From Dictyophora rubrovolvata (lineage: Eukaryota > Basidiomycota > Agaricomycetes > Phallales > Phallaceae), in contig CP114118.1 of NCBI GenBank assembly GCA_029959195.1, positions 2,754,001 to 2,818,000 on the forward strand: DNA of 64,000 nucleotides, in the 5' to 3' direction. Of the stretch, positions 1 through 64,000 are shown one piece after another (the first letter of the stretch is position 1; the number at the start of each line of letters is the position of its first letter). The notes under the pieces are model-generated. The model searched no databases and had not been told where the DNA came from. It worked only from the letters and a program-made list of their open reading frames with translations. A program made the position numbers and the translations under genes.

Positions 1-961
1 ATTACAGACCCCGTCCGTTGTACGGAACCAATGAACTCATTAGCTTCACCAGCTGTAGGAAAAATTGGGGGTGAAATTAATCGACAGCATTATAATTGTT
101 TCTTTGAGTCATATCTTGCTATTTTTAAACCTTTCTAAAAACATCGTGATCATGATTTGCTTACTATTCAAGAATCCAAGAGCGGAGAAAACTGCCTCAT
201 GATCCTGTACATGAGATTAACATGTGTTTGCATCTAGGATGTTCCAGTGTGATAGGCATTCCTTCCGAAAATAGCCAGAGTGTGAATGAGCACGGGAATT
301 TGCGTTGACAATCGTAATGATGAAACATTTCTATCCACCAACAATATTGAATGTCACAGTTTATAGCTGTTTCCGTGGGGAACCTTGTTATTAAGCCCTT
401 TAACCTTCGACTTAGCAAGAGCCACAAAATGCAACCTACTATTGATTTTGTGCAGTGTCAGTCCAGAAGGAAATTCCAGTGATGGGAAGAAATACCGTCA
501 ACGGCGACACCTTGACATAATTAAGCTGCGACAAACCGGCGAGATTCAGTATACGCTCGCATGACGAGGTCGCCACGGATCACGGTACAATGCCCCTAGT
601 TATGCCGCAATCATCTCTGTGTATCCATCTTCGAGCTTCAAGCTTCAGGCTTCAGGACCTACTGCTGCGAACAGATGGAGTGTGTGGCGTTCACACATCT
701 GCCAGGTGTCAATTTCGCTTCGTATAGCTTCCTGTGTTTTACCTCGACCCTGTGCGAATCATCTGCAGAGTTAATTATAGCCTGGACTATTTATGTAACG
801 TTTTTCCCTTTCCGTATTCATGATAATCATACCTGTCAGTTCTTCGATAAGACAGACAGAACCCATCAAGATCAGCTTTTAACTATATATATATTGTGTG
901 CTCCGTTTTGAATGGGATTGTTCAAGATTAATGGGGGGCGGGCTCACTTGACCTGGAGCAA
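1..961. other. intergenic, no supported gene
   Basis: AT-rich sequence with short open frames only. None shows a recognisable motif, a convincing intron structure or a family signature. The last 60 bases probably hold the leader of the small spliced gene that follows. Confidence 0.5.
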
Positions 962-1280
962 ATGAGCGCAGCGGCGATCGGCTACGTTGTGGGCTATCGT
1001 TGGTTACGGGCACGTGCTCGTCGGAAACAATTTGAGACATTACGTAATGTGCGTTATCTCAGCTCTGTTCCTCCATCATCACGAAGCTACCAATCTAATT
1101 TTAAGTTTTTCTTACCTTCCAGTCCGCATTATATGAAAGTCACAATAATTTCACCTCATGAATCAAGTTTATATCAAAATGTATGACTCTGGGCTGCTCT
1201 TAGGCTATCTCAAGCCAATCCAATTGTCCGACGTCGATGCCTATTATAATTCTCAGCCTCGCCTCGCCACCCGGAACTAA
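962..1280 (+). CDS. possible 52-residue spliced micro-protein, function unknown
   Basis: Seen: an ATG at 962 opens a frame starting MSAAAIGYVVGYRWLRARAR. A GTAATG donor at 1044 and a CTTAG acceptor ending at 1203 join it in phase to a second exon reading RYLKPIQLSDVDAYYNSQPR and ending in TAA at 1280. Exons of 82 and 77 nt give exactly 53 codons. The product has a short hydrophobic N-terminus, then a strongly basic Arg/Lys stretch, then a polar tail. That layout is often seen in small mitochondrial or membrane-anchored proteins, which is inference only. I do not recognise the family. An additional internal or upstream exon is possible, because the 160-nt intron is longer than most here. The next gene downstream starts about 175 bp away on the same strand. 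Confidence 0.4.
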
Positions 1281-1455
1281 TCGGTCTATTTTTACACGTA
1301 TTATTTTCTAAAACTGTTATGCTATTTATGGTTTTGATGCTGTCATAGAAGTGCTGGTCCGTTCTTTTTATAAAATAGTGATTCAGCGCCCATACGGTGA
1401 TAAGCGACCATCCCTCACATTTTTGTTTTCCTTCATCTCCTTTCCATCAAGCACA

Positions 1456-4302
1456 ATGGTTTACAAGCCTCAAGAGGATGCCAAGCCTAATATCCCTTGG
1501 CTTTTTCTACGCAAACGTCGATGTCTGTCTCTATTACTCGGTTCAGCATTCATTTCAATACCCATCTTGTTCGTCCTCCAAGGCCCAGGTAGTCTCAATT
1601 TGAAAACAGCGGTCCTATGGAGGTGGGGAACCACGAACGAACCATTCTATCCACACCAATCCGCGAGTGTCGAAGACACCGTGTTTCCTCCAGATGATCC
1701 CACCTACCTACTCTTCGAGCCTCTATCAATGTCTGTTCAAATGATTCCTTCTTCACCTTCAAAACCGGTCGTGCGACCAGTTCGGTCGCTATCGACCTCA
1801 TGTCTTGATGCCCATTTCGAGTCCGGCGAACCTTGCACAGCCTCCGGGCCCGATCCACCTCTGGACGTTCTTTGGACGTGGGTCAATGGCTCAGATAGAT
1901 TCCTGATGGAGTCCATGTCCCGTGCTGTGCGAAGGACAGACCCGAGGATGGCCACCACAACCCGTCCGAATACAGAGTTGTTTCGGTAAGGAATTGTCCA
2001 GACATATATTCACACGATAAGAAACAAACAAATTTTTTTACAGGGAACATGGTGAACTTCTCCATTCCATTCGTTCCGTCCTCAAACATTTCAGAGAGTC
2101 CACCAATCAACTTTATATCCTAACTTCCGATTTCCCCTTCACTCTACCAATCGTTGACGGAGACACTTTGGTCAATATTCCCCGTCGCTTAGGCCTGGTT
2201 CCCAGTTGGTTGAATTTGGCAAATGCCTCAAGGTGGCAAGACGGAGACGTCAAGTTGTCGACAGCGTATCATTCTCAAATCATGAAAGATTACCAGGGTA
2301 TTTTCAATAGGCATGTGTATTGTTCTCTGTATCTGCTTCGTTTTTTCTTAATGAAACACAGTTATGCCATTGAATCGCAAATCAAGAATACGCAGGGTCT
2401 TTCGGAGAATTAGTATGTCAACGTTAGCCCCAGTCATATGCTCTTCTTCTAAACTCACTCCACTCTAGCGTTTACATGAATGATGACTTCTTCATGCTGA
2501 CGAATCTCACCAAATCAGATTTTTACACATCAAGTATGTCTTTTTTTAAACACTGGAATTTTTGATCTTGTGCGCTCTGTCTCACCAATGAGAAAATTCA
2601 CAGCTTACGGCACGGTTATCCGCTTGCAAGCTGATCTCCAAGTAGATACCAATGCTAATCCGAGAGATCCACCTGCGGGCGAATGGGGTCCATTAAAATA
2701 TACCAACTGGTGCCTCAGTTCGTTTTTTTTTTCCCTTACAAACATTCTTTTGATGATCAACTTTTTAATCATCGTCCGCAATATCTAGGTAACCGATTCG
2801 GTACTCGTTCGCGACCATATATAGCGCATACGGCAAAAGCCCTCTCGGTTCCATTAATGGCTGAATTTCAAACAATGTGGCAATCTCAAATAGACATAAC
2901 CGCTACACACCCCTTCCGCGGTATGACCTCTGGCAATCGAGATGTCTATGTTAACTTTATGTTCACACATACGTTGGTTGAGCGATGGAGAGAAGCGCTG
3001 TTGTGGAGCTGGGTGGTTGGAAAAATTGGACCGCTGGGAGGGCGGTGGGGTGTGAGAGAACGGGAAATGGCGTGGCAGCTTTTGGGAGGGGATAAGAGTA
3101 GAGACGATATTGTTGTGAAGTCGACGTACCGAAGTTCCGCCCAACCAGAGGAAATTAAGAACAATCTCGAGGGGTCTGGTCATTCGCTGAGTGGGAAGAC
3201 CGAATACCTTTTCGGTGAGTAGGACTTCTTTTGTGATATCTTTGAAAGAGATTAATGGATCTTAGTGAGCGGAGATGGATATCCTTATGGGTTTGCGCAT
3301 ACACGTCCGAAGCGTGTTCCGTATTTCCCGAAATTCCTTTCTTCACCTCCGGCCGATGAAAATGGCAACAGCAACGGGAAAGAGTTGTGCAGATTATCTT
3401 ATTCGAAATGCTTTACTCCAGATCAAAAAGGTTTTGTCACCGCTAGCGACTTTTTCAGGTTTATCACGTTCGAGAAAATTGAATGTGGTGATTGTGGTGA
3501 GTTTTGTTTAATTATTCATTGATTTTCGGACAAATATTGATTTCACCGGAAGTAATTAACGCGTTGAGAGCTAAAAGTGGTGAAAGCGGATTATCAGCCT
3601 TCCTGCCACCTCACGACAAAATTTACAAATCGGCCTGGGATGACGGGGAAGATGACACTCTTACTGGTATCGATGTGGAAGCTATTGCAAGAATGGACAC
3701 TGGCAATTACGACACCGACAGCTATGACGACGACGTCGAAAGTCGATCGACCGACGCTGATTCAGGCTCCTCGTCCCAGCAATCCGACGACTCCGACTCC
3801 GATTCTGCATCCAATCATCAATTCCCAACATTTTCGCCTCCCCCGCATTTACCCCTTATATCTCATTTTGAGGAAGGCGATTTCTCAATAGCTGAAGTTT
3901 TACCTCCGAAAGGCAGGACCGATGTCCGCGCGTGGACACTTCAACTCTTACAGCGGTATCGGTTTGTTCTCGGTCAAACACCTACGCGATTCGATATGAT
4001 TACGTCTTTGAATGACGCACGAAATAAAATGAGACAGACTGATAAAGATAAGAATGCGGTAAGTGGAGAATTTTTGTTTAGTGTCGGACTCTGGAACGCC
4101 TTTTCGCCGTCGGCTGTTTCTTTTTTGTCAAGGTTTGATCATGGTTCTAACGTTGTTCTTTTTTTTTTTTTTTTTTTGAATTCAGGCTCTTCTTTGCATT
4201 AATGATAACATCAAGGGTGTTACAGCAGCTCAAGCGGACGTTTTCCTTCGTGATTGGCAAGATAAACGATGGGGCGACAAAGCGGACTGGGAAAAACGAT
4301 AG
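1456..4302 (+). CDS. Stealth-family sugar-phosphate transferase, Xpt1-like (copy 1 of tandem pair)
   Basis: Predicted type II Golgi membrane enzyme that transfers a sugar-phosphate onto glycans. The characterised fungal relative is the Cryptococcus xylosylphosphotransferase Xpt1; the animal relative is GlcNAc-1-phosphotransferase. Seen: ATG at 1456, a hydrophobic anchor around residues 20-40, then the four Stealth blocks. CR1 is DVLWTWVNGSD. CR2 includes the SIRSVLKHF and LYILTSDFPF stretches. CR3 contains VYMNDDFF followed by GEWGPLKYTNW and ERWREALLWSW. CR4 ends with LLCINDN. A Cys-rich piece (IECGDC) precedes CR4, and an Asp/Ser-rich low-complexity insert (about 3,690-3,830) lies between CR3 and CR4. 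Exon 1 ends at 1985 and exon 2 starts at 2044; about nine short introns follow. TAG ends at 4302. The frame can be opened further upstream only from a non-ATG codon, so 1456 is preferred. Donor and acceptor specificity cannot be read from sequence. Confidence 0.85.
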
Positions 4303-6897
4303 TATATAACAAAAGCGAAGAAAGAAATAGACGTGTCCACATCGGATAAAAAGAAGGAATCTATTATTAATTTATTACGGCTATACAATGCAAATCACAT
4401 CATCCTCAATTTTATCTTTTTTGGCTACAAACAAAGTTTTCCCTGTTTCTCTTTTTCTATAATCCACTCTTTTCGGACTTGGAACTTTCCCTTCTGATTC
4501 TCTTCACTGTATTGTAGCATAATACCCTTGCATGAATGGCCTGACGGCCATTTTTTTTGGATAGTCCCTATTAGTACGTCGGCTATCGAATACCCTACTA
4601 CAAGAATATAATTTATTTATTTGTTGAATTGTGGAAAATGTGTACTACTGTACTCGATATTGAAATTTGTTACCTGTTGCGAGTTGAAGGGTCTTAATGG
4701 AGACTAACTTGCTACTACTTTCGTTAAATCCGACGTGTTGATAATGTACGCTTATAAAGAACAATAATCTCGGATTCACAAGCTGGCACGTCAAATTGAT
4801 AACGAAACCGTTCAAAAAACGGGGCCCTATTATTAATACCTCTCCTCTTCTTGTCTATTGAAAACTTTAGCTTTGACTCTCTCATGTGATCCCTTGATGT
4901 GAGCTCCATATTAACCGCTTACTTATTATGCGTTACGAGGGATCTATTTATATGTATTCCTACGATATTTCATATTTCCACTTCGCGCGTTCTTTTCCCG
5001 TTTCGGGGACTTCGATTAGGCGATATCATTTAGCGCGAATACCCTGTATATGCACAACAAGGCGTACCAATAAAATGGTGAATATCTATTGCTTCTTTAT
5101 TTAGGGTTCGAGTTCGACGTACGGAGCAATATATTTAACGACATGAGGATTTAGTCAGCCAGTCAGTAGAAATGTTCGAACAATTGACTGGGTCCGAGTT
5201 CGGAATGACACCTATTTACATACACAACTTAGCTTGGTTTTCCTGTTGTCCGCCCATCTCTAGTTTACTCGCCCAGTTAAATGGTACCTGATGAAGTAAT
5301 CCGCAGGCGCAAACTTACTATCAGAATAAGCTAGGATGAATCACCCCCCGGTTTGTTTTGGAGCATTTGTAAAATATAAAATATTTCTGGTGCCGATTAC
5401 GCCGCCGGTCCTTATTGTTTTTTTTCTTCCGAAGCATTGCTCAATTTCTCACGTCCATTCAACCAACGTCATGTCTACTGACGTGTCAACCCACCTTTCG
5501 ATTCAGAAGTGTGATATTACTCATACCTTTAAAATACATTTAATCACTTGAATCTATAGTCAAAAGATAAGACTAGATCTAGATGGAACTGGCACACGAC
5601 ACAGGTATACGTACATGCCCTAGCGCGCGTGCCACGGCCTTGCGACCAATCAAGATCTGTTTATAATTACCTGGCACTTCAAAGTTTATCAGATTATCGG
5701 TTGGTTTCTAAGATACAATGGGAGTGGTATTCAGGCACTTGGAAAGTGTAAAACCCAATCGGAGTAATCTCGATGCGTCAGTACAAGTCAGTACCTTTTA
5801 ATTTTTCAGTCATCCCTGTGGCAAAATGGGAACAGGAACTTTGCGAATTTAGAATGCCGCCATTAGAAAATCTCTCTGCGGCAGCGCAATTTGTATTTAT
5901 TGAATGGAATGACGTCGCGCCCATGGACCCTCTCCCAGCTAGTGCTGGCGACTTTCTTTTTTTTTAGAAACAGCCCATCGTTCTGCTGCGGTTATGCCGC
6001 TGGAAGCTAGTCGTAATGGGCGGCCGAAAACTCCGGGAACTGAGATGAGGTAGGGATGTAAGTACATGTAACTACGGGGCCCGGGTGAGGTCCTCCTTTG
6101 TAACTAGTATAGGCTTGACCTCAATCGCAGGAGAAAAGAACAGAAAATCGAGGAAGAATTTGACGTTGTCGTGTGTTGTATCATCATCAGCAAATTAGAC
6201 AAATTAGACTGCACGTCGACCCTGAACAGGCCCGCCACAATGACGCAGTAATTGTCGATCACATTGCAGCCCCCGCGCAGCGTTCGATGTTTCGGTCACA
6301 CGACCACCCACGCTCAGGCTATTCGGACTTTTTTTTGTTTTTTTTTCTTATTCGAGATTACTCTTGGACTCTCGGACTCTCGGCAGCTGGTCGAACAATC
6401 AGCCATTTCTGGCAAGGAATGTTCAACAATAACTTGAGTGATGATTAATAATTGATTGCCGTTTGGGGGCTTTCAATGAGCCAAGCCTTCACCTCCGATT
6501 TCGAGTGTCTGTTATATATTAAAAACCTGGGCTGGTAAATGAATGGTTCAAGCTCGAGCTAGCTCAAAATAGTTGTCTTTTTCCCATCCCACTGTCTTTG
6601 ATTTGGGTGGGCCAAGAATACCAACCCATGCCAGTAGCCAATTGTTCATCCATGACGGAAGGCTGTTCGGGGTTGTCGATGACATCTCATACATCATGTC
6701 ATGAGAGCTAGAAGTCTTGCCGAGCACACGCTTAGAGTTTATATCAATGAACGGCATATCGGCATCTCGCATCTCGTTGGAGGGGCCTTTTCATGAAAAA
6801 AACTTGATGTTTCTTGGCCATGTATAATGTATATGTAAATCGCTTACTGATAGAATTTACAACTCCCCTCCTCCCCTTCGACCATCGCCACGCACAC
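4303..6897. other. intergenic between the two Stealth genes
   Basis: About 2.6 kb with only short, unconvincing open frames on both strands. It should hold the 3' end of copy 1 and the promoter of copy 2. No repeat or mobile-element signature was recognised. Confidence 0.5.
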
Positions 6898-9800
6898 ATG
6901 GAGGTCCCGTTGCTCCAGCGAGACACCGAGCGTGATAGCTATCGGTCTGGCTCAGGCACCGACGACGTTAACGATGAGCTCTGGCTTACGATGACGGGTC
7001 GTGAGACCAGGCGTCGGTCGAAATTTACCTTCATGAGCAGGAAAATTTCGCGACTGGTTGTATCTCTTATAACGGTCTCGGTTGTCTTGTTTTCCTTGAC
7101 AGCCCTCTCTCTTCTCCAAGGGCGACAGTTTCTAGCAATCCCACCCTCTTGGTTCTCTTCCGGAGCGGGAGAGAAAGCAGTCTTTGACGATCAAGGGAAT
7201 CTCCTTCAACACCCTCACTATATCGTATTCGAGCGGCCCAAGCGACACTCGCCCCATTCACTCGCTGACATTCCTCTTCGACCGGTACGCCGACTTCCCG
7301 ACAGATGTCTCGACGCCCATTTTGCCCTCGGAGAGCCTTGCTATGACGATGGTCCTTCCACTTTTGACGTAGTCTGGACATGGGTAAACGCTTCTGATTG
7401 GAGACTTCAAGATGAAATGCAAAAAGCCCTGGAACATTTCAACCTTCCCACGTCAGATGAGCAAGCGGGCGAGTCCAATAGCAAACTCTACCGGTTCGCC
7501 CTTTTTCTCTTTTCCTTCCTTCCTTCCTTCCCGATGTCATCGTCGTCGCATTGTTCTTCTCTCTAATATATTGCCAAACAGAGACCACGATGAATTACGA
7601 CATTCTTTACGTTCGGTTCTTCGCCATTTCCGCCCTTACATCAGGAAATTCAACATCTTCACATCCGATTTCCCATTCTCTCAGGATTCATATACGGTAC
7701 GTGTGACCACGCGCCACGTTAGTCCAAATCGAACCGAATGATAAAACCAAAGATTCTAGAATACACAGACTCCGCCACAGGTTAACGAAATACCCAATAA
7801 TAACACGATACGACTCGGTCAGCTGCCTAACTGGTTGCAGTCTCAGGACAAGGAACGATGGCGAGATGGCGATATTCCGCTAAAAATTGTTTACCAATCG
7901 CAAGTCTTCCGAAACTTCTCTGGTTTGAGCTTCAACAGGTTCGTGTTCCTCTTTGACTCGTAACAGGAAGAGCTGTGTGTGTTAAGGTCATTTTAGTTTC
8001 GGCATCGAAACACAATTACCTCACCTGAGAGATATTGAATATAATCTGTTTGTTTATTCCTTCCTTCTACGGAATCGTTCTGATTCGTTTTCATGGCAGT
8101 ATTTACTTGGTTAGTTTCTTCCCACGATCAAACGGAGGAAGTTTCTTCTCTTACCTGATCTGTCTACCGGTAGAACGACGACTTTTATTATACGGCAGAT
8201 TTGTTACCCGCAGATTTTTATACTTCAGGTACGACGACAATACTTTTGCGAGAAAAAAAAAAAAGAGGGAGCCGCTGATTTGTGTCCGGTGTACAGCATA
8301 CGGCACCGTTTTGCGATTCGATATCAATTTCCTAATTGATCCAGAAAGGGTCGCGGACAGCAATCCTTCAGGCGAATGGGGTCCCCTTCAATACACAAGT
8401 TGGCTGCTCAGTGCGTTCTGGTGGTTGTTTCTCAAAAAACAACTATCTAATGTTTTTTTCGTTTCATTTTAAGGTGAACGTTTTGGATATCGTGGTCGTC
8501 CTTACGCCAAACACGCTGCGAAATCTTTTCCAGTCACTCTGCTTGACGAGGCCGCGCGAATCTGGGAAAGAGAGTTCCAGGAAACTGCTAGTCATAAGTT
8601 TAGAGGAACGCGTGGTCCCGCTGGATTGTGGGATGTTCATACTACGTTTCTGTTGCCGCATTTGCTTGTGGAGCGGTGGAGAGAGGCGTTGCTTTGGTCG
8701 TGGGTTGTTGGACGGGTTGGAGGGATGAATGACGAATGGTCGAAAGCCGAGAAGAATCAGGCATGGTCAGAGTTGGGCGGAGTGTCTGGGATGTCCAAGA
8801 TTCGTGTCAGCCTGTCCACGAGGAAGACGTTGGAAGAGGATAGAGTTTCGGCGACTTTGAGGAGAAGTGGGGAGGCTAGCAGCCAAAGAACACGATATGA
8901 CTTTTGTAAGTGAACAAGCAGCTGTTATTCCCAACCGTCCTTTTTTTTTAACTAGATGTATTATATACAGCCAGCCTTGATGGATACCCATATGGCTTTG
9001 TTGACAAAGATGGGCAGACTGCTCTTCCCGTTTTTTCCGGTACGGATGTGGATATCTCCCGAGAAGTATGTGAATTGGATTTCGAAGAGTGTTTCGATGG
9101 GTCGTCATCCGCAAGTGACGCCTTCAAAACCATTGCGTTTGATCGGGTTCAATGTGGTGATTGTGGTGAGTAATATAATATATAAAAAAAAACCACACTC
9201 GTTTCCCATGAAACAAACCCAAACTATACACACATGGAATCTGACCATGTGTTTTTCTCTTTTTCCTTTAGTCATACACGCTCTTCGTGCGAAAAGTGGT
9301 GATCTTGGTTTATCAGCATTTCTGCCTTCACCGGATCGCAAATATGCTCCTCCTGAGAACACGTTATGGTCCGAACTCCTCCATTTTGACACAGAGAATG
9401 ATGATATCGATACGGCTAATGGTCTTTCGGATGACGAAGATAGCCAACAAATGTCCCAGGAAGAACAACTATCGTCTTCTTCGCCTTCCTCTTCTTCTTC
9501 CTCTTCATCATCCCCATCATCGCCGTTAAATGACCACGACCTACTAGTCGAAGAGATGGAAGACGAACCTCATCTTCCTCTAGACAACAACTGGCGCACT
9601 GCAAAATTCGCTTTAAAGGACGTCCTAGACTCGTATGGAAACGGCGGCAGTGTACAAGTGCGACAGTGGATTGAAAGAGTCATGGAGAGATACCGCTTTA
9701 TCATAGGTATCCATCCTCATTCTCTCTTTTTTCTCTCTCTTTCTCTTTCTCTTTACTGATTTTCACGATTCTTTCTTCTCCGCAGGGGACACGTTTGTCC

Positions 9801-9982
9801 TATTCCTCATGATTGGAGGACCGGACCAGGCACGTCAAGACTTGGGTGCTATACCAGACGAAGTCTCCCTTCTTTGTATGAATGATGACGTGAAAGAAGG
9901 GTTTTGGGAGACGGATAGGATTTTGAGAGATTGGCAGGAACGGAGGTGGAGTACGGCTGCTCAGTGGGAGAGGAATACATAA
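6898..9982 (+). CDS. Stealth-family sugar-phosphate transferase, Xpt1-like (copy 2 of tandem pair)
   Basis: Tandem paralogue of the preceding Stealth gene, same strand, 2.6 kb downstream. Seen: ATG at 6898 (MEVPLLQRDTERDS), a membrane anchor near residues 55-75, CR1 as DVVWTWVNASD, CR2 with LRHSLRSVLRHFRPY, CR3 with NDDFYYTADLL and GEWGPLQYTSW then ERWREALLWSW, the RVQCGDC Cys motif, and CR4 as SLLCMNDD. TAA ends at 9982. The CR3-CR4 linker carries a long Ser-rich run (9,470-9,530) where copy 1 has an Asp/Ser mix. The exon carrying NDDFYY joins its upstream exon across a weak GTTTAT donor near 8,050; this alignment preserves the family register but is the least certain splice. Catalytic blocks are all present, so it is probably functional. 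Expected role is Golgi glycan phosphorylation, possibly with a different acceptor from copy 1. Confidence 0.83.
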
Positions 9983-10499
9983 CATACGTTAACGAGGCCT
10001 CAATTCACTACCGGAGTTGGGGCTGCTACCACACTTCCTTCCTTCGTCAATCGCTGTCAGGTCTATATAGACTTGAAACAAGGGCTGAAAAGTATGTACA
10101 GTGTGGGTCTTTTTGCCTTTCAAATCCCACTTGGTATATATCGGTTGTATACCTGTCGCACTTCCTCCTTTTCCTCTTCTTATCTTAGACTTCACGATAA
10201 TAATCTTGGATACTAGCATCAGACGGACCAATCTCTTAATATACATATATATGTATTAAAAAGTCTTTTTTTGTATCATTATTCGAATATAGTTGCGTGG
10301 GGAGTTCACAAAAAGATGTATGTATAGTGTACATGGCTGATGGATGATAGGCAGGAAGATAGCAATGTGTCATTTCGTTGCGAGAATAGTAGTTCTTTGG
10401 AACACGGTTGGCATTCTGATGGTGGATGTAAATCAACTCTTTATGGGAGAAAAAAAAAATTGGGCTGACTAGAGTGGAAGTGGTGCACATGACTTTGAC
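9983..10499. other. convergent intergenic spacer
   Basis: Lies between the stop codons of the second Stealth gene (plus) and HUS1 (minus). AT-rich with ATATATAT stretches near 10,240, as expected of paired 3' ends. No gene seen. Confidence 0.5.
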
Positions 10500-11753
10500 T
10501 CAATCGGCACCATCTCGCATTGCTGGGATATAAAACGTCAAGATATCTCCAGTTTCGCTCGTTTCGCCTATATAAGCATACATAATAATACAGTGTTTAT
10601 GACAGATACCTAGCATGTACGTTAGCGAATCAACTTTGACTTTGATATGATATCAATCAACATACATGCAATAGTAGCAGATGAAACAGCGTAGCAGGAT
10701 ACGAATTTCAGAAAACTTTTAATTGAAATTATCGTAGTAGCAAATGCAGTTGGATCTCGTGGCTCTTCATCTGGTTCTCCCGCTTTCATTTGAAAAAATA
10801 GATATATAAGAAGACCGGGAAACAACATGTGCAATCGCGCTTACCTATATTGGGTTTCTCGCATTTTGTCCATTCCGTGTCAACTTTAACAACCTCCGTT
10901 TCTATGAATAGTTTGAGATGCCCGCTTCTATTAGCTGATATTCCCATAACGTCTGAAAGCTGTCGAAGATGTTCAGCGACCGTCCTCAATTTGGATAAAG
11001 GGGGGAGAAAGATATGGACCTGTGGGCACAAACGGAAAAAAAATCAGAGTGGGCACGAGTCGAATGGATTGGAAGATCGTTTATGTAGAAGTAGAAGTAG
11101 AAGTAGAAGTAGTGACTGACATCTGGCTCCGGACACATAGGTTCCTTGATCTTTTCGACATCCTGAGGTCGTAAAATATCAACGTTTACATCCTGAGTTA
11201 CAGAGAGATCTTGATTCTGGCGCGTTTTGACGATGATTTGGAGGCTTAAGACGGCGCGATCGCCCCTTTTTGCGAGCTTTAGAATCGTCTCTGGGGATGA
11301 AGACTGAAACGAGGCGGATTTTAGAGCTTGGCTGAATGCTTCTGCTGATATTTTCAGTGTAATTTCGTCGTTTGCGTTGGATTCAACTCGGTAGTCTTCA
11401 AATAATGTTGTCTAGTAGTATGAAGCGCATTTGAGGCTTAGAGGGTGACAAAAGAAGCATTTAATGGCACGAACTACTTTGATTAGTCTATAATCAAATA
11501 TCAACAAGACGATGATTATGCATGAGTTGGAGACATACGACCATGCTTGCATTCCACCTTCGCTTGCCTTGTCACAAATAATACGCAAATGGGTCGGAGA
11601 GAATTTGAGAATGCAAGTCTTTGACAACCGTTCTATTGTCTGAATGACTCCTACAAATAAAAAAAGGACTTAGGCGGAAGATTCAACAAATAAAAAGGAA
11701 AAGGAAATACGGTATAAAATGTTGGCATGTTGCAGCGATGCCCGAAGACGCAT
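10500..11753 (-). CDS. HUS1: HUS1-like subunit of the 9-1-1 DNA-damage checkpoint clamp
   Basis: HUS1 forms the PCNA-like RAD9-RAD1-HUS1 ring, loaded at damaged or stalled DNA to activate checkpoint kinases. Seen: ATG at 11753 gives MRLRASLQHANILYR, the conserved N-terminus. A donor at 11710 joins it to VIQTIERLSKTCILKFSP. Downstream come VHIFLPPLSKLRTVAEHL (the Hus1/Mec3 signature with the interdomain P-L segment) and SIKSFLKFVSCYAVSSATIA. A last small exon completes CICHKHCIIMYAYIG and DILTFYIPA before TGA at 10500. This last exon is easy to miss: reading through its donor near 10,664 gives a false short C-terminus. At least five introns, one containing a GTAGAA microsatellite. It is divergent with the Maf-type gene across 158 bp. 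Confidence 0.85.
11085..11112. repeat. GTAGAA microsatellite
   Basis: Between four and five copies of the hexamer GTAGAA, lying inside a HUS1 intron. Length polymorphism would not affect coding. Confidence 0.9.
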
Positions 11754-11911
11754 CGAACGCGAACGGGGTATAGTAACGTGTGGCGTTCGTCGTCGTTGAC
11801 GCGTTGTTGACTAATCACACCGTCCTTCTTCTCTGCGCAAACAATGCCCCCCAAACACAACGTTGTCCTCGACCATGCACTTCGAATTCCGGGTATATTA
11901 TTTAACTGACT
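11754..11911. promoter_or_regulatory. shared divergent promoter, HUS1 / Maf-type gene
   Basis: Only 158 bp separate the HUS1 start (minus) and the Maf-type start (plus), so both 5' ends must use this interval. No clear TATA box was seen. A short plus-strand frame starting at 11,844 lies within it but has no support as a gene. Confidence 0.6.
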
Positions 11912-12973
11912 ATGAAGGACACAGTCTTACGCCATTCACAAGCGACCAATAAGTTAGCCGGGAAACGCGTTGTTCTTGCTTCCAACAGTCCAAGGCGGAA
12001 AGAGATCCTGGAAAAGCTGGTAAACCCTTGTGCTTTTCATTCTGCTATACTTTTTTTTGTACTTATTGCAAGTAAATTTGTCATTTTAGGGTTTAAATCT
12101 GGAAATCATTCCGTCGAAGTTCGATGAAGATCTTGATTATGGATCTTTTGATTCTCCTTATGAATATCCTGTTGCTACTGCTACGGAAAAGGCCGTAGAA
12201 GTGTACGAACGTCTAGTCGTAAGCATCTTTACATCCTAATATAATATCTTCATGTTGTTGTCTCTTTCTTTCTATAGGCCGAAAATCTGGATGATGCCCC
12301 TGACCTAGTTATCGGAGGTTCGCGGTCATTTTCCGCAAAAGACTCAAGACTCGTGCTAATTAGTCAAATAAAGCTGATACAATCGTACTAAGCCGACATA
12401 CACCAGTTTCGGTATCTTCCAATTCTTCGCCGCCAACCCGTCCGGACATCCTTGAAAAACCTCGGGACAAGGCAGACAACCTCCGAATGTTGCTAGACCT
12501 AAATGGCGGAGCATGTGAAGTGATTACTGGTATAACAGTAGGTAAGTTCGTTCCTAGTGAATGTATTACATCTCTAATCCGATGATTAGCATATCCAATC
12601 ATAACCGCCCCTGGGTATGCCATCAAGTTAGTCCTTTTTTTTGACTCACGATGTTGGAACTCGTTGATCACTTTCATTCTCGTAGGTCAATGTATGAGCG
12701 CACTGTCGTGCACTTCGCGGACAATCCAGTTCATGTCCTTAAAGCATACGCCGATAGTGGTGAAGGAGTAGATCGCGCCGGTGGCTTTGCTATCCAGGTA
12801 TGATAAGGCGTCGTACTGGGGTTAATCTCACTGACTTGTTGTAGGGTTTGGGGGCACTACTTGTCGGAAAGATAGAGGGCGACTATCTTAATGTTGTAGG
12901 ATTTCCGGGAGCGTCTTTCTTCACGTTTTTAGCACGACTTATAGAAGAAGAAGACGACTTTTTGGATATATAG
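11912..12973 (+). CDS. Maf/YhdE-type nucleotide pyrophosphatase (ASMTL N-domain-like)
   Basis: Maf proteins hydrolyse non-canonical or methylated nucleoside triphosphates (dTTP/UTP or m7GTP types) to monophosphates as house-cleaning enzymes. Seen: after ATG at 11912 the N-terminal motif VVLASNSPRRKEIL carries the conserved Ser and Arg pair. Later exons give ADTIVLS, EKPRDKADNLRMLLDLNG with an ITGITV strand, then AYADSGEGVDRAGGFAIQG and EGDYLNVVGFP, all hallmark Maf blocks. About six short introns; TAG ends at 12973. Length near 230 residues is normal for the single-domain form, so this is not the fused ASMTL protein. Which nucleotide it prefers cannot be decided by eye. Convergent with COX4, with 87 bp between stops. 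Confidence 0.88.
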
Positions 12974-13060
12974 ACTAAACGCAAGCTATGGGGTTATTTT
13001 GTCTATTTAATGTATTGCAGCCTGGTGTGATATATATAGAACCTTTCTTAAGCAACAACT

Positions 13061-13623
13061 TCAATGATGATGCTCTCCGTGGGCTTCTCCTTGATAATCG
13101 AGCTGGAAGACTATTTGAAGAGATGAGAACACGGCGTCTACTTTTGGTATGATCAGAGGTAACTAACCGTTGCCGCATTCCTTGCAGCGGGCTTTCCTGC
13201 CATCATTATGAAGAGTATACCATAGCGTCCTGTGGTCTTCAGGAGGGTATCCGGTGCAACCAACAATACGAGTTTCGGCCTAAAGAAGAGAACGTTAGTA
13301 CTCAAACGAGGATGACTATTCCCGAAGGCAAGACGTACCAAAGATGGAACCATAACGGGTTCCGCCATAGTACCTTTCCTTGAGAAATCAGGTTTTCTCG
13401 CGAAAACATCTACACCCTCCATTCTCCCCAGCAGTTGAAGACGTTCAAGACCAGTTGCTTGATTCTCATCCGTTGGAACTGTTCCCGCTTTCGCGCCTTC
13501 TCCGAAAATGGTTGCAGCTGCATGATCTGAGTGACGAAGAGCAGTTGTAGAAAATACTTTAGTTAAAGCTGAAGACCGAGAGATGGGGCGAGCAGCACGA
13601 GTCAATGTTGAGCGGGACAGCAT
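13061..13623 (-). CDS. COX4: cytochrome c oxidase zinc-binding subunit (yeast Cox4, mammalian COX5B)
   Basis: Nuclear-encoded structural subunit of mitochondrial complex IV that binds zinc on the matrix side. Seen: ATG at 13623 starts a basic, Ser/Arg-rich presequence (MLSRSTLTRAARPISRSSAL), typical for import. The mature part has VPTDENQATGLERLQLLGRM and RKGTMAEPVMVPSL. The next exon begins AETRIVGCTGYPPEDH and continues to ARCKECGN, and a short last exon reads VFQLDYQGEAHGEHHH before TGA at 13061. The zinc ligands Cys, His and the CxxC pair are all in place. Three exons; splice sites are GT-AG in phase. The His-rich tail is slightly unusual. Confidence in identity is very high. Confidence 0.93.
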
Positions 13624-15105
13624 CTTAAAATGGTCGAATAAGTTCGGAAGCGGCGGGGTTTGAAAACCAATTACCTCTTCGAAAACCATTCCAAGCAAAC
13701 ATGAGCGAATGACATAATAATGGAATATTATTTCCTGTTCCACAACGCTGGTATTTTATTTCTATCATGTTTTTTTAAAAGCTTGCGGCAAGTAATTTTA
13801 ATTCTGATAGAACATAGCAGTCCAATTCCCCCAATCGCGGTGTCTTTCGAAAACAAGTTTTTTTTCAATATGCACGGCGGCATTTTATAATCATATGGCT
13901 CAAATAAAAACTTAATTTCGAAGTCCCACAAAATATTGGGACGTCTATTTGAACCGGTCAGTCCTGGTGAGTGCTAACGAAACAGACCAGAGCTCCGCTC
14001 GTATAAGTTTATTCGGGTTCACTAGTGAGTGAGTGGGGTTTTCTATAATAACCATTGATGATATTGAATCTTCTGATCACCCGTCTCTCAAGTATAGACG
14101 GAAGGGCCAAGTCTTATGGATACCAATATATGAGTCATGACATCTGGAGTGCCTCCCTCACGAAAATTAATAGGAGTTTTATTGCAGGTACAGCCTTTTC
14201 CTTTATAAAGTATTCGCGGCGCATTTTTTTAATAGGCTCATGATACTGTGGCCCCTCGGGATATTCAGGTCCGAGTGGCGCTGTGCCTCCAAAATTCAAA
14301 TCGGACTTATTTTCCGATGATATCGAAAGACACCATGGGCACTTGTCATATTATGCTCGCCCATATCCCGTCTGGTTTGAGCCATTGTATTATCCTCCAG
14401 AAAATCACGCTGGCTGTAAACATGTGATCAGGTTATAGACCTTCAACTATTGGTTCTGTATCGAGTGTCAGGGTAAGCTTTTTTAACTTTATCATCACCG
14501 CAATATAGGGTCTTAATCTGTATTAACCATGTTGAAATAAACCCGTTACTAATTTATGCTTGCATCTACATTCAAGGTCTTAATATAAGAAAATGAAGAA
14601 CCCTTGTAAGTTTGAGGCCTGCTGACTTCGATCGTTCCGTGAAAAAGCGGGTCAAACGATGGTACTCCTTTATGCATGAGGAAGTATATCCTTGCTATTT
14701 GGTTTGTACGCTCACGCTTTTGTAATGATATTTTATGAAGTTCTTTTTTTTCAGAAGGGGAATATGTTGGCCATCGTTCGTCAATTTTGTTCATGTCTCA
14801 GTACTTCGCTGCAAAGAAGCTCTTTAGTTTTTGGCTTTCACCCAAATTTAGCCTATCTACCCTTTTTTACGACATAGCTGACCCACGCTTAAATTCCACT
14901 CACACGCTGGAAAAACCTATTGCACTCGTCTTGCCTAGTTTAGATACAATTCGAACCGGCAAGGGCACCATTCGCGCTACCGGCACTTCTCAGCAAATCA
15001 CCTTCACTTCTGCCGCTTCATTATTCCTTGCAAACGAAGGAGGGCGTGTGAGGGCGGTCAAAGCTATAAAGTGCCTGCAATCTGCATTCCGATCACACCA
15101 CATTA
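13624..15105. other. intergenic, upstream of COX4 and of the P450
   Basis: About 1.5 kb holding the promoters of two divergent genes. One plus-strand frame (14,787-15,224) is open but overlaps P450 exon 1 in another frame and matches nothing known. No gene is called. Confidence 0.5.
15065..15070 (+). promoter_or_regulatory. probable TATA box of the P450 gene
   Basis: TATAAA lies about 40 nt upstream of the P450 start codon, a plausible core promoter for a short leader. Assignment is inference. Confidence 0.4.
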
Positions 15106-17261
15106 ATGTTCGAGTACACTTCCTTGAAACAAGATATCCTTGTGGTGTGGTTGGCGTTACTGCTTCCTCTCGTCTATCGACGGAGGATGGCGAGAGGCCT
15201 GGGCAGATTGCCGCCTGGTCCTAAACCATTGCCATTCATAGGTAATGTTTTACCCAAGGAGAAGGACTGGGAAACATATTCGGAGTGGGCAAAACTATAC
15301 GGTTTGGAATTGCCATTGCTAATTGGTATTTTTGAACTGTTCTGATTGTAGAGTCTGCTATAGGTGACATTGTTTATGTTCATTCCTTCGGCAAACCCAT
15401 TATCATCCTAAATACTTACGACGCTGTTTGTGATCTACTCGAAAGTCGTTCTTCTATTTATTCAGACAGGCCATATCTTATAATGCTTATTGACCTGTAG
15501 GATTCATCATTATTACGCAGAGGACGCACGTGGCTCACAAGTTTTTTTTAGGATGGGATTTACTGGGACGGCATTTCAGTCCTACTCGAACCTTTGGAGG
15601 AAACACCGGTCATTATATCATAAACAAATGAATTCAATCGCGGTTCGAAACTTTGAACCTTCACAGATGGCGATTACCATTGAGTTTCTCAAGCTGCTAT
15701 TGGAAGAGCCTCAGAATTACGTTCAAAATATTCGCAGGTAGGACCCTTTTTTTCACACGCCTTTTTTTTGCATATTCAGTGACATCGGATCATAGATGCG
15801 CTGCTAACTTATCTTTGAGCATTGCGTACGGAAGAGAACTAGTCCAGCGTTTTGGCCAATACCTCTTTCTTTCGGAGCAAGTGTCCAAGCACTTTGTTCG
15901 TGCTGTCAGACCGGGGGAATTTCTCGTCGAATCATTTCCAATCTGTGAGTCCAAATAATCCGTTTTGGAAACCTCTTTGTATAAACCGTAGCTCAGTGAA
16001 ACACGTTCCCTCATGGTTTCCTGGCGCCGGGTTTCAAAAGTGGGCTAAAACGGCGAATGAGCACATTTCGGCTGCTCGCGACATACCTTTTCAAGATGTC
16101 AAAAATCAATTGGTATAATTATTCAATCCGCTGTTTTTCTCAGCTAATTACTCCTCTTAATAGACCCAAGGAAATGTTTCTCCATCTTTCGTTGCAAATT
16201 CTTTAACAGAGTTGGGAACGTTGGATGAATCCGATTATGAAGTAAAGGCCGTGAAATCCGTCGCTAGTGGAATATTCGCTGGTGAGATTATAGATGGTTG
16301 AATGGTTATTAATCATTTCAAATTTACGAGATTTATAGCCGGCGCGGATACGGTATGCATTCGTTTCTATTTTGTCGTTGGCATGAACCAAAACTGCAGT
16401 GTACCATGGACAGACTACCGCGGCCATTTCGTGGTTTTTCTTGACCATGACGCTCTTTCCAGAATGTCAAACAAAAGCCCAGGAAGAACTGGATCGGGTT
16501 ATTGGACGAAATAGGATTCCTCACTTCAGCGATCGGTCTTTCTTGCCTTACGTCGATGCCTTAGTGAAGGAGGTATTTCGATGGTTCCCAGTTGCACCAA
16601 GTGGTCAATTAATTTGCTTACGTGAATCAGATTTACCGTTGAACTTCTCCCCAATAGGGTTATCACATTACACAACCGAGGATGACACGTACAGAGGCTA
16701 CTTGATTCCGGCGCAAAGTATGGTGCTGCCAAATGTCTGGTACGGCCCTGTGATTCCTCGCTTTCTTCTATCTCATAGGGAATTACTTTGATAGGAAAAT
16801 TTTACACGATCCGGTAGAATATCCCGATCCAATGTCTTTCAAACCTGAAAGGTTTCTTCCAGACAAGGACGGGAAAGTCCCTCGAGATCCAACCGTTAGT
16901 GGAGCATTTGGTTTCGGACGAAGGTATCTAGCCTTCGAAATTCTACTAATTTTGCTTAATAAATTCGAAAACGCAGAATTTGTGCTGGACGACATCTAGC
17001 TGAAGGTTCCGTGTGGATAATGATTGCCTCAGTATTATCATTATTCAACATTCGCCCCGCCACTAATTCCGATGGGAACGCTATTGACGTACACTATGCG
17101 ATTGAGCCCCTGCCAGGTTTCTTTTGGTGAGAAATCTGTCTTCTACAAATTTGCATATCACCATTAACAAAGCCATATTCAGCCACCCTCAAAGATTTCC
17201 CTGTGTTATTACGCCACGATCTCCTGAGGTGGTGACTTTAGTAAACCAGGTTCAGCTTTGA
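15106..17261 (+). CDS. fungal cytochrome P450 monooxygenase, intact
   Basis: Heme-thiolate monooxygenase anchored in the ER membrane. Seen: ATG at 15106, an N-terminal hydrophobic anchor ([12 protein letters not shown]), then the Pro-rich hinge [13 protein letters not shown]. The I-helix is AGADTT, completed across an intron near 16,350. The ExxR motif appears as KEVFRW, the PERF region as FKPERFLPD, and the heme loop as FGFGRRICAG with the Cys ligand. Eleven short introns restore one continuous frame. Several acceptors matter: the one before [12 protein letters not shown] must be CTCAG, because the nearer TAG would give a stop. TGA ends at 17261. The layout resembles Agaricomycete P450s often annotated as OrdA-like, but clan and substrate cannot be assigned. 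Convergent with a secreted esterase. Confidence 0.88.
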
Positions 17262-17854
17262 TTTACTGTTTGTTTCGATTGTATATATGTAACTGAGCTC
17301 ATGTGCGTTGCTACCTCATGATTAATTGATGAAGATATGCCAAGGCACATGTTGTAACTGGCACTTCAATTGCCATTACGGATTCTTTTTTGGATGTTCT
17401 AAGAAGTGCTCAAATCTTCCAACGGTATTCGGGAGGATTTCAAGGAATTAATATAATACTAAGAAATGTGACTTACATATGAACTAATGGCAAATATCCT
17501 GTCATCAGATTTCTGTACAAATACTATACCTATTATTATCTTCCACATGATCAGGGTTTCGACTCTCGAGCTAGCCAATTTTGCGCTCTTCTTTTCTACA
17601 TCTAAGGAATATATATATTCCGCAGCGCATACATTGGAGGGGGATCAAAGGTAACATCATTGACTTGTCTCCTCGTCCATGTTACTCTTTTCATATTTTT
17701 TGCGGGCGTACACATCGGGTAGTAGCTAAATTACTTTACAGTTTCGTTCATTATTCTCACTTTTCAAATTCATTGAGAACCTCAAGTGAGTTGAGGAATT
17801 CCGTCTTCTCCAAATTAAACGCTAGAGAAAAAATTCAATTTACAAATGGAACTT
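17262..17854. other. convergent intergenic spacer
   Basis: Between the P450 stop and the esterase stop. No convincing coding sequence or repeat seen. Confidence 0.5.
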
Positions 17855-20222
17855 TTATGATTGGCGGATTGGCTTACTGTCCGGAATAACCGTGACATTG
17901 CCTTGCATTAATTGCAAGACAGGGGTATCTTGAAGGTTGTATTGGGGCCAGAATGCTGACGTCACATAGCAATATTTAGCAATTGCAATCTTAAAAGATT
18001 CAAGAAACTTACACCCAGGATCAAGATCAGTCACAAACGTTATGTATGCATCGGTAAGTATGGTTGACAAATTGGCTACGGGAGCTCGGGGAGCGTCGCC
18101 AAAGATAAGTCCCAATTCGGAACCATGGAATACTGTGGAAAGAATATCCCGAGTCAACAGCGAGAGGATATTACCTTTTAATGCACTTACCTCCAAGGGT
18201 TCGGTTATTTCCAGGAATGAACTGCGTGAAAAAGTACGCAAACAGCTTTTGAGTCGGAGCTGCCTTATTGAAGTAAAGTCTCCTCGGGGCGAGATACATA
18301 ATATCAGTGTACCATGCTTCTGCACGATCGAAGAGTGAATCTCCGGTATTAAAAGCACCACCTAAAGACGGATCATTTGCCGGATATAGTGTATGAATTT
18401 CGTCGAGAACGTCTGTAGTTAAAGTGCCGTTGTCTAAAATGAGCTGTCCAATGAATTCGTCGAAACGCGCGTCTTCCTGGGCTGGAGCCATCTTAGGAAG
18501 TCCAAGAACTGATTCGCTGAAAACAGTTCCTTCATTCAACTACACGACGGCAATAAGTCGTTTAAATCAGAAAACGTTAGACGTTTACTTGCATTTGTTC
18601 CCCAGAGAAGCGGAAGACGGAGGAAGTCACCGCTGGCGATTTTTTCTGAAGGACGTTCAGTGACCAAGTTGCCTAGCCCTCCAGGGGTGGGTTCCCAGAG
18701 TTGTTGGTTCAAAACAGAGTTGAGAATTGTATTACTAGCATTCAAGAGGATCTAAAAACACAGATCAAATCATCCTTCAAAGGAGAAAAAATATATTGAT
18801 ACAAACATCGAATGGCACAGCTTGAAGACAGGACACGGATTGAGAACTTAGAGGACAACCGACTGCTTCGACTAATCTTGAGAAGGGTTTACCAGGTGCG
18901 TCATATTGGGCTGCGAACGGGGAAGACTTGCTATAAATAGCGGTGAGCGATTACGTGACATTTGAAAGAGATTCGTGATGCACTCACAAAGGACCAGTAG
19001 ACGAATCAATTATTCCCGCACGAAAAAGAGAGGTTTCCAGAGGATAAAGAAAAGCGGCTTCGACGGAACCGGCACCTGCAGACTAGAGATACATTTTAAA
19101 TGTAATGTTAGTTAACGAACGATGTAGTTTTACCTGACCCCAAATAGTGACCTAATTTTAGAGGTTAGTCATATGTGCATTGCAAATGTCATGTACGAGT
19201 AGTAGTTTCTGTATACCTTCTCTGGATCTCCACCGAACTTTGAAATTTCATTCTTAATGAAAATCAAGGCCTGCCTTTGGTCTTGCAGACCGAGGTTTAA
19301 ATTTTGAGATTGGACATGGGAACTTGCTAGCTGTTTATGGACGGATGAAAGTTTTAGCAGATAGATGTCATTTGGACACACTTACGAATCCGAATGTGTT
19401 TAGTCGGTAGTTCCTACATGTTTTTATAAAGACAGTGTAACGCGTTTCATGCTGAATTCACATACACAGAAACGAATATAAGCGGTTTCCCAATGGTTAC
19501 GCTACGGTTGATAAGAACTTCACTGCAGTTAAACGTGTCGTCTGAGTCCCCAAAGAGTTGTAAAAACCCACATTTAGGATTCCACTGAGGATCTGACGCG
19601 GCTCTGACATAGTTTCGGTAAACGGGATGAGATAGTCGTACTAGCAGAACTCAATACCCTGTCATATAACCACCGGGCTAAGAAGTAATGTTCAATATGT
19701 TATATAATGAATTCGAATCATAAAAGACATACGAAAAGCCATACAAGAACGGGCAGGTTAGCGTCTGCTGGGGTACCTTCTTGTCGGAAGATCTATGTAC
19801 ATGGTTGTGGAGAGTATTAAAACAAACAGGACTTCGATGGGATAACGCACGTTTAGAGTAAGGCAATTCTCGCTAACATTGACACCTATAGTGTTGGCCG
19901 AAACCTAATAATCTAGCTGATTTACATTTGAAAACGACGTAATCAAAGACACACGAACAGGTTGAGGACAAGCATCACCAAAGTGTGTAGCGAGTGTAAT
20001 GCCAGGTAAAGGACGCAAAGGAATGGGTGCTTCAAACCGCAGGTTCCCGACAGGTGGCTCAACGTACGGAACACCCAGCCATTCTTCCAGATTCGAAGTA
20101 GCGTTGGATAAGCCGCGGAATGTTCCAAGGCTTGTTTTGATATCCAACGCGGAACTAGAAGCCGCTACCCCGCACTTCGCCAACAGGGCAAATGAGAGAT
20201 ATTGCCAAAAAGATCGAGTCAT
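17855..20222 (-). CDS. secreted type-B carboxylesterase / lipase
   Basis: Alpha/beta-hydrolase of the cholinesterase-like family, hydrolysing carboxylic esters outside the cell. Seen: ATG at 20222 begins a signal peptide (MTRSFWQYLSFALLAKCG). Then comes the family N-terminus, with GTFRGLSN, EEWLGVPYVEPPVGNLRF and FGDACPQP carrying the first disulfide Cys. The nucleophile elbow is GQSAG, split by an intron between GQ and SAG near 19,110. The C-terminal TVFHGSELGLIFGD carries the catalytic His. TAA is at 17855. The final junction uses GTAAGT near 18,010 to join DPG to SFWPQYN; reading through it gives a spurious insertion. More than ten introns, some very short. Substrate is not decidable. Confidence 0.85.
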
Positions 20223-21099
20223 TGTAAGGTGTGAACTAGGTCCTGGTAACAAAACTTGGGCTGCGAGGCGAGGGTTTAGAATTTATATAAGGCCGCATTG
20301 GAAGTTTGAATGAATTTGTATGGAACCGGTATATTCTTGTGAGAAATCGCTAGGGAAGATGTTTACCATCGTTCTGGATTTGTTTCGGAAGATGTGAAAG
20401 AACGTTCTCAGGTTGCTTTATTTATCGATAGATTCCGTACGGAAGTGTGGATTTCATCACGTTATAGTTGCAGGGATAAGTAGTCGTCAGATGATCGCTC
20501 GCCTGGGAGCCTGAGAGAAGACACGAGAATACCTTCTCTTCAGAAGGACAGAGATATCGATAAGGATTACATTAGACTGCGACACTAATCCTAAAGACTA
20601 AAATTTCAGTATTAAACAAAATGTTTGTTGACAAGATGGTATTAGACGTGCAGAACTCTTCTGGCCGCAGAGCCAAGAGAAACTAGAGCCAAGAGGTTTA
20701 TTATGCGGCGCAGCTCAAACCGCATAATGAACTTCATATCCGAATAGCCATGATTATAATACACACTACGAGAATTGGTCAACTGGCCAACACACTTTTC
20801 CGCAGCGGTTCTAATCGAGTGAGGAGTTTCACAAGCAGCACAGTCTAAGCCACCACGCGTCCGAGTCACCTAACCTTCAGGATGGCATAATAGCGACACA
20901 TGGTCGTTAATTTTCGAATTCCTCGTGATCGACTTCCAACATGTCATAAAAAGTTTGTAAGGCGTTTCTAGACGGTAACTTGAAATGCAGGGCGGATAGT
21001 TTGTAGGATGAGTCTGAGAGTGGAATGCCGAAGTCATGCCGGGACCCTATGCAGTATTACTCAGCATGAGCCAAAATATTAGGCGCTCGACCTCCTTCA
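20223..21099. other. divergent intergenic region
   Basis: About 0.9 kb between the esterase and KRE33, holding both promoters. No gene recognised; short frames only. Confidence 0.5.
20282..20290 (-). promoter_or_regulatory. probable TATA box of the carboxylesterase
   Basis: TTATATAAA on the minus strand, about 60 nt upstream of the esterase ATG. Position fits a core promoter; inference only. Confidence 0.4.
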
Positions 21100-24000
21100 A
21101 TGCGCAAGCAGTTGGACTCCCGGATACCCATTCTTATTAACAATGGGGTTAAGAAAAACCATCGCTCATTTATCGTACTTGTGGGAGATAAAGGCAGAGA
21201 TCAAGTAAGTCTACATTGTTGGTCCTTTTTCGCATTGAGCCGGGTCCTTACTGTCCTTTTTAAGGTTGTAAATCTTCATTATCTGCTCTCACAAGCTCGA
21301 GTTTCCGCACGCCCTTCCGTATTATGGTGCTATAAAAAAGATCTTGGATTCACGACACATCGCAAAAAACGAGAAGCCAAGATCAAGCGAGATGTGAAAC
21401 GAGGCATTCGTGAAGCTAATGACCAGAATCCGTTCGAGATTTTCGTTACGGTTACCGATATTCGATATACGTCCGTCTCGTCTCGTTTTGTTTTTATCTC
21501 TCGTTTAAATCTTGCGCTTTTTTAGGTATTACAAAGAATCGCATAAAATTCTGGGCAATACATTCGGGATGTGCGTCTTACAAGATTTTGAAGCAATAAC
21601 CCCAAATTTGTTGGCGCGTACTATTGAAACGGTTGAAGGTGGCGGTTTGGTCATTATCCTCCTCAAAACGATGTCCTCTCTGCGTCAGTTATATACAATG
21701 ACTATGGTATGTTAATCCGTCTTCGACTCGTTCTGGGGCTCTTAGTCTCTGTTCTTGACTTGACCTTATGTAGGACGTCCACGCTCGTTATAGAACTTCG
21801 AGTCAAACAGACGTTGTTGCACGGTTCAACGAACGGTTTATTTTGTCTCTAAGTTCCTGTGACGACTGTTTGGTTCTTGATGATGAATTGAATGTCTTAC
21901 CGATATCCCGGGGGAAAGACATTACATCCATTGACGACGAGACAGCACTAAAAGGAAAAGGAAAGGCTGAGCTCGAGCTAAAAGAGCTGAAAGACAGTCT
22001 AGCGGATACGAAACCCGTTGGTGAACTGGTTGCGCTCGCCAAGACTGTTGACCAAGTAAGCCCAGTCACCTCCTCTCCCAAAGCCTTCTTTCTTATCCAA
22101 GTGTCTGGCACAGGCACAAGCGGTGTTGACATTTGTAGATGCAATTGTCGAAAAAACGCTTTCTTCAACGGTCACATTGACCGCTGCTCGTGGGCGTGGA
22201 AAGTCGGCGGCGCTAGGACTAGCCATCGCGGCGGCACTCGCGCATGGCTATTCCAATATCTTCGTCACCAGCCCAAGCCCCGAGAACCTCAAAACCGTCT
22301 TCGAGTTTGTCTTTAAAGGGATGGACGCACTTGGGTACGAAGAACACCTTGAATACGATATTGCGCAGAGTACGAATCCGGAGTTTAATAAGGCGATTGT
22401 GAGGGTTAATGTGTTTCGTGGGCATCGTCAGACTATACAGGTGCGTGTTGTTTTGATTTTGTCCTTTTTTAGTAACGTCTTTGTACCCAGTACATTCAAC
22501 CTCAAGATGCGCATGTATTAGGTCAAGCCGAACTTGTCGTCATTGACGAAGCAGCTGCCATCCCACTACCCCTTGTACGCAACCTCCTCGGACCTTACCT
22601 CGTTTTCATGGCATCAACAATCAACGGTTACGAAGGCACAGGACGATCTCTCTCAATCAAACTTATCCAGCAATTGCGTGAAAGCTCTCGTCCCTCGGCG
22701 GCGACGGAAATCTCACAAAACAACAATAGTAACACCGACGCGGCTGAAAATGCCGCGTCATCGTCATCTAATAATAGAAAATCCTCTTCTCTCCATAAAG
22801 CACCTCCAAAAGCGCGATCACTACGCGAAATCAAACTCGAAACGCCTATTCGATACAACGCAGGCGATAAAGTCGAGAAATGGCTCAACACTTTACTATG
22901 CCTCGACGCGACGGTTTCAAAGACGTTCTCGATCCAAGGCTGTCCACACCCGTCCAAATGCGAGCTTTATTATGTGTCTCGCGATACTCTTTTCAGTTTT
23001 CATCCCGCTTCAGAAACATTTTTGCAGCGGATGATGGCGCTTTATGTTGCTAGTCATTACAAGAATCAGCCGAATGATCTGCAGCTGTTGTCAGATGCAC
23101 CAGCGCATCACCTCTTTGTGCTTCTTCCACCGATAAACGAGAGCGAGAACGTTCTTCCGGAACCGTTGGTTGTGTTGCAAGTTGCGCTTGAAGGCAATAT
23201 AAGTAAACAGTCTATATTGGATGGGTTGAGTCGAGGAACAAGGTCAGGTGGGGATTTGATACCTTGGATTATTTCAGAGCAGGTAAAGTAAAAAAACTGC
23301 CATATTTTTCGTGGTACTATGCTGAAATTGGAATCAAGTATCAAGAGAATTCGTTCGCGTCACTTTCGGGAGCGAGAGTGGTTCGAATTGCAACGCACCC
23401 TGACTATACGAATGTAAACGTCTTCTCACTGTCATCAAGTTTATCTCGTTGACGCTTGACATAGATGGGTTATGGTGCAAGAGCACTAGAAGCATTAAAC
23501 GCATTCTATAATGGGGATTACTTCAACCTCGACGAAACGTCAGGTCCGGCAGACACCGAAGGAGAGATCTCGCCGTCATTCGCTCGCGCATCAAAAATTG
23601 ACGATGTAAGCTGAGCTACTAAATCTACCAACTCTTCTAAACTAAAACCAAACTTTTTTCCACCGTAGGATGCAACACTTCTCACAGACGACTTGACAGT
23701 CCGATCAGCGTCATCCATGCCACCGCTTTTACAACGGCTTACGGAACGAAAACCCGAAGCATTGGACTACCTTGGTGTATCGTATGGACTGACATCGCCT
23801 TTATTACGGTTTTGGAAACGTGCAGGGTACGTTCCGTTGTACCTTCGTCAAACTACGAATGAAATTACGGGAGAACATACTTGTGTTATGGTTCGTGGTG
23901 TTGGTGAAGCACGTGGGCGTGATGTTGAGTGGTTGGGAGAATTTTCCAAAGGTACTTTTTGTTTTTTTTTTGCGGTGTAACTTGTTGATGTTGTTGTTTG

Positions 24001-25024
24001 ATAGACTTTAGACGGCGATTTTTGACCCTTTTGTCGTTCAAGTTTAGAGAGTTTGGAAGTGTCATGGCTTTGAGCTTCATTGAGTCTATTAACAACGGTA
24101 TTGAAGACGATACGTTATCGAAGCGTGAGTTAACGTTAAGCCAAGTCGTTGATATCACTTATTGATTGTCATTTTTAGGTATCACGCCGGACGAACTGTC
24201 CTTCCTACTTAGTCCGTTCGACCTAAAGCGACTAGAATCTTACGCGAACAGCATGTTGGATTATCATGTTGTGCTGGATATTCTGCCAACCGTTGCTTCG
24301 CTGTATTTTGAAAAGAGACTAGCAGATATCAAGCTCAGTGCTGTGCAAAGTTCTATCTTGCTTGCCTTGGGACTTCAACGCAAGACAGTTGAGGAAGTCG
24401 AAGTAAGTTTATAGACTGAGGCCCTGAATGTTGATTAACTGTCTTGCATAGGCTGAGCTACAATTACCTGTCTCACAAACTCTTGCGCTATTTGTCAAGT
24501 CTTTGAGAAAGATCAACTCGCAAGTGGAGGAACTTCGAAAAGCGGCTGTGAATGCCGAACTTGCACCGCTTCCGGATCCGGAAAAGGAAACGGAAGGGGC
24601 GCAGGGTGAACGAGCGACGGCGACGAATTGGAAACCTTTACGAGAGGACCTTGATGCAGAATTGGCTGAAGCCGGTAACGAGGAACAACAACGACTACGA
24701 GAGCGGCAACGGGAGATGATCGATTCTCTAGATCTAAGCAAGTATGTGTATCATTGTTTCTGCTTTTTTTTTTCTCTTGTCGTTTGTTCAATGATGGAGA
24801 TTGTCCATAGATACGCCATAGACGATTCACATGCCAACTGGGAAGATGCTAAACGACAGATTGCGCGGAATTCAGGCGTCAAGGGGAAGATGGACGTTGT
24901 TAGCGTGAAAAGCAACGTCCAACAGGCTGATCATGGAGCTAAGCGGAAAGTTGCTGATGATGAGACGGGGTCACGGCCTGGCAAAGACAAGAAAAGTCAT
25001 AAAAATAAGAAGGTCAAAAGATGA
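21100..25024 (+). CDS. KRE33: RNA cytidine acetyltransferase KRE33/NAT10
   Basis: Nucleolar ATP-dependent enzyme that makes N4-acetylcytidine in 18S rRNA and, with an adaptor, in tRNA; essential for small-subunit biogenesis in yeast. Seen in order: the near-invariant N-terminus MRKQLDSRIPILINNGVKKN from ATG at 21100; SQARVSARPSVLWCYKKDLG; GMCVLQDFEAITPNLLARTI; Walker A in AARGRGKSAALGLA; Walker B-like VVIDEAAAIPLPLV; the GNAT acetyl-CoA segment RIATHPDYTNMGYGARALEA; then the tRNA-binding-type region and a Lys-rich C-terminal tail that should act as a nucleolar signal. Roughly twelve short introns; TGA ends at 25024. Length of about 1,050 residues is normal. A Ser/Asn-rich insert (about 22,690-22,800) sits in a variable loop. 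Confidence 0.95.
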
Positions 25025-25468
25025 TTGGCAATGGCTAATTTTTCATGACATCAAAATTAGTACTAGAATTGGTCTTCGCGCCTCCGGTGTCCAATTCTTG
25101 GAAATAAAGCAGATATCATAATGGGAAGACCCAGTGACAGTTGAGAAAGAAGGGAATATTGAGTACTCGAGTGCACAAGTTAAATCTTGGTTATCGACAA
25201 GCAACGTAGGTGGTTGTGGGTGTTCCTTAGTCACTGTCCCGTTTAAAGATATGGGCGTTATACGTGCATTCTTCAAGGCTTCAACTTCGTTCTCTGAGAT
25301 CGTGCGCTCTTTCTGACTAGAAGTCTAGTACACGCTACATTGCGAGAGTGACATCCATGTGTCACACACCTGGATATACACCCTTTCTGCCTCCGCGGAC
25401 TTCCACACTAGTAATCAAACTAAACTGATATTAAGTTAACTATAAGTACCCAGATTCAACACCAGACT
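25025..25468. other. intergenic
   Basis: About 440 bp between KRE33 and the next plus-strand gene. No features beyond a probable promoter. Confidence 0.5.
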
Positions 25469-26467
25469 GTGCTTGATTCGCTCTTCTTGGAAGAAATGGA
25501 TGACAAATCGTCCAACGAAGGTTTAACAGAGGATTTACCGGTTCTCCAGCGTATTGGTGCTGGCAGCTTTGCCACCGTCTACATCTCTCACGGAGGGGCC
25601 TGTGCTTACAAGGTCGTCCACAACCCCGAAGATACGGAGATCATTGAGAAGGAGTTTCGCTTAATCTCTGGAGTGTACCTCAGCTGCAATACAGACTCGT
25701 TCTTCAGACTCCCGCGAGCTGCGACAGACACGCTTCATGTTGATCACAGTCGTTTTGATTCTGGGTTCACAGCTAAAATGTTTAAACTTATTGGAATCGT
25801 GAATGACTCCTATGCCATGGACCGCGTATTCGTGTTGTTGCCTTCGGGACTCGGTCAGCGGATCCGTGAGCTCTACTATCCTGCTTCTTTCAAGTAGGCT
25901 CCCCCTCCAACTCTATGTCGCTTGTATTTTGGCAAGAGTCTTGATACTCCTACTCTTCAGGGAGGACGACCACCCCGGTTCTTCAACTCTGCGAATTTCC
26001 CTATTGACCGCGCCCGCTATGCCAAGCCCGATATCAACGAGGTAGTAGCCGGGATGGGAGATATGCTAGCACGCTTACATTGGCGTGGAAATATAGACGG
26101 AAGAGATATTGAGTGGGTTCTGGGCGGAGATGGGCTTGCAGGCATATCGTACTTCGTGATTGACTTTAATCAGGCGCGGTCTCTTCACCTTTATTTCAAT
26201 CCTGAGTTAATAACAGTTCTTTTTTTGCAGAGCAGAGAATGGGAAAAAAACATGAAAGGAGTTTCAGAACTTGTCACCGCGTTCATGTCGAATGATCCCT
26301 ACTATCCGCGACCACGTCCTCAAGACCCCCTGTATCAAACCTTCCGGACTGCATATCTAGATGCGTGTCTCGCTAAGCAAGACTTGCGTGATGTGGCTTT
26401 AACTTTTTTGGCAGCTATCGAACATGAGCAAGCGAAACGCGACGCACCATCTGCCGGGCCTGCGTGA
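25469..26467 (+). CDS. DUF3669-type protein with an in-frame TAG (possible pseudogene)
   Basis: Seen: one reading frame carries the whole family pattern. It starts MLDSLFLEEMDDKSSNE, then IGAGSFATVYISHGGACAYK (a kinase-like glycine loop), LPSGLGQRIRELYYP, LCRLYFGKS, EVVAGMGDMLARLHW, DIEWVLGGDG, FVIDFNQA and NDPYYPRPRPQDPLY. A TAG at 25895-25897 interrupts this frame between PASF-K and APPPTLCRLYFG, while both sides stay in the same frame. Two readings fit: a nonsense allele of a once intact gene, or a 45-nt intron (GTAGGC...CAAGAG) that removes the stop together with the conserved LYFGK segment. A second intron near 26,170-26,230 ending AGCAG is likely, giving QAREWEKN. Known from the family: DUF3669 proteins are of unknown function, sometimes fused to zinc fingers; none is visible here. 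An alternative start is at 25496. Confidence 0.6.
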
Positions 26468-27306
26468 TATATGAGCACCAATCTGTATTTTTTTCTGCTA
26501 TTACTATTCTTCGCCATATTGTGATATGCACTATCGAGTCGTATCAAGACACGCACTGTCTTTTTTGTGTAAGAAAAGTTAGATCTAGACACGCACGGCG
26601 CACGGTAGAAGGGCCAGCTGAAGATCCGTCCTTGATCATGTTTTCTACGTTTATAATTTTTAATGTTATTTAGATTCAGTTCACGCGTTGAAAAAACCTC
26701 AACCGTGGTACATATGTAATGCCTTTGTAATATATATATAAATATGGATTCTATTGATTTGCACGCCTTGTGATCTGGGTGCCACAGACAATTATAGCGG
26801 TCATGTTAACGTTAACGGCACGAGTTTCTCGCCGACCCGTCGCATGTTGTAATTATATGTACTCGACATGATGAATGATGACGGCAACGGCGATGAGCAA
26901 GTCATGGTGCATTCTGAGATAAGCTCGTCTCCAAAAAGTTCTGATTTGAAAAAATTGCCAGTGAGGAAGTGGTTGTGGCAAAGTATAGTGCTTTCGAACT
27001 AATGAATAGGCAAATCTTTTCAATTGTTCGAAAGATTTGGCAAACAAAAGTGATCGAGAGCGCGGGCTGGGACGTCCGGGACGTGTACAGGGACGAAGAG
27101 AGACACATTGCATACAATTCCAAATCTGGAATAATGTCCTGCCGCTGGCTGGTTCATTGCGATTCAATTATTGGAATAATCTCTGTTTCATGCGCGCAAC
27201 CCACGTTTTCCCTACCAACTATCGAGTATAAGAGCAACTAGTATTTGGCAATTAAAAAGAAGAAGAAAAACTTCAGACAAATTTCTTGGTGATTGCACTA
27301 TTTTTT
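26468..27306. other. intergenic
   Basis: About 0.8 kb. Overlapping open frames on both strands at 26,850-27,240 show no family signature and are not called. Confidence 0.5.
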
Positions 27307-27657
27307 ATGCCGACGGCTTCCCGATCACGATGCAATCTCCGAGTCGATCTCGGCTGGCGCACAAACCAGACGAGATCATTTACCAACACCACCCTGGTTT
27401 CCGAAACGAAAGACTACGCAGCCAAACTCATACACAAATCACTATTGATTTTGAGACAATTTTTGCGGACGATTAATAATAGTACGTATTTTTATTATTA
27501 TAAATTGTCCTCCGTCTTTGACCTTAAGCTTTTTTGTTTATTAGTGGGTACCCGACGAGGTATTCTTGTATTGTCGAAACAGTTGTCTGTTGCCAACTTT
27601 GCAACCAGATTCGTTATTTCGACATTTGTTTTCCATTCAGAAACCTATGGCGCATAG
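27307..27657 (+). other. spliced upstream reading frame, leader of the racemase gene
   Basis: Seen: ATG at 27307 opens MPTASRSRCNLRVDLGWRTN, rich in Arg and Ser. A GTACGT donor near 27,482 and a TTAG acceptor near 27,545 keep the frame open to a TAG at 27655-27657, which overlaps the racemase ATG at 27647 in another frame. It could be a translated upstream ORF, a separate small gene, or chance in a 5' leader. The N-terminus resembles an import signal, but it is not in frame with the racemase. Confidence 0.25.
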
Positions 27658-29320
27658 ACCAACTGACCCTCCATTGACCGGAATCAAAGTCGTCGAGGTA
27701 GGTGTCTGGCAGATTCGTCTCTTCTCACACATCATTAATGCCAAAATATCCTTCAAGTTTGCAGGTCTCGCTCCTGGTCCATTCTGCGGTATTTCTACAT
27801 AAAATCATAACACGATTCTTCAGCTACTCAAACGGACATTTCATCTCTAGGGCTCGTCCTAGCTGACTGGGGCGCATCCGTGATTCGCATCGACCGACCC
27901 GATCAGACAACATCGCACGACCTCCTAACGCGCGGAAAACGCTCTCTGGCTGTTGATTTGAAAATACCAGCAGCCGTTGATCTCGCAAAAAAACTGATAT
28001 CAGAGGCAGATATCCTAATAGATCCTTTCAGACCTGGCGTACTCGAAAAACTCGGTTTGGGTCCCGATGTCTTTCTCGGTGAAAATGGGCTGAATAAGAA
28101 ATTGATATATATTAGACTCGCAGGGTATTTTGTTTGTTTCATTAGACTTTGACTTTGGGGCTCATGAGTCATGACGCCGCGGACGTCTTTTTAGATTTAC
28201 ACGTCACGGACATCATAAAAGCATGGCGGGTATGTTGAGAAACTCATAACCGCCGCTTCCTCAAAAGGAAATAATAACTAACGGGTTTTATTTTCAGGCC
28301 ATGATCTAAACTATCTGGCAATCAGCGGTGTCCTCTCAGTAAGCGTAATTTGAAAATAAGACATTTCGTTCCACTTGGCCTAATGATCTTTTAGCTGTTA
28401 CCTCACGCAAGTTCTGGAGGTCGACCCTCTTTTCCCCTGAATATTCTGGCCGATTTCGCTGGAGGTGGTTTCACCGCCGCCAACGGTGCCATACTTGCCC
28501 TTTTCGAAAGGACCCGAAGCGGCCTTGGACAGATCGTTGAGACTGATATGGTAAGCCATGCTCAAGCTCCGGAATGCAAAAAAAAAAACCAACAATCATC
28601 ATTATTATTTTATCACAATTGTTTTTTTTAGGTCGCTGGTGCCCGCTATCTCACCTCTTTTCCAATAATGCATCATCTTCAACAAACAATATACTTCTCG
28701 GAACCAACCGGATCTAACATCTTAGACGGTGGTGCTCCGTTTTATGCTGTATACCAATGCAAAGATGGAGGCTGGTTCACTTTGGCACCATTGGAGCCTC
28801 AGTTTTACACCAAATTCCTTAGAGCGTTTGTTGCTGCTTTACCGGCCTCGTTTACGGTTCCTGAATTGGAACGCGGACCGACTTGGAAGCCTTCGCCTCA
28901 AAACCAGAGTAACAGAAAAGAATGGAATGACTTACGATTGTTCATCGAAGCTGGTTTCATGACTAAAACTCGAGATGAGTGGACTGCTATTTTTGATGGT
29001 ATGTGCATGTGCATTAGTCTATATATATATCACATATGTTATTTTATTTAGGCATCGACGCCTGCGCATTACCAGTCCTCACGCCCACCGAAGCAGCAGC
29101 ATACTCACACGTTCCATCAATCGTACCCCAGCCTCACCCATTTTTATCTCGCACACCCGCGCCCGGTTCAATACCTGACAGCTCAGCCGCTCAAAAACTC
29201 GATAAAGTATCCAACATTCAGCCTGGTCAACATACAGAGCAGATTTTGAGCGAACTTGGAGTTTCTGCTGCGGATATTAAAGAGCTGGAACGCCAGGGTG
29301 TTATTAAAGCTGTTTTATAA
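27647..29320 (+). CDS. alpha-methylacyl-CoA racemase-like family III CoA-transferase
   Basis: Family III (CaiB/BaiF) enzyme, most like AMACR, which epimerises 2-methylacyl-CoA esters for beta-oxidation in mitochondria or peroxisomes. Seen: ATG at 27647 ([17 protein letters not shown]), then [38 protein letters not shown] and [15 protein letters not shown]. The three AMACR catalytic residues are present: His in [12 protein letters not shown], Asp in [10 protein letters not shown], and Glu in [12 protein letters not shown]. About six introns; TAA ends at 29320. Length near 390 residues is standard. The last residues do not form a clear PTS1 signal and there is no obvious N-terminal presequence, so location is open. 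A formyl- or succinyl-CoA transferase is less likely given the LEPQFY motif. Confidence 0.88.
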
Positions 29321-30022
29321 AGACAAGAGCGGAGAAGTTTTTTACCTTTATCAGAATTGTTTTTATTTATTTTATTTCATAAGTATAACAATACATACTA
29401 CCGTGCATTCTTTCGACATTCTAAAATGGACACTTCATTTAGCTCCGGTTCTAGGATACCGATTTTGTTCAACGAAATTTCATTAGAACTTATTGTACAT
29501 ACATACGTTGTTCATATGAATAATGACTTTATACATACATATGTCTGGCCATTGTTATTGCAATTTGCGGAATGTAGGCATTTGGACAGACCGCACCAAC
29601 CGATAAGCAATTCACCGCTCGCAACACTATATTCAACTTATACACACGCCTTATACTGCTTTGAATGTTTATCTTTCATTGGGCGGAATCTAGCTGGTTG
29701 AATTGAACTAATCCGGCACGCGGGTTCAAGGAAGACAGTCACGAAGCATGGGAAACTTACCTAAGCAACTGTAAAGTTTTTCGCATCTCCTCTCCAACTA
29801 CCATCGACAGCTGCCTTGAAAAATCCTTTGGCACTAACGGTATGTTTTGGATTATTGTTATCATATTGTTAGTTAACTGATTCCCTTCATTACTTAGAGG
29901 TCAATTGGGAGGCTCTGTTAAAATTATTATTGTATCTTTCAACAACAAAACAAGCGTAGGGACCTTATGAACAGTTCGCCGAATTGTTTTATTTATTCTG
30001 GATTTATATAGAAATTTAAAAA
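29321..30022. other. intergenic / ribosomal protein P0 leader
   Basis: About 0.7 kb. The distal part (from about 29,740) probably holds the P0 promoter and a leader intron with GGTATG near 29,840 and TTAG near 29,896. No other gene seen. Confidence 0.5.
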
Positions 30023-31128
30023 ATGGGTGCTACTAGAGCAGAAAAAGAGGCTTACTTCGTAAAATTGAAGGAGCTTGTCAGCAAATATCGTTCGTATTGT
30101 TTTTCTCTATTCGCACGAAGTTTTTGTCAACTGCAATCTGGCAGCTTCGGTTTTCATCGTCAATGTTGACAACGTCGGATCCAACCAAATGCACCAAATC
30201 CGAGTCTCTCTTAGAGGCAAAGGTATCGTTTTGATGGGAAAGAACACCATGGTTCGCCGTGCTATTCGTTCAATCCTATCCGAACACCCCCAATACGAAA
30301 AAGTCTTGCCCCATGTTAGAGGAAACATCGGATTCGTCTTCACCAACTATGACTTGAAGGAGGTTCGTGAATTGATTATCGCCAACAAAGTCGCAGCCCC
30401 AGCTCGTGCTGGTGCGCTCGCTCCCCGAAATGTTTCGATCCCGGCCGGTAACACTGGTATGGAACCCGGAAAGACTTCTTTCTTCCAGGCTTTGGGTATC
30501 CCTACTAAAATCGCTCGTGGTACCATCGAAATTGTATCTGATATTCAAGTCGTGCACGCCGGTACTCGTGTCGGTTCATCCGAGGCTACCTTGCTGAACA
30601 TGTTGGGCATCTCTCCGTTCACTTACGGTATGAGCGTTGTTCAAATCTACGATTCCGGAAATGTTTTCGAGCCGGGTGTTCTCGACATTGAGGAGAAGGA
30701 ACTTCTCGACCGTTTCTTGTCTGGTATCACGACCATCGCCTCGCTTTCCTTGGCTCTCAAATACCCGACTTTGGCTTCCGTCACGCACTCTCTTGTCAAC
30801 TCGTACAAGAACCTTCTTGCCGTTGGTTTGGCTACCGAGTACTCTTTCGAAGGTGTCGAAAAAGTTTGTATAGGAAAGATTTTATCTTTGTAACGCACCG
30901 CTAACGGGTTTGCTTCCAGATCAAGGAATACCTTGCAAACCCCGATGCTTTTGCAGCTGCTGCTCCAGTCGAATCGAGTGCTCCTGCTGCTGCTGCCGCC
31001 GTTGTTGAGGAAACCAAGGAGGAAGAGAAAGCGGGTAAGTGTCTTGTTATTGACATGTTGGGCGTAGCTCAATTCTGCTTATTTCAGAGGAATCCGACGA
31101 CGACATGGGCTTTGGTTTGTTCGATTAG
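30023..31128 (+). CDS. RPP0: 60S acidic ribosomal protein P0 (uL10)
   Basis: Base of the ribosomal P-stalk; binds 25S rRNA and anchors P1/P2 dimers that recruit elongation factors. Seen: ATG at 30023 ([19 protein letters not shown]), an intron near 30,092, then [50 protein letters not shown], and the C-terminal stalk tail [12 protein letters not shown], the conserved factor-binding peptide. Ala-rich hinge before the tail ([17 protein letters not shown]). Three introns; TAG ends at 31128. Codon use is markedly C-ending, as expected of a highly expressed gene and unlike its neighbours. Length near 315 residues is normal. Confidence 0.96.
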
Positions 31129-31402
31129 AGTACCCTTGCATTACTACCCATGCAGATTTTATATATATTACTATACGAGTTTCTGTATGCATTAGTTATC
31201 TTCAAATTAATCAATGCATTCCCAAGATGTCGGGACTAAGGTCCATCTAGTAAGATGTTATGTTTTAGGTATATTCCTATTACAACTGAAAAGATAATAT
31301 CAGTCTTGGACAAAACGCTTGGTTAAAGGGAGACCGGTGTCTAGTTTGGGCGTCTAAGTGTACATAAGCGTTTTCACCCGTACGCGTCATTTCCCATAAA
31401 CC

Positions 31403-31860
31403 ATGTCGTCTTCAAACGCACAAAAGCCTGCAGAAACAAATTCAAGTAACAATGGCCCACAACCAGAACCAGAAAAACAAACTCAACAGAATTTGCTCGG
31501 AGCCTTAGAAGAAGATGACGAATTTGAAGAGTTTCCTGTTCAAGGTACGGTCAAAGACGACGCGTTGCTGATCAATGGAAATCGTAGTCTGTTTTTTTCT
31601 TTCTTTGACTCAACTGGTTTTCTTAGATTGGGATGATTCGGAAACCAATCTTGCGCAATTGACTGGGTCGAACGGCGGGAATGGAGACCAGTTGTGGGAA
31701 GATAACTGGGATGATGACGATATTGAAGACGAGTTTAGTATACAGCTGAGGTGAACGTTACTCAAGTTTTTATTTCTTTGATGAGCTAACATGTTTGATT
31801 AGAAATGAACTGAGCAAAACAAATCAATCGTCTGCTGTCGGTGATGCGATGCAACATTGA
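31403..31860 (+). CDS. SEM1: 26S proteasome lid subunit SEM1/DSS1
   Basis: Small acidic protein that stabilises the proteasome lid, also used by TREX-2 and by BRCA2-type complexes. Seen: ATG at 31403 (MSSSNAQKPAETNSS), then EEDDEFEEFPVQ, an intron, DWDDSETN, LWEDNWDDDDIEDEF, a second intron, and RNELSKTNQ before TGA at 31860. Two acidic-aromatic blocks separated by a Gly/Asn linker are the hallmark of the family. About 107 residues; the Gln/Asn/Pro-rich N-terminal extension makes it longer than the yeast protein. Upstream of VPS39 on the same strand. Confidence 0.92.
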
Positions 31861-32256
31861 CACGAGCGCGATTATGGTCTCAAACGGCTATATGACATGG
31901 TTCATGACATGTACGCTTTTGAAGGCTTAACACGACGATTAGTCCGACTTAGATTATTTTTTTTCTCTTGGTCATGACTGTCCAAAATACTATGTGGAAA
32001 TAGATTTCAAGTAATTGTACGATATGTAACGGCAAAAGTCGTTCCCAGTATCCGATAATAATAGCAGTGACACCAGCAACCACAAATCGTCTTATATTAA
32101 AGCTAATTGCTATCGTGAACATGAAAAGGTCATATCAACGGTCAACGGTCAACATTTCACATTGCGCGTACCACATGCCGTCGTGCTGGCAGCATGTAGA
32201 CTTTGGCGATTACGTAAGCCAGCTGAGTTGTCGTCGGAAGTTGGCATGCTCATAGA
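31861..32256. other. intergenic
   Basis: About 0.4 kb between SEM1 and VPS39; nothing recognised. Confidence 0.5.
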
Positions 32257-35200
32257 ATGCCACCATTCAAGGTCCATCCCACAGGACTCAGTAGCACCAA
32301 AGAACGGGTAGAATCTGCTCTTGTTCAAGGTGGAATGTTGTTATATCACTTAAAATGGTCATTTTGTTTAATTCATGTTGTTAGGGGATCGTCTTTTCTT
32401 GGGGACAGCAACTGGGGACTTGCACGTTTACACCTTGGGCGAAGATGAGCAGGGTTTGTCTTTGCTTTGGTACTCGTTATGATTGCCTAAACTTCTGTTA
32501 GGAGATAAACCTCAGGTTAAATCCGCGGAAGTAAAGAAAGCTTTGAGTCGGAAGTCAATTGAGCAACTAGGTTTTGTCAAGGACGTGAATTCACTTGTGA
32601 TCCTCTCCGGTACGAACCTTTTATATCAAGAGAGCGTGTTTTCGTTGAATAGGTGAATCTAAGATAACACTGTTACTTTGTTTCCCTCTCCGGAATTCAA
32701 GCAAGCTACACCTTTAAGTCAAAGTCGAGGAGCCCTTGCGTTCGCCATAAACACATGTATCCAGCATATGTCAGATGACAATCCCGCTCCGTCTGGTGAA
32801 ACTTCGAAAGAAATCCCGACCGTTGTTACGCGCTTAGTCATTGGGTGTCGCAGAAAGGTCGTTGTATTTTCCTGGAAAGATGGCGAGATGACCGCTGTCA
32901 AAGTGAGAGATGCCGCTCCCTTTTTTGTAGTTAACTGTCGTTCACAATTGCTCAGGAACTCACTTTGGCGCATAGTCCGAGGGCAATAGCTTTTTTAAAT
33001 TCTAGCATTGTTTGTCTTTCTTATAGTCAAACGGACCAGATTATGCTTTCTTTGGAGAAAATGGAGCTTTTCGACATTGAGTTACCCCCGGCTAATCCAA
33101 CGACTAACCTTGGAATGGGTGCTCTGTCCGGACTTGGAGGATATATGACCTTAGGTTTGGGGACTAAAGAGAGAAAACCAGCTCTGGTTGGCTTGGAGAA
33201 GAATGAGGTGCTTATTCCGAAAGACAGTGAGTTGTTCTAAGAAAAAAAAATTCTTGGAAATGAATATCTTTTGGTATTTTTTTAAGATACGGGCCTGTTT
33301 ATTGGATCGGATGGAAAACTTTCCCGTTCCTCGAGTATTGAATGGCCTGCTCCTCCGGAAGAAAACCGTCGGTTCTCTCATAATCATACCCGACGCCAGT
33401 TTACTAACTCTCTTGTAGTATATATCAAGCCCTATGTTTTGACCATTCTTCCTCCATTCACGGGAGCATCTAAAGCTGGAACAACAGCTACGACATCCAC
33501 TCAATCCTCAACTATCCAGGTTACATCCACACTCTCCCTACTACCTGTTCAGACTCTGAACCCCCAATTATTCGAGTCCACCGACAGGATAAAGCCTTCC
33601 TCCATACGGTTATTGACATCATCACAGGAAAAGCCTCCGGTATATTTTCTCAGCACTCCGATAGATAGGACTGCAGCTGCAGCGGAAGGCTCCAGGCTGT
33701 GGAAATTATGCATGCAGCCTTGGAATGAACAAATTGACGAACTCGTTAAAAAAGGATCCTACTTAGAAGCTTTAGCATTGCTCGAATCAGTAGACGAAGC
33801 ATTGCTTCCTGATAAGGTTCTGTCTGAGTCTTGTGTTCTTCAAGATACTGAATTTTTTATATGGATATGAAGGATCAACGAAGGAAACAAATCAAAGCAT
33901 TGCATGCTGTTTGGATATTCGCTGAAGGGAAATACGACGATGCTATGAACATTTTTATTTCACTCGACACGAATCCTGCCAAGGTTGTCGCTTTGTATCC
34001 TGATTCTATAGCTGGTAGACTAGCCGTACCGAGAGCGCAGTGGTTTAAGCTCCACGGTGGTCCCACTCCGACAGGTTTTGTCGAGGCAATTGAACCCCTT
34101 ACCAGCTCACCGCAACAAGAAACTGGAACAGAGGTTCAAATTGAAGAGACGACCGCCGTTCAACCCAACACCTTGGTTCAATCTCCTACAGTCAAAAGTC
34201 TATGGAGAGTTGGTCGTGGTGGGGCTATTGCAACTTCTGCACGAAAGGATGATGATGCTGCCTCCATCAGTAGCAAAACAAAGGAAAGACAAGACTGTAG
34301 GTGGTAGATTTTTTTAAAGTGGAATGATGATGCTGAACAAAATGTGAACGTAGCTGATGATCGTCGTTCCATCGAGTGTCTTTTGCGTTTTCTTACAGAT
34401 CGTCGGCCTAAACTGGGGGGTGCTTTATCAGCTTTACAGATCACACCCACGCAAGCTTCAGACTATTCCTCATTATCCTCTGTTTCTGTGGAAGATTTAT
34501 TGGACTTGCCAAACCTACCTTTAACAGCGCTCACTCCAGATCAGCTGACACGGTTCGCTCAAATTGTGGACACAGCTCTGTTCAAATTATATCTCGTAAT
34601 TCGATCCAATCTCTTGGGTTCTCTTTGTCGACTGCCTAATTGGTGTGAAGTCCTTGAGGTCGAGCAAGTTTTGAGAAATAAAGGTGTATGTATTCTAGCA
34701 ATTTTTCTGACTGATATGAAAACCAACTAATATGGCACATGTTGTTTTAGAAATTGACGGAGCTGATAGGCCTATATAATGGCAAGAAAATGCACGAAAA
34801 GGCTTTGGCATTACTTCATGAGTGAGCGGATTTTTTCTTGGCTGTGGTGAAGTCTGACCAATTTTAGAATGAGTGCCGATGAAGAAGATAAAAGAGACAA
34901 ATTGGGCCCTACAATATCCTATTTACAGAAACTCGGTGGTGAATATTTGACACAAATTTTCGACGCTTCACGCTGGGTTTTGGAAACAGATCGTGATATG
35001 GGTTTTGAAGTAATTGCTAATTGCATATTGCATGTACTCGAAAAGGCAAGAAATACTGATCTTTCTTCTTTTTTTTCTCGTAGATATTCACCTCCGAAGA
35101 GCGACAGCTTCCACAATCCAAAGTGGCCAACTATCTAGAAAACTTTGATCCACAAATCTGCATCCGTTATATAGAGTTTCTCATATACGAGAAGCATGAC

Positions 35201-36237
35201 ATGTCCACTGAATTTCATGAACGCCTTGCGGAATCGTACCTTCGGCTTTCTTTAAAGGGTGAAAGTCAAAAGGATTCTCGTAAGTTTTGAATCAATTTGA
35301 GTCCGATACTCTTAAAGCCGTAGATAGGTTTAGCTGATGAGATGTACTCTAAACTGCTCAAGTTTATTAACGAATCGCAGCATTTACAAGTCGACCGTTT
35401 GTTTGGTTTGCTGCCATCTGACGGTAATTTTATGTTTCTTTTGTTTCATCAGTATAAACGTTTTTAATTGATTTTATTTTTAGACATGTTCGAAGCGCGA
35501 GCCGTATTGCTTGGCCTGTTGGGCAAGCACGAGGGCGCTTTAGAGATCTACGTCCATCGACTACAGGACTATTTAAAAGCTGAAGAGTGCGTTTTTTTTT
35601 TCAGATGTACTTAAACATTTATTGAGTATTATCAGGTACTGTAAACGAACTTATCATTCAGTCCCTGAGGCAAAGAACGTATTTTTAACTTTGCTACGGA
35701 TCTATTTACGTGCCGGTTCTGTCGACTTCTTGAAGCCAGCTTTAGGTCTCATCAGTCGTCACAGTCCTCGTTTGGACACCATTGAAGCTCTAAATTTGTT
35801 GCCGCCGATGGTTCCTACCCAAGATTTAAAGGCGTTTCTTCAGGAAGCCTTACGAGAACCTTTATTTGACACTCAAGTTGTCAAGGAAATTTGGAGAAGC
35901 CGAGAACAACACGTCTCTTCGGCTTTGGTTGGACTTCAGACTCGTAGGGTCAAAATCACTGATAGTCGGATGTACGATCCTATACCTTTTCCTTCTTCTA
36001 CGGAAACAAATTTCGTTTTTCTAGATGTCCTCAATGTCACAAACGGATTGGCAATAGCGTCATTGCGGTGCACGCCCCTAGGTAATATCCTGAACGAGCC
36101 ATTTTCAAATTTAATTCTAATATTTTTTTAATAGAGGGGAGGTTACTCATTATACGTGCCGTGAAGCATTTGCCAAAAAGCTGCACCCTGGTCGGGAGAA
36201 TCAACCCAATAGACCAATACGTAAAGCACTTTCGTGA
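32257..36237 (+). CDS. VPS39: HOPS complex subunit VPS39/VAM6
   Basis: Vacuolar tethering factor; binds the Rab7-type GTPase and promotes vacuole and autophagosome fusion. Seen: ATG at 32257, N-terminal citron-homology (CNH) beta-propeller with LGTATGDLHVYTLGED, VTRLVIGCRRKVVVFSW and KPYVLTILPPF, then helical clathrin-repeat sequence including WNEQIDELVKKGSYLEALAL and a late AVLLGLLGKHEGALEIYVH. The C-terminus has the Vps39 zinc module ICPQCHKRIGNSVIAVHAPR followed by EVTHYTC, split by an intron near 36,082. TGA ends at 36237. Around fifteen introns. The CxxC and downstream Cys are intact. ATG17 begins 182 bp later on the same strand. Confidence 0.9.
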
Positions 36238-36419
36238 CAATAGACGTTCCTGTTACGCAAATACCCATTTTCGTGTAGAATACCTATACTTTCTATAATA
36301 TTTCAATAAGTTGAGCTACTTTTAGACTTTAGTTCCAGCTTTGTGACATCTATATGTGACAAATGTGACGCGTGACGCTTTCAGCCTGTACGTACGTATG
36401 CATTACACTACAAAGTTGG

Positions 36420-38392
36420 ATGGCTACACCGCCAGGCAACACGTCTGATCGTTCTTCGTCTCCACCTCATCTGGTGTCTTTGGTCTTACAATCAAAAAAG
36501 GCGCTTCATCAAGGAAGACAAATTTGCTCGCATGCGCATGACTTGACAACGGCTTCCTCAAACCATGTTGTTGACGTGCTCGCTTTGGATGCGAAGATAC
36601 GCTGGATTACTCAAGGCATTTTGGATCAATTGAAAGTCAGTTGTAATTAGCCTTTGTATTACTGTTAATTCGAGTTCTATTTAGGCAGCTGCTGGTGTAG
36701 CCAAAAGTTTGACGGAGCAAAGACAGAAGTTGGAGGAACGGGCAATGGTGGTTACCATATTCTCTCACACAGCTGCTTTTTTTTCTTACTCGTGGTAACA
36801 GGAATGGGATAATTTGCATTCTACGCATCAAGACAAACTAGACGAAACTTTAGAGGTTCTAAGTTTACAGGTTGTGCCACCCAGCTTTCACCAAAGCGCA
36901 ATCGAGAAAACCCTCTTCGGCATCCAGGCTTCCGATAGTCCTGATCGCATCGATGACCCGGATGAAAAGGATTTCAAAGACAATAATTTGGATGATCGTC
37001 ATAAAGCTCGCAAAAAATGGAAAACCTTGCGTGATTTTGTGGATGAACGGGGATTAGAAGACGTCTTTGAATCCATCGAAGGAGAACGTAATGCTTTGGA
37101 TGTCACCCTGGCTACTACAGCCGTGTATCCTTGCAGAATAATTGCGATGTCAGATCAAATCTTGCAAGCCCTACGTGCTTCATTTAACCCAGGAAGCGCC
37201 ATCCTTGCCCGCCCGTCTTCGCGAACCCTGCACTCACCCAGCCAAGACGGGGCTTTGGTAGAACCACCACCTCTCAAAGATATGTCTGTGATATTACACA
37301 CACAAGAAGAAGCTTCTATCAGAATGGCTGAGCTATTGGAATCTTTAACTACTCATCATGACCAAATGGATGCGGCTTTGAAGGATAAAGACTCGGGTGG
37401 TAATCTGGGTGCGGAAGCTATGGATGGTATGTTTCTTATGTACGGGTGGTATTACTCAGCTTGGGATTGATTTAGTATTTATTCGGGACAATGCCGAGTT
37501 ACCTAGAATAATAAACGAACTGGAAGGATCTATCACTATCATACAATCCGCTGGGTGAGACTGTTTCCTTCTCGTTGTCCGATCTGCATCCAAACCTTCT
37601 TTTAGGGATGAAATTCTCGCAATTAAATTAGCTTGTCAAAACACACTGAACGCACAATCTGGTATCCTTGACTCGTTGGACGAACTTGGGGATAAGATGG
37701 AGGTTATGCTGCAACAGCAAAATGACATTGAGGTACTTAGCATTTCATCCTTTTTTACGACCCGAGGGCTCGTCTCAACAAAGCATAGGTGGAAGTTCGC
37801 GTGACATATGAGACCTTGAACGCTTACTTGCAGTCGCTTATCGCTTTGCGTTCAACTTATGAAGCCTATCAATTGTCTTTCAATGCTATGTTAATTGAGA
37901 TGGATCGTCGGAAGCAACATCGCGATACAGTGGAATCCGTTGTACGTGAAATGCGAGAAAGACTGGAAAAAATACGAGAAGGTGTGATTACTATTCACGT
38001 TTCATTTCTCAAAATCTTAATTTATTTCTCCTTAGAGGAAATTTTGGCACGGGATGAATTTTATGCAGCGCACTCTTCCTCTATTCCTGATGATATTTGT
38101 TTGGCAATTTCTAATCTTCCACAGAGCTATTCGATAACCTCCTTTTGCAAAAATTCGAGCGATGAAACCGAGCAGGAGAGAGAGGTGTTACCGGACATAG
38201 ACGATGACCTTCTTGAGGATGTATGTAGCTTAGCTGACTTCATCGAATAAGCTACTAAATAGTTAATATTATCAGGCTCGTCGACGCTTGCAGGATCTTT
38301 CATTGTCCCAACAAATCCCCGAGGCCCTGGATATCCCATTCAAGCCTTTGATAAGGAGAGAAGATAGTTGTGTAAACTGTTTTGATGTGTAG
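36420..38392 (+). CDS. ATG17: autophagy scaffold protein ATG17
   Basis: Scaffold of the Atg1 kinase complex that organises the phagophore assembly site. Seen: ATG at 36420 (MATPPGNTSDRSSSPPHLV), then LVLQSKKALHQGRQICSHAH and HVVDVLALDAKIRWI, the family N-terminal signature. Long amphipathic coiled coils include EWDNLHSTHQDKLDETLEVL, RKKWKTLRDFVDERGLEDVF and AMLIEMDRRKQHRDTVESVV. The C-terminus is DIPFKPLIRREDS, ending at TAG 38390-38392. About seven introns. The exon pair at 37,425-37,745 (with its intron) recurs, decayed and inverted, at 62.6-62.9 kb. Length near 510 residues fits basidiomycete ATG17. An earlier methionine-like start around 36,366 is possible but would add an unconserved extension. 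Confidence 0.88.
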
Positions 38393-39029
38393 GTATACAT
38401 TACAGGAACAGTTCAGTTATTACATGATATCATATAATACATCCTTCCACTAATGCTACTACACTGGCAGCGGAGAAAAAGAAACGCCAGGCATATTGAT
38501 TTTTAAATCTTAAACCAAAGTTGTTAGACAACTCACCGCAACAGTGTGTAGAGTTTTGGCTTATTTCGGGCAACTTCGCTAGAATTTATTATCTCTTATT
38601 CCCACGTCGTGTCTCTGCGTACGTCGCGCCATTAAAATAGGGACTTCAGTTAATACCATTAAAATTTTTAGTTGCTTAGTTATTATATCCGCAGTCAAGG
38701 CGAATCTCACCTCCCAATACGATGATTCGTTGACCTCAATATCCGTTGAGAGTAGGATCCACCAGGAAATATTTTGAAGCTTTCTAGCGTTCTTGGGTAG
38801 TCTAAGGGCGGCGGAAGGTCCTGTTTATGCCTCGACATCGTGATGGTTGCCTATTCATTACAGAGTCCTCAATGCAAAGTCAATGGTTTATGCAGCTGAT
38901 CGACCTTGCAGAATTAAGAACTTGTTGATGCGTATATATTATATACAGAACGAGAATTCTCCAATCTTCGTGAGTTGGCGCTTGAGTTGTCCCCAATTTG
39001 TCGCAAGAAAACGAGTATCAAATTCGGTG
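38393..39029. other. intergenic between ATG17 and the coiled-coil repeat unit
   Basis: About 0.6 kb with no gene. This stretch is missing from the distal duplicated locus, where the repeat-unit 3' flank runs almost directly into the ATG17 fragment. Confidence 0.5.
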
Positions 39030-39505
39030 GTATCCGAGTCATCAGATATATTATTTGACATGGATCATACGTTAGTTCTGTTCTAATATAACCTTTGTCG
39101 ATTATCTATCTTACGCGACGCCGGAGGTTGTCCATTATTCCTCAGGAATTACGGGTACAACCTGGGGCTCAATTGATTCGCTATATGTCCGGGCAGGTAT
39201 GGCTATCCCCTAGCGCATCATCTTCGGAAGTGTCGTTGTTTCAGGCTATGCCTGTCATACCGGGTGTCACGAATATTATAGTAATACATAGCAGAGTATC
39301 CATGAGTGGAAAAACGAGGGTCTATAGGTCTTGAGCGGAAGGTGATTCATGACGGGATGAGGGGATTGATAATCTCCGAAATCATTTGATATATCCTTAC
39401 AAATGGATCAGATCATATTCTCAGCTCTATTGATACGGCTGCTGTCAGTTATCTATCATACATATAACACGAGACTATTTACTGATTGCTTATTGTACAT
39501 CTGAA

Positions 39506-40780
39506 TCACTGATTTTGACGGTTGAACGTAGCGAGCAAGTCGTTAAGCGCGTTGATTGACTTGTCGCACGCGGCGAGCGACTCGGCCATCGTATCGGCTG
39601 ATTCTTGAAGCTTGACAGCTATCTCCTCAATCCCATCGAAGTCAACAACTGGCCCAACTAGCTCCCGGAGCCGAGGAAGTGAGTTTTTAAGCGTGCGAGT
39701 ATCCTCATTGGCCCCAGTGGTGTCAGGGAGGGACTCTATGTACGAGTTAAGGGACTCCGTGTACGAGGTACATGACTCCTTGTACCTAGCAGTTGTCTCC
39801 TTAAGTTTTAAAGTTGACGCGTCAAAGACAACAAGCGAGATTGACTCGCCGACCGTCGTCATTGAATCAATGATTGATTCGCCGAATTTGACAGTTGACC
39901 GGCCGAACTCGATGAGTGTCCAGCTGAGTTTGATAGTTGTCATAGAGTGTTTGAAAACGAAATCCCCCAATGTGACATCCGACTCATTGACCAAACCGAG
40001 CTTGATAGTTGGCCAATTGAGTGCGGTGATCCACTCGCTGAACTTGGCAGTTGCCTCGGCGCATTCGACAGTTGATCCCTTCAGCTCGGCAGTGGATTTC
40101 CTGACCTCGACAGTTGACTCTTTAACTGCAGCGAGCTTGACATTGAAGTCGTCAAGCGCGGTGATTGACTTGGTGTAAGCGACGACCGAATCGCCGAACG
40201 CGTTGAGGGACTTGGTGAACGTATCGAATGATTTTTCAAGCTCGACACCCATCTCCTCAATCGCATCGAAGTCGACAGCTGACTTGATAAGCTCCCTGAG
40301 CCGAGAAGCTTCGGACTCGTCAAGCGCATGAACGCTCTCGTCGAGCCCGGTGGGGTTCAAATATGCGAGGGACTCAGTGTGCCTCGTCCGTGACTCATCG
40401 TACCTTGTAAATGATTCCCTGTACCTAGCAGTTGTCTCCCCAAGCTTTAAAGGTAACGTGTCAAACGCAACGAGCGAGATTGAATCACTGTCCCGAACAG
40501 TTGATTCGCCGAATTTGACACTTAACCGGCCAAACTCGATCATTGACCGGCTGATTTTGATAGCTGACATAAAGTATTTGACAGCTAAATCCCCGGATGT
40601 GACAGCTGGCCCACTGACCAAACCGAGCTTGAGAGTTGGCCAATTGAGTGCGGTGACCCACTCGCTGAGCTTGGCAGCTGCCTCAGCGAGTTCGAGAGTG
40701 GATACCCTCAGCTCGGCAGTGAATCTCCCGAGCTTGACAGTCGACTCTTTAAATGCAGCGAGCTTGGCATTAAAGTCTTC
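39506..40780 (-). repeat. two tandem ~630-650 nt coding modules inside the coiled-coil gene
   Basis: Module 1 (40,780-40,154) and module 2 (40,153-39,506) align along their length. Both contain nearly identical stretches such as GGCCAATTGAGTGCGGTGA at about 40,640 and 40,011. Nucleotide similarity is high enough to suggest a recent in-frame duplication. The distal copy at 60.8 kb has only one module. Confidence 0.75.
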
Positions 40781-41236
40781 ATGATCAACACTGGGGTCAC
40801 TCGGTTGGACATTCTGTACTGAGTTTGAACCAATGAACCTTGACGTCTCAATCGTAGGTTGGCTTGCATAACTGATAACGGTCGACTGCGAATTCTGATG
40901 CAGATGGTTGGGATACGCTCCATGATCTCCATTACCAATGGCCCTGGCACCGAGACTGGAGTTTAATCCTATGAGATGGAAATTGTAGGTTACTTGGTGT
41001 ATGGCTGAATTCGCTACTTGAAATGTTTGGGATACATTAGGACCATCGGACGAGAGTGCACCTTGGTTTGGTTGCAACGTCTAATTAGCAGTGATTAACA
41101 TAGTGTAGAAAAAAGCAACAGATTTTGAAGTACAGACTTGGTTTGCAGTACCGCTTACAGACAGGATTTGTTGATTTTGGCCACGTTCTATACTTCGAAG
41201 TAACTGGGGGATCAGCTGGATTGGGTCGGAGGACAT
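39506..41236 (-). CDS. heptad-periodic coiled-coil protein with two tandem modules, family unknown
   Basis: Not recognised. Seen: exon 1 (41,236-41,138) starts MSSDPIQLIPQLLRSIERGQ; a 57-nt intron with GTCTGT donor leads to exon 2 (41,080-39,506), which starts TLQPNQGALSSDGPN. The N-terminal 100 residues are Asn/Gln/Ser-rich with a beta-prone patch (FQVANSAIHQVTYNFHLIG). The rest repeats a seven-residue pattern of small/polar and aliphatic residues, for example ESTVKLG-RFTAELR-VSTLELA, so it is predicted to be a long coiled coil. It is built from two modules of about 210 residues, each ending near SITALDD or SINALND. No signal peptide, transmembrane segment or catalytic motif. Total about 557 residues. 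The same N-terminus, intron position and C-terminus (FNRQNQ) recur in the distal copy at 60.8 kb. Confidence 0.65.
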
Positions 41237-41408
41237 GTTTGGGGTTTGTTAAGGTAGTACCGGGAAAGAGGAAGCGGGAGGAATAACCGGAACGTTAACG
41301 CTAACAGCGAGGGCTACAAGGACAAGCTTGGGTAGATAGTTGTCTTAGTGAAAGATTCGAATAGCGCGCGCCCAGGCACAGAAAGAGACCATGGCAAAGA
41401 CTTCCTAG

Positions 41409-41416
41409 TATAAATA
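41409..41416 (-). promoter_or_regulatory. probable TATA box of the coiled-coil gene, copy 1
   Basis: Minus strand reads TCTATTTATACTAGG, about 172 nt upstream of the ATG. The same block precedes the distal open copy but is missing from the interrupted third copy. Confidence 0.45.
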
Positions 41417-41962
41417 GACCAAAGCGTCTACCAGAACTTCGGTTCTTTAGCTTCCCATTGGACAACGCACTTGGCACACCTGGGAAGATAAAGGGAATAA
41501 AGCCAATTGGTTATGGACTTGGACGTAGCTTCGCTGGCAAGACTGGCGACAATTTTCCTAGTGCTTCATTTTTGAAAGTTGCTAAAGTTGCTGTTTGCTG
41601 CTGAGTGTCGTTGCTTCAGGCTGCGCCTTTTATAGCACGATTCTGAGACAAGCTGTCAGTAAGTAAACCCAGTAAAAATAATACCTGATCGCAGAAATTT
41701 CGACGGTGATTGTTGAGTCGAGACAGAGTTTGCAAGCGCCTGGAACATGTGCACAAACAAATGCACACCTCTCTCAAACAAGTTGAACTACAAAGTGCCC
41801 CTTGTACAGCAGAGTCTAAACACGTCGTATTAGACGACTTCACATAAAACATCCACCCTATATTATTACCACAGTAAACCAAAGCAAAAGGTAGTAGGAA
41901 AAGAAAAGAACGATGTTCCTCTTATGTTCCCCAGGAGATATATATACCCCAAACCAAGGTCA

Positions 41963-44411
41963 TTAGGCAAACCACCACAAAGTAGTAATCCCAACAGGAA
42001 AGGTAAAATTAGCCTACGAAAAAGAGCGCAAAGTTAGGGTTTTGTTTCAATATACATCTTTGAACTGACATGTTTATTTCTGAATCCAATCGTAGCTTCA
42101 ATCTATCTTAATGTCACATTTAACCTGACACGTTAGCGTGGATTTTTGGCTTACGGGCTGAGGGTCCCATTTATTATTTTTGGTATCTTTTGGAAAAACC
42201 GAAATAAGCTATATGGAAACTTTCCGTATCAACATACCTACCTTGCCTTTCAATGAAGTCAGAAAAGAAACAAAAAATCCACAGAATAATCGACTTGCCA
42301 ATTCAGGACAATAATTGCCCAGCGAGACGGATCCGAAGACCGAGCACGTCCAGTCTTATGGGCACCCACTCGCAATCCGGAATTCAGCTTCCCACCGACA
42401 GTCACGCCAATGCGTTGTCCAAAAGGTCCATTAGCGTCTTTTGGGATTATCGCTCGAGAAGCCTGTGCCATAGCATAATCTCCGGACATTAAGTCAGCAA
42501 TGCTGTAGCAGACTCTTTACATTGCTTACATTCTTCATTGAGAGTATAGGACCCTCCGGAAATGCTTGCAACTCCTCTGCAACCTCCTCCACAGCTCCCT
42601 GCCCCAGGCAGAATGGGATTCCCATTACTTTCCAATGCGAAATTCCACATCATAGCAGTCCGACTCCAATTTTCCGGTCCGCCGATGAACCTTTTAACAA
42701 AGACAATGACTTTTGAGCGAGCAAAAGAAAACCAGTCGAGTCTGACAGTCTTACAAGTTGTCCATATACCACTAAGTGGGGCGAAACGTTCTTATCATTT
42801 TAGATGAAACACGAAGACTGATCCACTTTTCACCTTTATATTACTCCACCAATCTGTACCCACTGTGCCGGTACACTCGGTGTGGTATATTTCTTTCGTC
42901 GGGAAAGCGTTATGGAACAAGGATTGATTCCTCACCGAGCCCGCATAGCAATGAAAGGAAACACCGTCAAAGGCGTTCTCGGCTTGTTGCATCTAAAAAT
43001 GCACTTAACGTTTTTCCATCTCTTCATAAATGAAACCACCTCACCAGCTGAATAGGGTAACCTCCGGCGTCATCCCAGTTATGTTCGTATCCGACGATCC
43101 TCACATCAGCAAATCCGTTGTTGTCCAGCAAACTCCTAATAAAAGATCAGTTGAACGCGCTTTCCGACCCATTTTGACGATATGAACCTCAATTGAAGAG
43201 CAACTTTCGCCTCTGTGCTGGCAGATACAAGAGCAGTCGGATACGTTGGATTGCTATTTTGAGGTTCGTTCTGTGGAAAAATGGCGTTGAACGACTCAAC
43301 GTCGTATATAGATACATGGAAGCCGCACTTGAATTCCTACGGCATACAATCGTATGCCTTTGTTTTGAAAAGCTTGAATTGCCTTTAACAAATAATTCGC
43401 CACTGCATGAAATTTTTCTTCAATTGAGAAAACTGACTTCTGTCTGTAGGCGGCTTACTTTCGGAAACGTTACTTGTATCGAAGCTTCCTCCTAGCATAG
43501 TATTACTATTTTTCATCCATCCAGGCTGAAAATATGACGTTAAAAACTGCACTTGAACAAATCAAAGATATCTTAACAAACGCTACTCCATGGTACTGCA
43601 AAACATTTGATGCGGGGAAAAATAGACTTGATGTCCGCAAGAATTGTCCAGACATCGCTGGGAACACTACTAGTAGTAAAGCTTTTCAGAAGTGTATCCT
43701 TTGAAGTGTCGTCCCAGCTATAGACTTTATTACTTGTATTTAACGAAATTAGAAAGAGTTTGAGGCCGTGACAAACCTTTCGAGGAGAAGTCGGTTGATC
43801 CGATTGGTACGCGTACAACGGATAGTCCAGCACCCGCAGAACCGTACGTGGCTGTCATAGAAGGTCATAACCAGGTTTTTGTAGTACGCGCAGGTAGTGA
43901 CTTACTGTTGAACAATTGATCCATGAGCTTCCAATAATTGGTAGGATTTTGGCTCTGTATTCGACGGAATCAGTCATACGGCAGAAAAGATGTTCAGTCA
44001 AACGTGGACAAGGCACCTTGAGTTGGTTCAATAATTTTGCTGACGAATCCGCTGTTATGTAACAAAAACAACGAACAAGAACAAATGAGTTGTCAGCAAC
44101 TGAAAAGAATCAGAAAAAAATACTTAATGAAGCTCCGAAACCATCCATGTTTTGGAAGGTTTGGTCATCTTCAATGACAATGCTAGCTTGTCCTATCGGA
44201 CCGGGTGAGTGAAAATTAATAGGGAGTTGGTCGTTGACTGGCTGGCGGGTCATAAGTTTTGAGCGGTCCCACGTTGTTTGCCACTGAATGAAATTAGGCG
44301 TCGCTTTATCATCCTTAGAAAAAGTGGGGTACTTACTACATCCCAAATCTGTTGGGAGACAACAGAGCTTATCAACGGTAACAAGCATAAAACTGATGTG
44401 AAAGAGCGCAT
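41963..44411 (-). CDS. secreted GH30 glycoside hydrolase (beta-1,6-glucanase type), downstream copy
   Basis: GH30 retaining enzyme; fungal relatives are endo-beta-1,6-glucanases acting on fungal cell-wall glucan. Seen: ATG at 44411 gives a signal peptide (MRSFTSVLCLLPLISSVVSQ) followed by QIWD. Then come WQTTWDRSKL, VIEDDQTFQNMDGFGAS, VYSWDDTSKDT, VPWSS joined to PGWMK, GIQNEPQNSNPTYPT with the acid/base Glu in NEP, IVGYEHNWDD, DGVSFHCYAG and HTECTGTVGTDWW with the nucleophile Glu in TECTG. The C-terminal beta-domain has SRWAIIVLNW and ends FPVGITTLWWFA before TAA at 41963. More than ten introns, all GT-AG where checked. Tandem with a second GH30 1.4 kb upstream on the same strand. No carbohydrate-binding module seen. 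Confidence 0.85.
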
Positions 44412-45799
44412 ATTGCACGATTTTTGTGCGAAAAAGAAGGTGAAAGGAACGGAAGTTTGAAAGAGTGTGTTAGTTAGAGGTAGCACAAAAAGGGAGAAAG
44501 GAGATATTTATATCATCGACTTTCGGGGATAGAGATTAGGCCCCATTAACGGGGACCATGATCTGACTTTTTCGAAAACACGCTCTATGCAGGCCGTACC
44601 CCTACCTTTTTGTCATATGCACGGATTAACATTCACTCTACCACATTTCGGTCGCCTCGGCGAGCCAATGGCATCAAATTGTATCCAGAAAAATTGGGAT
44701 GACTCGGAATTACGTGCCCTTGCTGAAATCGAACGGCAGAGTTTGAGCCGGGCGTTGACAAACTGTCGGAGAAGTATTCATGAGAGACGTAAGAAATAGG
44801 CGGAAGTACATCCACGCACTCGTTATTATTACATACGACCATGTCGATACATACAGATATGTACCCGAATATAAATAGGCCGTCCAGGGTCCTTTTGCAG
44901 GGTAGCCTAGATTCTGCCTCAAATAATCAAATACATAAGTACAACTTCTAGTTCACTTCGTCCCACAATAATAGGATGTAGGCTTTCGAGATTGTCTTTT
45001 GCTAACAGCCAATCAAAATTAAACTTGAAATCGACTGTTTCCGCTGTTTGACTGAACCTTTTCTTATTGAAAGTGGCACTGCTGCGGGTCTCAAAGATAA
45101 AGTATGGAAAATAGAACGCTCACTGTGGCGTTCGGGCCCATTTTCTTGGCGTCGGCTTTGAAATGGATCCGACAGAAGTTCAAACCTGCATGCGGCAGCG
45201 TCTATCCTTTCATGTGCTCAAGCTTGGAAGTCCTAAACAGTATCAATCGCGAGTCTGATATTATAGTTCGAAGGCGAAACTTTAGTTTTATATTAGGAAT
45301 TTTCACGCTGTTTTTAAACTTCCGCCGTGTTCGAATAGCAATTTCTCAAGGAAGCTTTAGGTTGGTAATACGCCCAGGGTACACCGCAAATGATTCATGA
45401 ATCGTAATCGAGGGGTCGCGGGTGAAGACTTCTAATTGGGCTTCGATGCCGCTTTGATACACATGTATTTGCTGTTATTTCGACGGAACGAGTTCCGGAT
45501 ACACACTCAGCAACCGCTCAAGAAGATAGCCGGTTAGGAATGGGTTGGAGTGCTTTGATAGCGGAAAGGTAACCCAGATTTGTAAGTTAAAAAAGAAAGG
45601 TCTATAAATTGTAAAAAATGCAGTTAGAAAAGGCTAGAAATAATCATGAATGCTGACCATATTATCATTATCAATCATTTAAATCAAAACAAATTAACCT
45701 AAAGCAATGCAAGCGGAAAAATCTATCCAAACAGAGACAAAAAGATCATGAGGGGCCAGATGAAAGGAAGCCATTACAAGTCTAAGGGTCTGGGTTGCA
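44412..45799. other. intergenic between the two GH30 genes
   Basis: About 1.4 kb. Contains a minus-strand TATA-like GATATAAATATC at 44,502-44,513, roughly 95 nt upstream of the downstream GH30 start. No gene recognised. Confidence 0.5.
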
Positions 45800-48223
45800 T
45801 TAGGCAAACCACCATAAGGTGGTCACACCGACAGGGAAAGTAAACGAAGCCTGAAACAAGAAAGGGGTTCCAATAGTGAGCCCCATTCTAGGCAACTTCA
45901 AAAGGTATCAAAGCTAACCTGTTGGCCTCTGAACTCGATTGTAGCCGAAACCTGCGTAGAGACCATCATTGAGACGACTAGTAATCGCGTCATGCTTGGG
46001 AGCGAACTCACCGGTTGAGGATCCCACGCGCCATTATTATTGTCTGAAAAAAAACGTGAATTTTCACTTTGAGATCAAACACACTTGCTTACCTTGCCTG
46101 AAAGCAATGCCACGTGAACATAAGAAGCATAAACGATGATTTATATATTACGTACCAATTTAACACAACTAAACCCCAGCGATTGGGGTCGGAAGGATTA
46201 GCACGTCCAGCAGTGTAGGCACCAACCACTAAAGCCCAGTTCAGGTTACCGTTAACAGTTACACCAATACGTTGAGCAAAGGGTGCGCCGGATTCCTTCG
46301 GAATCACAATACGGGAGGTTTGGGCCATTACATAATCTACGAGGCTCAATCACTGAGGAAAAAAGGCCGAAAAAAAGAAAGGGACTCTCACATTCTTCAT
46401 TAACACTGTATTGGCCGTTGGAAATAGTCACAACACCTCGACAACCCCCTCCGCAACTGTCGCTGCCAGAAAGAATGGGATCGCCGTTAGGATCAAGCGC
46501 TAAATTCCACATCATAGCCGTCCGACCCCAATTCTGTGGACTTCCAACTAGTCTGTCAACATGTCAACCCGTAGAGTAAGAATAATCGGGACAATGTAAA
46601 TTAAGGTTTGAATCTCACAGGTTATCCATATACCACTGAATAGAAGGTTTGTTAACTTGTTAAGGAATAATATTGACATGAATTGCCTTGATATTGCTCC
46701 ACCAATCGGTTCCGAGAGTTCCGGTACATTCAGTTTGGAAGATGTCCTTCTCAGGATACAGGTTATGAAAGAGTGACTGATTTGTGACCCCCCCTGCGTA
46801 GCAATGGAATGAGACACCATCAAAAGCGCTACTGGCGGCTTCCATCTATTGAAAGCATTACAATTCGTGGTGAAAAACAATTGAAAGATATGGTATTTCA
46901 CCAGTTGAACGGGGTATAGGCCGGCATCATTCCAGTTATGTTCATAACCAACGATTTTGACGCTTGAGAAACCGTTGTCATTGAGCAGAGTTCTGCGTTT
47001 TTGTCAAGTGAGAGGTGGTTTAGCTGCGCTCGTGAGATACTAACCTGAGCTGAAGTCCGATTTGCGCCTCGAGGCTAGCCGAGATTAGTGCCGTGGGGTA
47101 AGTAGAGTCGCTATTTTGAGGCTCGTTCTGTCATCCACGTGCATTAGGGATGGTTAGTAGAAATTAAATCATGATGTATACAGCATACCTGAATCCCAAT
47201 GGCGTATGGAGTAATACCTCTGACATAGAGAGCTTGGACAGATTTCAACAAGTAATTAGCCACTGTAATGATGTCGATGACAAAACTACATAGGAGCGAG
47301 AGACCTTCTTACGGATGGAAACGTCATTGGATTCAAGGCTGCCTCCTAACAAACTACCGCTAGATTTCATCCAAGCTGGCTGATATCGGTTAGGTTTGTT
47401 TCGTGTCATCAGTGCCGGACAACCTACCATACTCCAGGGAAGCACGAAAACCTTGACAATGGGTGATATAGACATAATATCACTGAGCGTCGACCAGACA
47501 TAACCAGGGACTGCATTGGTGGAAAAAGCGGATAGAGTCGTGTCATCCCGTGTATCGTCCCAGCTGTAAGCTTCCAAAGTGTTGGTTGGCAATAGATTCT
47601 TTATGAGGAACATTACCTGTGGCTGAAAAATCTGTCGCGCCGATCGGGAGTCGTAAGGCAGTAAGACCCGCCCCTGCGAAGCCGTAGGTGACTAAAAATA
47701 ATCTAGATGCAAAACTTTAATCCTAAGATTAGTGGGCACCCACCGTTGAACAGTTCGTTCAATAGATTCCAGTAATTTCCGGAGTTTTGAGACTAGTCAA
47801 TATTTTAGATTCTATTGATAAGCGACGTCGATCATACGAAAATATCACCTTGAGTTGACTGAGGAGCAAGGCAGAAGAGTCCGCTTTAATGATACAAAGA
47901 TGAAAACCAAGGCAGACAAAGAGTCAGTTTCAAGGACTCACTTAGTGTCGCTCCGAAACCGTCCATTGATTGGAATACTTGGGTGTCTTCAACCACGATG
48001 TCTGCTGACCCAGCAGGTCCCGGAGTACCGAAGTTGATAGGAAGCCCGTCGTTTGTTGGCCATTGAGTGAAGAGTTTCTCCCTGTCCCAAGTTGTTTGCC
48101 ACTGAAAACCTATCAAGTTGTGTCGGCGAAAGACGAGATAATACGAACAATGTCCCAAATCTGCTGGGAAGCTACAGAAACGACGAGTAAAAGGAAATAT
48201 AAAGAAGCAGTAAAGGAGCGCAT
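45800..48223 (-). CDS. secreted GH30 glycoside hydrolase (beta-1,6-glucanase type), upstream copy
   Basis: Tandem paralogue of the GH30 gene at 42-44.4 kb, same orientation and nearly the same intron layout. Seen: ATG at 48223 gives the signal peptide MRSFTASLYFLLLVVSVASQ. Then WQTTWDREKL, VVEDTQVFQSMDGFGAT, YSWDD-like AYSWDDTRDDTTLSAF, LPWSM joined to PAWMKSSGSLLGGS, NEPQNSDSTYPTAL (acid/base Glu), IVGYEHNWNDAG, FDGVSFHCYAGG and QTECTGTLGTDWW (nucleophile Glu), SGSDSCGGGCRGVV, VMAQTSRIVIPKESGAPFAQ, and a C-terminus FPVGVTTLWWFA with TAA at 45800. A TATATATATA stretch lies about 40 nt upstream. Both key glutamates are present, so it is predicted active. Confidence 0.87.
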
Positions 48224-48945
48224 GGTTTGGATTAATTAATGGTAGAAAGAAAAGGAAGGTTGTATATATATACCTGCCATTCCAAAAAGGAAATCTTGAA
48301 CTGAATCAAGGCAATGCTAGGGGCCAGAGCGCCAACGATACGATATTTTTGAGCGAGGAGATATTGGCTGGCATATAGGACTTGGATTAGATAGGAGTAG
48401 CTGCTTATTCTTGCCACTATTCCATGGAAACAGATAATCTTGACAGAACACCTGACCTAACGCCCATACGTTATAAAAACAACAATTACTGAATTTTGAA
48501 GGGCGCCGCATGGCAAAACCAAATCCGTGTCTTGATCATTGCATCGACACGACTCCCATTACGAATCACATGCAAAGGTATTGGCTACTGCCAAGGTTAT
48601 AAGGTCTTCCTTTCTATGAACGTTCCAGCATGAAAAGTTTATCAGGAATGAAAATATTCCTAGAGGTTGGTTTCCCTGACAGTGCGAACGGATCGAAAAA
48701 AAAGGTGTTGCAGGCTACCCGATTGATCTGTCACGCTAGTCACGCGTTGTGGCCAAATTGTGGCGCTCCCTTCAGGAGTTTTCAAAATTTCAAAATAGCC
48801 CACGCAGTTATTTGCTGAATTTGTTCTGGTACGTTTTCTTCCCGACATAACAATCATCTATCTCCTAGTGCTTCAGGCTTTTCCAAGACCTTACGAAACC
48901 TCCATGGTCACCCGCTGGCATTTTCTTCGGAGATATTGATTCCTC
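48224..48945. other. intergenic upstream of the GH30 pair
   Basis: Promoter of the upstream GH30 gene, with TATA-like sequence at about 48,260. Nothing else supported. Confidence 0.5.
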
Positions 48946-49232
48946 ATGTTTTTAAATAAAAACTATCATATTGGCCAATGCTATCACATGGATCGGCGTT
49001 CCATCCAAATGAACGCCATTGTTCCTTGTTTGATAGATCTTTCGAGGGCAAAAGCGGATGGCGGATGGCCTACATGGGATGACATAAAGACAGGAAACGA
49101 CCGAGTGAGAAGCTTGTGAGTATATTTAGCTTAGTTTTCAAGTAAGCTGACTGAACTGATTTTACCGATAGGTTTCTTATACACCAAGTTGGGATGGCTT
49201 CAACTCCTGCTATTTCACGGACATTGGGTTAG
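48946..49232 (+). CDS. possible 76-residue spliced gene or gene remnant
   Basis: Seen: ATG at 48946 gives MFLNKNYHIGQCYHMDRRSI, continuing LIDLSRAKADGGWPTWDDIK. A GTGAGT donor at 49116 and a CGATAG acceptor ending at 49171 join, in phase, to FLIHQVGMASTPAISRTLG and TAG at 49232. The composition and well-formed intron look like real protein-coding sequence, not chance. There is no recognised domain and the surroundings are non-coding. It may be a small gene, or one surviving piece of a larger decayed gene. Confidence 0.3.
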
Positions 49233-52200
49233 TAGCTTTTAAGGGCGTCACCTGCTTCGGCAATATTTGCTCTTCTACTCGGCCATAAAATATTTCTACC
49301 TTCAAAGACGCACGTCATGAACTTCAAACTGAGGTGCGATGCGAGTTCATGAGCAATAAAACCGTGATTCTGCTTCTGAATACCAATCGATGTCCATTTA
49401 CCGCTCAATTCCAAACCCTTCATTGCAGATTAAAAACCAACATTCCCAATTCACACAATATGCCTCGGAAAAATGATATTGGGAACCGGTCTTTGACATT
49501 TGAGCATTGACAACGCTGACCATTCTGTCAATCATTTACTTCTCGTATGAAATCATCCGTTGCAGTCAATCCACGTGGGTGACAAGCTGCCCACATGAAC
49601 GCAGGCACCGTGTCCCTAAAAGGCCAAGGCGGTAAAGCCACTTTGGTCGTCAAAACCTAAACTCTCAAGGTTGAAGCTGCATGATTTTATAAGAGAAAAA
49701 TAGGTCTTGGTCTTGGATCCCCCGCTTGGCAAATTTCCTCGTCACCTTCCCACGAGTCATACAATGTCATGCGCAGAAGACCAGAGTGAGGGGGTATTCA
49801 TTTTTTTTCAATTAGGCTTACGGTGGCTATATTTATCATTAGAGGGGCTCGTGTTGATCTTGAAACATCCAATACCGCTGGTTCCCACTGTTGAAGAAAC
49901 TTTTAAGCGAAAAGTGATAAAAAAAAAACTTGGTGATTCAGCTTCCATCACACTCTTCAAAACCTCCCCTTTGTTCTGTCTTAAAAATAACCCCTTCTCT
50001 CTGATATAAAAACAATGATACAATATCCTTGGCTTCAACGTCAAACCACCACTCCTATCTGTGCGCCCAATGAACAAGCAGATTTTGGATTAGCGCATAG
50101 TCACTTGAGACCGAAAATAACTCAGCGATGCCAAAACAGGTCTAACCTAAATTTGGAGAACTGTGCGTCTATTTTAATGCACGTGATAGGATGCTGACGG
50201 CGATTATCCTGACAGTTGATAGTAATAATTATAGAATATTCCGCAGGATTGACATCAATACTTAACACCTGCGACCGTTCCGCCTGAGAAAACATGAAGT
50301 CCATAGTACGATGGCACTTGATAACCTCTAATCATCTCGAAGACTGATGGGATCAATTTTTTTATTCATCTCGCCCGACTGGTTTTCTGTTCAAGTTTCC
50401 GCTGTTCAAGTTGCTCAAGAATTGAATCGGCCTAGTAGTAAGTTGCGGGTCACGAGACCAAATAACCCTCCTACGCTTCTCGTTCTCGATCTCTGAAGCC
50501 AGAACGTTTTAATGCATCTGGACTGAAAATAACCCAAGATACAACACGCACTCGAACGAGCAGTGCGGTCGCGTCGAACTTGGGCGTGATAGTTCCCCCG
50601 TCTAACTGATGATGCTGATGCCTTCCAACACATTGAGTCTGTGCCATGTATGTGTTTTAATCAGCTGATGTGCTCATTCAACGTGGTTCTTAAATATTAC
50701 TAGTACACTCCTCACCTCAGTTCATCATGATGGCTTTGCTTGCATGTAAGTACGTAGGTACTGTATCTTTTTTTGAAGATCAGGATGGCTTTCCGGTTGC
50801 ATCGTATCACTTGGTAAAAATTTGTTAGACAGTAGGTAAGTGATTGAGCCCACACCGGTATACAGATTGAATTGAAGCGACGCAGATGGGTCTCGCATCA
50901 GTAATCGAGTCCCAACAATGACATAAATCGATCAAGAGCTACCAATCAGATCAGTATGGCAGTCAATACTTTAGTAACTGAAATCAAACAGTAACCCAAG
51001 GATCGTTGAAATTTCCTTATCCCCTTCCGCCACATCTTCATGATCAATTTCATCGTGCCAGGTTCATTCCCGGTAGTACTCGTGCGCGGATTTACACGTA
51101 ATGATTTTTGACGACATGAATGCTCAGAAATCAATCTTGATATGTTTTCACAATTCGTGTAGCTGGCATGGCGTTGATTGCTGCACCATCTCATCAGCAT
51201 TCGCTCCATATACGGTACTGAGCCAGACCACGGCGAGTATCTCGAAGTTGGATCATCTTTTTCAGATGCTTGCTTTCCGACAATGTAAAGATGTTACTCC
51301 GCCAGTGTGCCTTTAGTTTGCTGGACGCAAGATAGTTAAATACCAAGTTTTAAACTAGATAGGCCGTGGCTGCAAGACAACATAAGCAGCTACTCATAAA
51401 ACCAATATAGTCTTTTGTGTGCTATCCTTGTACCGTGTGTCAGCTGGTGGATATCGGAGTTGTTGGTTTTTTGGAAGGTAATATGTCAAATTGAGATCTG
51501 CAGTGGATCGGTCTCATAGTAGGTTTGACGTCCAACTATTAATTTTCCTCTGGCGAAATCAAATACGATAATTAATTACATTAGGTGTTCGATAATGGGA
51601 TGATTTGCTCTAAACATGATTCATTACTTCAGTAATCAGTTATTAAAGGATTGAACACGCGTCCGAGTTGCTGAGGCTTCCTCATCAAAACTGATCTAAT
51701 GTTTCAACACACGATTAAACCATGGCTTAATCGAGGCCTAATATAAATGGAACTATCGCTTCTTCAGATTTTATCCCTTCAACACCCTTCAACACCCCGA
51801 GGTCGAGGTTAATTCAATTGACAGAGGCAAACCAACCCAAAGGTATGAAACTTAAATTGAGGCCCTGAATCGCAGCACTAGTATTTAACTTGCCTATGTT
51901 AGTGCAAAATAAATAAACTAAACAATTTGCAAAATTTTCCTGGTGCGTGCCTGGCTTGTTCAAATTTCGTTTGAAACGAGGTTTTTTTGTCCTTCTCACC
52001 TAGCGAATATAACCGCGTCAGCTCAGGAACGATGTTCTCAGAAAATCGCGACCTCTCACTTAAAATATTAGCAAACAAAAGGGCTGTTCGCCTTAGGTTC
52101 CGTTGGCTGTTTTCCATAGTTGCACAAATTAATTACGTATTATTTGTTTGGAACCCGAGGTAAGGTCTGGTAAGGTACTTATGGCTGACTGCGGCAAGGC

Positions 52201-53539
52201 CGGCCGGCTGCCCCCATGTGCTAAATTTGAAACCATCAACTTTAAAAAAGAAGTCGCATCTTGGTTGAATTGAATATGGAGAAGCTCAAGTGGGGTGGTT
52301 AGACAATGCACTGCATGGGCTTGTTGAATACATAAAACATCCAAAGTGTACAGCTTGCTTGAAGATGAGCATTTGTTTCCGTACACAGCTAGGGAATGGA
52401 ATGAGTCATGAAGGCTGTGAGGATGATGCTGTGCGTCGAGGACGCCCGTTATTCCTCGATCGACTGACTGCAAGTGGATGTTTCTGGCGGGATGTGCAGC
52501 AATGACCGCTCTCGGGAGGAAGATCCTGATTTACAACCAATGCAGAGGTGATATTAAACAACCCAAGCGAGATCGTGAGCTGTTTTTTTCTTTTTCTAAC
52601 GGAATGCATCCGGGCCCTCGGAATATTTTTGTATTGATGACGTTTCTGTTTGCAGAAAGCAATAATCATAAAGCATCGTGGAAGCCCGGAGACGAAGATG
52701 AGCGAAGGGCTTTGCTCTCCGGGCGACTCGTGTCAGGAGAGCTAACTTAATACAATGGCAGTCGTCCGAGTTCCCCATGTAACTCTCTCCCGGTCGACAT
52801 TTATTGTTCAAGAACAGGGATCATCTATCGCGTTAAATCTGCAGGTTTGGCCACGTTAGGCACACGAGCAGCTCGCGCGATTCGACAAGTTGCGGTGTGA
52901 ATGTATTCGTGCAAGTCACGTATACGTACGTATCTAATGTTACTTCCAAAAGACAGATGGGCCTTTGCGTAAGTACTGACCGCGATTGATTGGACCTTCC
53001 CCGAGTCCGTCGCGCGTTTTTGCCGAATTCTGAGATTTGCAGGGGTGAACGAAGACATTATCCTTCAAACCTTGTCATGATTGTGATTTCATCATAGTTT
53101 GATTGAATTTGGGCTTTTGCAGATCCTTGTTGATGTCAAAAGCTCGAGCTCGAGAAAAAGCATGTTTAGTCCGGCAATTTCAGGCCTCGGGTGAATGTGA
53201 ATATTCATCCAAAAAAGCAACAAACAACAAAGAAAAAAAAACCAACCAAACCTTGACACAAATGATTGTTCTTTTCGACGACACAGCATTTGGACATGAA
53301 ATGTTATACGGTTTGCAGGCTCACACGGTCATGAAGGAAATGTAAAATAAAAATAAATTAACTAATATTTTCACATTTTCCAAAATGATACAATAAGGGA
53401 AACGTGCCTCGTGGGAAAAGCCCCAACTCTCCGGTGGATTCAAATACCGACGAACAAGTTTCCCCGCTCACTCTCTTCCTCATCCTCCTACTCCCCCTCC
53501 TCTTCTTCCTTCCCTTCTTCCGACTGACTCATCCCGTCT
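49233..53539. other. long gene-poor region upstream of CRZ1-like gene
   Basis: About 4.3 kb without a supportable gene on either strand; only short frames. A pyrimidine-rich tract (53,460-53,530) immediately precedes the CRZ1-like start. The region could hold distal control elements or non-coding transcripts, which sequence alone cannot show. Confidence 0.45.
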
Positions 53540-56500
53540 ATGTCTGCTCCACAGTTAAATAGTCCTCCGATAAATATAAGCATTCAACCCGACGAAAGAT
53601 TCCCTGCTAGCCCTTGGAACGAATACGACACTGACTGGAAATTCCCTACCGAACCTGACATGGACAATCCAAATTCTAACACCTACACACCGAGTTATGG
53701 CTCATTCAATTCCATCGGTTCACGTTCCCCCTCCTGGGGTGGTCGAGAAGCCGAAGATCCCATGAATCTTTACGAGAACGATGACATGTTCGAACTGTCT
53801 GCTCACTCAAATCGTCGCCACCAAACAGACTATAATCCGGCCCACTACGACGGCAACATTGTTGGCGACATGGATGGTATGGAGGACATTCCTTCTGTTT
53901 CATTGCAGGCTGCCGGGGGTCTCAACCTACCACCCCCATCGTCCATGCAACAACACAACAGCTACTCTCCCACCTCAAACGATGGTTCTCCTTCCTCATC
54001 TCGCTCGAGGGCATCATCCACATCTTCAATGTATCATTCGGTGCCATCACCGCCGAAAACTGTATATCCTTCCTCGTTGACAAATCATAATCCGCCACTT
54101 AGCGGAGCCAAGACCCAATCTCCTCCGGCGCTCGTTATACCAGACGACGTTCAACAACAAGGACAAATACAACGCGGAGGACTTCAACATCACCAACAAC
54201 AACAGAATCCGATGAGTATCAATATTGTGCCAAGTACCCCCGTCGGAGGGTTGGGCGACCCTAAAGGTAATGAAAAAAAAACAGCGCCGTCTCCTTCCTT
54301 TATTTCTGTTTTCTGACTAAGGCCCTGACTCCTTTTAAGATCATGTGTTTCCGCAACCATCAAACTCAGGTGCTGCTCAGGAAACTTGGCAAACTCACTC
54401 TCGACACTCATCCTCCGAGTTACCTTTCAGTTTTACCCAACACCGATCTCCAGCTTTATCCGCCACCTCATCTCTTCATAACAGCCCATTACCTCCTTCG
54501 AGTTCTCTGCCGAATATAGGCATGATGGGTGGCATGGAAAGCACTACGCCTCTCATACCTCCCCATTCTCTTCACAACTCCCCATTGCTTCACTCCATAC
54601 CGATACCTCCTTCATCTTCTTCCCCTATACCCTCTGCATCCCCCGCCGCCCTATCTCTTCACAATTCGCCTCTACTCCAAGGGTCGTACAACAATAGCCA
54701 TAATTCTTCCTCTGCACGTAATTCCCCAGTCCCATCCTTCAGAGGTGCCCCGACACATACTCGCGCAACGTCGGACGACTTCCTTCTCCCTGAGTCAGCC
54801 GCGCACCAACGACCTCGATCTGTTAGCTGGGGAGAACACAATGCACCTAGCATTGGCGTCACGTCTACATCATCCGGTGGATCATTAGGCCTAAATTTCC
54901 TCAGCGGTCCACCTCCTAGAGGCATGTATCCATCATCCATGGATGTCCCATCTTCAGCGTTCGGCGAAAACTCTTCAACATTGAACGACCTTCTTCAACC
55001 ACCTTCTGGGTCTTCTTTCGGGCGCGACAGTTCGTCGTGCGCGTTCCGACGCGGGCAGTGCTCATCGTAAAATTAAGAGCGAGGATCTGCGCGACTATTT
55101 CGGTAATGGTGGTGGTGGAGGTGGCGGTGGTGGGTCATCCGACAGTGGCGGTGCCTACCGCGTCGACAGCCTTTCAGTACCGTCACCATCACTGGGGTCG
55201 GCTAATATATCCATTAGCCCAAGCGGTTCCATCAGCCCCGCTCCAGGACGATCTCCCTATTTGGGGCACCGTACATCATCGAGTCTTTCTAATCCTATCG
55301 GACATACTGTCGGTAGTAGTCATCGGAGCAGCCACTCGATTGGAAGTTCTGCCGGGTTCCACTCGCAGCGCTCGAGTCCGTATCCTAGTCCACATGCCAG
55401 CCCGAGCATTAGAGGTTCTGCGCTGTCTAATGACGTTGATGGTGGCTTTGGCAGTGGCGGTTACGGAAGTGGCATGAACTATTCGAATGGACTGTTGGGC
55501 ATTCCTGGTGGTCCTCCGTATGGTGGTGGCGGTGGCGGCGGTGGTGGAGGCCCACCGTCAATGCAACCGCAATCTGGAATGGGAATTGGGTTAGCCAATC
55601 TAAGCATCAGTGGAAGCCACGGGATGAATAATAATAATAACATAATGGGCGGTGGTGCGGATACTTCACTCAACCCGCCGAAGAAACTCGTTACGACTAA
55701 GGCGACACATGACGCTAGCACGGCACGGAGAAAGAATGACGCGGCATTTATATGTCCTGTACCGGGATGTGGAAGTACTTTTACTAGAAGTTTCAATTTG
55801 AAGGGTGAGTGGGGTATTGCTTCTGGCTTTTTGCTGCTCTTTACTTGATTATGACTGTCTCTAACTTGTTTTCAGGTCACATGCGTTCGCATAACGAGGA
55901 AAGACCATTCAAATGCAAATGGCCTGGCTGTGAAAAGGGCTTTGCAAGACAGCATGATTGTAAACGGCATGAGGCTTTACATCTCAATATCCGGCCGTAT
56001 ACGTGTACTGGTTGCAAGAAGACATTTGCTCGCATGGACGCTCTTAATCGACATCGTGAGTTCTGTTCTGATTGATCGCCCTTTCCTCCTCTTGCTTTCG
56101 TTCTTCTTCTTTCTTGGACATGCTTTTTCTTTTTAATTTATTCATTTTCGAACTGTTTTCATGAGATTGCTATGTACACCCGAGGAGGAGGGGTTTCCTA
56201 TGAACCTCTTCTCTTTATCTACATTAAGATGAAATACCATCTTTTTTTAATTATTTATCCCTGATTCTTTTTCTCTTTCAATCGGCTTATCGCAAACCCT
56301 CTACTTACCTCAGTTCGCTCTGAAGGCGGAGCCGAGTGTCTAGGACACGATCCAGGAGCCGGAAATAATCTCAGTCCGAACGCCCCGAATTCAACACCGT
56401 CACCAATGCATGGGATATCGCCTTATGCGGAAGACAAAGAGTTGAAGTATGATCCTGATTATGGCCCGACGAGGTCTGGTGCCGGCGGTGGTGGGAGGGG

Positions 56501-56639
56501 TGCAAATGGGATGCACCAGAATGGTGGAGGTGGTGGTGGTGGTCATGGGAGAAATGATGATGGTATGATGACACGAGGACGACCACATCATAATGCGGGA
56601 CAAACTCAAGGGCAGGAGATGGATGGTTTGATTATGTAG
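53540..56639 (+). CDS. CRZ1: CRZ1/SP1-like C2H2 transcription factor (calcineurin-responsive type)
   Basis: In fungi Crz1 is dephosphorylated by calcineurin and enters the nucleus to activate calcium and cell-wall stress genes. Seen: ATG at 53540; long disordered Ser/Pro/His/Gln-rich N-terminus with repeated LHNSPL motifs; Gly-rich tracts; then three fingers. Finger 1 is CPVPGCGSTFTRSFNLK joined to GHMRSH, finger 2 is CKWPGCEKGFARQHDCKRHE, and finger 3 is CTGCKKTFARMDALNRH, continued after a 256-nt intron by LRSEGGAECL, giving a CCHC finger as in Crz1. TAG ends at 56639. The reading frame changes between 54,985 and 55,068. A 49-nt GT-AG intron (55,010-55,058) would join PSG to AHRKIKSED; a real frameshift is the alternative, because the skipped frame reads RRARSDAGSAHRK. 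Calcineurin docking motifs were not identified with certainty. Confidence 0.82.
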
Positions 56640-59600
56640 GCAGGGTGGGACGAGGCCGGCGCCGGGGGGATTTGACCTTGATTCCTATCCCCTAACTCCC
56701 CTTATACTTTCGAACAACTCGGGTTTGTCTTTTGAAGGTTGTTAATACCCTACTACTACTACCACCATTAACTGTCATTGCTGTATCTCTCCGACCCGGA
56801 CCTTCGAACTCCACAGGCTAGCCTTCGTACCCTAACGACTAGGGCTTACAATTGCCTTCTACGATGATGCATTCTTTATGAACACGAATGTCATAGGTGC
56901 TTCCAACTATGTTTCTCTCCCTTACATCAATCAACCTCCGATTTTATCCATCTATCCCTGCTTTCACTCCTACCCCGACGGTCATCAATTGCCCGTGATT
57001 GATATACATAAACCACAACTTAACCCTTACCCGGAGCCCCTTACCATGCTGTGTTCTCTCAACGAGGCACTTTCGGGCTTTTCGCTCTACTCGCCCTTCT
57101 CGTTCCACACACAACTAAACTTCCTCAACCCATTCTTTTCCGCCATAATGATGTCCCTTTTCCTCCCTCCACGGTGATTCGCGAACACTTGCGTCCGGTC
57201 TCCGTGTATGTCCGCGCATGCCTCATGGTGTTTCTATTGTTTATATCCTTTTCTATTATGTGCCGCCGCTCTGTCTCTGTCCCTGTCCCTGTCTTTGTCT
57301 TTGTCTTTGTCTCTGTTGCAAGGGTTCTGGCAGTTTACGTTTTGAATCTGTACATATTCCTTCGGGATGAGACAGGTTCTCTCCTGCGATTTTTTCCATT
57401 GCTCTCGCCGGTTGCTTTCTGGTCTTTTTTTTCCTCGGCCGTTGACTATTCTTCTTCTTCTTCTTCTGCTGTCTGTTTTGCTTTTATGGAGGCCTACGTC
57501 TTATATTGGGTCGCATTTTCGCGTTTATATTGGTATTTGTTCGTCTTTATTAACTTTCCGCTTCTTTTTTTTTTTTCACGCGTACGGACAAAAAATACTG
57601 CCGGGTGTTTTCTACTCTGCGTGCCGATTTCATATACTTGCTCCGTTCTTTGTTCATCTTTTTGTCTTATGTCCCGATTTATAGTAAATTTCTTTCCTTA
57701 AATGTTGTTTCTATATTATACAAATACGTATTTCTTTTTCCGCGCTAGTACATACATTTCAAGTCTGCAGGACTACTATATACCTATCTTTCTTTTGATA
57801 AATAGTTCTGATTTATCGCTCAGCTTTTTGTTATATTTACTCCGCGGAAAGGAATTCTTATTTAGTGTATCGGTTATACAACTTTCTAGTTTATTGACAT
57901 GACAATCTGATATGTGATTATATGGGTGAATCGGCCGTTAGAGGTATTTGTACTGTAAATGCATCCCAGGTAAACTTATATATGTACATATTCATCAATC
58001 CTCATTCGATCCGAGCATTCTCCACTAATAGATTTGTGCACCTCCTAATATTCTTATTCTCATTTGTTTCAATCTTTTTTAGTGATGAGTTTTCATCTCT
58101 GTTCGGTTTTTTTCCGAATTGTTCCTTTTCATTGGCAATTGGCTGAGGAAAGAAAAAAAAATTTTTTTTCTTTAATTTGATCAGGTTTGCTCATCACATC
58201 TACTACCAGTGGTAGATAATTGGGCGAAAAAAATGGAAGCCTCTTTTAATCGTGTGAGGTGGATACCGCTTTCCTGTGCATCCCCACATGCATGCGCTTT
58301 TGCCCATTATGTCATAATATATCAACGACTCGGTAGGGTAGGTAATAAGTTTGACTCGATTCCGGAACACCGGCGAGCAACACAATTTCAACTCGCGATT
58401 TGTCAAACGTATTGATTGAACAGTATATAAGATGATTTGTCGAAGGATCGCTGTATCTTTGGGTTATCAGATTCTTCGGGCCTTCACCGAGTATCTCCCA
58501 CGTATGGAAACTTTTCTTTGATTGAATCAATTTAGGATTTGTGAGCCTGATTACCAGATCCATCATTATCAATGAGCGCGCGGTTGTTAGCCTGGGATGC
58601 TAATTGATTATATATAGATGTTATGAGATGACTGGGACGACACAGCCTACATAAGTTGACAATGATGCACTAATAATAATGACACAATGACGTGCCAGAT
58701 TGATTGGAAACGTAGATTGGCTGACTGAAATCGGATCCGGATTTCTTGTTGCTGGCATGTTTAATGGCTCAGTAGCGTTGTTCCATCTACTGTCTGGGAT
58801 GGTAATGATTGATTTAGCAACGGTATCTGGTATACATCTGACTGCGTTTGCATATATCTGTGATAAGCTTGAAGTTTACGCGTTATACATTAGTTACGGT
58901 GATGATCGATGATCGTGAGGTAGAAGCGAGTTGCAGTCTCGAATCTCTGAATGAGATTTGTCTTTGCCTTGGCTAACATGACGCCTATTGTAAAAACGGG
59001 ATTTATCGGTTTCACAGAACTTACAAAAAAATAAACAGCTGTACAGACGAAAAGTCCACAGTTGCAGAGCAACGTTCGGAAAAAATTAGGGAAAAAAAAA
59101 AGTAAGAAGAAAAACACGTAGCAGACTGAGAGTAGTCTGAATTGAGTTTTCATATGCAATGTGCCGCAAATTGCACTCAAGAACGAAGACGGTATATCAT
59201 CATCAAGTTTCGCGACTGCTTGCAACTCCTCGTGCGTCCTTCCGCTGGTCTGGTCGGTCCTCGAACTGTGCACAACAACGAGCAGGTATAAGGGATAACT
59301 TCAAGACAGCGCCCGAGAGATCGACCTCCTTTCGACTAGATATTACAGGGTATGTATGTATTTACCATTCGTCGGCGATTAAAGCACGTCCCGTTGCCTA
59401 CGGGCCAGTCCATCGGCAGCTTTTCTCTCTAACACTTCAAAAGTTGAAAGAGAGTGAGCTCTATACAAATCGATAGCCACCCGATTTGCAGCGACAAGAA
59501 AATTGGTCGCATGGACGTCGATAGAGTTTTCTGGCATAAAAAAAAACCAGTGCGAAGCAGTCGAGATCCTGATAGATGAAAAGTTCGTCCGTCTACGGTT

Positions 59601-60284
59601 TGATCTCCGCGATGTTTTCCCAAACAACAAGTTAGCTTGTGATCATCCTCATTTCATAGATTGAAAATCAACGGACGGCTTTTGAGAGCGAAAACTAGCC
59701 GTTGTGTCGTTTCTGGTGCATCGCTTGATTAAGTTGTCATCGGATCCAGCTAGGATCAGTCTGCCAAAGGGAGATTATAATACTCAGACCTTACCCACTC
59801 GTTACGATGGACGAACATGGTCAAAAAATGCAAGTCATCCTTGTGCTGAACGAGTGTTGCGGCCTTCAAACTGCTACGTGCTGGTGAAAGGAAGAGAGTT
59901 TGACGCCCGGGCGCGGAACCTTTTAAAACATTCACAATTCGGTGAAACTTCGGATGGAAAATAATGTATCGCCGTTGGTCTTCCAGGTTCTTGCTGGTCT
60001 CTGGGGAAATCGACCAGTCCAGCTAAACCCTAAACCAAAAAAAGGACGCCTTACATTCAAGAACGTAGTGTTCATGCAGTCTTTATTTTTTCGCACATAT
60101 CTACTACCAGCTCAAGGCGCGTGTGTCTTCACGTTTGACTGAACGTCTTTTCGGTGGAAGGACTGATTTCGTCGAGTACAGAACCAAAATTCTACCAATT
60201 ATTGGAAGCTCATGAACTATGTGTTCAACCGTTGATCATTTCTCGCGTATGGGCATGGGCATACGAAAACCTGATCAGGTGTGT
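56640..60284. other. gene-poor region downstream of CRZ1-like gene
   Basis: About 3.6 kb. The first 1.5 kb is T/C-rich and is probably 3' UTR plus spacer. A 216-residue plus-strand frame at 57,051-57,701 arises from this composition and is not called. Weakly coding-like minus-strand frames at 59,130-59,630 could be a decayed gene, but no family is recognised. Confidence 0.45.
57269..57316. repeat. CTGTCT/CTGTCC hexamer minisatellite
   Basis: About eight imperfect copies of a pyrimidine-rich hexamer (CTGTCT, CTGTCC, TTGTCT variants) in the 3' region of the CRZ1-like gene. Confidence 0.8.
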
Positions 60285-60627
60285 TTCTGGAGCCTGCCGT
60301 CGCTGTCACGGTCTCAACAATCATGGTTTCAACAATCACCGTCGAAATTCCTGCGATCAGGTATTGATTTGTTGACAGCTCGTCTAGTTGGTTAGAATCG
60401 TGCTATACAAGGCGCAACCCGAAGCAGCGACACTCAACAGCAAAACAGCAACTTCAGTAACTTTCACAAATGAAGCTCACTAGGAAAATTGTCGCCAGTC
60501 TTGCCGGCGAAGCCACGTCCAAGTCCATAACGAATTGGGTTTAGTCACTTAATTTTCCCAGGTGTGCAAAGTGCGTTGTCCAATGGGAAGCTAAGAACCA
60601 AAGTTCAAGTAGACGCTTTGCCAGGTC

Positions 60628-60635
60628 TATTTATA
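60628..60635 (+). promoter_or_regulatory. probable TATA box of the coiled-coil gene, copy 2
   Basis: TCTATTTATACTAGG about 160 nt upstream of the ATG, matching copy 1 in sequence and spacing. Confidence 0.45.
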
Positions 60636-60794
60636 CTAGGAAGTCTTTGCCATGATCTCTTTCTGTGCCTGCGCACGCCTCTAGTCTCCCACAAAGACAA
60701 CCGTCCACCCAGGCTTGTCTTTGTAGCCCTCGTCGTCAGCGTTAACTTTCTGGCTATATCCTCAGCTTCCTCTTTCCCGGTACAAACCCTAAAC

Positions 60795-61910
60795 ATGTCC
60801 TCCGACCTATCCCAGCTGATTTCCCAGCTGCTTCGAACAGAAAATGGGCAAAATCCACAAATCCTGTCTGTAAACGGTTCTGCAAACCAAGTATGTACTT
60901 CAAAATCAGTTGCTGCTTTTTTCTACACTTTGTTAATCACTGCCAATTAGACGCCGCAACCAAACGCCGGTGCACTCTCGTCCGATGGTCCCAACGTATC
61001 CCAAAGAATTCAAGTAGCGAATTCAAACATACACCAAGTCAACTACAGTTTTCATTTCATAGGAAACCCCAACCTCGGTGCCAGTGCCATTGCCAATGGA
61101 GATCATGGAGCGTATCCCAATCATCAGGATTCGACTGCTATCAGTTATGCAAGCCAATCTACGATTGAAACGGCAAAGTTCATTGGTTCAAACTCTGTAC
61201 AGAATGTCCAACCGAGTGGCCACAGTACTGATCAGGTAAATTCAGACTTCAGCGCCAAGCTCGCTGCAGTCAAAAAGTCAGCTGCCGAGGTCGAGAAGTC
61301 CACTGCTGAGCTGGAGGGATCAACTGTCGAACTCGCTGAGGTAACCGACAAGCTCAGCGAGTCAGTCACCGCACTCAATTGCTCAACTTTCAAACTCGGT
61401 GTGGTCAGTGGGCCAGCCTCTGCCGAATTGGATTCAACAGTCCAATTCTGTATGACCATTATCTCATTCAGCCGGTCGATTATCAATTTCGGCCGGTTAA
61501 GTGTCAGCAGAGGCGAATCAATCGTTCAGAACAGTGATTCAATGACTACTGTCGCCGAGTCAATCTCGCTCGTTGTGTTTGACACGTCAACCGTAGACCT
61601 TGGGGATACAGCTGCCAGGTACAAGCAGGCATGTACCGATTACTTGGGGTCCCTCGCCAGTTTCGGTGACAGCAAGTGGCTCTACGACTGTTCTCACACG
61701 CTTGAGGAGTCAACTCTGGGCCGTCTCAAGGGGGTTTTCGGGCCAGTTGTCGAGCTCGATGCGATTGGGAAGATAGCTGGCAAGCTTGGAAAATCAACCA
61801 ATACGTTCGACAAGTCACTCGCCGCGTTCGGCGCGTCGGTCATTGCTTACAGAAAATCAATCGCCGCGCTTGACGACTTACTCGCTGCGTTCAACCGTCA
61901 AAATCAGTGA
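60795..61910 (+). CDS. heptad-periodic coiled-coil protein, single module, family unknown
   Basis: Paralogue of the minus-strand gene at 39.5-41.2 kb. Seen: exon 1 (60,795-60,890) reads MSSDLSQLISQLLRTENGQN and ends at a GTATGT donor. Exon 2 begins at 60,951 with TPQPNAGALSSDGPN and stays open to TGA at 61,910, ending LLAAFNRQNQ. About 351 residues. Conserved with copy 1: the N/Q-rich N-terminus with QVANSNIHQVNYSFHFIGN, the heptads (VKKSAAEVEKSTAELEGSTV), and the C-terminal DDLLAAFNRQNQ. It carries one coiled-coil module where copy 1 has two. The protein frame is kept while flanks have diverged, which suggests selection on the product. Function unknown; a structural or scaffold role would be a guess. 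Confidence 0.65.
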
Positions 61911-62604
61911 TTCAGATGTATGATAAGTAAATAGTCTCTTGTGTTACATGTATGATAGATAACTGACAGCAGCTGTATCAATAGAGCTGAGAATATGATC
62001 TCATCCCGGGCCGTTTGTAAGGATATATCAAATAATTTCGGAGATTATGAACCCCCTCATCCCGTCATGAGGACCTCTCGTTCAAGACCTAGAGACCCTC
62101 ATTAACTCGTAGATACTCTGCTATGTATTACTATATTCGCGATACGTGGTATGACAGGCGTAACCTACCAAAATAGCGAAGGGTCGGGGAGACGCTTAAT
62201 GTGATTATTATATGTACTTAAAAACCTCACCACGCCAATGCGAGTTAGAGCTCAGTTAACTGGAACGCTTCCTCGCGTCGTGGTCCCGGCCGTCGAATGA
62301 TGGTCTCGTGTAACATGTTTCACTCCCGGCACCCACAAATTTGGATTCTCCAAGCAATCCCATTGAAGCCAGCGAGTCAAGTGACAAGCTCAGGAGTCAG
62401 GTATCCAGGAGTTAACTATCACTCTTTACGGGACAATTGTCGAATCGCTCACCGGGTTTGTCCTACTCAGCTCAGTGGGTCAACAGATAATGGACAACCT
62501 CCGCTGTCGTGTAGGATGATATGACAAATGTTATATTAGGTCGGACTAAGAACATGATCCGTATCCAAATTAATAAGACCACAAGGACACGTCTCTAAAT
62601 AAAA

Positions 62605-62900
62605 TAGTAAGCACCTCGCCGATGTCATTTTGCTGTTGAAGTATCATAACCTCTATCTTATCCTTAAGTTCGTCAAAAAAGTCAAGGATACCTGATAGTT
62701 GTGCATTCAGAGTATTTTGACAAGCCAATTTAATTGCGAGAATATCATCCTTGCAAGATCGGATAATGATAATTTGGAAACAGTCTCATCCAGCTAATTG
62801 AATGATAGCGATAGATCCTTCCGGTTCGATTATTATACTATGTAGTAACTCGGCAGTGAACAAATACTAATAATCCCAACTCTGAGTAAGTACTGCTCGC
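62605..62900 (-). pseudogene. decayed intron-containing fragment of ATG17
   Basis: Read on the minus strand, this segment matches ATG17 at 37,425-37,745, including the introns on both sides of the DEILAIKLACQNTLN exon. Shared words include CTCGCAATTAAATT, GCTTGTCAAAA, GGTATCCTTGACT and CAGCAAAATGACAT, with small insertions and deletions between them. Retained introns mean it came from genomic duplication, not from reverse-transcribed mRNA. It cannot encode a functional ATG17, since most of the gene is absent and the frame is disturbed. It sits between coiled-coil repeat units 2 and 3 and, relative to unit 2, has the same inverted orientation that the real ATG17 has relative to unit 1. Confidence 0.82.
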
Positions 62901-62949
62901 AAATATGTCGCAAAAATCTCAACGCCCTAATTTATTATGCGAACTGATC

Positions 62950-64000
62950 AAGACTTTAAGAAGAGGATGTTTTATGTGAAATCATATAGTACTGACGTGT
63001 TTGAACTTTGAACTCTGCTGTACAAGGGGCAATTTGTAGTTGTTTGCCGCAGGAGGTGTGCCTTTGTTTGTGCACGTGTATTCCCGGAGCCTGCAAACAC
63101 CGTCACGGTCTCGACAATCGTGGCTTCAACAATCGCCGTCGAAATTTCTACGATCAGGTATTGTTTTTGCTGGGTTTGGCAGCTCGTCCAGTTGGTTAGG
63201 ACTCAGAATGGTGCTATAAAATGCGCAGCCTGAAGCACCATACTCAACAAAACAGCAACTTTGACAACTTTCAAAAATGAAGCACACTAGGAAAATTGTA
63301 GCTAGTCTTGTTAGCGAAGCCACGTCCAAGTCCATAACCAATTAGGGTTTATTTACTTGATTTTCCCAGGTGTAGAAAGTGCGTTGTCCAATGGGAAGTT
63401 AGAGAGTAGACGCTTCGGTCTAGAAAGTCTCTGCCATGATCTCTTTCTGTGCCTGCGCGCGCCATTCGAGTCTCTCACCAGGACAACTACCTACCCAAGC
63501 TTGTCTTTGTAGCCCTCGCCGTTAACGTTGGCTTTCTGCTTCTTCCTTCCTGGTACCACCTTAACAAACCCTAAATATGTCCTCTGACCTATCCCAGCTG
63601 ATCTCCCAGCTACGTCGAATAGAACATGGGCAAAATCCACAAATCCTGTCTGTAAGCAGTACCACAAACCAAGTCTGTACTTCAAAATCAGTTGCCCTTT
63701 TTCTACACTATGTTGATTACTTAATTAGACGTTCCAATCAAACCAAGGTGCACTCTCGTCCGGTGGTCCCAACGTATCACAAAGATTTCAAGTAGCGAAT
63801 TCGAACATACACCAAGTAACCTACAATTTCCATCTCATAGGAAACTCCAACCTCGGTTCTAGGGCCATTACTAATGGAGATCATGGAGCGTATCTCAATC
63901 ATCAGGATTCGCAGTCGGCTGTTATCAGTTATGCAAGCCGATCTATGATTGAGGCGTAAGTTCATTGGTTCAAATTCTTTACAGAATGTCCAACCGAGTG
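62950..64000 (+). repeat. coiled-coil gene repeat unit, copy 3 (runs off window)
   Basis: Begins with GGATGTTTTATGTGAAATCA near 62,965, matching the outer 5' flank of copy 1, and continues through the shared 5' flank into the gene. Compared with the other two units it lacks the TCTATTTATACTA block, reading CGGTCTAGAAAGTCTC instead. The window ends inside it. Confidence 0.7.
63577..64000 (+). pseudogene. coiled-coil family copy 3, interrupted (partial)
   Basis: Seen: exon 1 (63,577-63,672) reads MSSDLSQLISQLRRIEHGQN; intron with GTCTGT donor and TTAATTAG acceptor; exon 2 from 63,729 starts TFQSNQGALSSGGPN and keeps the patch FQVANSNIHQVTYNFHLIGN. A TAA at 63,957-63,959 then closes the frame at the point where copy 2 reads IETAKFIG, while homology to the other copies continues to the window end. 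Together with the missing TATA block this suggests a non-functional copy. The rest lies outside the window, so a shorter expressed N-terminal product is not excluded. Confidence 0.6.

What the first reader, a model, noticed from the sequence alone, without database searches (positions are those of the whole stretch)
39030..64000. Unrecognised three-copy coiled-coil gene family carried in a ~2.3-2.8 kb repeat unit
Three units (39.0-41.9 kb minus; 60.3-62.6 kb plus; 62.95 kb to the end, plus) share 5' flank, a TATA block (lost in unit 3), a two-exon gene and, for the two complete units, a 3' flank. The protein starts MSSD.., has an Asn/Gln-rich N-terminus, then a long heptad-periodic region and a conserved FNRQNQ end. 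It matches no family I know. Two copies have open frames although their flanks have diverged.
Basis: partly seen in the sequence, partly recalled or inferred. Interest (0 to 1): 0.75.

Follow-up and report, generated by a model that had tools for sequence, protein, structure and literature searches.

The report
Young fungal coiled-coil gene family
A fungal chromosome carries four neighbouring copies of a gene with no catalogued protein family found, joining a segment also seen at the end of zinc-finger-like genes to a helical domain grown from a repeated 21-letter DNA unit, and at least two copies look like working genes whose protein sequence is changing unusually fast.

Summary
The assembly (28.2 Mb, 11 contigs; fungal by gene content, organism unidentified) has four copies; the fourth lies just past the window. 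All found are on contig C2. Copy 1 is the likely founder locus: decayed pieces of the ATG17-like gene beside copy 1 also lie 3' of copies 2 and 4. The N-terminal domain, with its intron, is homologous to the C-terminal tail of two zinc-finger-like genes 66-79 kb away, so the gene is chimeric. The coil domain is an amplified 21-bp (heptad) repeat. Five coil domains hold no stop codon where a neutral simulation gives about 13; 39 of 43 pairwise coil gaps are multiples of three against 26 of 84 and 9 of 30 in the flanks; tree-based omega is 1.56-1.63 and stays above 1 in the three leave-one-out tests run, but pairwise estimates do not differ from 1. Frame constraint is well supported, positive selection moderately. 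Copies 3 and 4 share a 2-nt deletion that makes a stop and a GTAAGT donor; removing 52 nt would restore the frame: possible, untested intron birth. Function is inferred only: most likely an intracellular coiled-coil adaptor, perhaps partnering the zinc-finger-like proteins.

The parts
39506..41236 (-). Copy 1 gene: exon 1 41236-41138, intron 1 41137-41081 (57 nt, donor GTCTGT), exon 2 41080-39506; 557 aa; two tandem coil domains
   Evidence: Open frame after one splice; internal duplication 76%; coil halves meet at 40150/40151
41237..41854 (-). Copy 1 leader (5' flank) shared with copies 3 and 4, in part with copy 2
   Evidence: Leader alignment, 83-90% identity over six pairs
39193..39505 (-). 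Copy 1 3' flank; holds a 31-bp stretch resembling the unit's own leader
   Evidence: leader-like stretch scores 37 against a maximum of 32 in 200 shuffles; copies 2, 3 and 4 do not exceed their shuffles
36799..38247 (+). ATG17-like gene (two ORFs of it), tail-to-tail with copy 1; fragments of 37419-37748 recur 3' of copies 2 and 4
   Evidence: Pfam ATG17_like: first ORF above cutoff (45.9 vs 43 bits), second below it (36.5 vs 43); duplicated fragments
60795..61910 (+). Copy 2 gene: exon 1 60795-60890, intron 1 60891-60950 (60 nt, donor GTATGT), exon 2 60951-61910; 351 aa
60276..60794 (+). Copy 2 leader
61911..62170 (+). Copy 2 3' flank
62599..62889 (-). Decayed fragment of the ATG17-like gene, between copies 2 and 3
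   Evidence: 77% to 37748-37452; interrupted frame
62963..63576 (+). Copy 3 leader
63577..64000 (+). Copy 3 gene, start (continues to C2:2818671): exon 1 63577-63672, intron 1 63673-63728 (56 nt), exon 2a 63729-63955, candidate new intron 63956-64007 (52 nt, ends 7 nt past the window)
   Evidence: splicing of the 52 nt is inferred

Best explanation
This is a young, local, protein-coding gene family. Seen in the sequence: a segment with a conserved intron, also present as the C-terminal tail of two zinc-finger-like genes on the same chromosome, forms the N-terminus of a separate gene whose remainder is a heptad coil built from a 21-bp repeat; copy 1 sits beside an ATG17-like gene, and pieces of that gene lie with copies 2 and 4. 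Supported statistically: the coil frame is under selection (no stops, in-frame gaps), while amino-acid changes accumulate at or above the neutral rate. Inferred: copies 2-4 came from the copy 1 locus by segmental duplication; the protein is an intracellular adaptor with a disordered N-terminus and a helical coil through which it oligomerises; the shared N/Q/S-rich module links it to the zinc-finger-like proteins, and changing coil surfaces alter partner choice among copies. Copies 3 and 4 may remain coding by splicing out a newly created 52-nt intron.
For: Zero stops in 5 of 5 coil domains against a mean of 12.9 in neutral simulation, 0 of 20,000 runs stop-free. Pairwise gaps that are multiples of 3: coil 39 of 43 (ten pairs of five domains), leader 26 of 84, 3' flank 9 of 30 (six pairs each; pairs overlap, so counts are not independent). 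Tree-based omega 1.56-1.63 for the coil, 2dlnL 9.1-11.1 over four codon models; 1.50-1.70 with 2dlnL 6.1-9.2 when copy 1a, 1b or 2 is left out. The excess persists in codons with a single change, 1.07-1.72 over ten pairs. N-module homology to the zinc-finger-like tail: 38% identity to copy 1, 25 invariant columns in 5 sequences; intron at the same place, with the same GTCTGTAC start as copies 1, 3 and 4; DNA match 68% over 204 bp, E 1.9e-9. 21-bp DNA autocorrelation 0.39-0.43 against about 0.25 at most other lags. Helices with pLDDT up to about 90 in a three-sequence AlphaFold2 model. ATG17 fragments 3' of copies 2 and 4, and pieces of the copy 1 5' flank upstream of copies 2 and 4.
Against: No transcript data. 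Only five coil sequences, and the second half of the domain is so divergent (mostly 40-80% between the main lineages) that alignment is uncertain; the first half alone is not significant for omega above 1. Pairwise counting gives coil omega 0.97-1.41 with every bootstrap interval including 1. Coil dS is also higher than flank divergence, so part of the divergence may be older paralogy or recombination between coil halves. Between copies 3 and 4 the coil (92%) is more conserved than leader (90%) and 3' flank (85%), unlike the other pairs, and their stop-free coil since their split has neutral probability 0.21. The 2-nt deletion of copies 3 and 4 lies between the N-domain and the coil, outside the gap counts, and is frame-breaking unless spliced out. 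N-domain omega, 0.81-0.85, does not differ from 1. Which gene family donated the shared module is unresolved. Function is inference.
Confidence: 0.6

Rival explanations
1. A dead or dying repeat array: all copies are pseudogenes of a former gene and the open frames are leftover.
For: Pairwise omega close to 1; copies 3 and 4 carry a frameshift and stop in exon 2 if the extra splice does not happen; copy 3 carries a recent insertion of about 705 bp at its end; a decayed coil relic with stops in all three frames lies beyond copy 4.
Against: Neutral decay would leave about 13 stops in the five coil domains; none is seen. Coil gaps keep frame, flank gaps do not. The relic shows what decay looks like here.
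Confidence: 0.15
2. A non-autonomous mobile element that carries the gene.
For: Several similar units in a neighbourhood that holds other mobile sequence: a transposon-like insertion and a LINE-like remnant recognised by eye.
Against: Units have no common ends; all copies found lie on one chromosome within about 30 kb; the duplicated stretch includes part of the adjacent ATG17-like gene.
Confidence: 0.04
3. A recognition or immune-type locus: the hypervariable coil proteins and the zinc-finger-like proteins are a matched pair joined by the shared N/Q-rich module, working like fungal receptor/effector pairs that share a motif.
For: Module shared between two gene families on one chromosome; coil omega above 1 on the tree; clustered copies.
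Against: No hit to a known fungal death or receptor domain in Pfam for exon 2 of copies 1 and 2 or the copy 2 N-domain; no NACHT or NB-ARC hit in the 18 other window ORFs scanned, a selection; no polymorphism data; no amyloid-motif search was run.
Confidence: 0.12
4. A secreted effector-like family.
For: Orphan, duplicated, fast-evolving.
Against: The MSSD start has no hydrophobic signal segment by eye; no signal-peptide program was run.
Confidence: 0.05

Closest known systems
Chimeric young genes formed by duplication plus fusion (for example Drosophila jingwei; recalled)
   Same: Segment with its intron shared with other genes, joined to other sequence, then duplicated
   Different: Here the rest of the protein is a repeat-born coil and the direction of module transfer is unresolved
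Fungal NLR/effector pairs with shared signalling motifs (HET-S/NWD2 type; basidiomycete motifs in PMC9815663, 12 of 24 passages seen)
   Same: A short N/Q-rich module shared by two gene families; one family fast evolving
   Different: No NLR, HeLo or Goodbye domain detected in the parts scanned; amyloid motifs not tested; the module sits on a zinc-finger-like protein
hnwd non-self recognition repeats of Podospora (PMC2873952, PMC1805685; listing and abstract starts only)
   Same: Internal repeats and rapid diversification in a fungal gene family
   Different: WD repeats there; degenerate heptads here
Intronization in fungi (PMC3629103, abstract and 12 of 19 passages)
   Same: Mutation creates splice signals inside an exon
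   Different: Here a frame-breaking deletion itself makes the donor and splicing would restore the frame. In that paper's table, of 59 intronization candidates with changed splice signals 1 was supported by transcripts, 50 disproved, 8 without data
ATG17-like coiled coils (Pfam PF04108)
   Same: Helical; the intact neighbour is one
   Different: Copy 1 exon 2 scores 13.7 bits against a cutoff of 43, copy 2 exon 2 has no match

Membership tests
ATG17_like (PF04108) | Score above Pfam gathering cutoff | tested here: not met
   13.7 vs 43 bits for copy 1 exon 2; copy 2 exon 2 no match
Transposable element | Common termini of copies | tested here: not met
   Ends of homology differ between pairs of units
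Transposable element | Dispersed copies | tested here: not met
   All copies found are on C2 within about 30 kb
Pseudogene array | Stops and frameshifts accumulate as under neutrality | tested here: not met
   0 stops in 5 coil domains, mean 12.9 expected; met locally in copies 3 and 4 if the 52 nt are not spliced
Diversifying gene family | omega significantly above 1 | tested here: inconclusive
   Tree model 1.56-1.63, significant; all ten pairwise intervals include 1; only five sequences
Chimeric gene sharing a module with zinc-finger-like genes | Homologous segment with intron at the same place | tested here: met
Coiled coil | 3.5-residue hydropathy period | tested here: inconclusive
   p 0.003, 0.0105 and below 0.0005 in domains 1a, 1b and 2; 0.097 and 0.059 in copies 3 and 4 (2000 shuffles each); phase effect p 0.0008 over the first 12 heptads
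Fungal death or NLR effector domains (HeLo, Goodbye, HET-s) | Pfam match | tested here: not met
   No such match at E <= 1 for exon 2 of copies 1 and 2 or for the copy 2 N-domain; copies 3 and 4 not scanned
Expressed gene | Spliced transcript | not testable with these tools
   No RNA data held

The most novel reading that the evidence does not exclude
A newborn recognition system caught in the making: a module shared with zinc-finger-like proteins, joined to a coil grown from a 21-bp repeat, has become a clustered family whose coil surfaces are driven apart by positive selection, with the two most similar (youngest) copies kept coding by an intron created by the very deletion that would have killed them.
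Probability: 0.12. Interest if true: 0.85.

Novelty: new variant of a known kind. Interest (0 to 1): 0.5.

Why it matters
It offers a compact case in which steps of gene birth can be read side by side: sharing of a coding segment with its intron, growth of a coil from a short DNA repeat, segmental duplication from a likely founder locus, decay of a relic, and rapid amino-acid change with the frame held. If transcripts confirm the 52-nt intron in copies 3 and 4, it would also be an example of a frameshift rescued by intron birth.

Tried and rejected
Pfam for exon 2 of copies 1 and 2, the copy 2 N-domain, zinc-finger-like pieces and 18 neighbouring ORFs: no family for the gene; the zinc-finger-like gene gave only a VPS13_N match below its cutoff (21.7 vs 80 bits). 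PDB sequence search of copy 2 exon 2: none. AlphaFold2 on copy 2 exon 2 alone gave mean pLDDT 36.9; with two further window sequences 54.7, residues 1-92 unreliable. Foldseek on that model: 0 of 668 matches at E <= 0.001; the best (4.9e-3) is a trypanosome haptoglobin-haemoglobin receptor, the rest shown are designed bundles, BAR-type and other helical proteins, not informative. Rfam at gathering scores: 0 matches in the window; ARAGORN, bacterial code: none. Search for the source of the 21-bp unit: 12 hits with up to 3 mismatches, 9 in the family's own region, 3 single sites elsewhere, 0 for the reversed control. Other frames of the coil: each has 2-28 stops per domain. Multi-nucleotide changes as the cause of omega above 1: not the whole cause. 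Leader-like sequence in the 3' flank: above shuffles only for copy 1; copies 3 and 4 equal the shuffle maximum and copy 2 is below it, so a second relic gene in every unit is not shown. tblastn found no coil relic 3' of copies 2 or 4 at E 0.01; the nucleotide profile found one 3' of copy 4, and only a weak E 0.58 hit 3' of copy 2.
Full report
What is there. The window is G000:C2:2754001-2818000 of a 28.2 Mb, 11-contig assembly; I take it for a fungus from its genes and introns, organism not identified. A DNA search with unit 2 finds four units, all on C2: copy 1 (minus), copies 2 and 3 (plus) and a fourth at about C2:2820.8-2823.5 kb, outside the window. Protein searches add no further full copy; these searches score only their best candidates. 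Gene models after one splice of 57 and 60 nt give 557 aa for copy 1 and 351 aa for copy 2. Copy 1 has its coil domain twice. Stretches beyond the window were fetched from the same assembly.

How the array arose. Units share flanks but no common ends. The piece at 62599-62889, 3' of copy 2, and another at C2:2823.54-2823.69 kb, 3' of copy 4, are decayed copies of parts of 37419-37748, which lies inside the ATG17-like gene that is tail-to-tail with copy 1; no such piece was found 3' of copy 3. The ATG17 frame is interrupted in the fragments. Short pieces matching the copy 1 5' flank at 43904-44027 and 42684-42813 lie upstream of copies 2 and 4. I read this as copy 1 sitting at the founder locus and the others arising by segmental duplication followed by deletions; this is inference from one genome. 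A coil relic with stops in all three frames lies beyond copy 4 (nhmmer E 6.4e-9 and 1.5e-5; translation).

The N-terminal domain is shared. A copy 1 search hit C2:2727516-2727674 at E 0.0025. Reading it showed the end of a larger gene with CxxC-type zinc-finger-like segments (my reading; Pfam gave no zinc-finger match), whose last intron starts GTCTGTAC, as in copies 1, 3 and 4 (copy 2 has GTATGTAC), and interrupts the protein at the same place (NQ|T). Alignment gives 38% identity to copy 1 and 25 columns invariant in five sequences; DNA similarity is 68% over 204 bp (E 1.9e-9). A paralog at 2714.5-2716.5 kb has the tail too; a third at 2582 kb instead ends in a different coil-like segment and gave no match to the tail. 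So the tail is a replaceable module. The third paralog suggests that the tail was gained in the pair, but whether it came from this family or went to it is open.

The coil domain. DNA autocorrelation peaks at 21, 42 and 63 bp in all five domains; the unit consensus encodes ESTVKLG. Hydropathy has a 3.5-residue period, significant in domains 1a, 1b and 2 and not quite in copies 3 and 4 (p 0.097, 0.059). Over the first 12 heptads variability shows no preference for a heptad position (p 0.81) although hydropathy does (p 0.0008). AlphaFold2 with three sequences predicts long helices, the best near pLDDT 90, and nothing reliable for the first 92 residues of exon 2; fold search is uninformative.

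Coding constraint. On the tree of five coil domains (178 ungapped codons, about 350 substitutions) a neutral simulation gives 12.9 stops on average and none of 20,000 runs is stop-free; the real domains have none. In frame-blind nucleotide alignments 39 of 43 pairwise coil gaps are multiples of three, the other four lying at the C-terminal end and involving copies 3 or 4; leader 26 of 84 and 3' flank 9 of 30. The same copies thus supply their own non-coding control. Pairs are not independent, and the N-domain and the linker that holds the 2-nt deletion of copies 3 and 4 were not part of the gap count.

Rate of amino-acid change. Pairwise counting gives coil omega 0.97-1.41, all ten intervals including 1; N-domain 0.58-0.71, intervals also including 1. 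Codon models on the tree give coil omega 1.56-1.63 (2dlnL 9.1-11.1), and 1.50-1.70 with 2dlnL 6.1-9.2 when copy 1b, 1a or 2 is left out (leaving out 3 or 4 was not run); the first half alone is not significant (1.37-1.47, 2dlnL 2.1-3.2), the second half is (1.65-1.76, 2dlnL 6.0-7.8); N-domain 0.81-0.85, not different from 1. The second half is also the hardest to align. Single-change codons keep an excess, 1.07-1.72. I take this as good evidence of absent amino-acid conservation with frame constraint, and moderate evidence of positive selection.

Copies 3 and 4. Both share a 2-nt deletion giving GAGGCGTAAGTTC: an in-frame TAA and a GTAAGT donor. Removing 52 nt to CCCCAG restores the frame in both and gives 328 and 334 aa; copy 4 has a second TAA inside that segment, in the coil frame, within CTAAC, a branch-point-like sequence (recalled consensus). 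GTAAGT occurs 33 times on both strands in 64 kb, so its presence exactly at the lesion is unlikely by chance, but a second frame-restoring AG exists at 43 nt, and splicing is unproven; in a fission yeast survey 50 of 59 such candidates with changed splice signals were disproved by transcripts and 1 supported (PMC3629103, passages). Copies 3 and 4 differ by two coil gaps, both multiples of three; absence of stops since their split alone has neutral probability 0.21. Copy 3 then took an element of about 705 bp with TGTCGC...GCGACA ends at its C-terminus; copies at two other loci are 100% identical, so it is recent.

Function. No transcript, localisation or interaction data exist here. The most likely reading is an intracellular oligomeric adaptor with a disordered N/Q/S-rich module. 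A link to the zinc-finger-like proteins through the shared module is a testable idea, not a result.

Noticed in passing
C2:2818644-2819348 (L010:6644-7348): Element of about 705 bp with TGTCGC...GCGACA ends at the end of copy 3; the search listed 40 matching pieces on ten contigs, two full-length ones elsewhere at 100% identity, so recently active.
   Followed up: partly
L010:7960-8350: Stretch between copies 3 and 4 that looks by eye like a decayed LINE C-terminal fragment (recognised from recall, no family search).
   Followed up: no
C2:2714.5-2730 kb and 2582-2584 kb: Three paralogs of a large zinc-finger-like gene (77% and 58% identical to the one at 2728 kb over a 298-aa stretch) with differing C-terminal tails; weaker matches at 2649.8 and 2652.2 kb and on C3.
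   Followed up: partly
window 41137-41081 and the same place in copies 2-4: A second in-frame donor (GTAAGC; GTAAAC in copy 2) lies 21 nt upstream of the GTMTGT donor of intron 1, so alternative splicing would add or drop seven residues.
   Followed up: no
window 62904-62916: Isolated TGTCGCAAAAATC match to the end of the 705-bp element.
   Followed up: no
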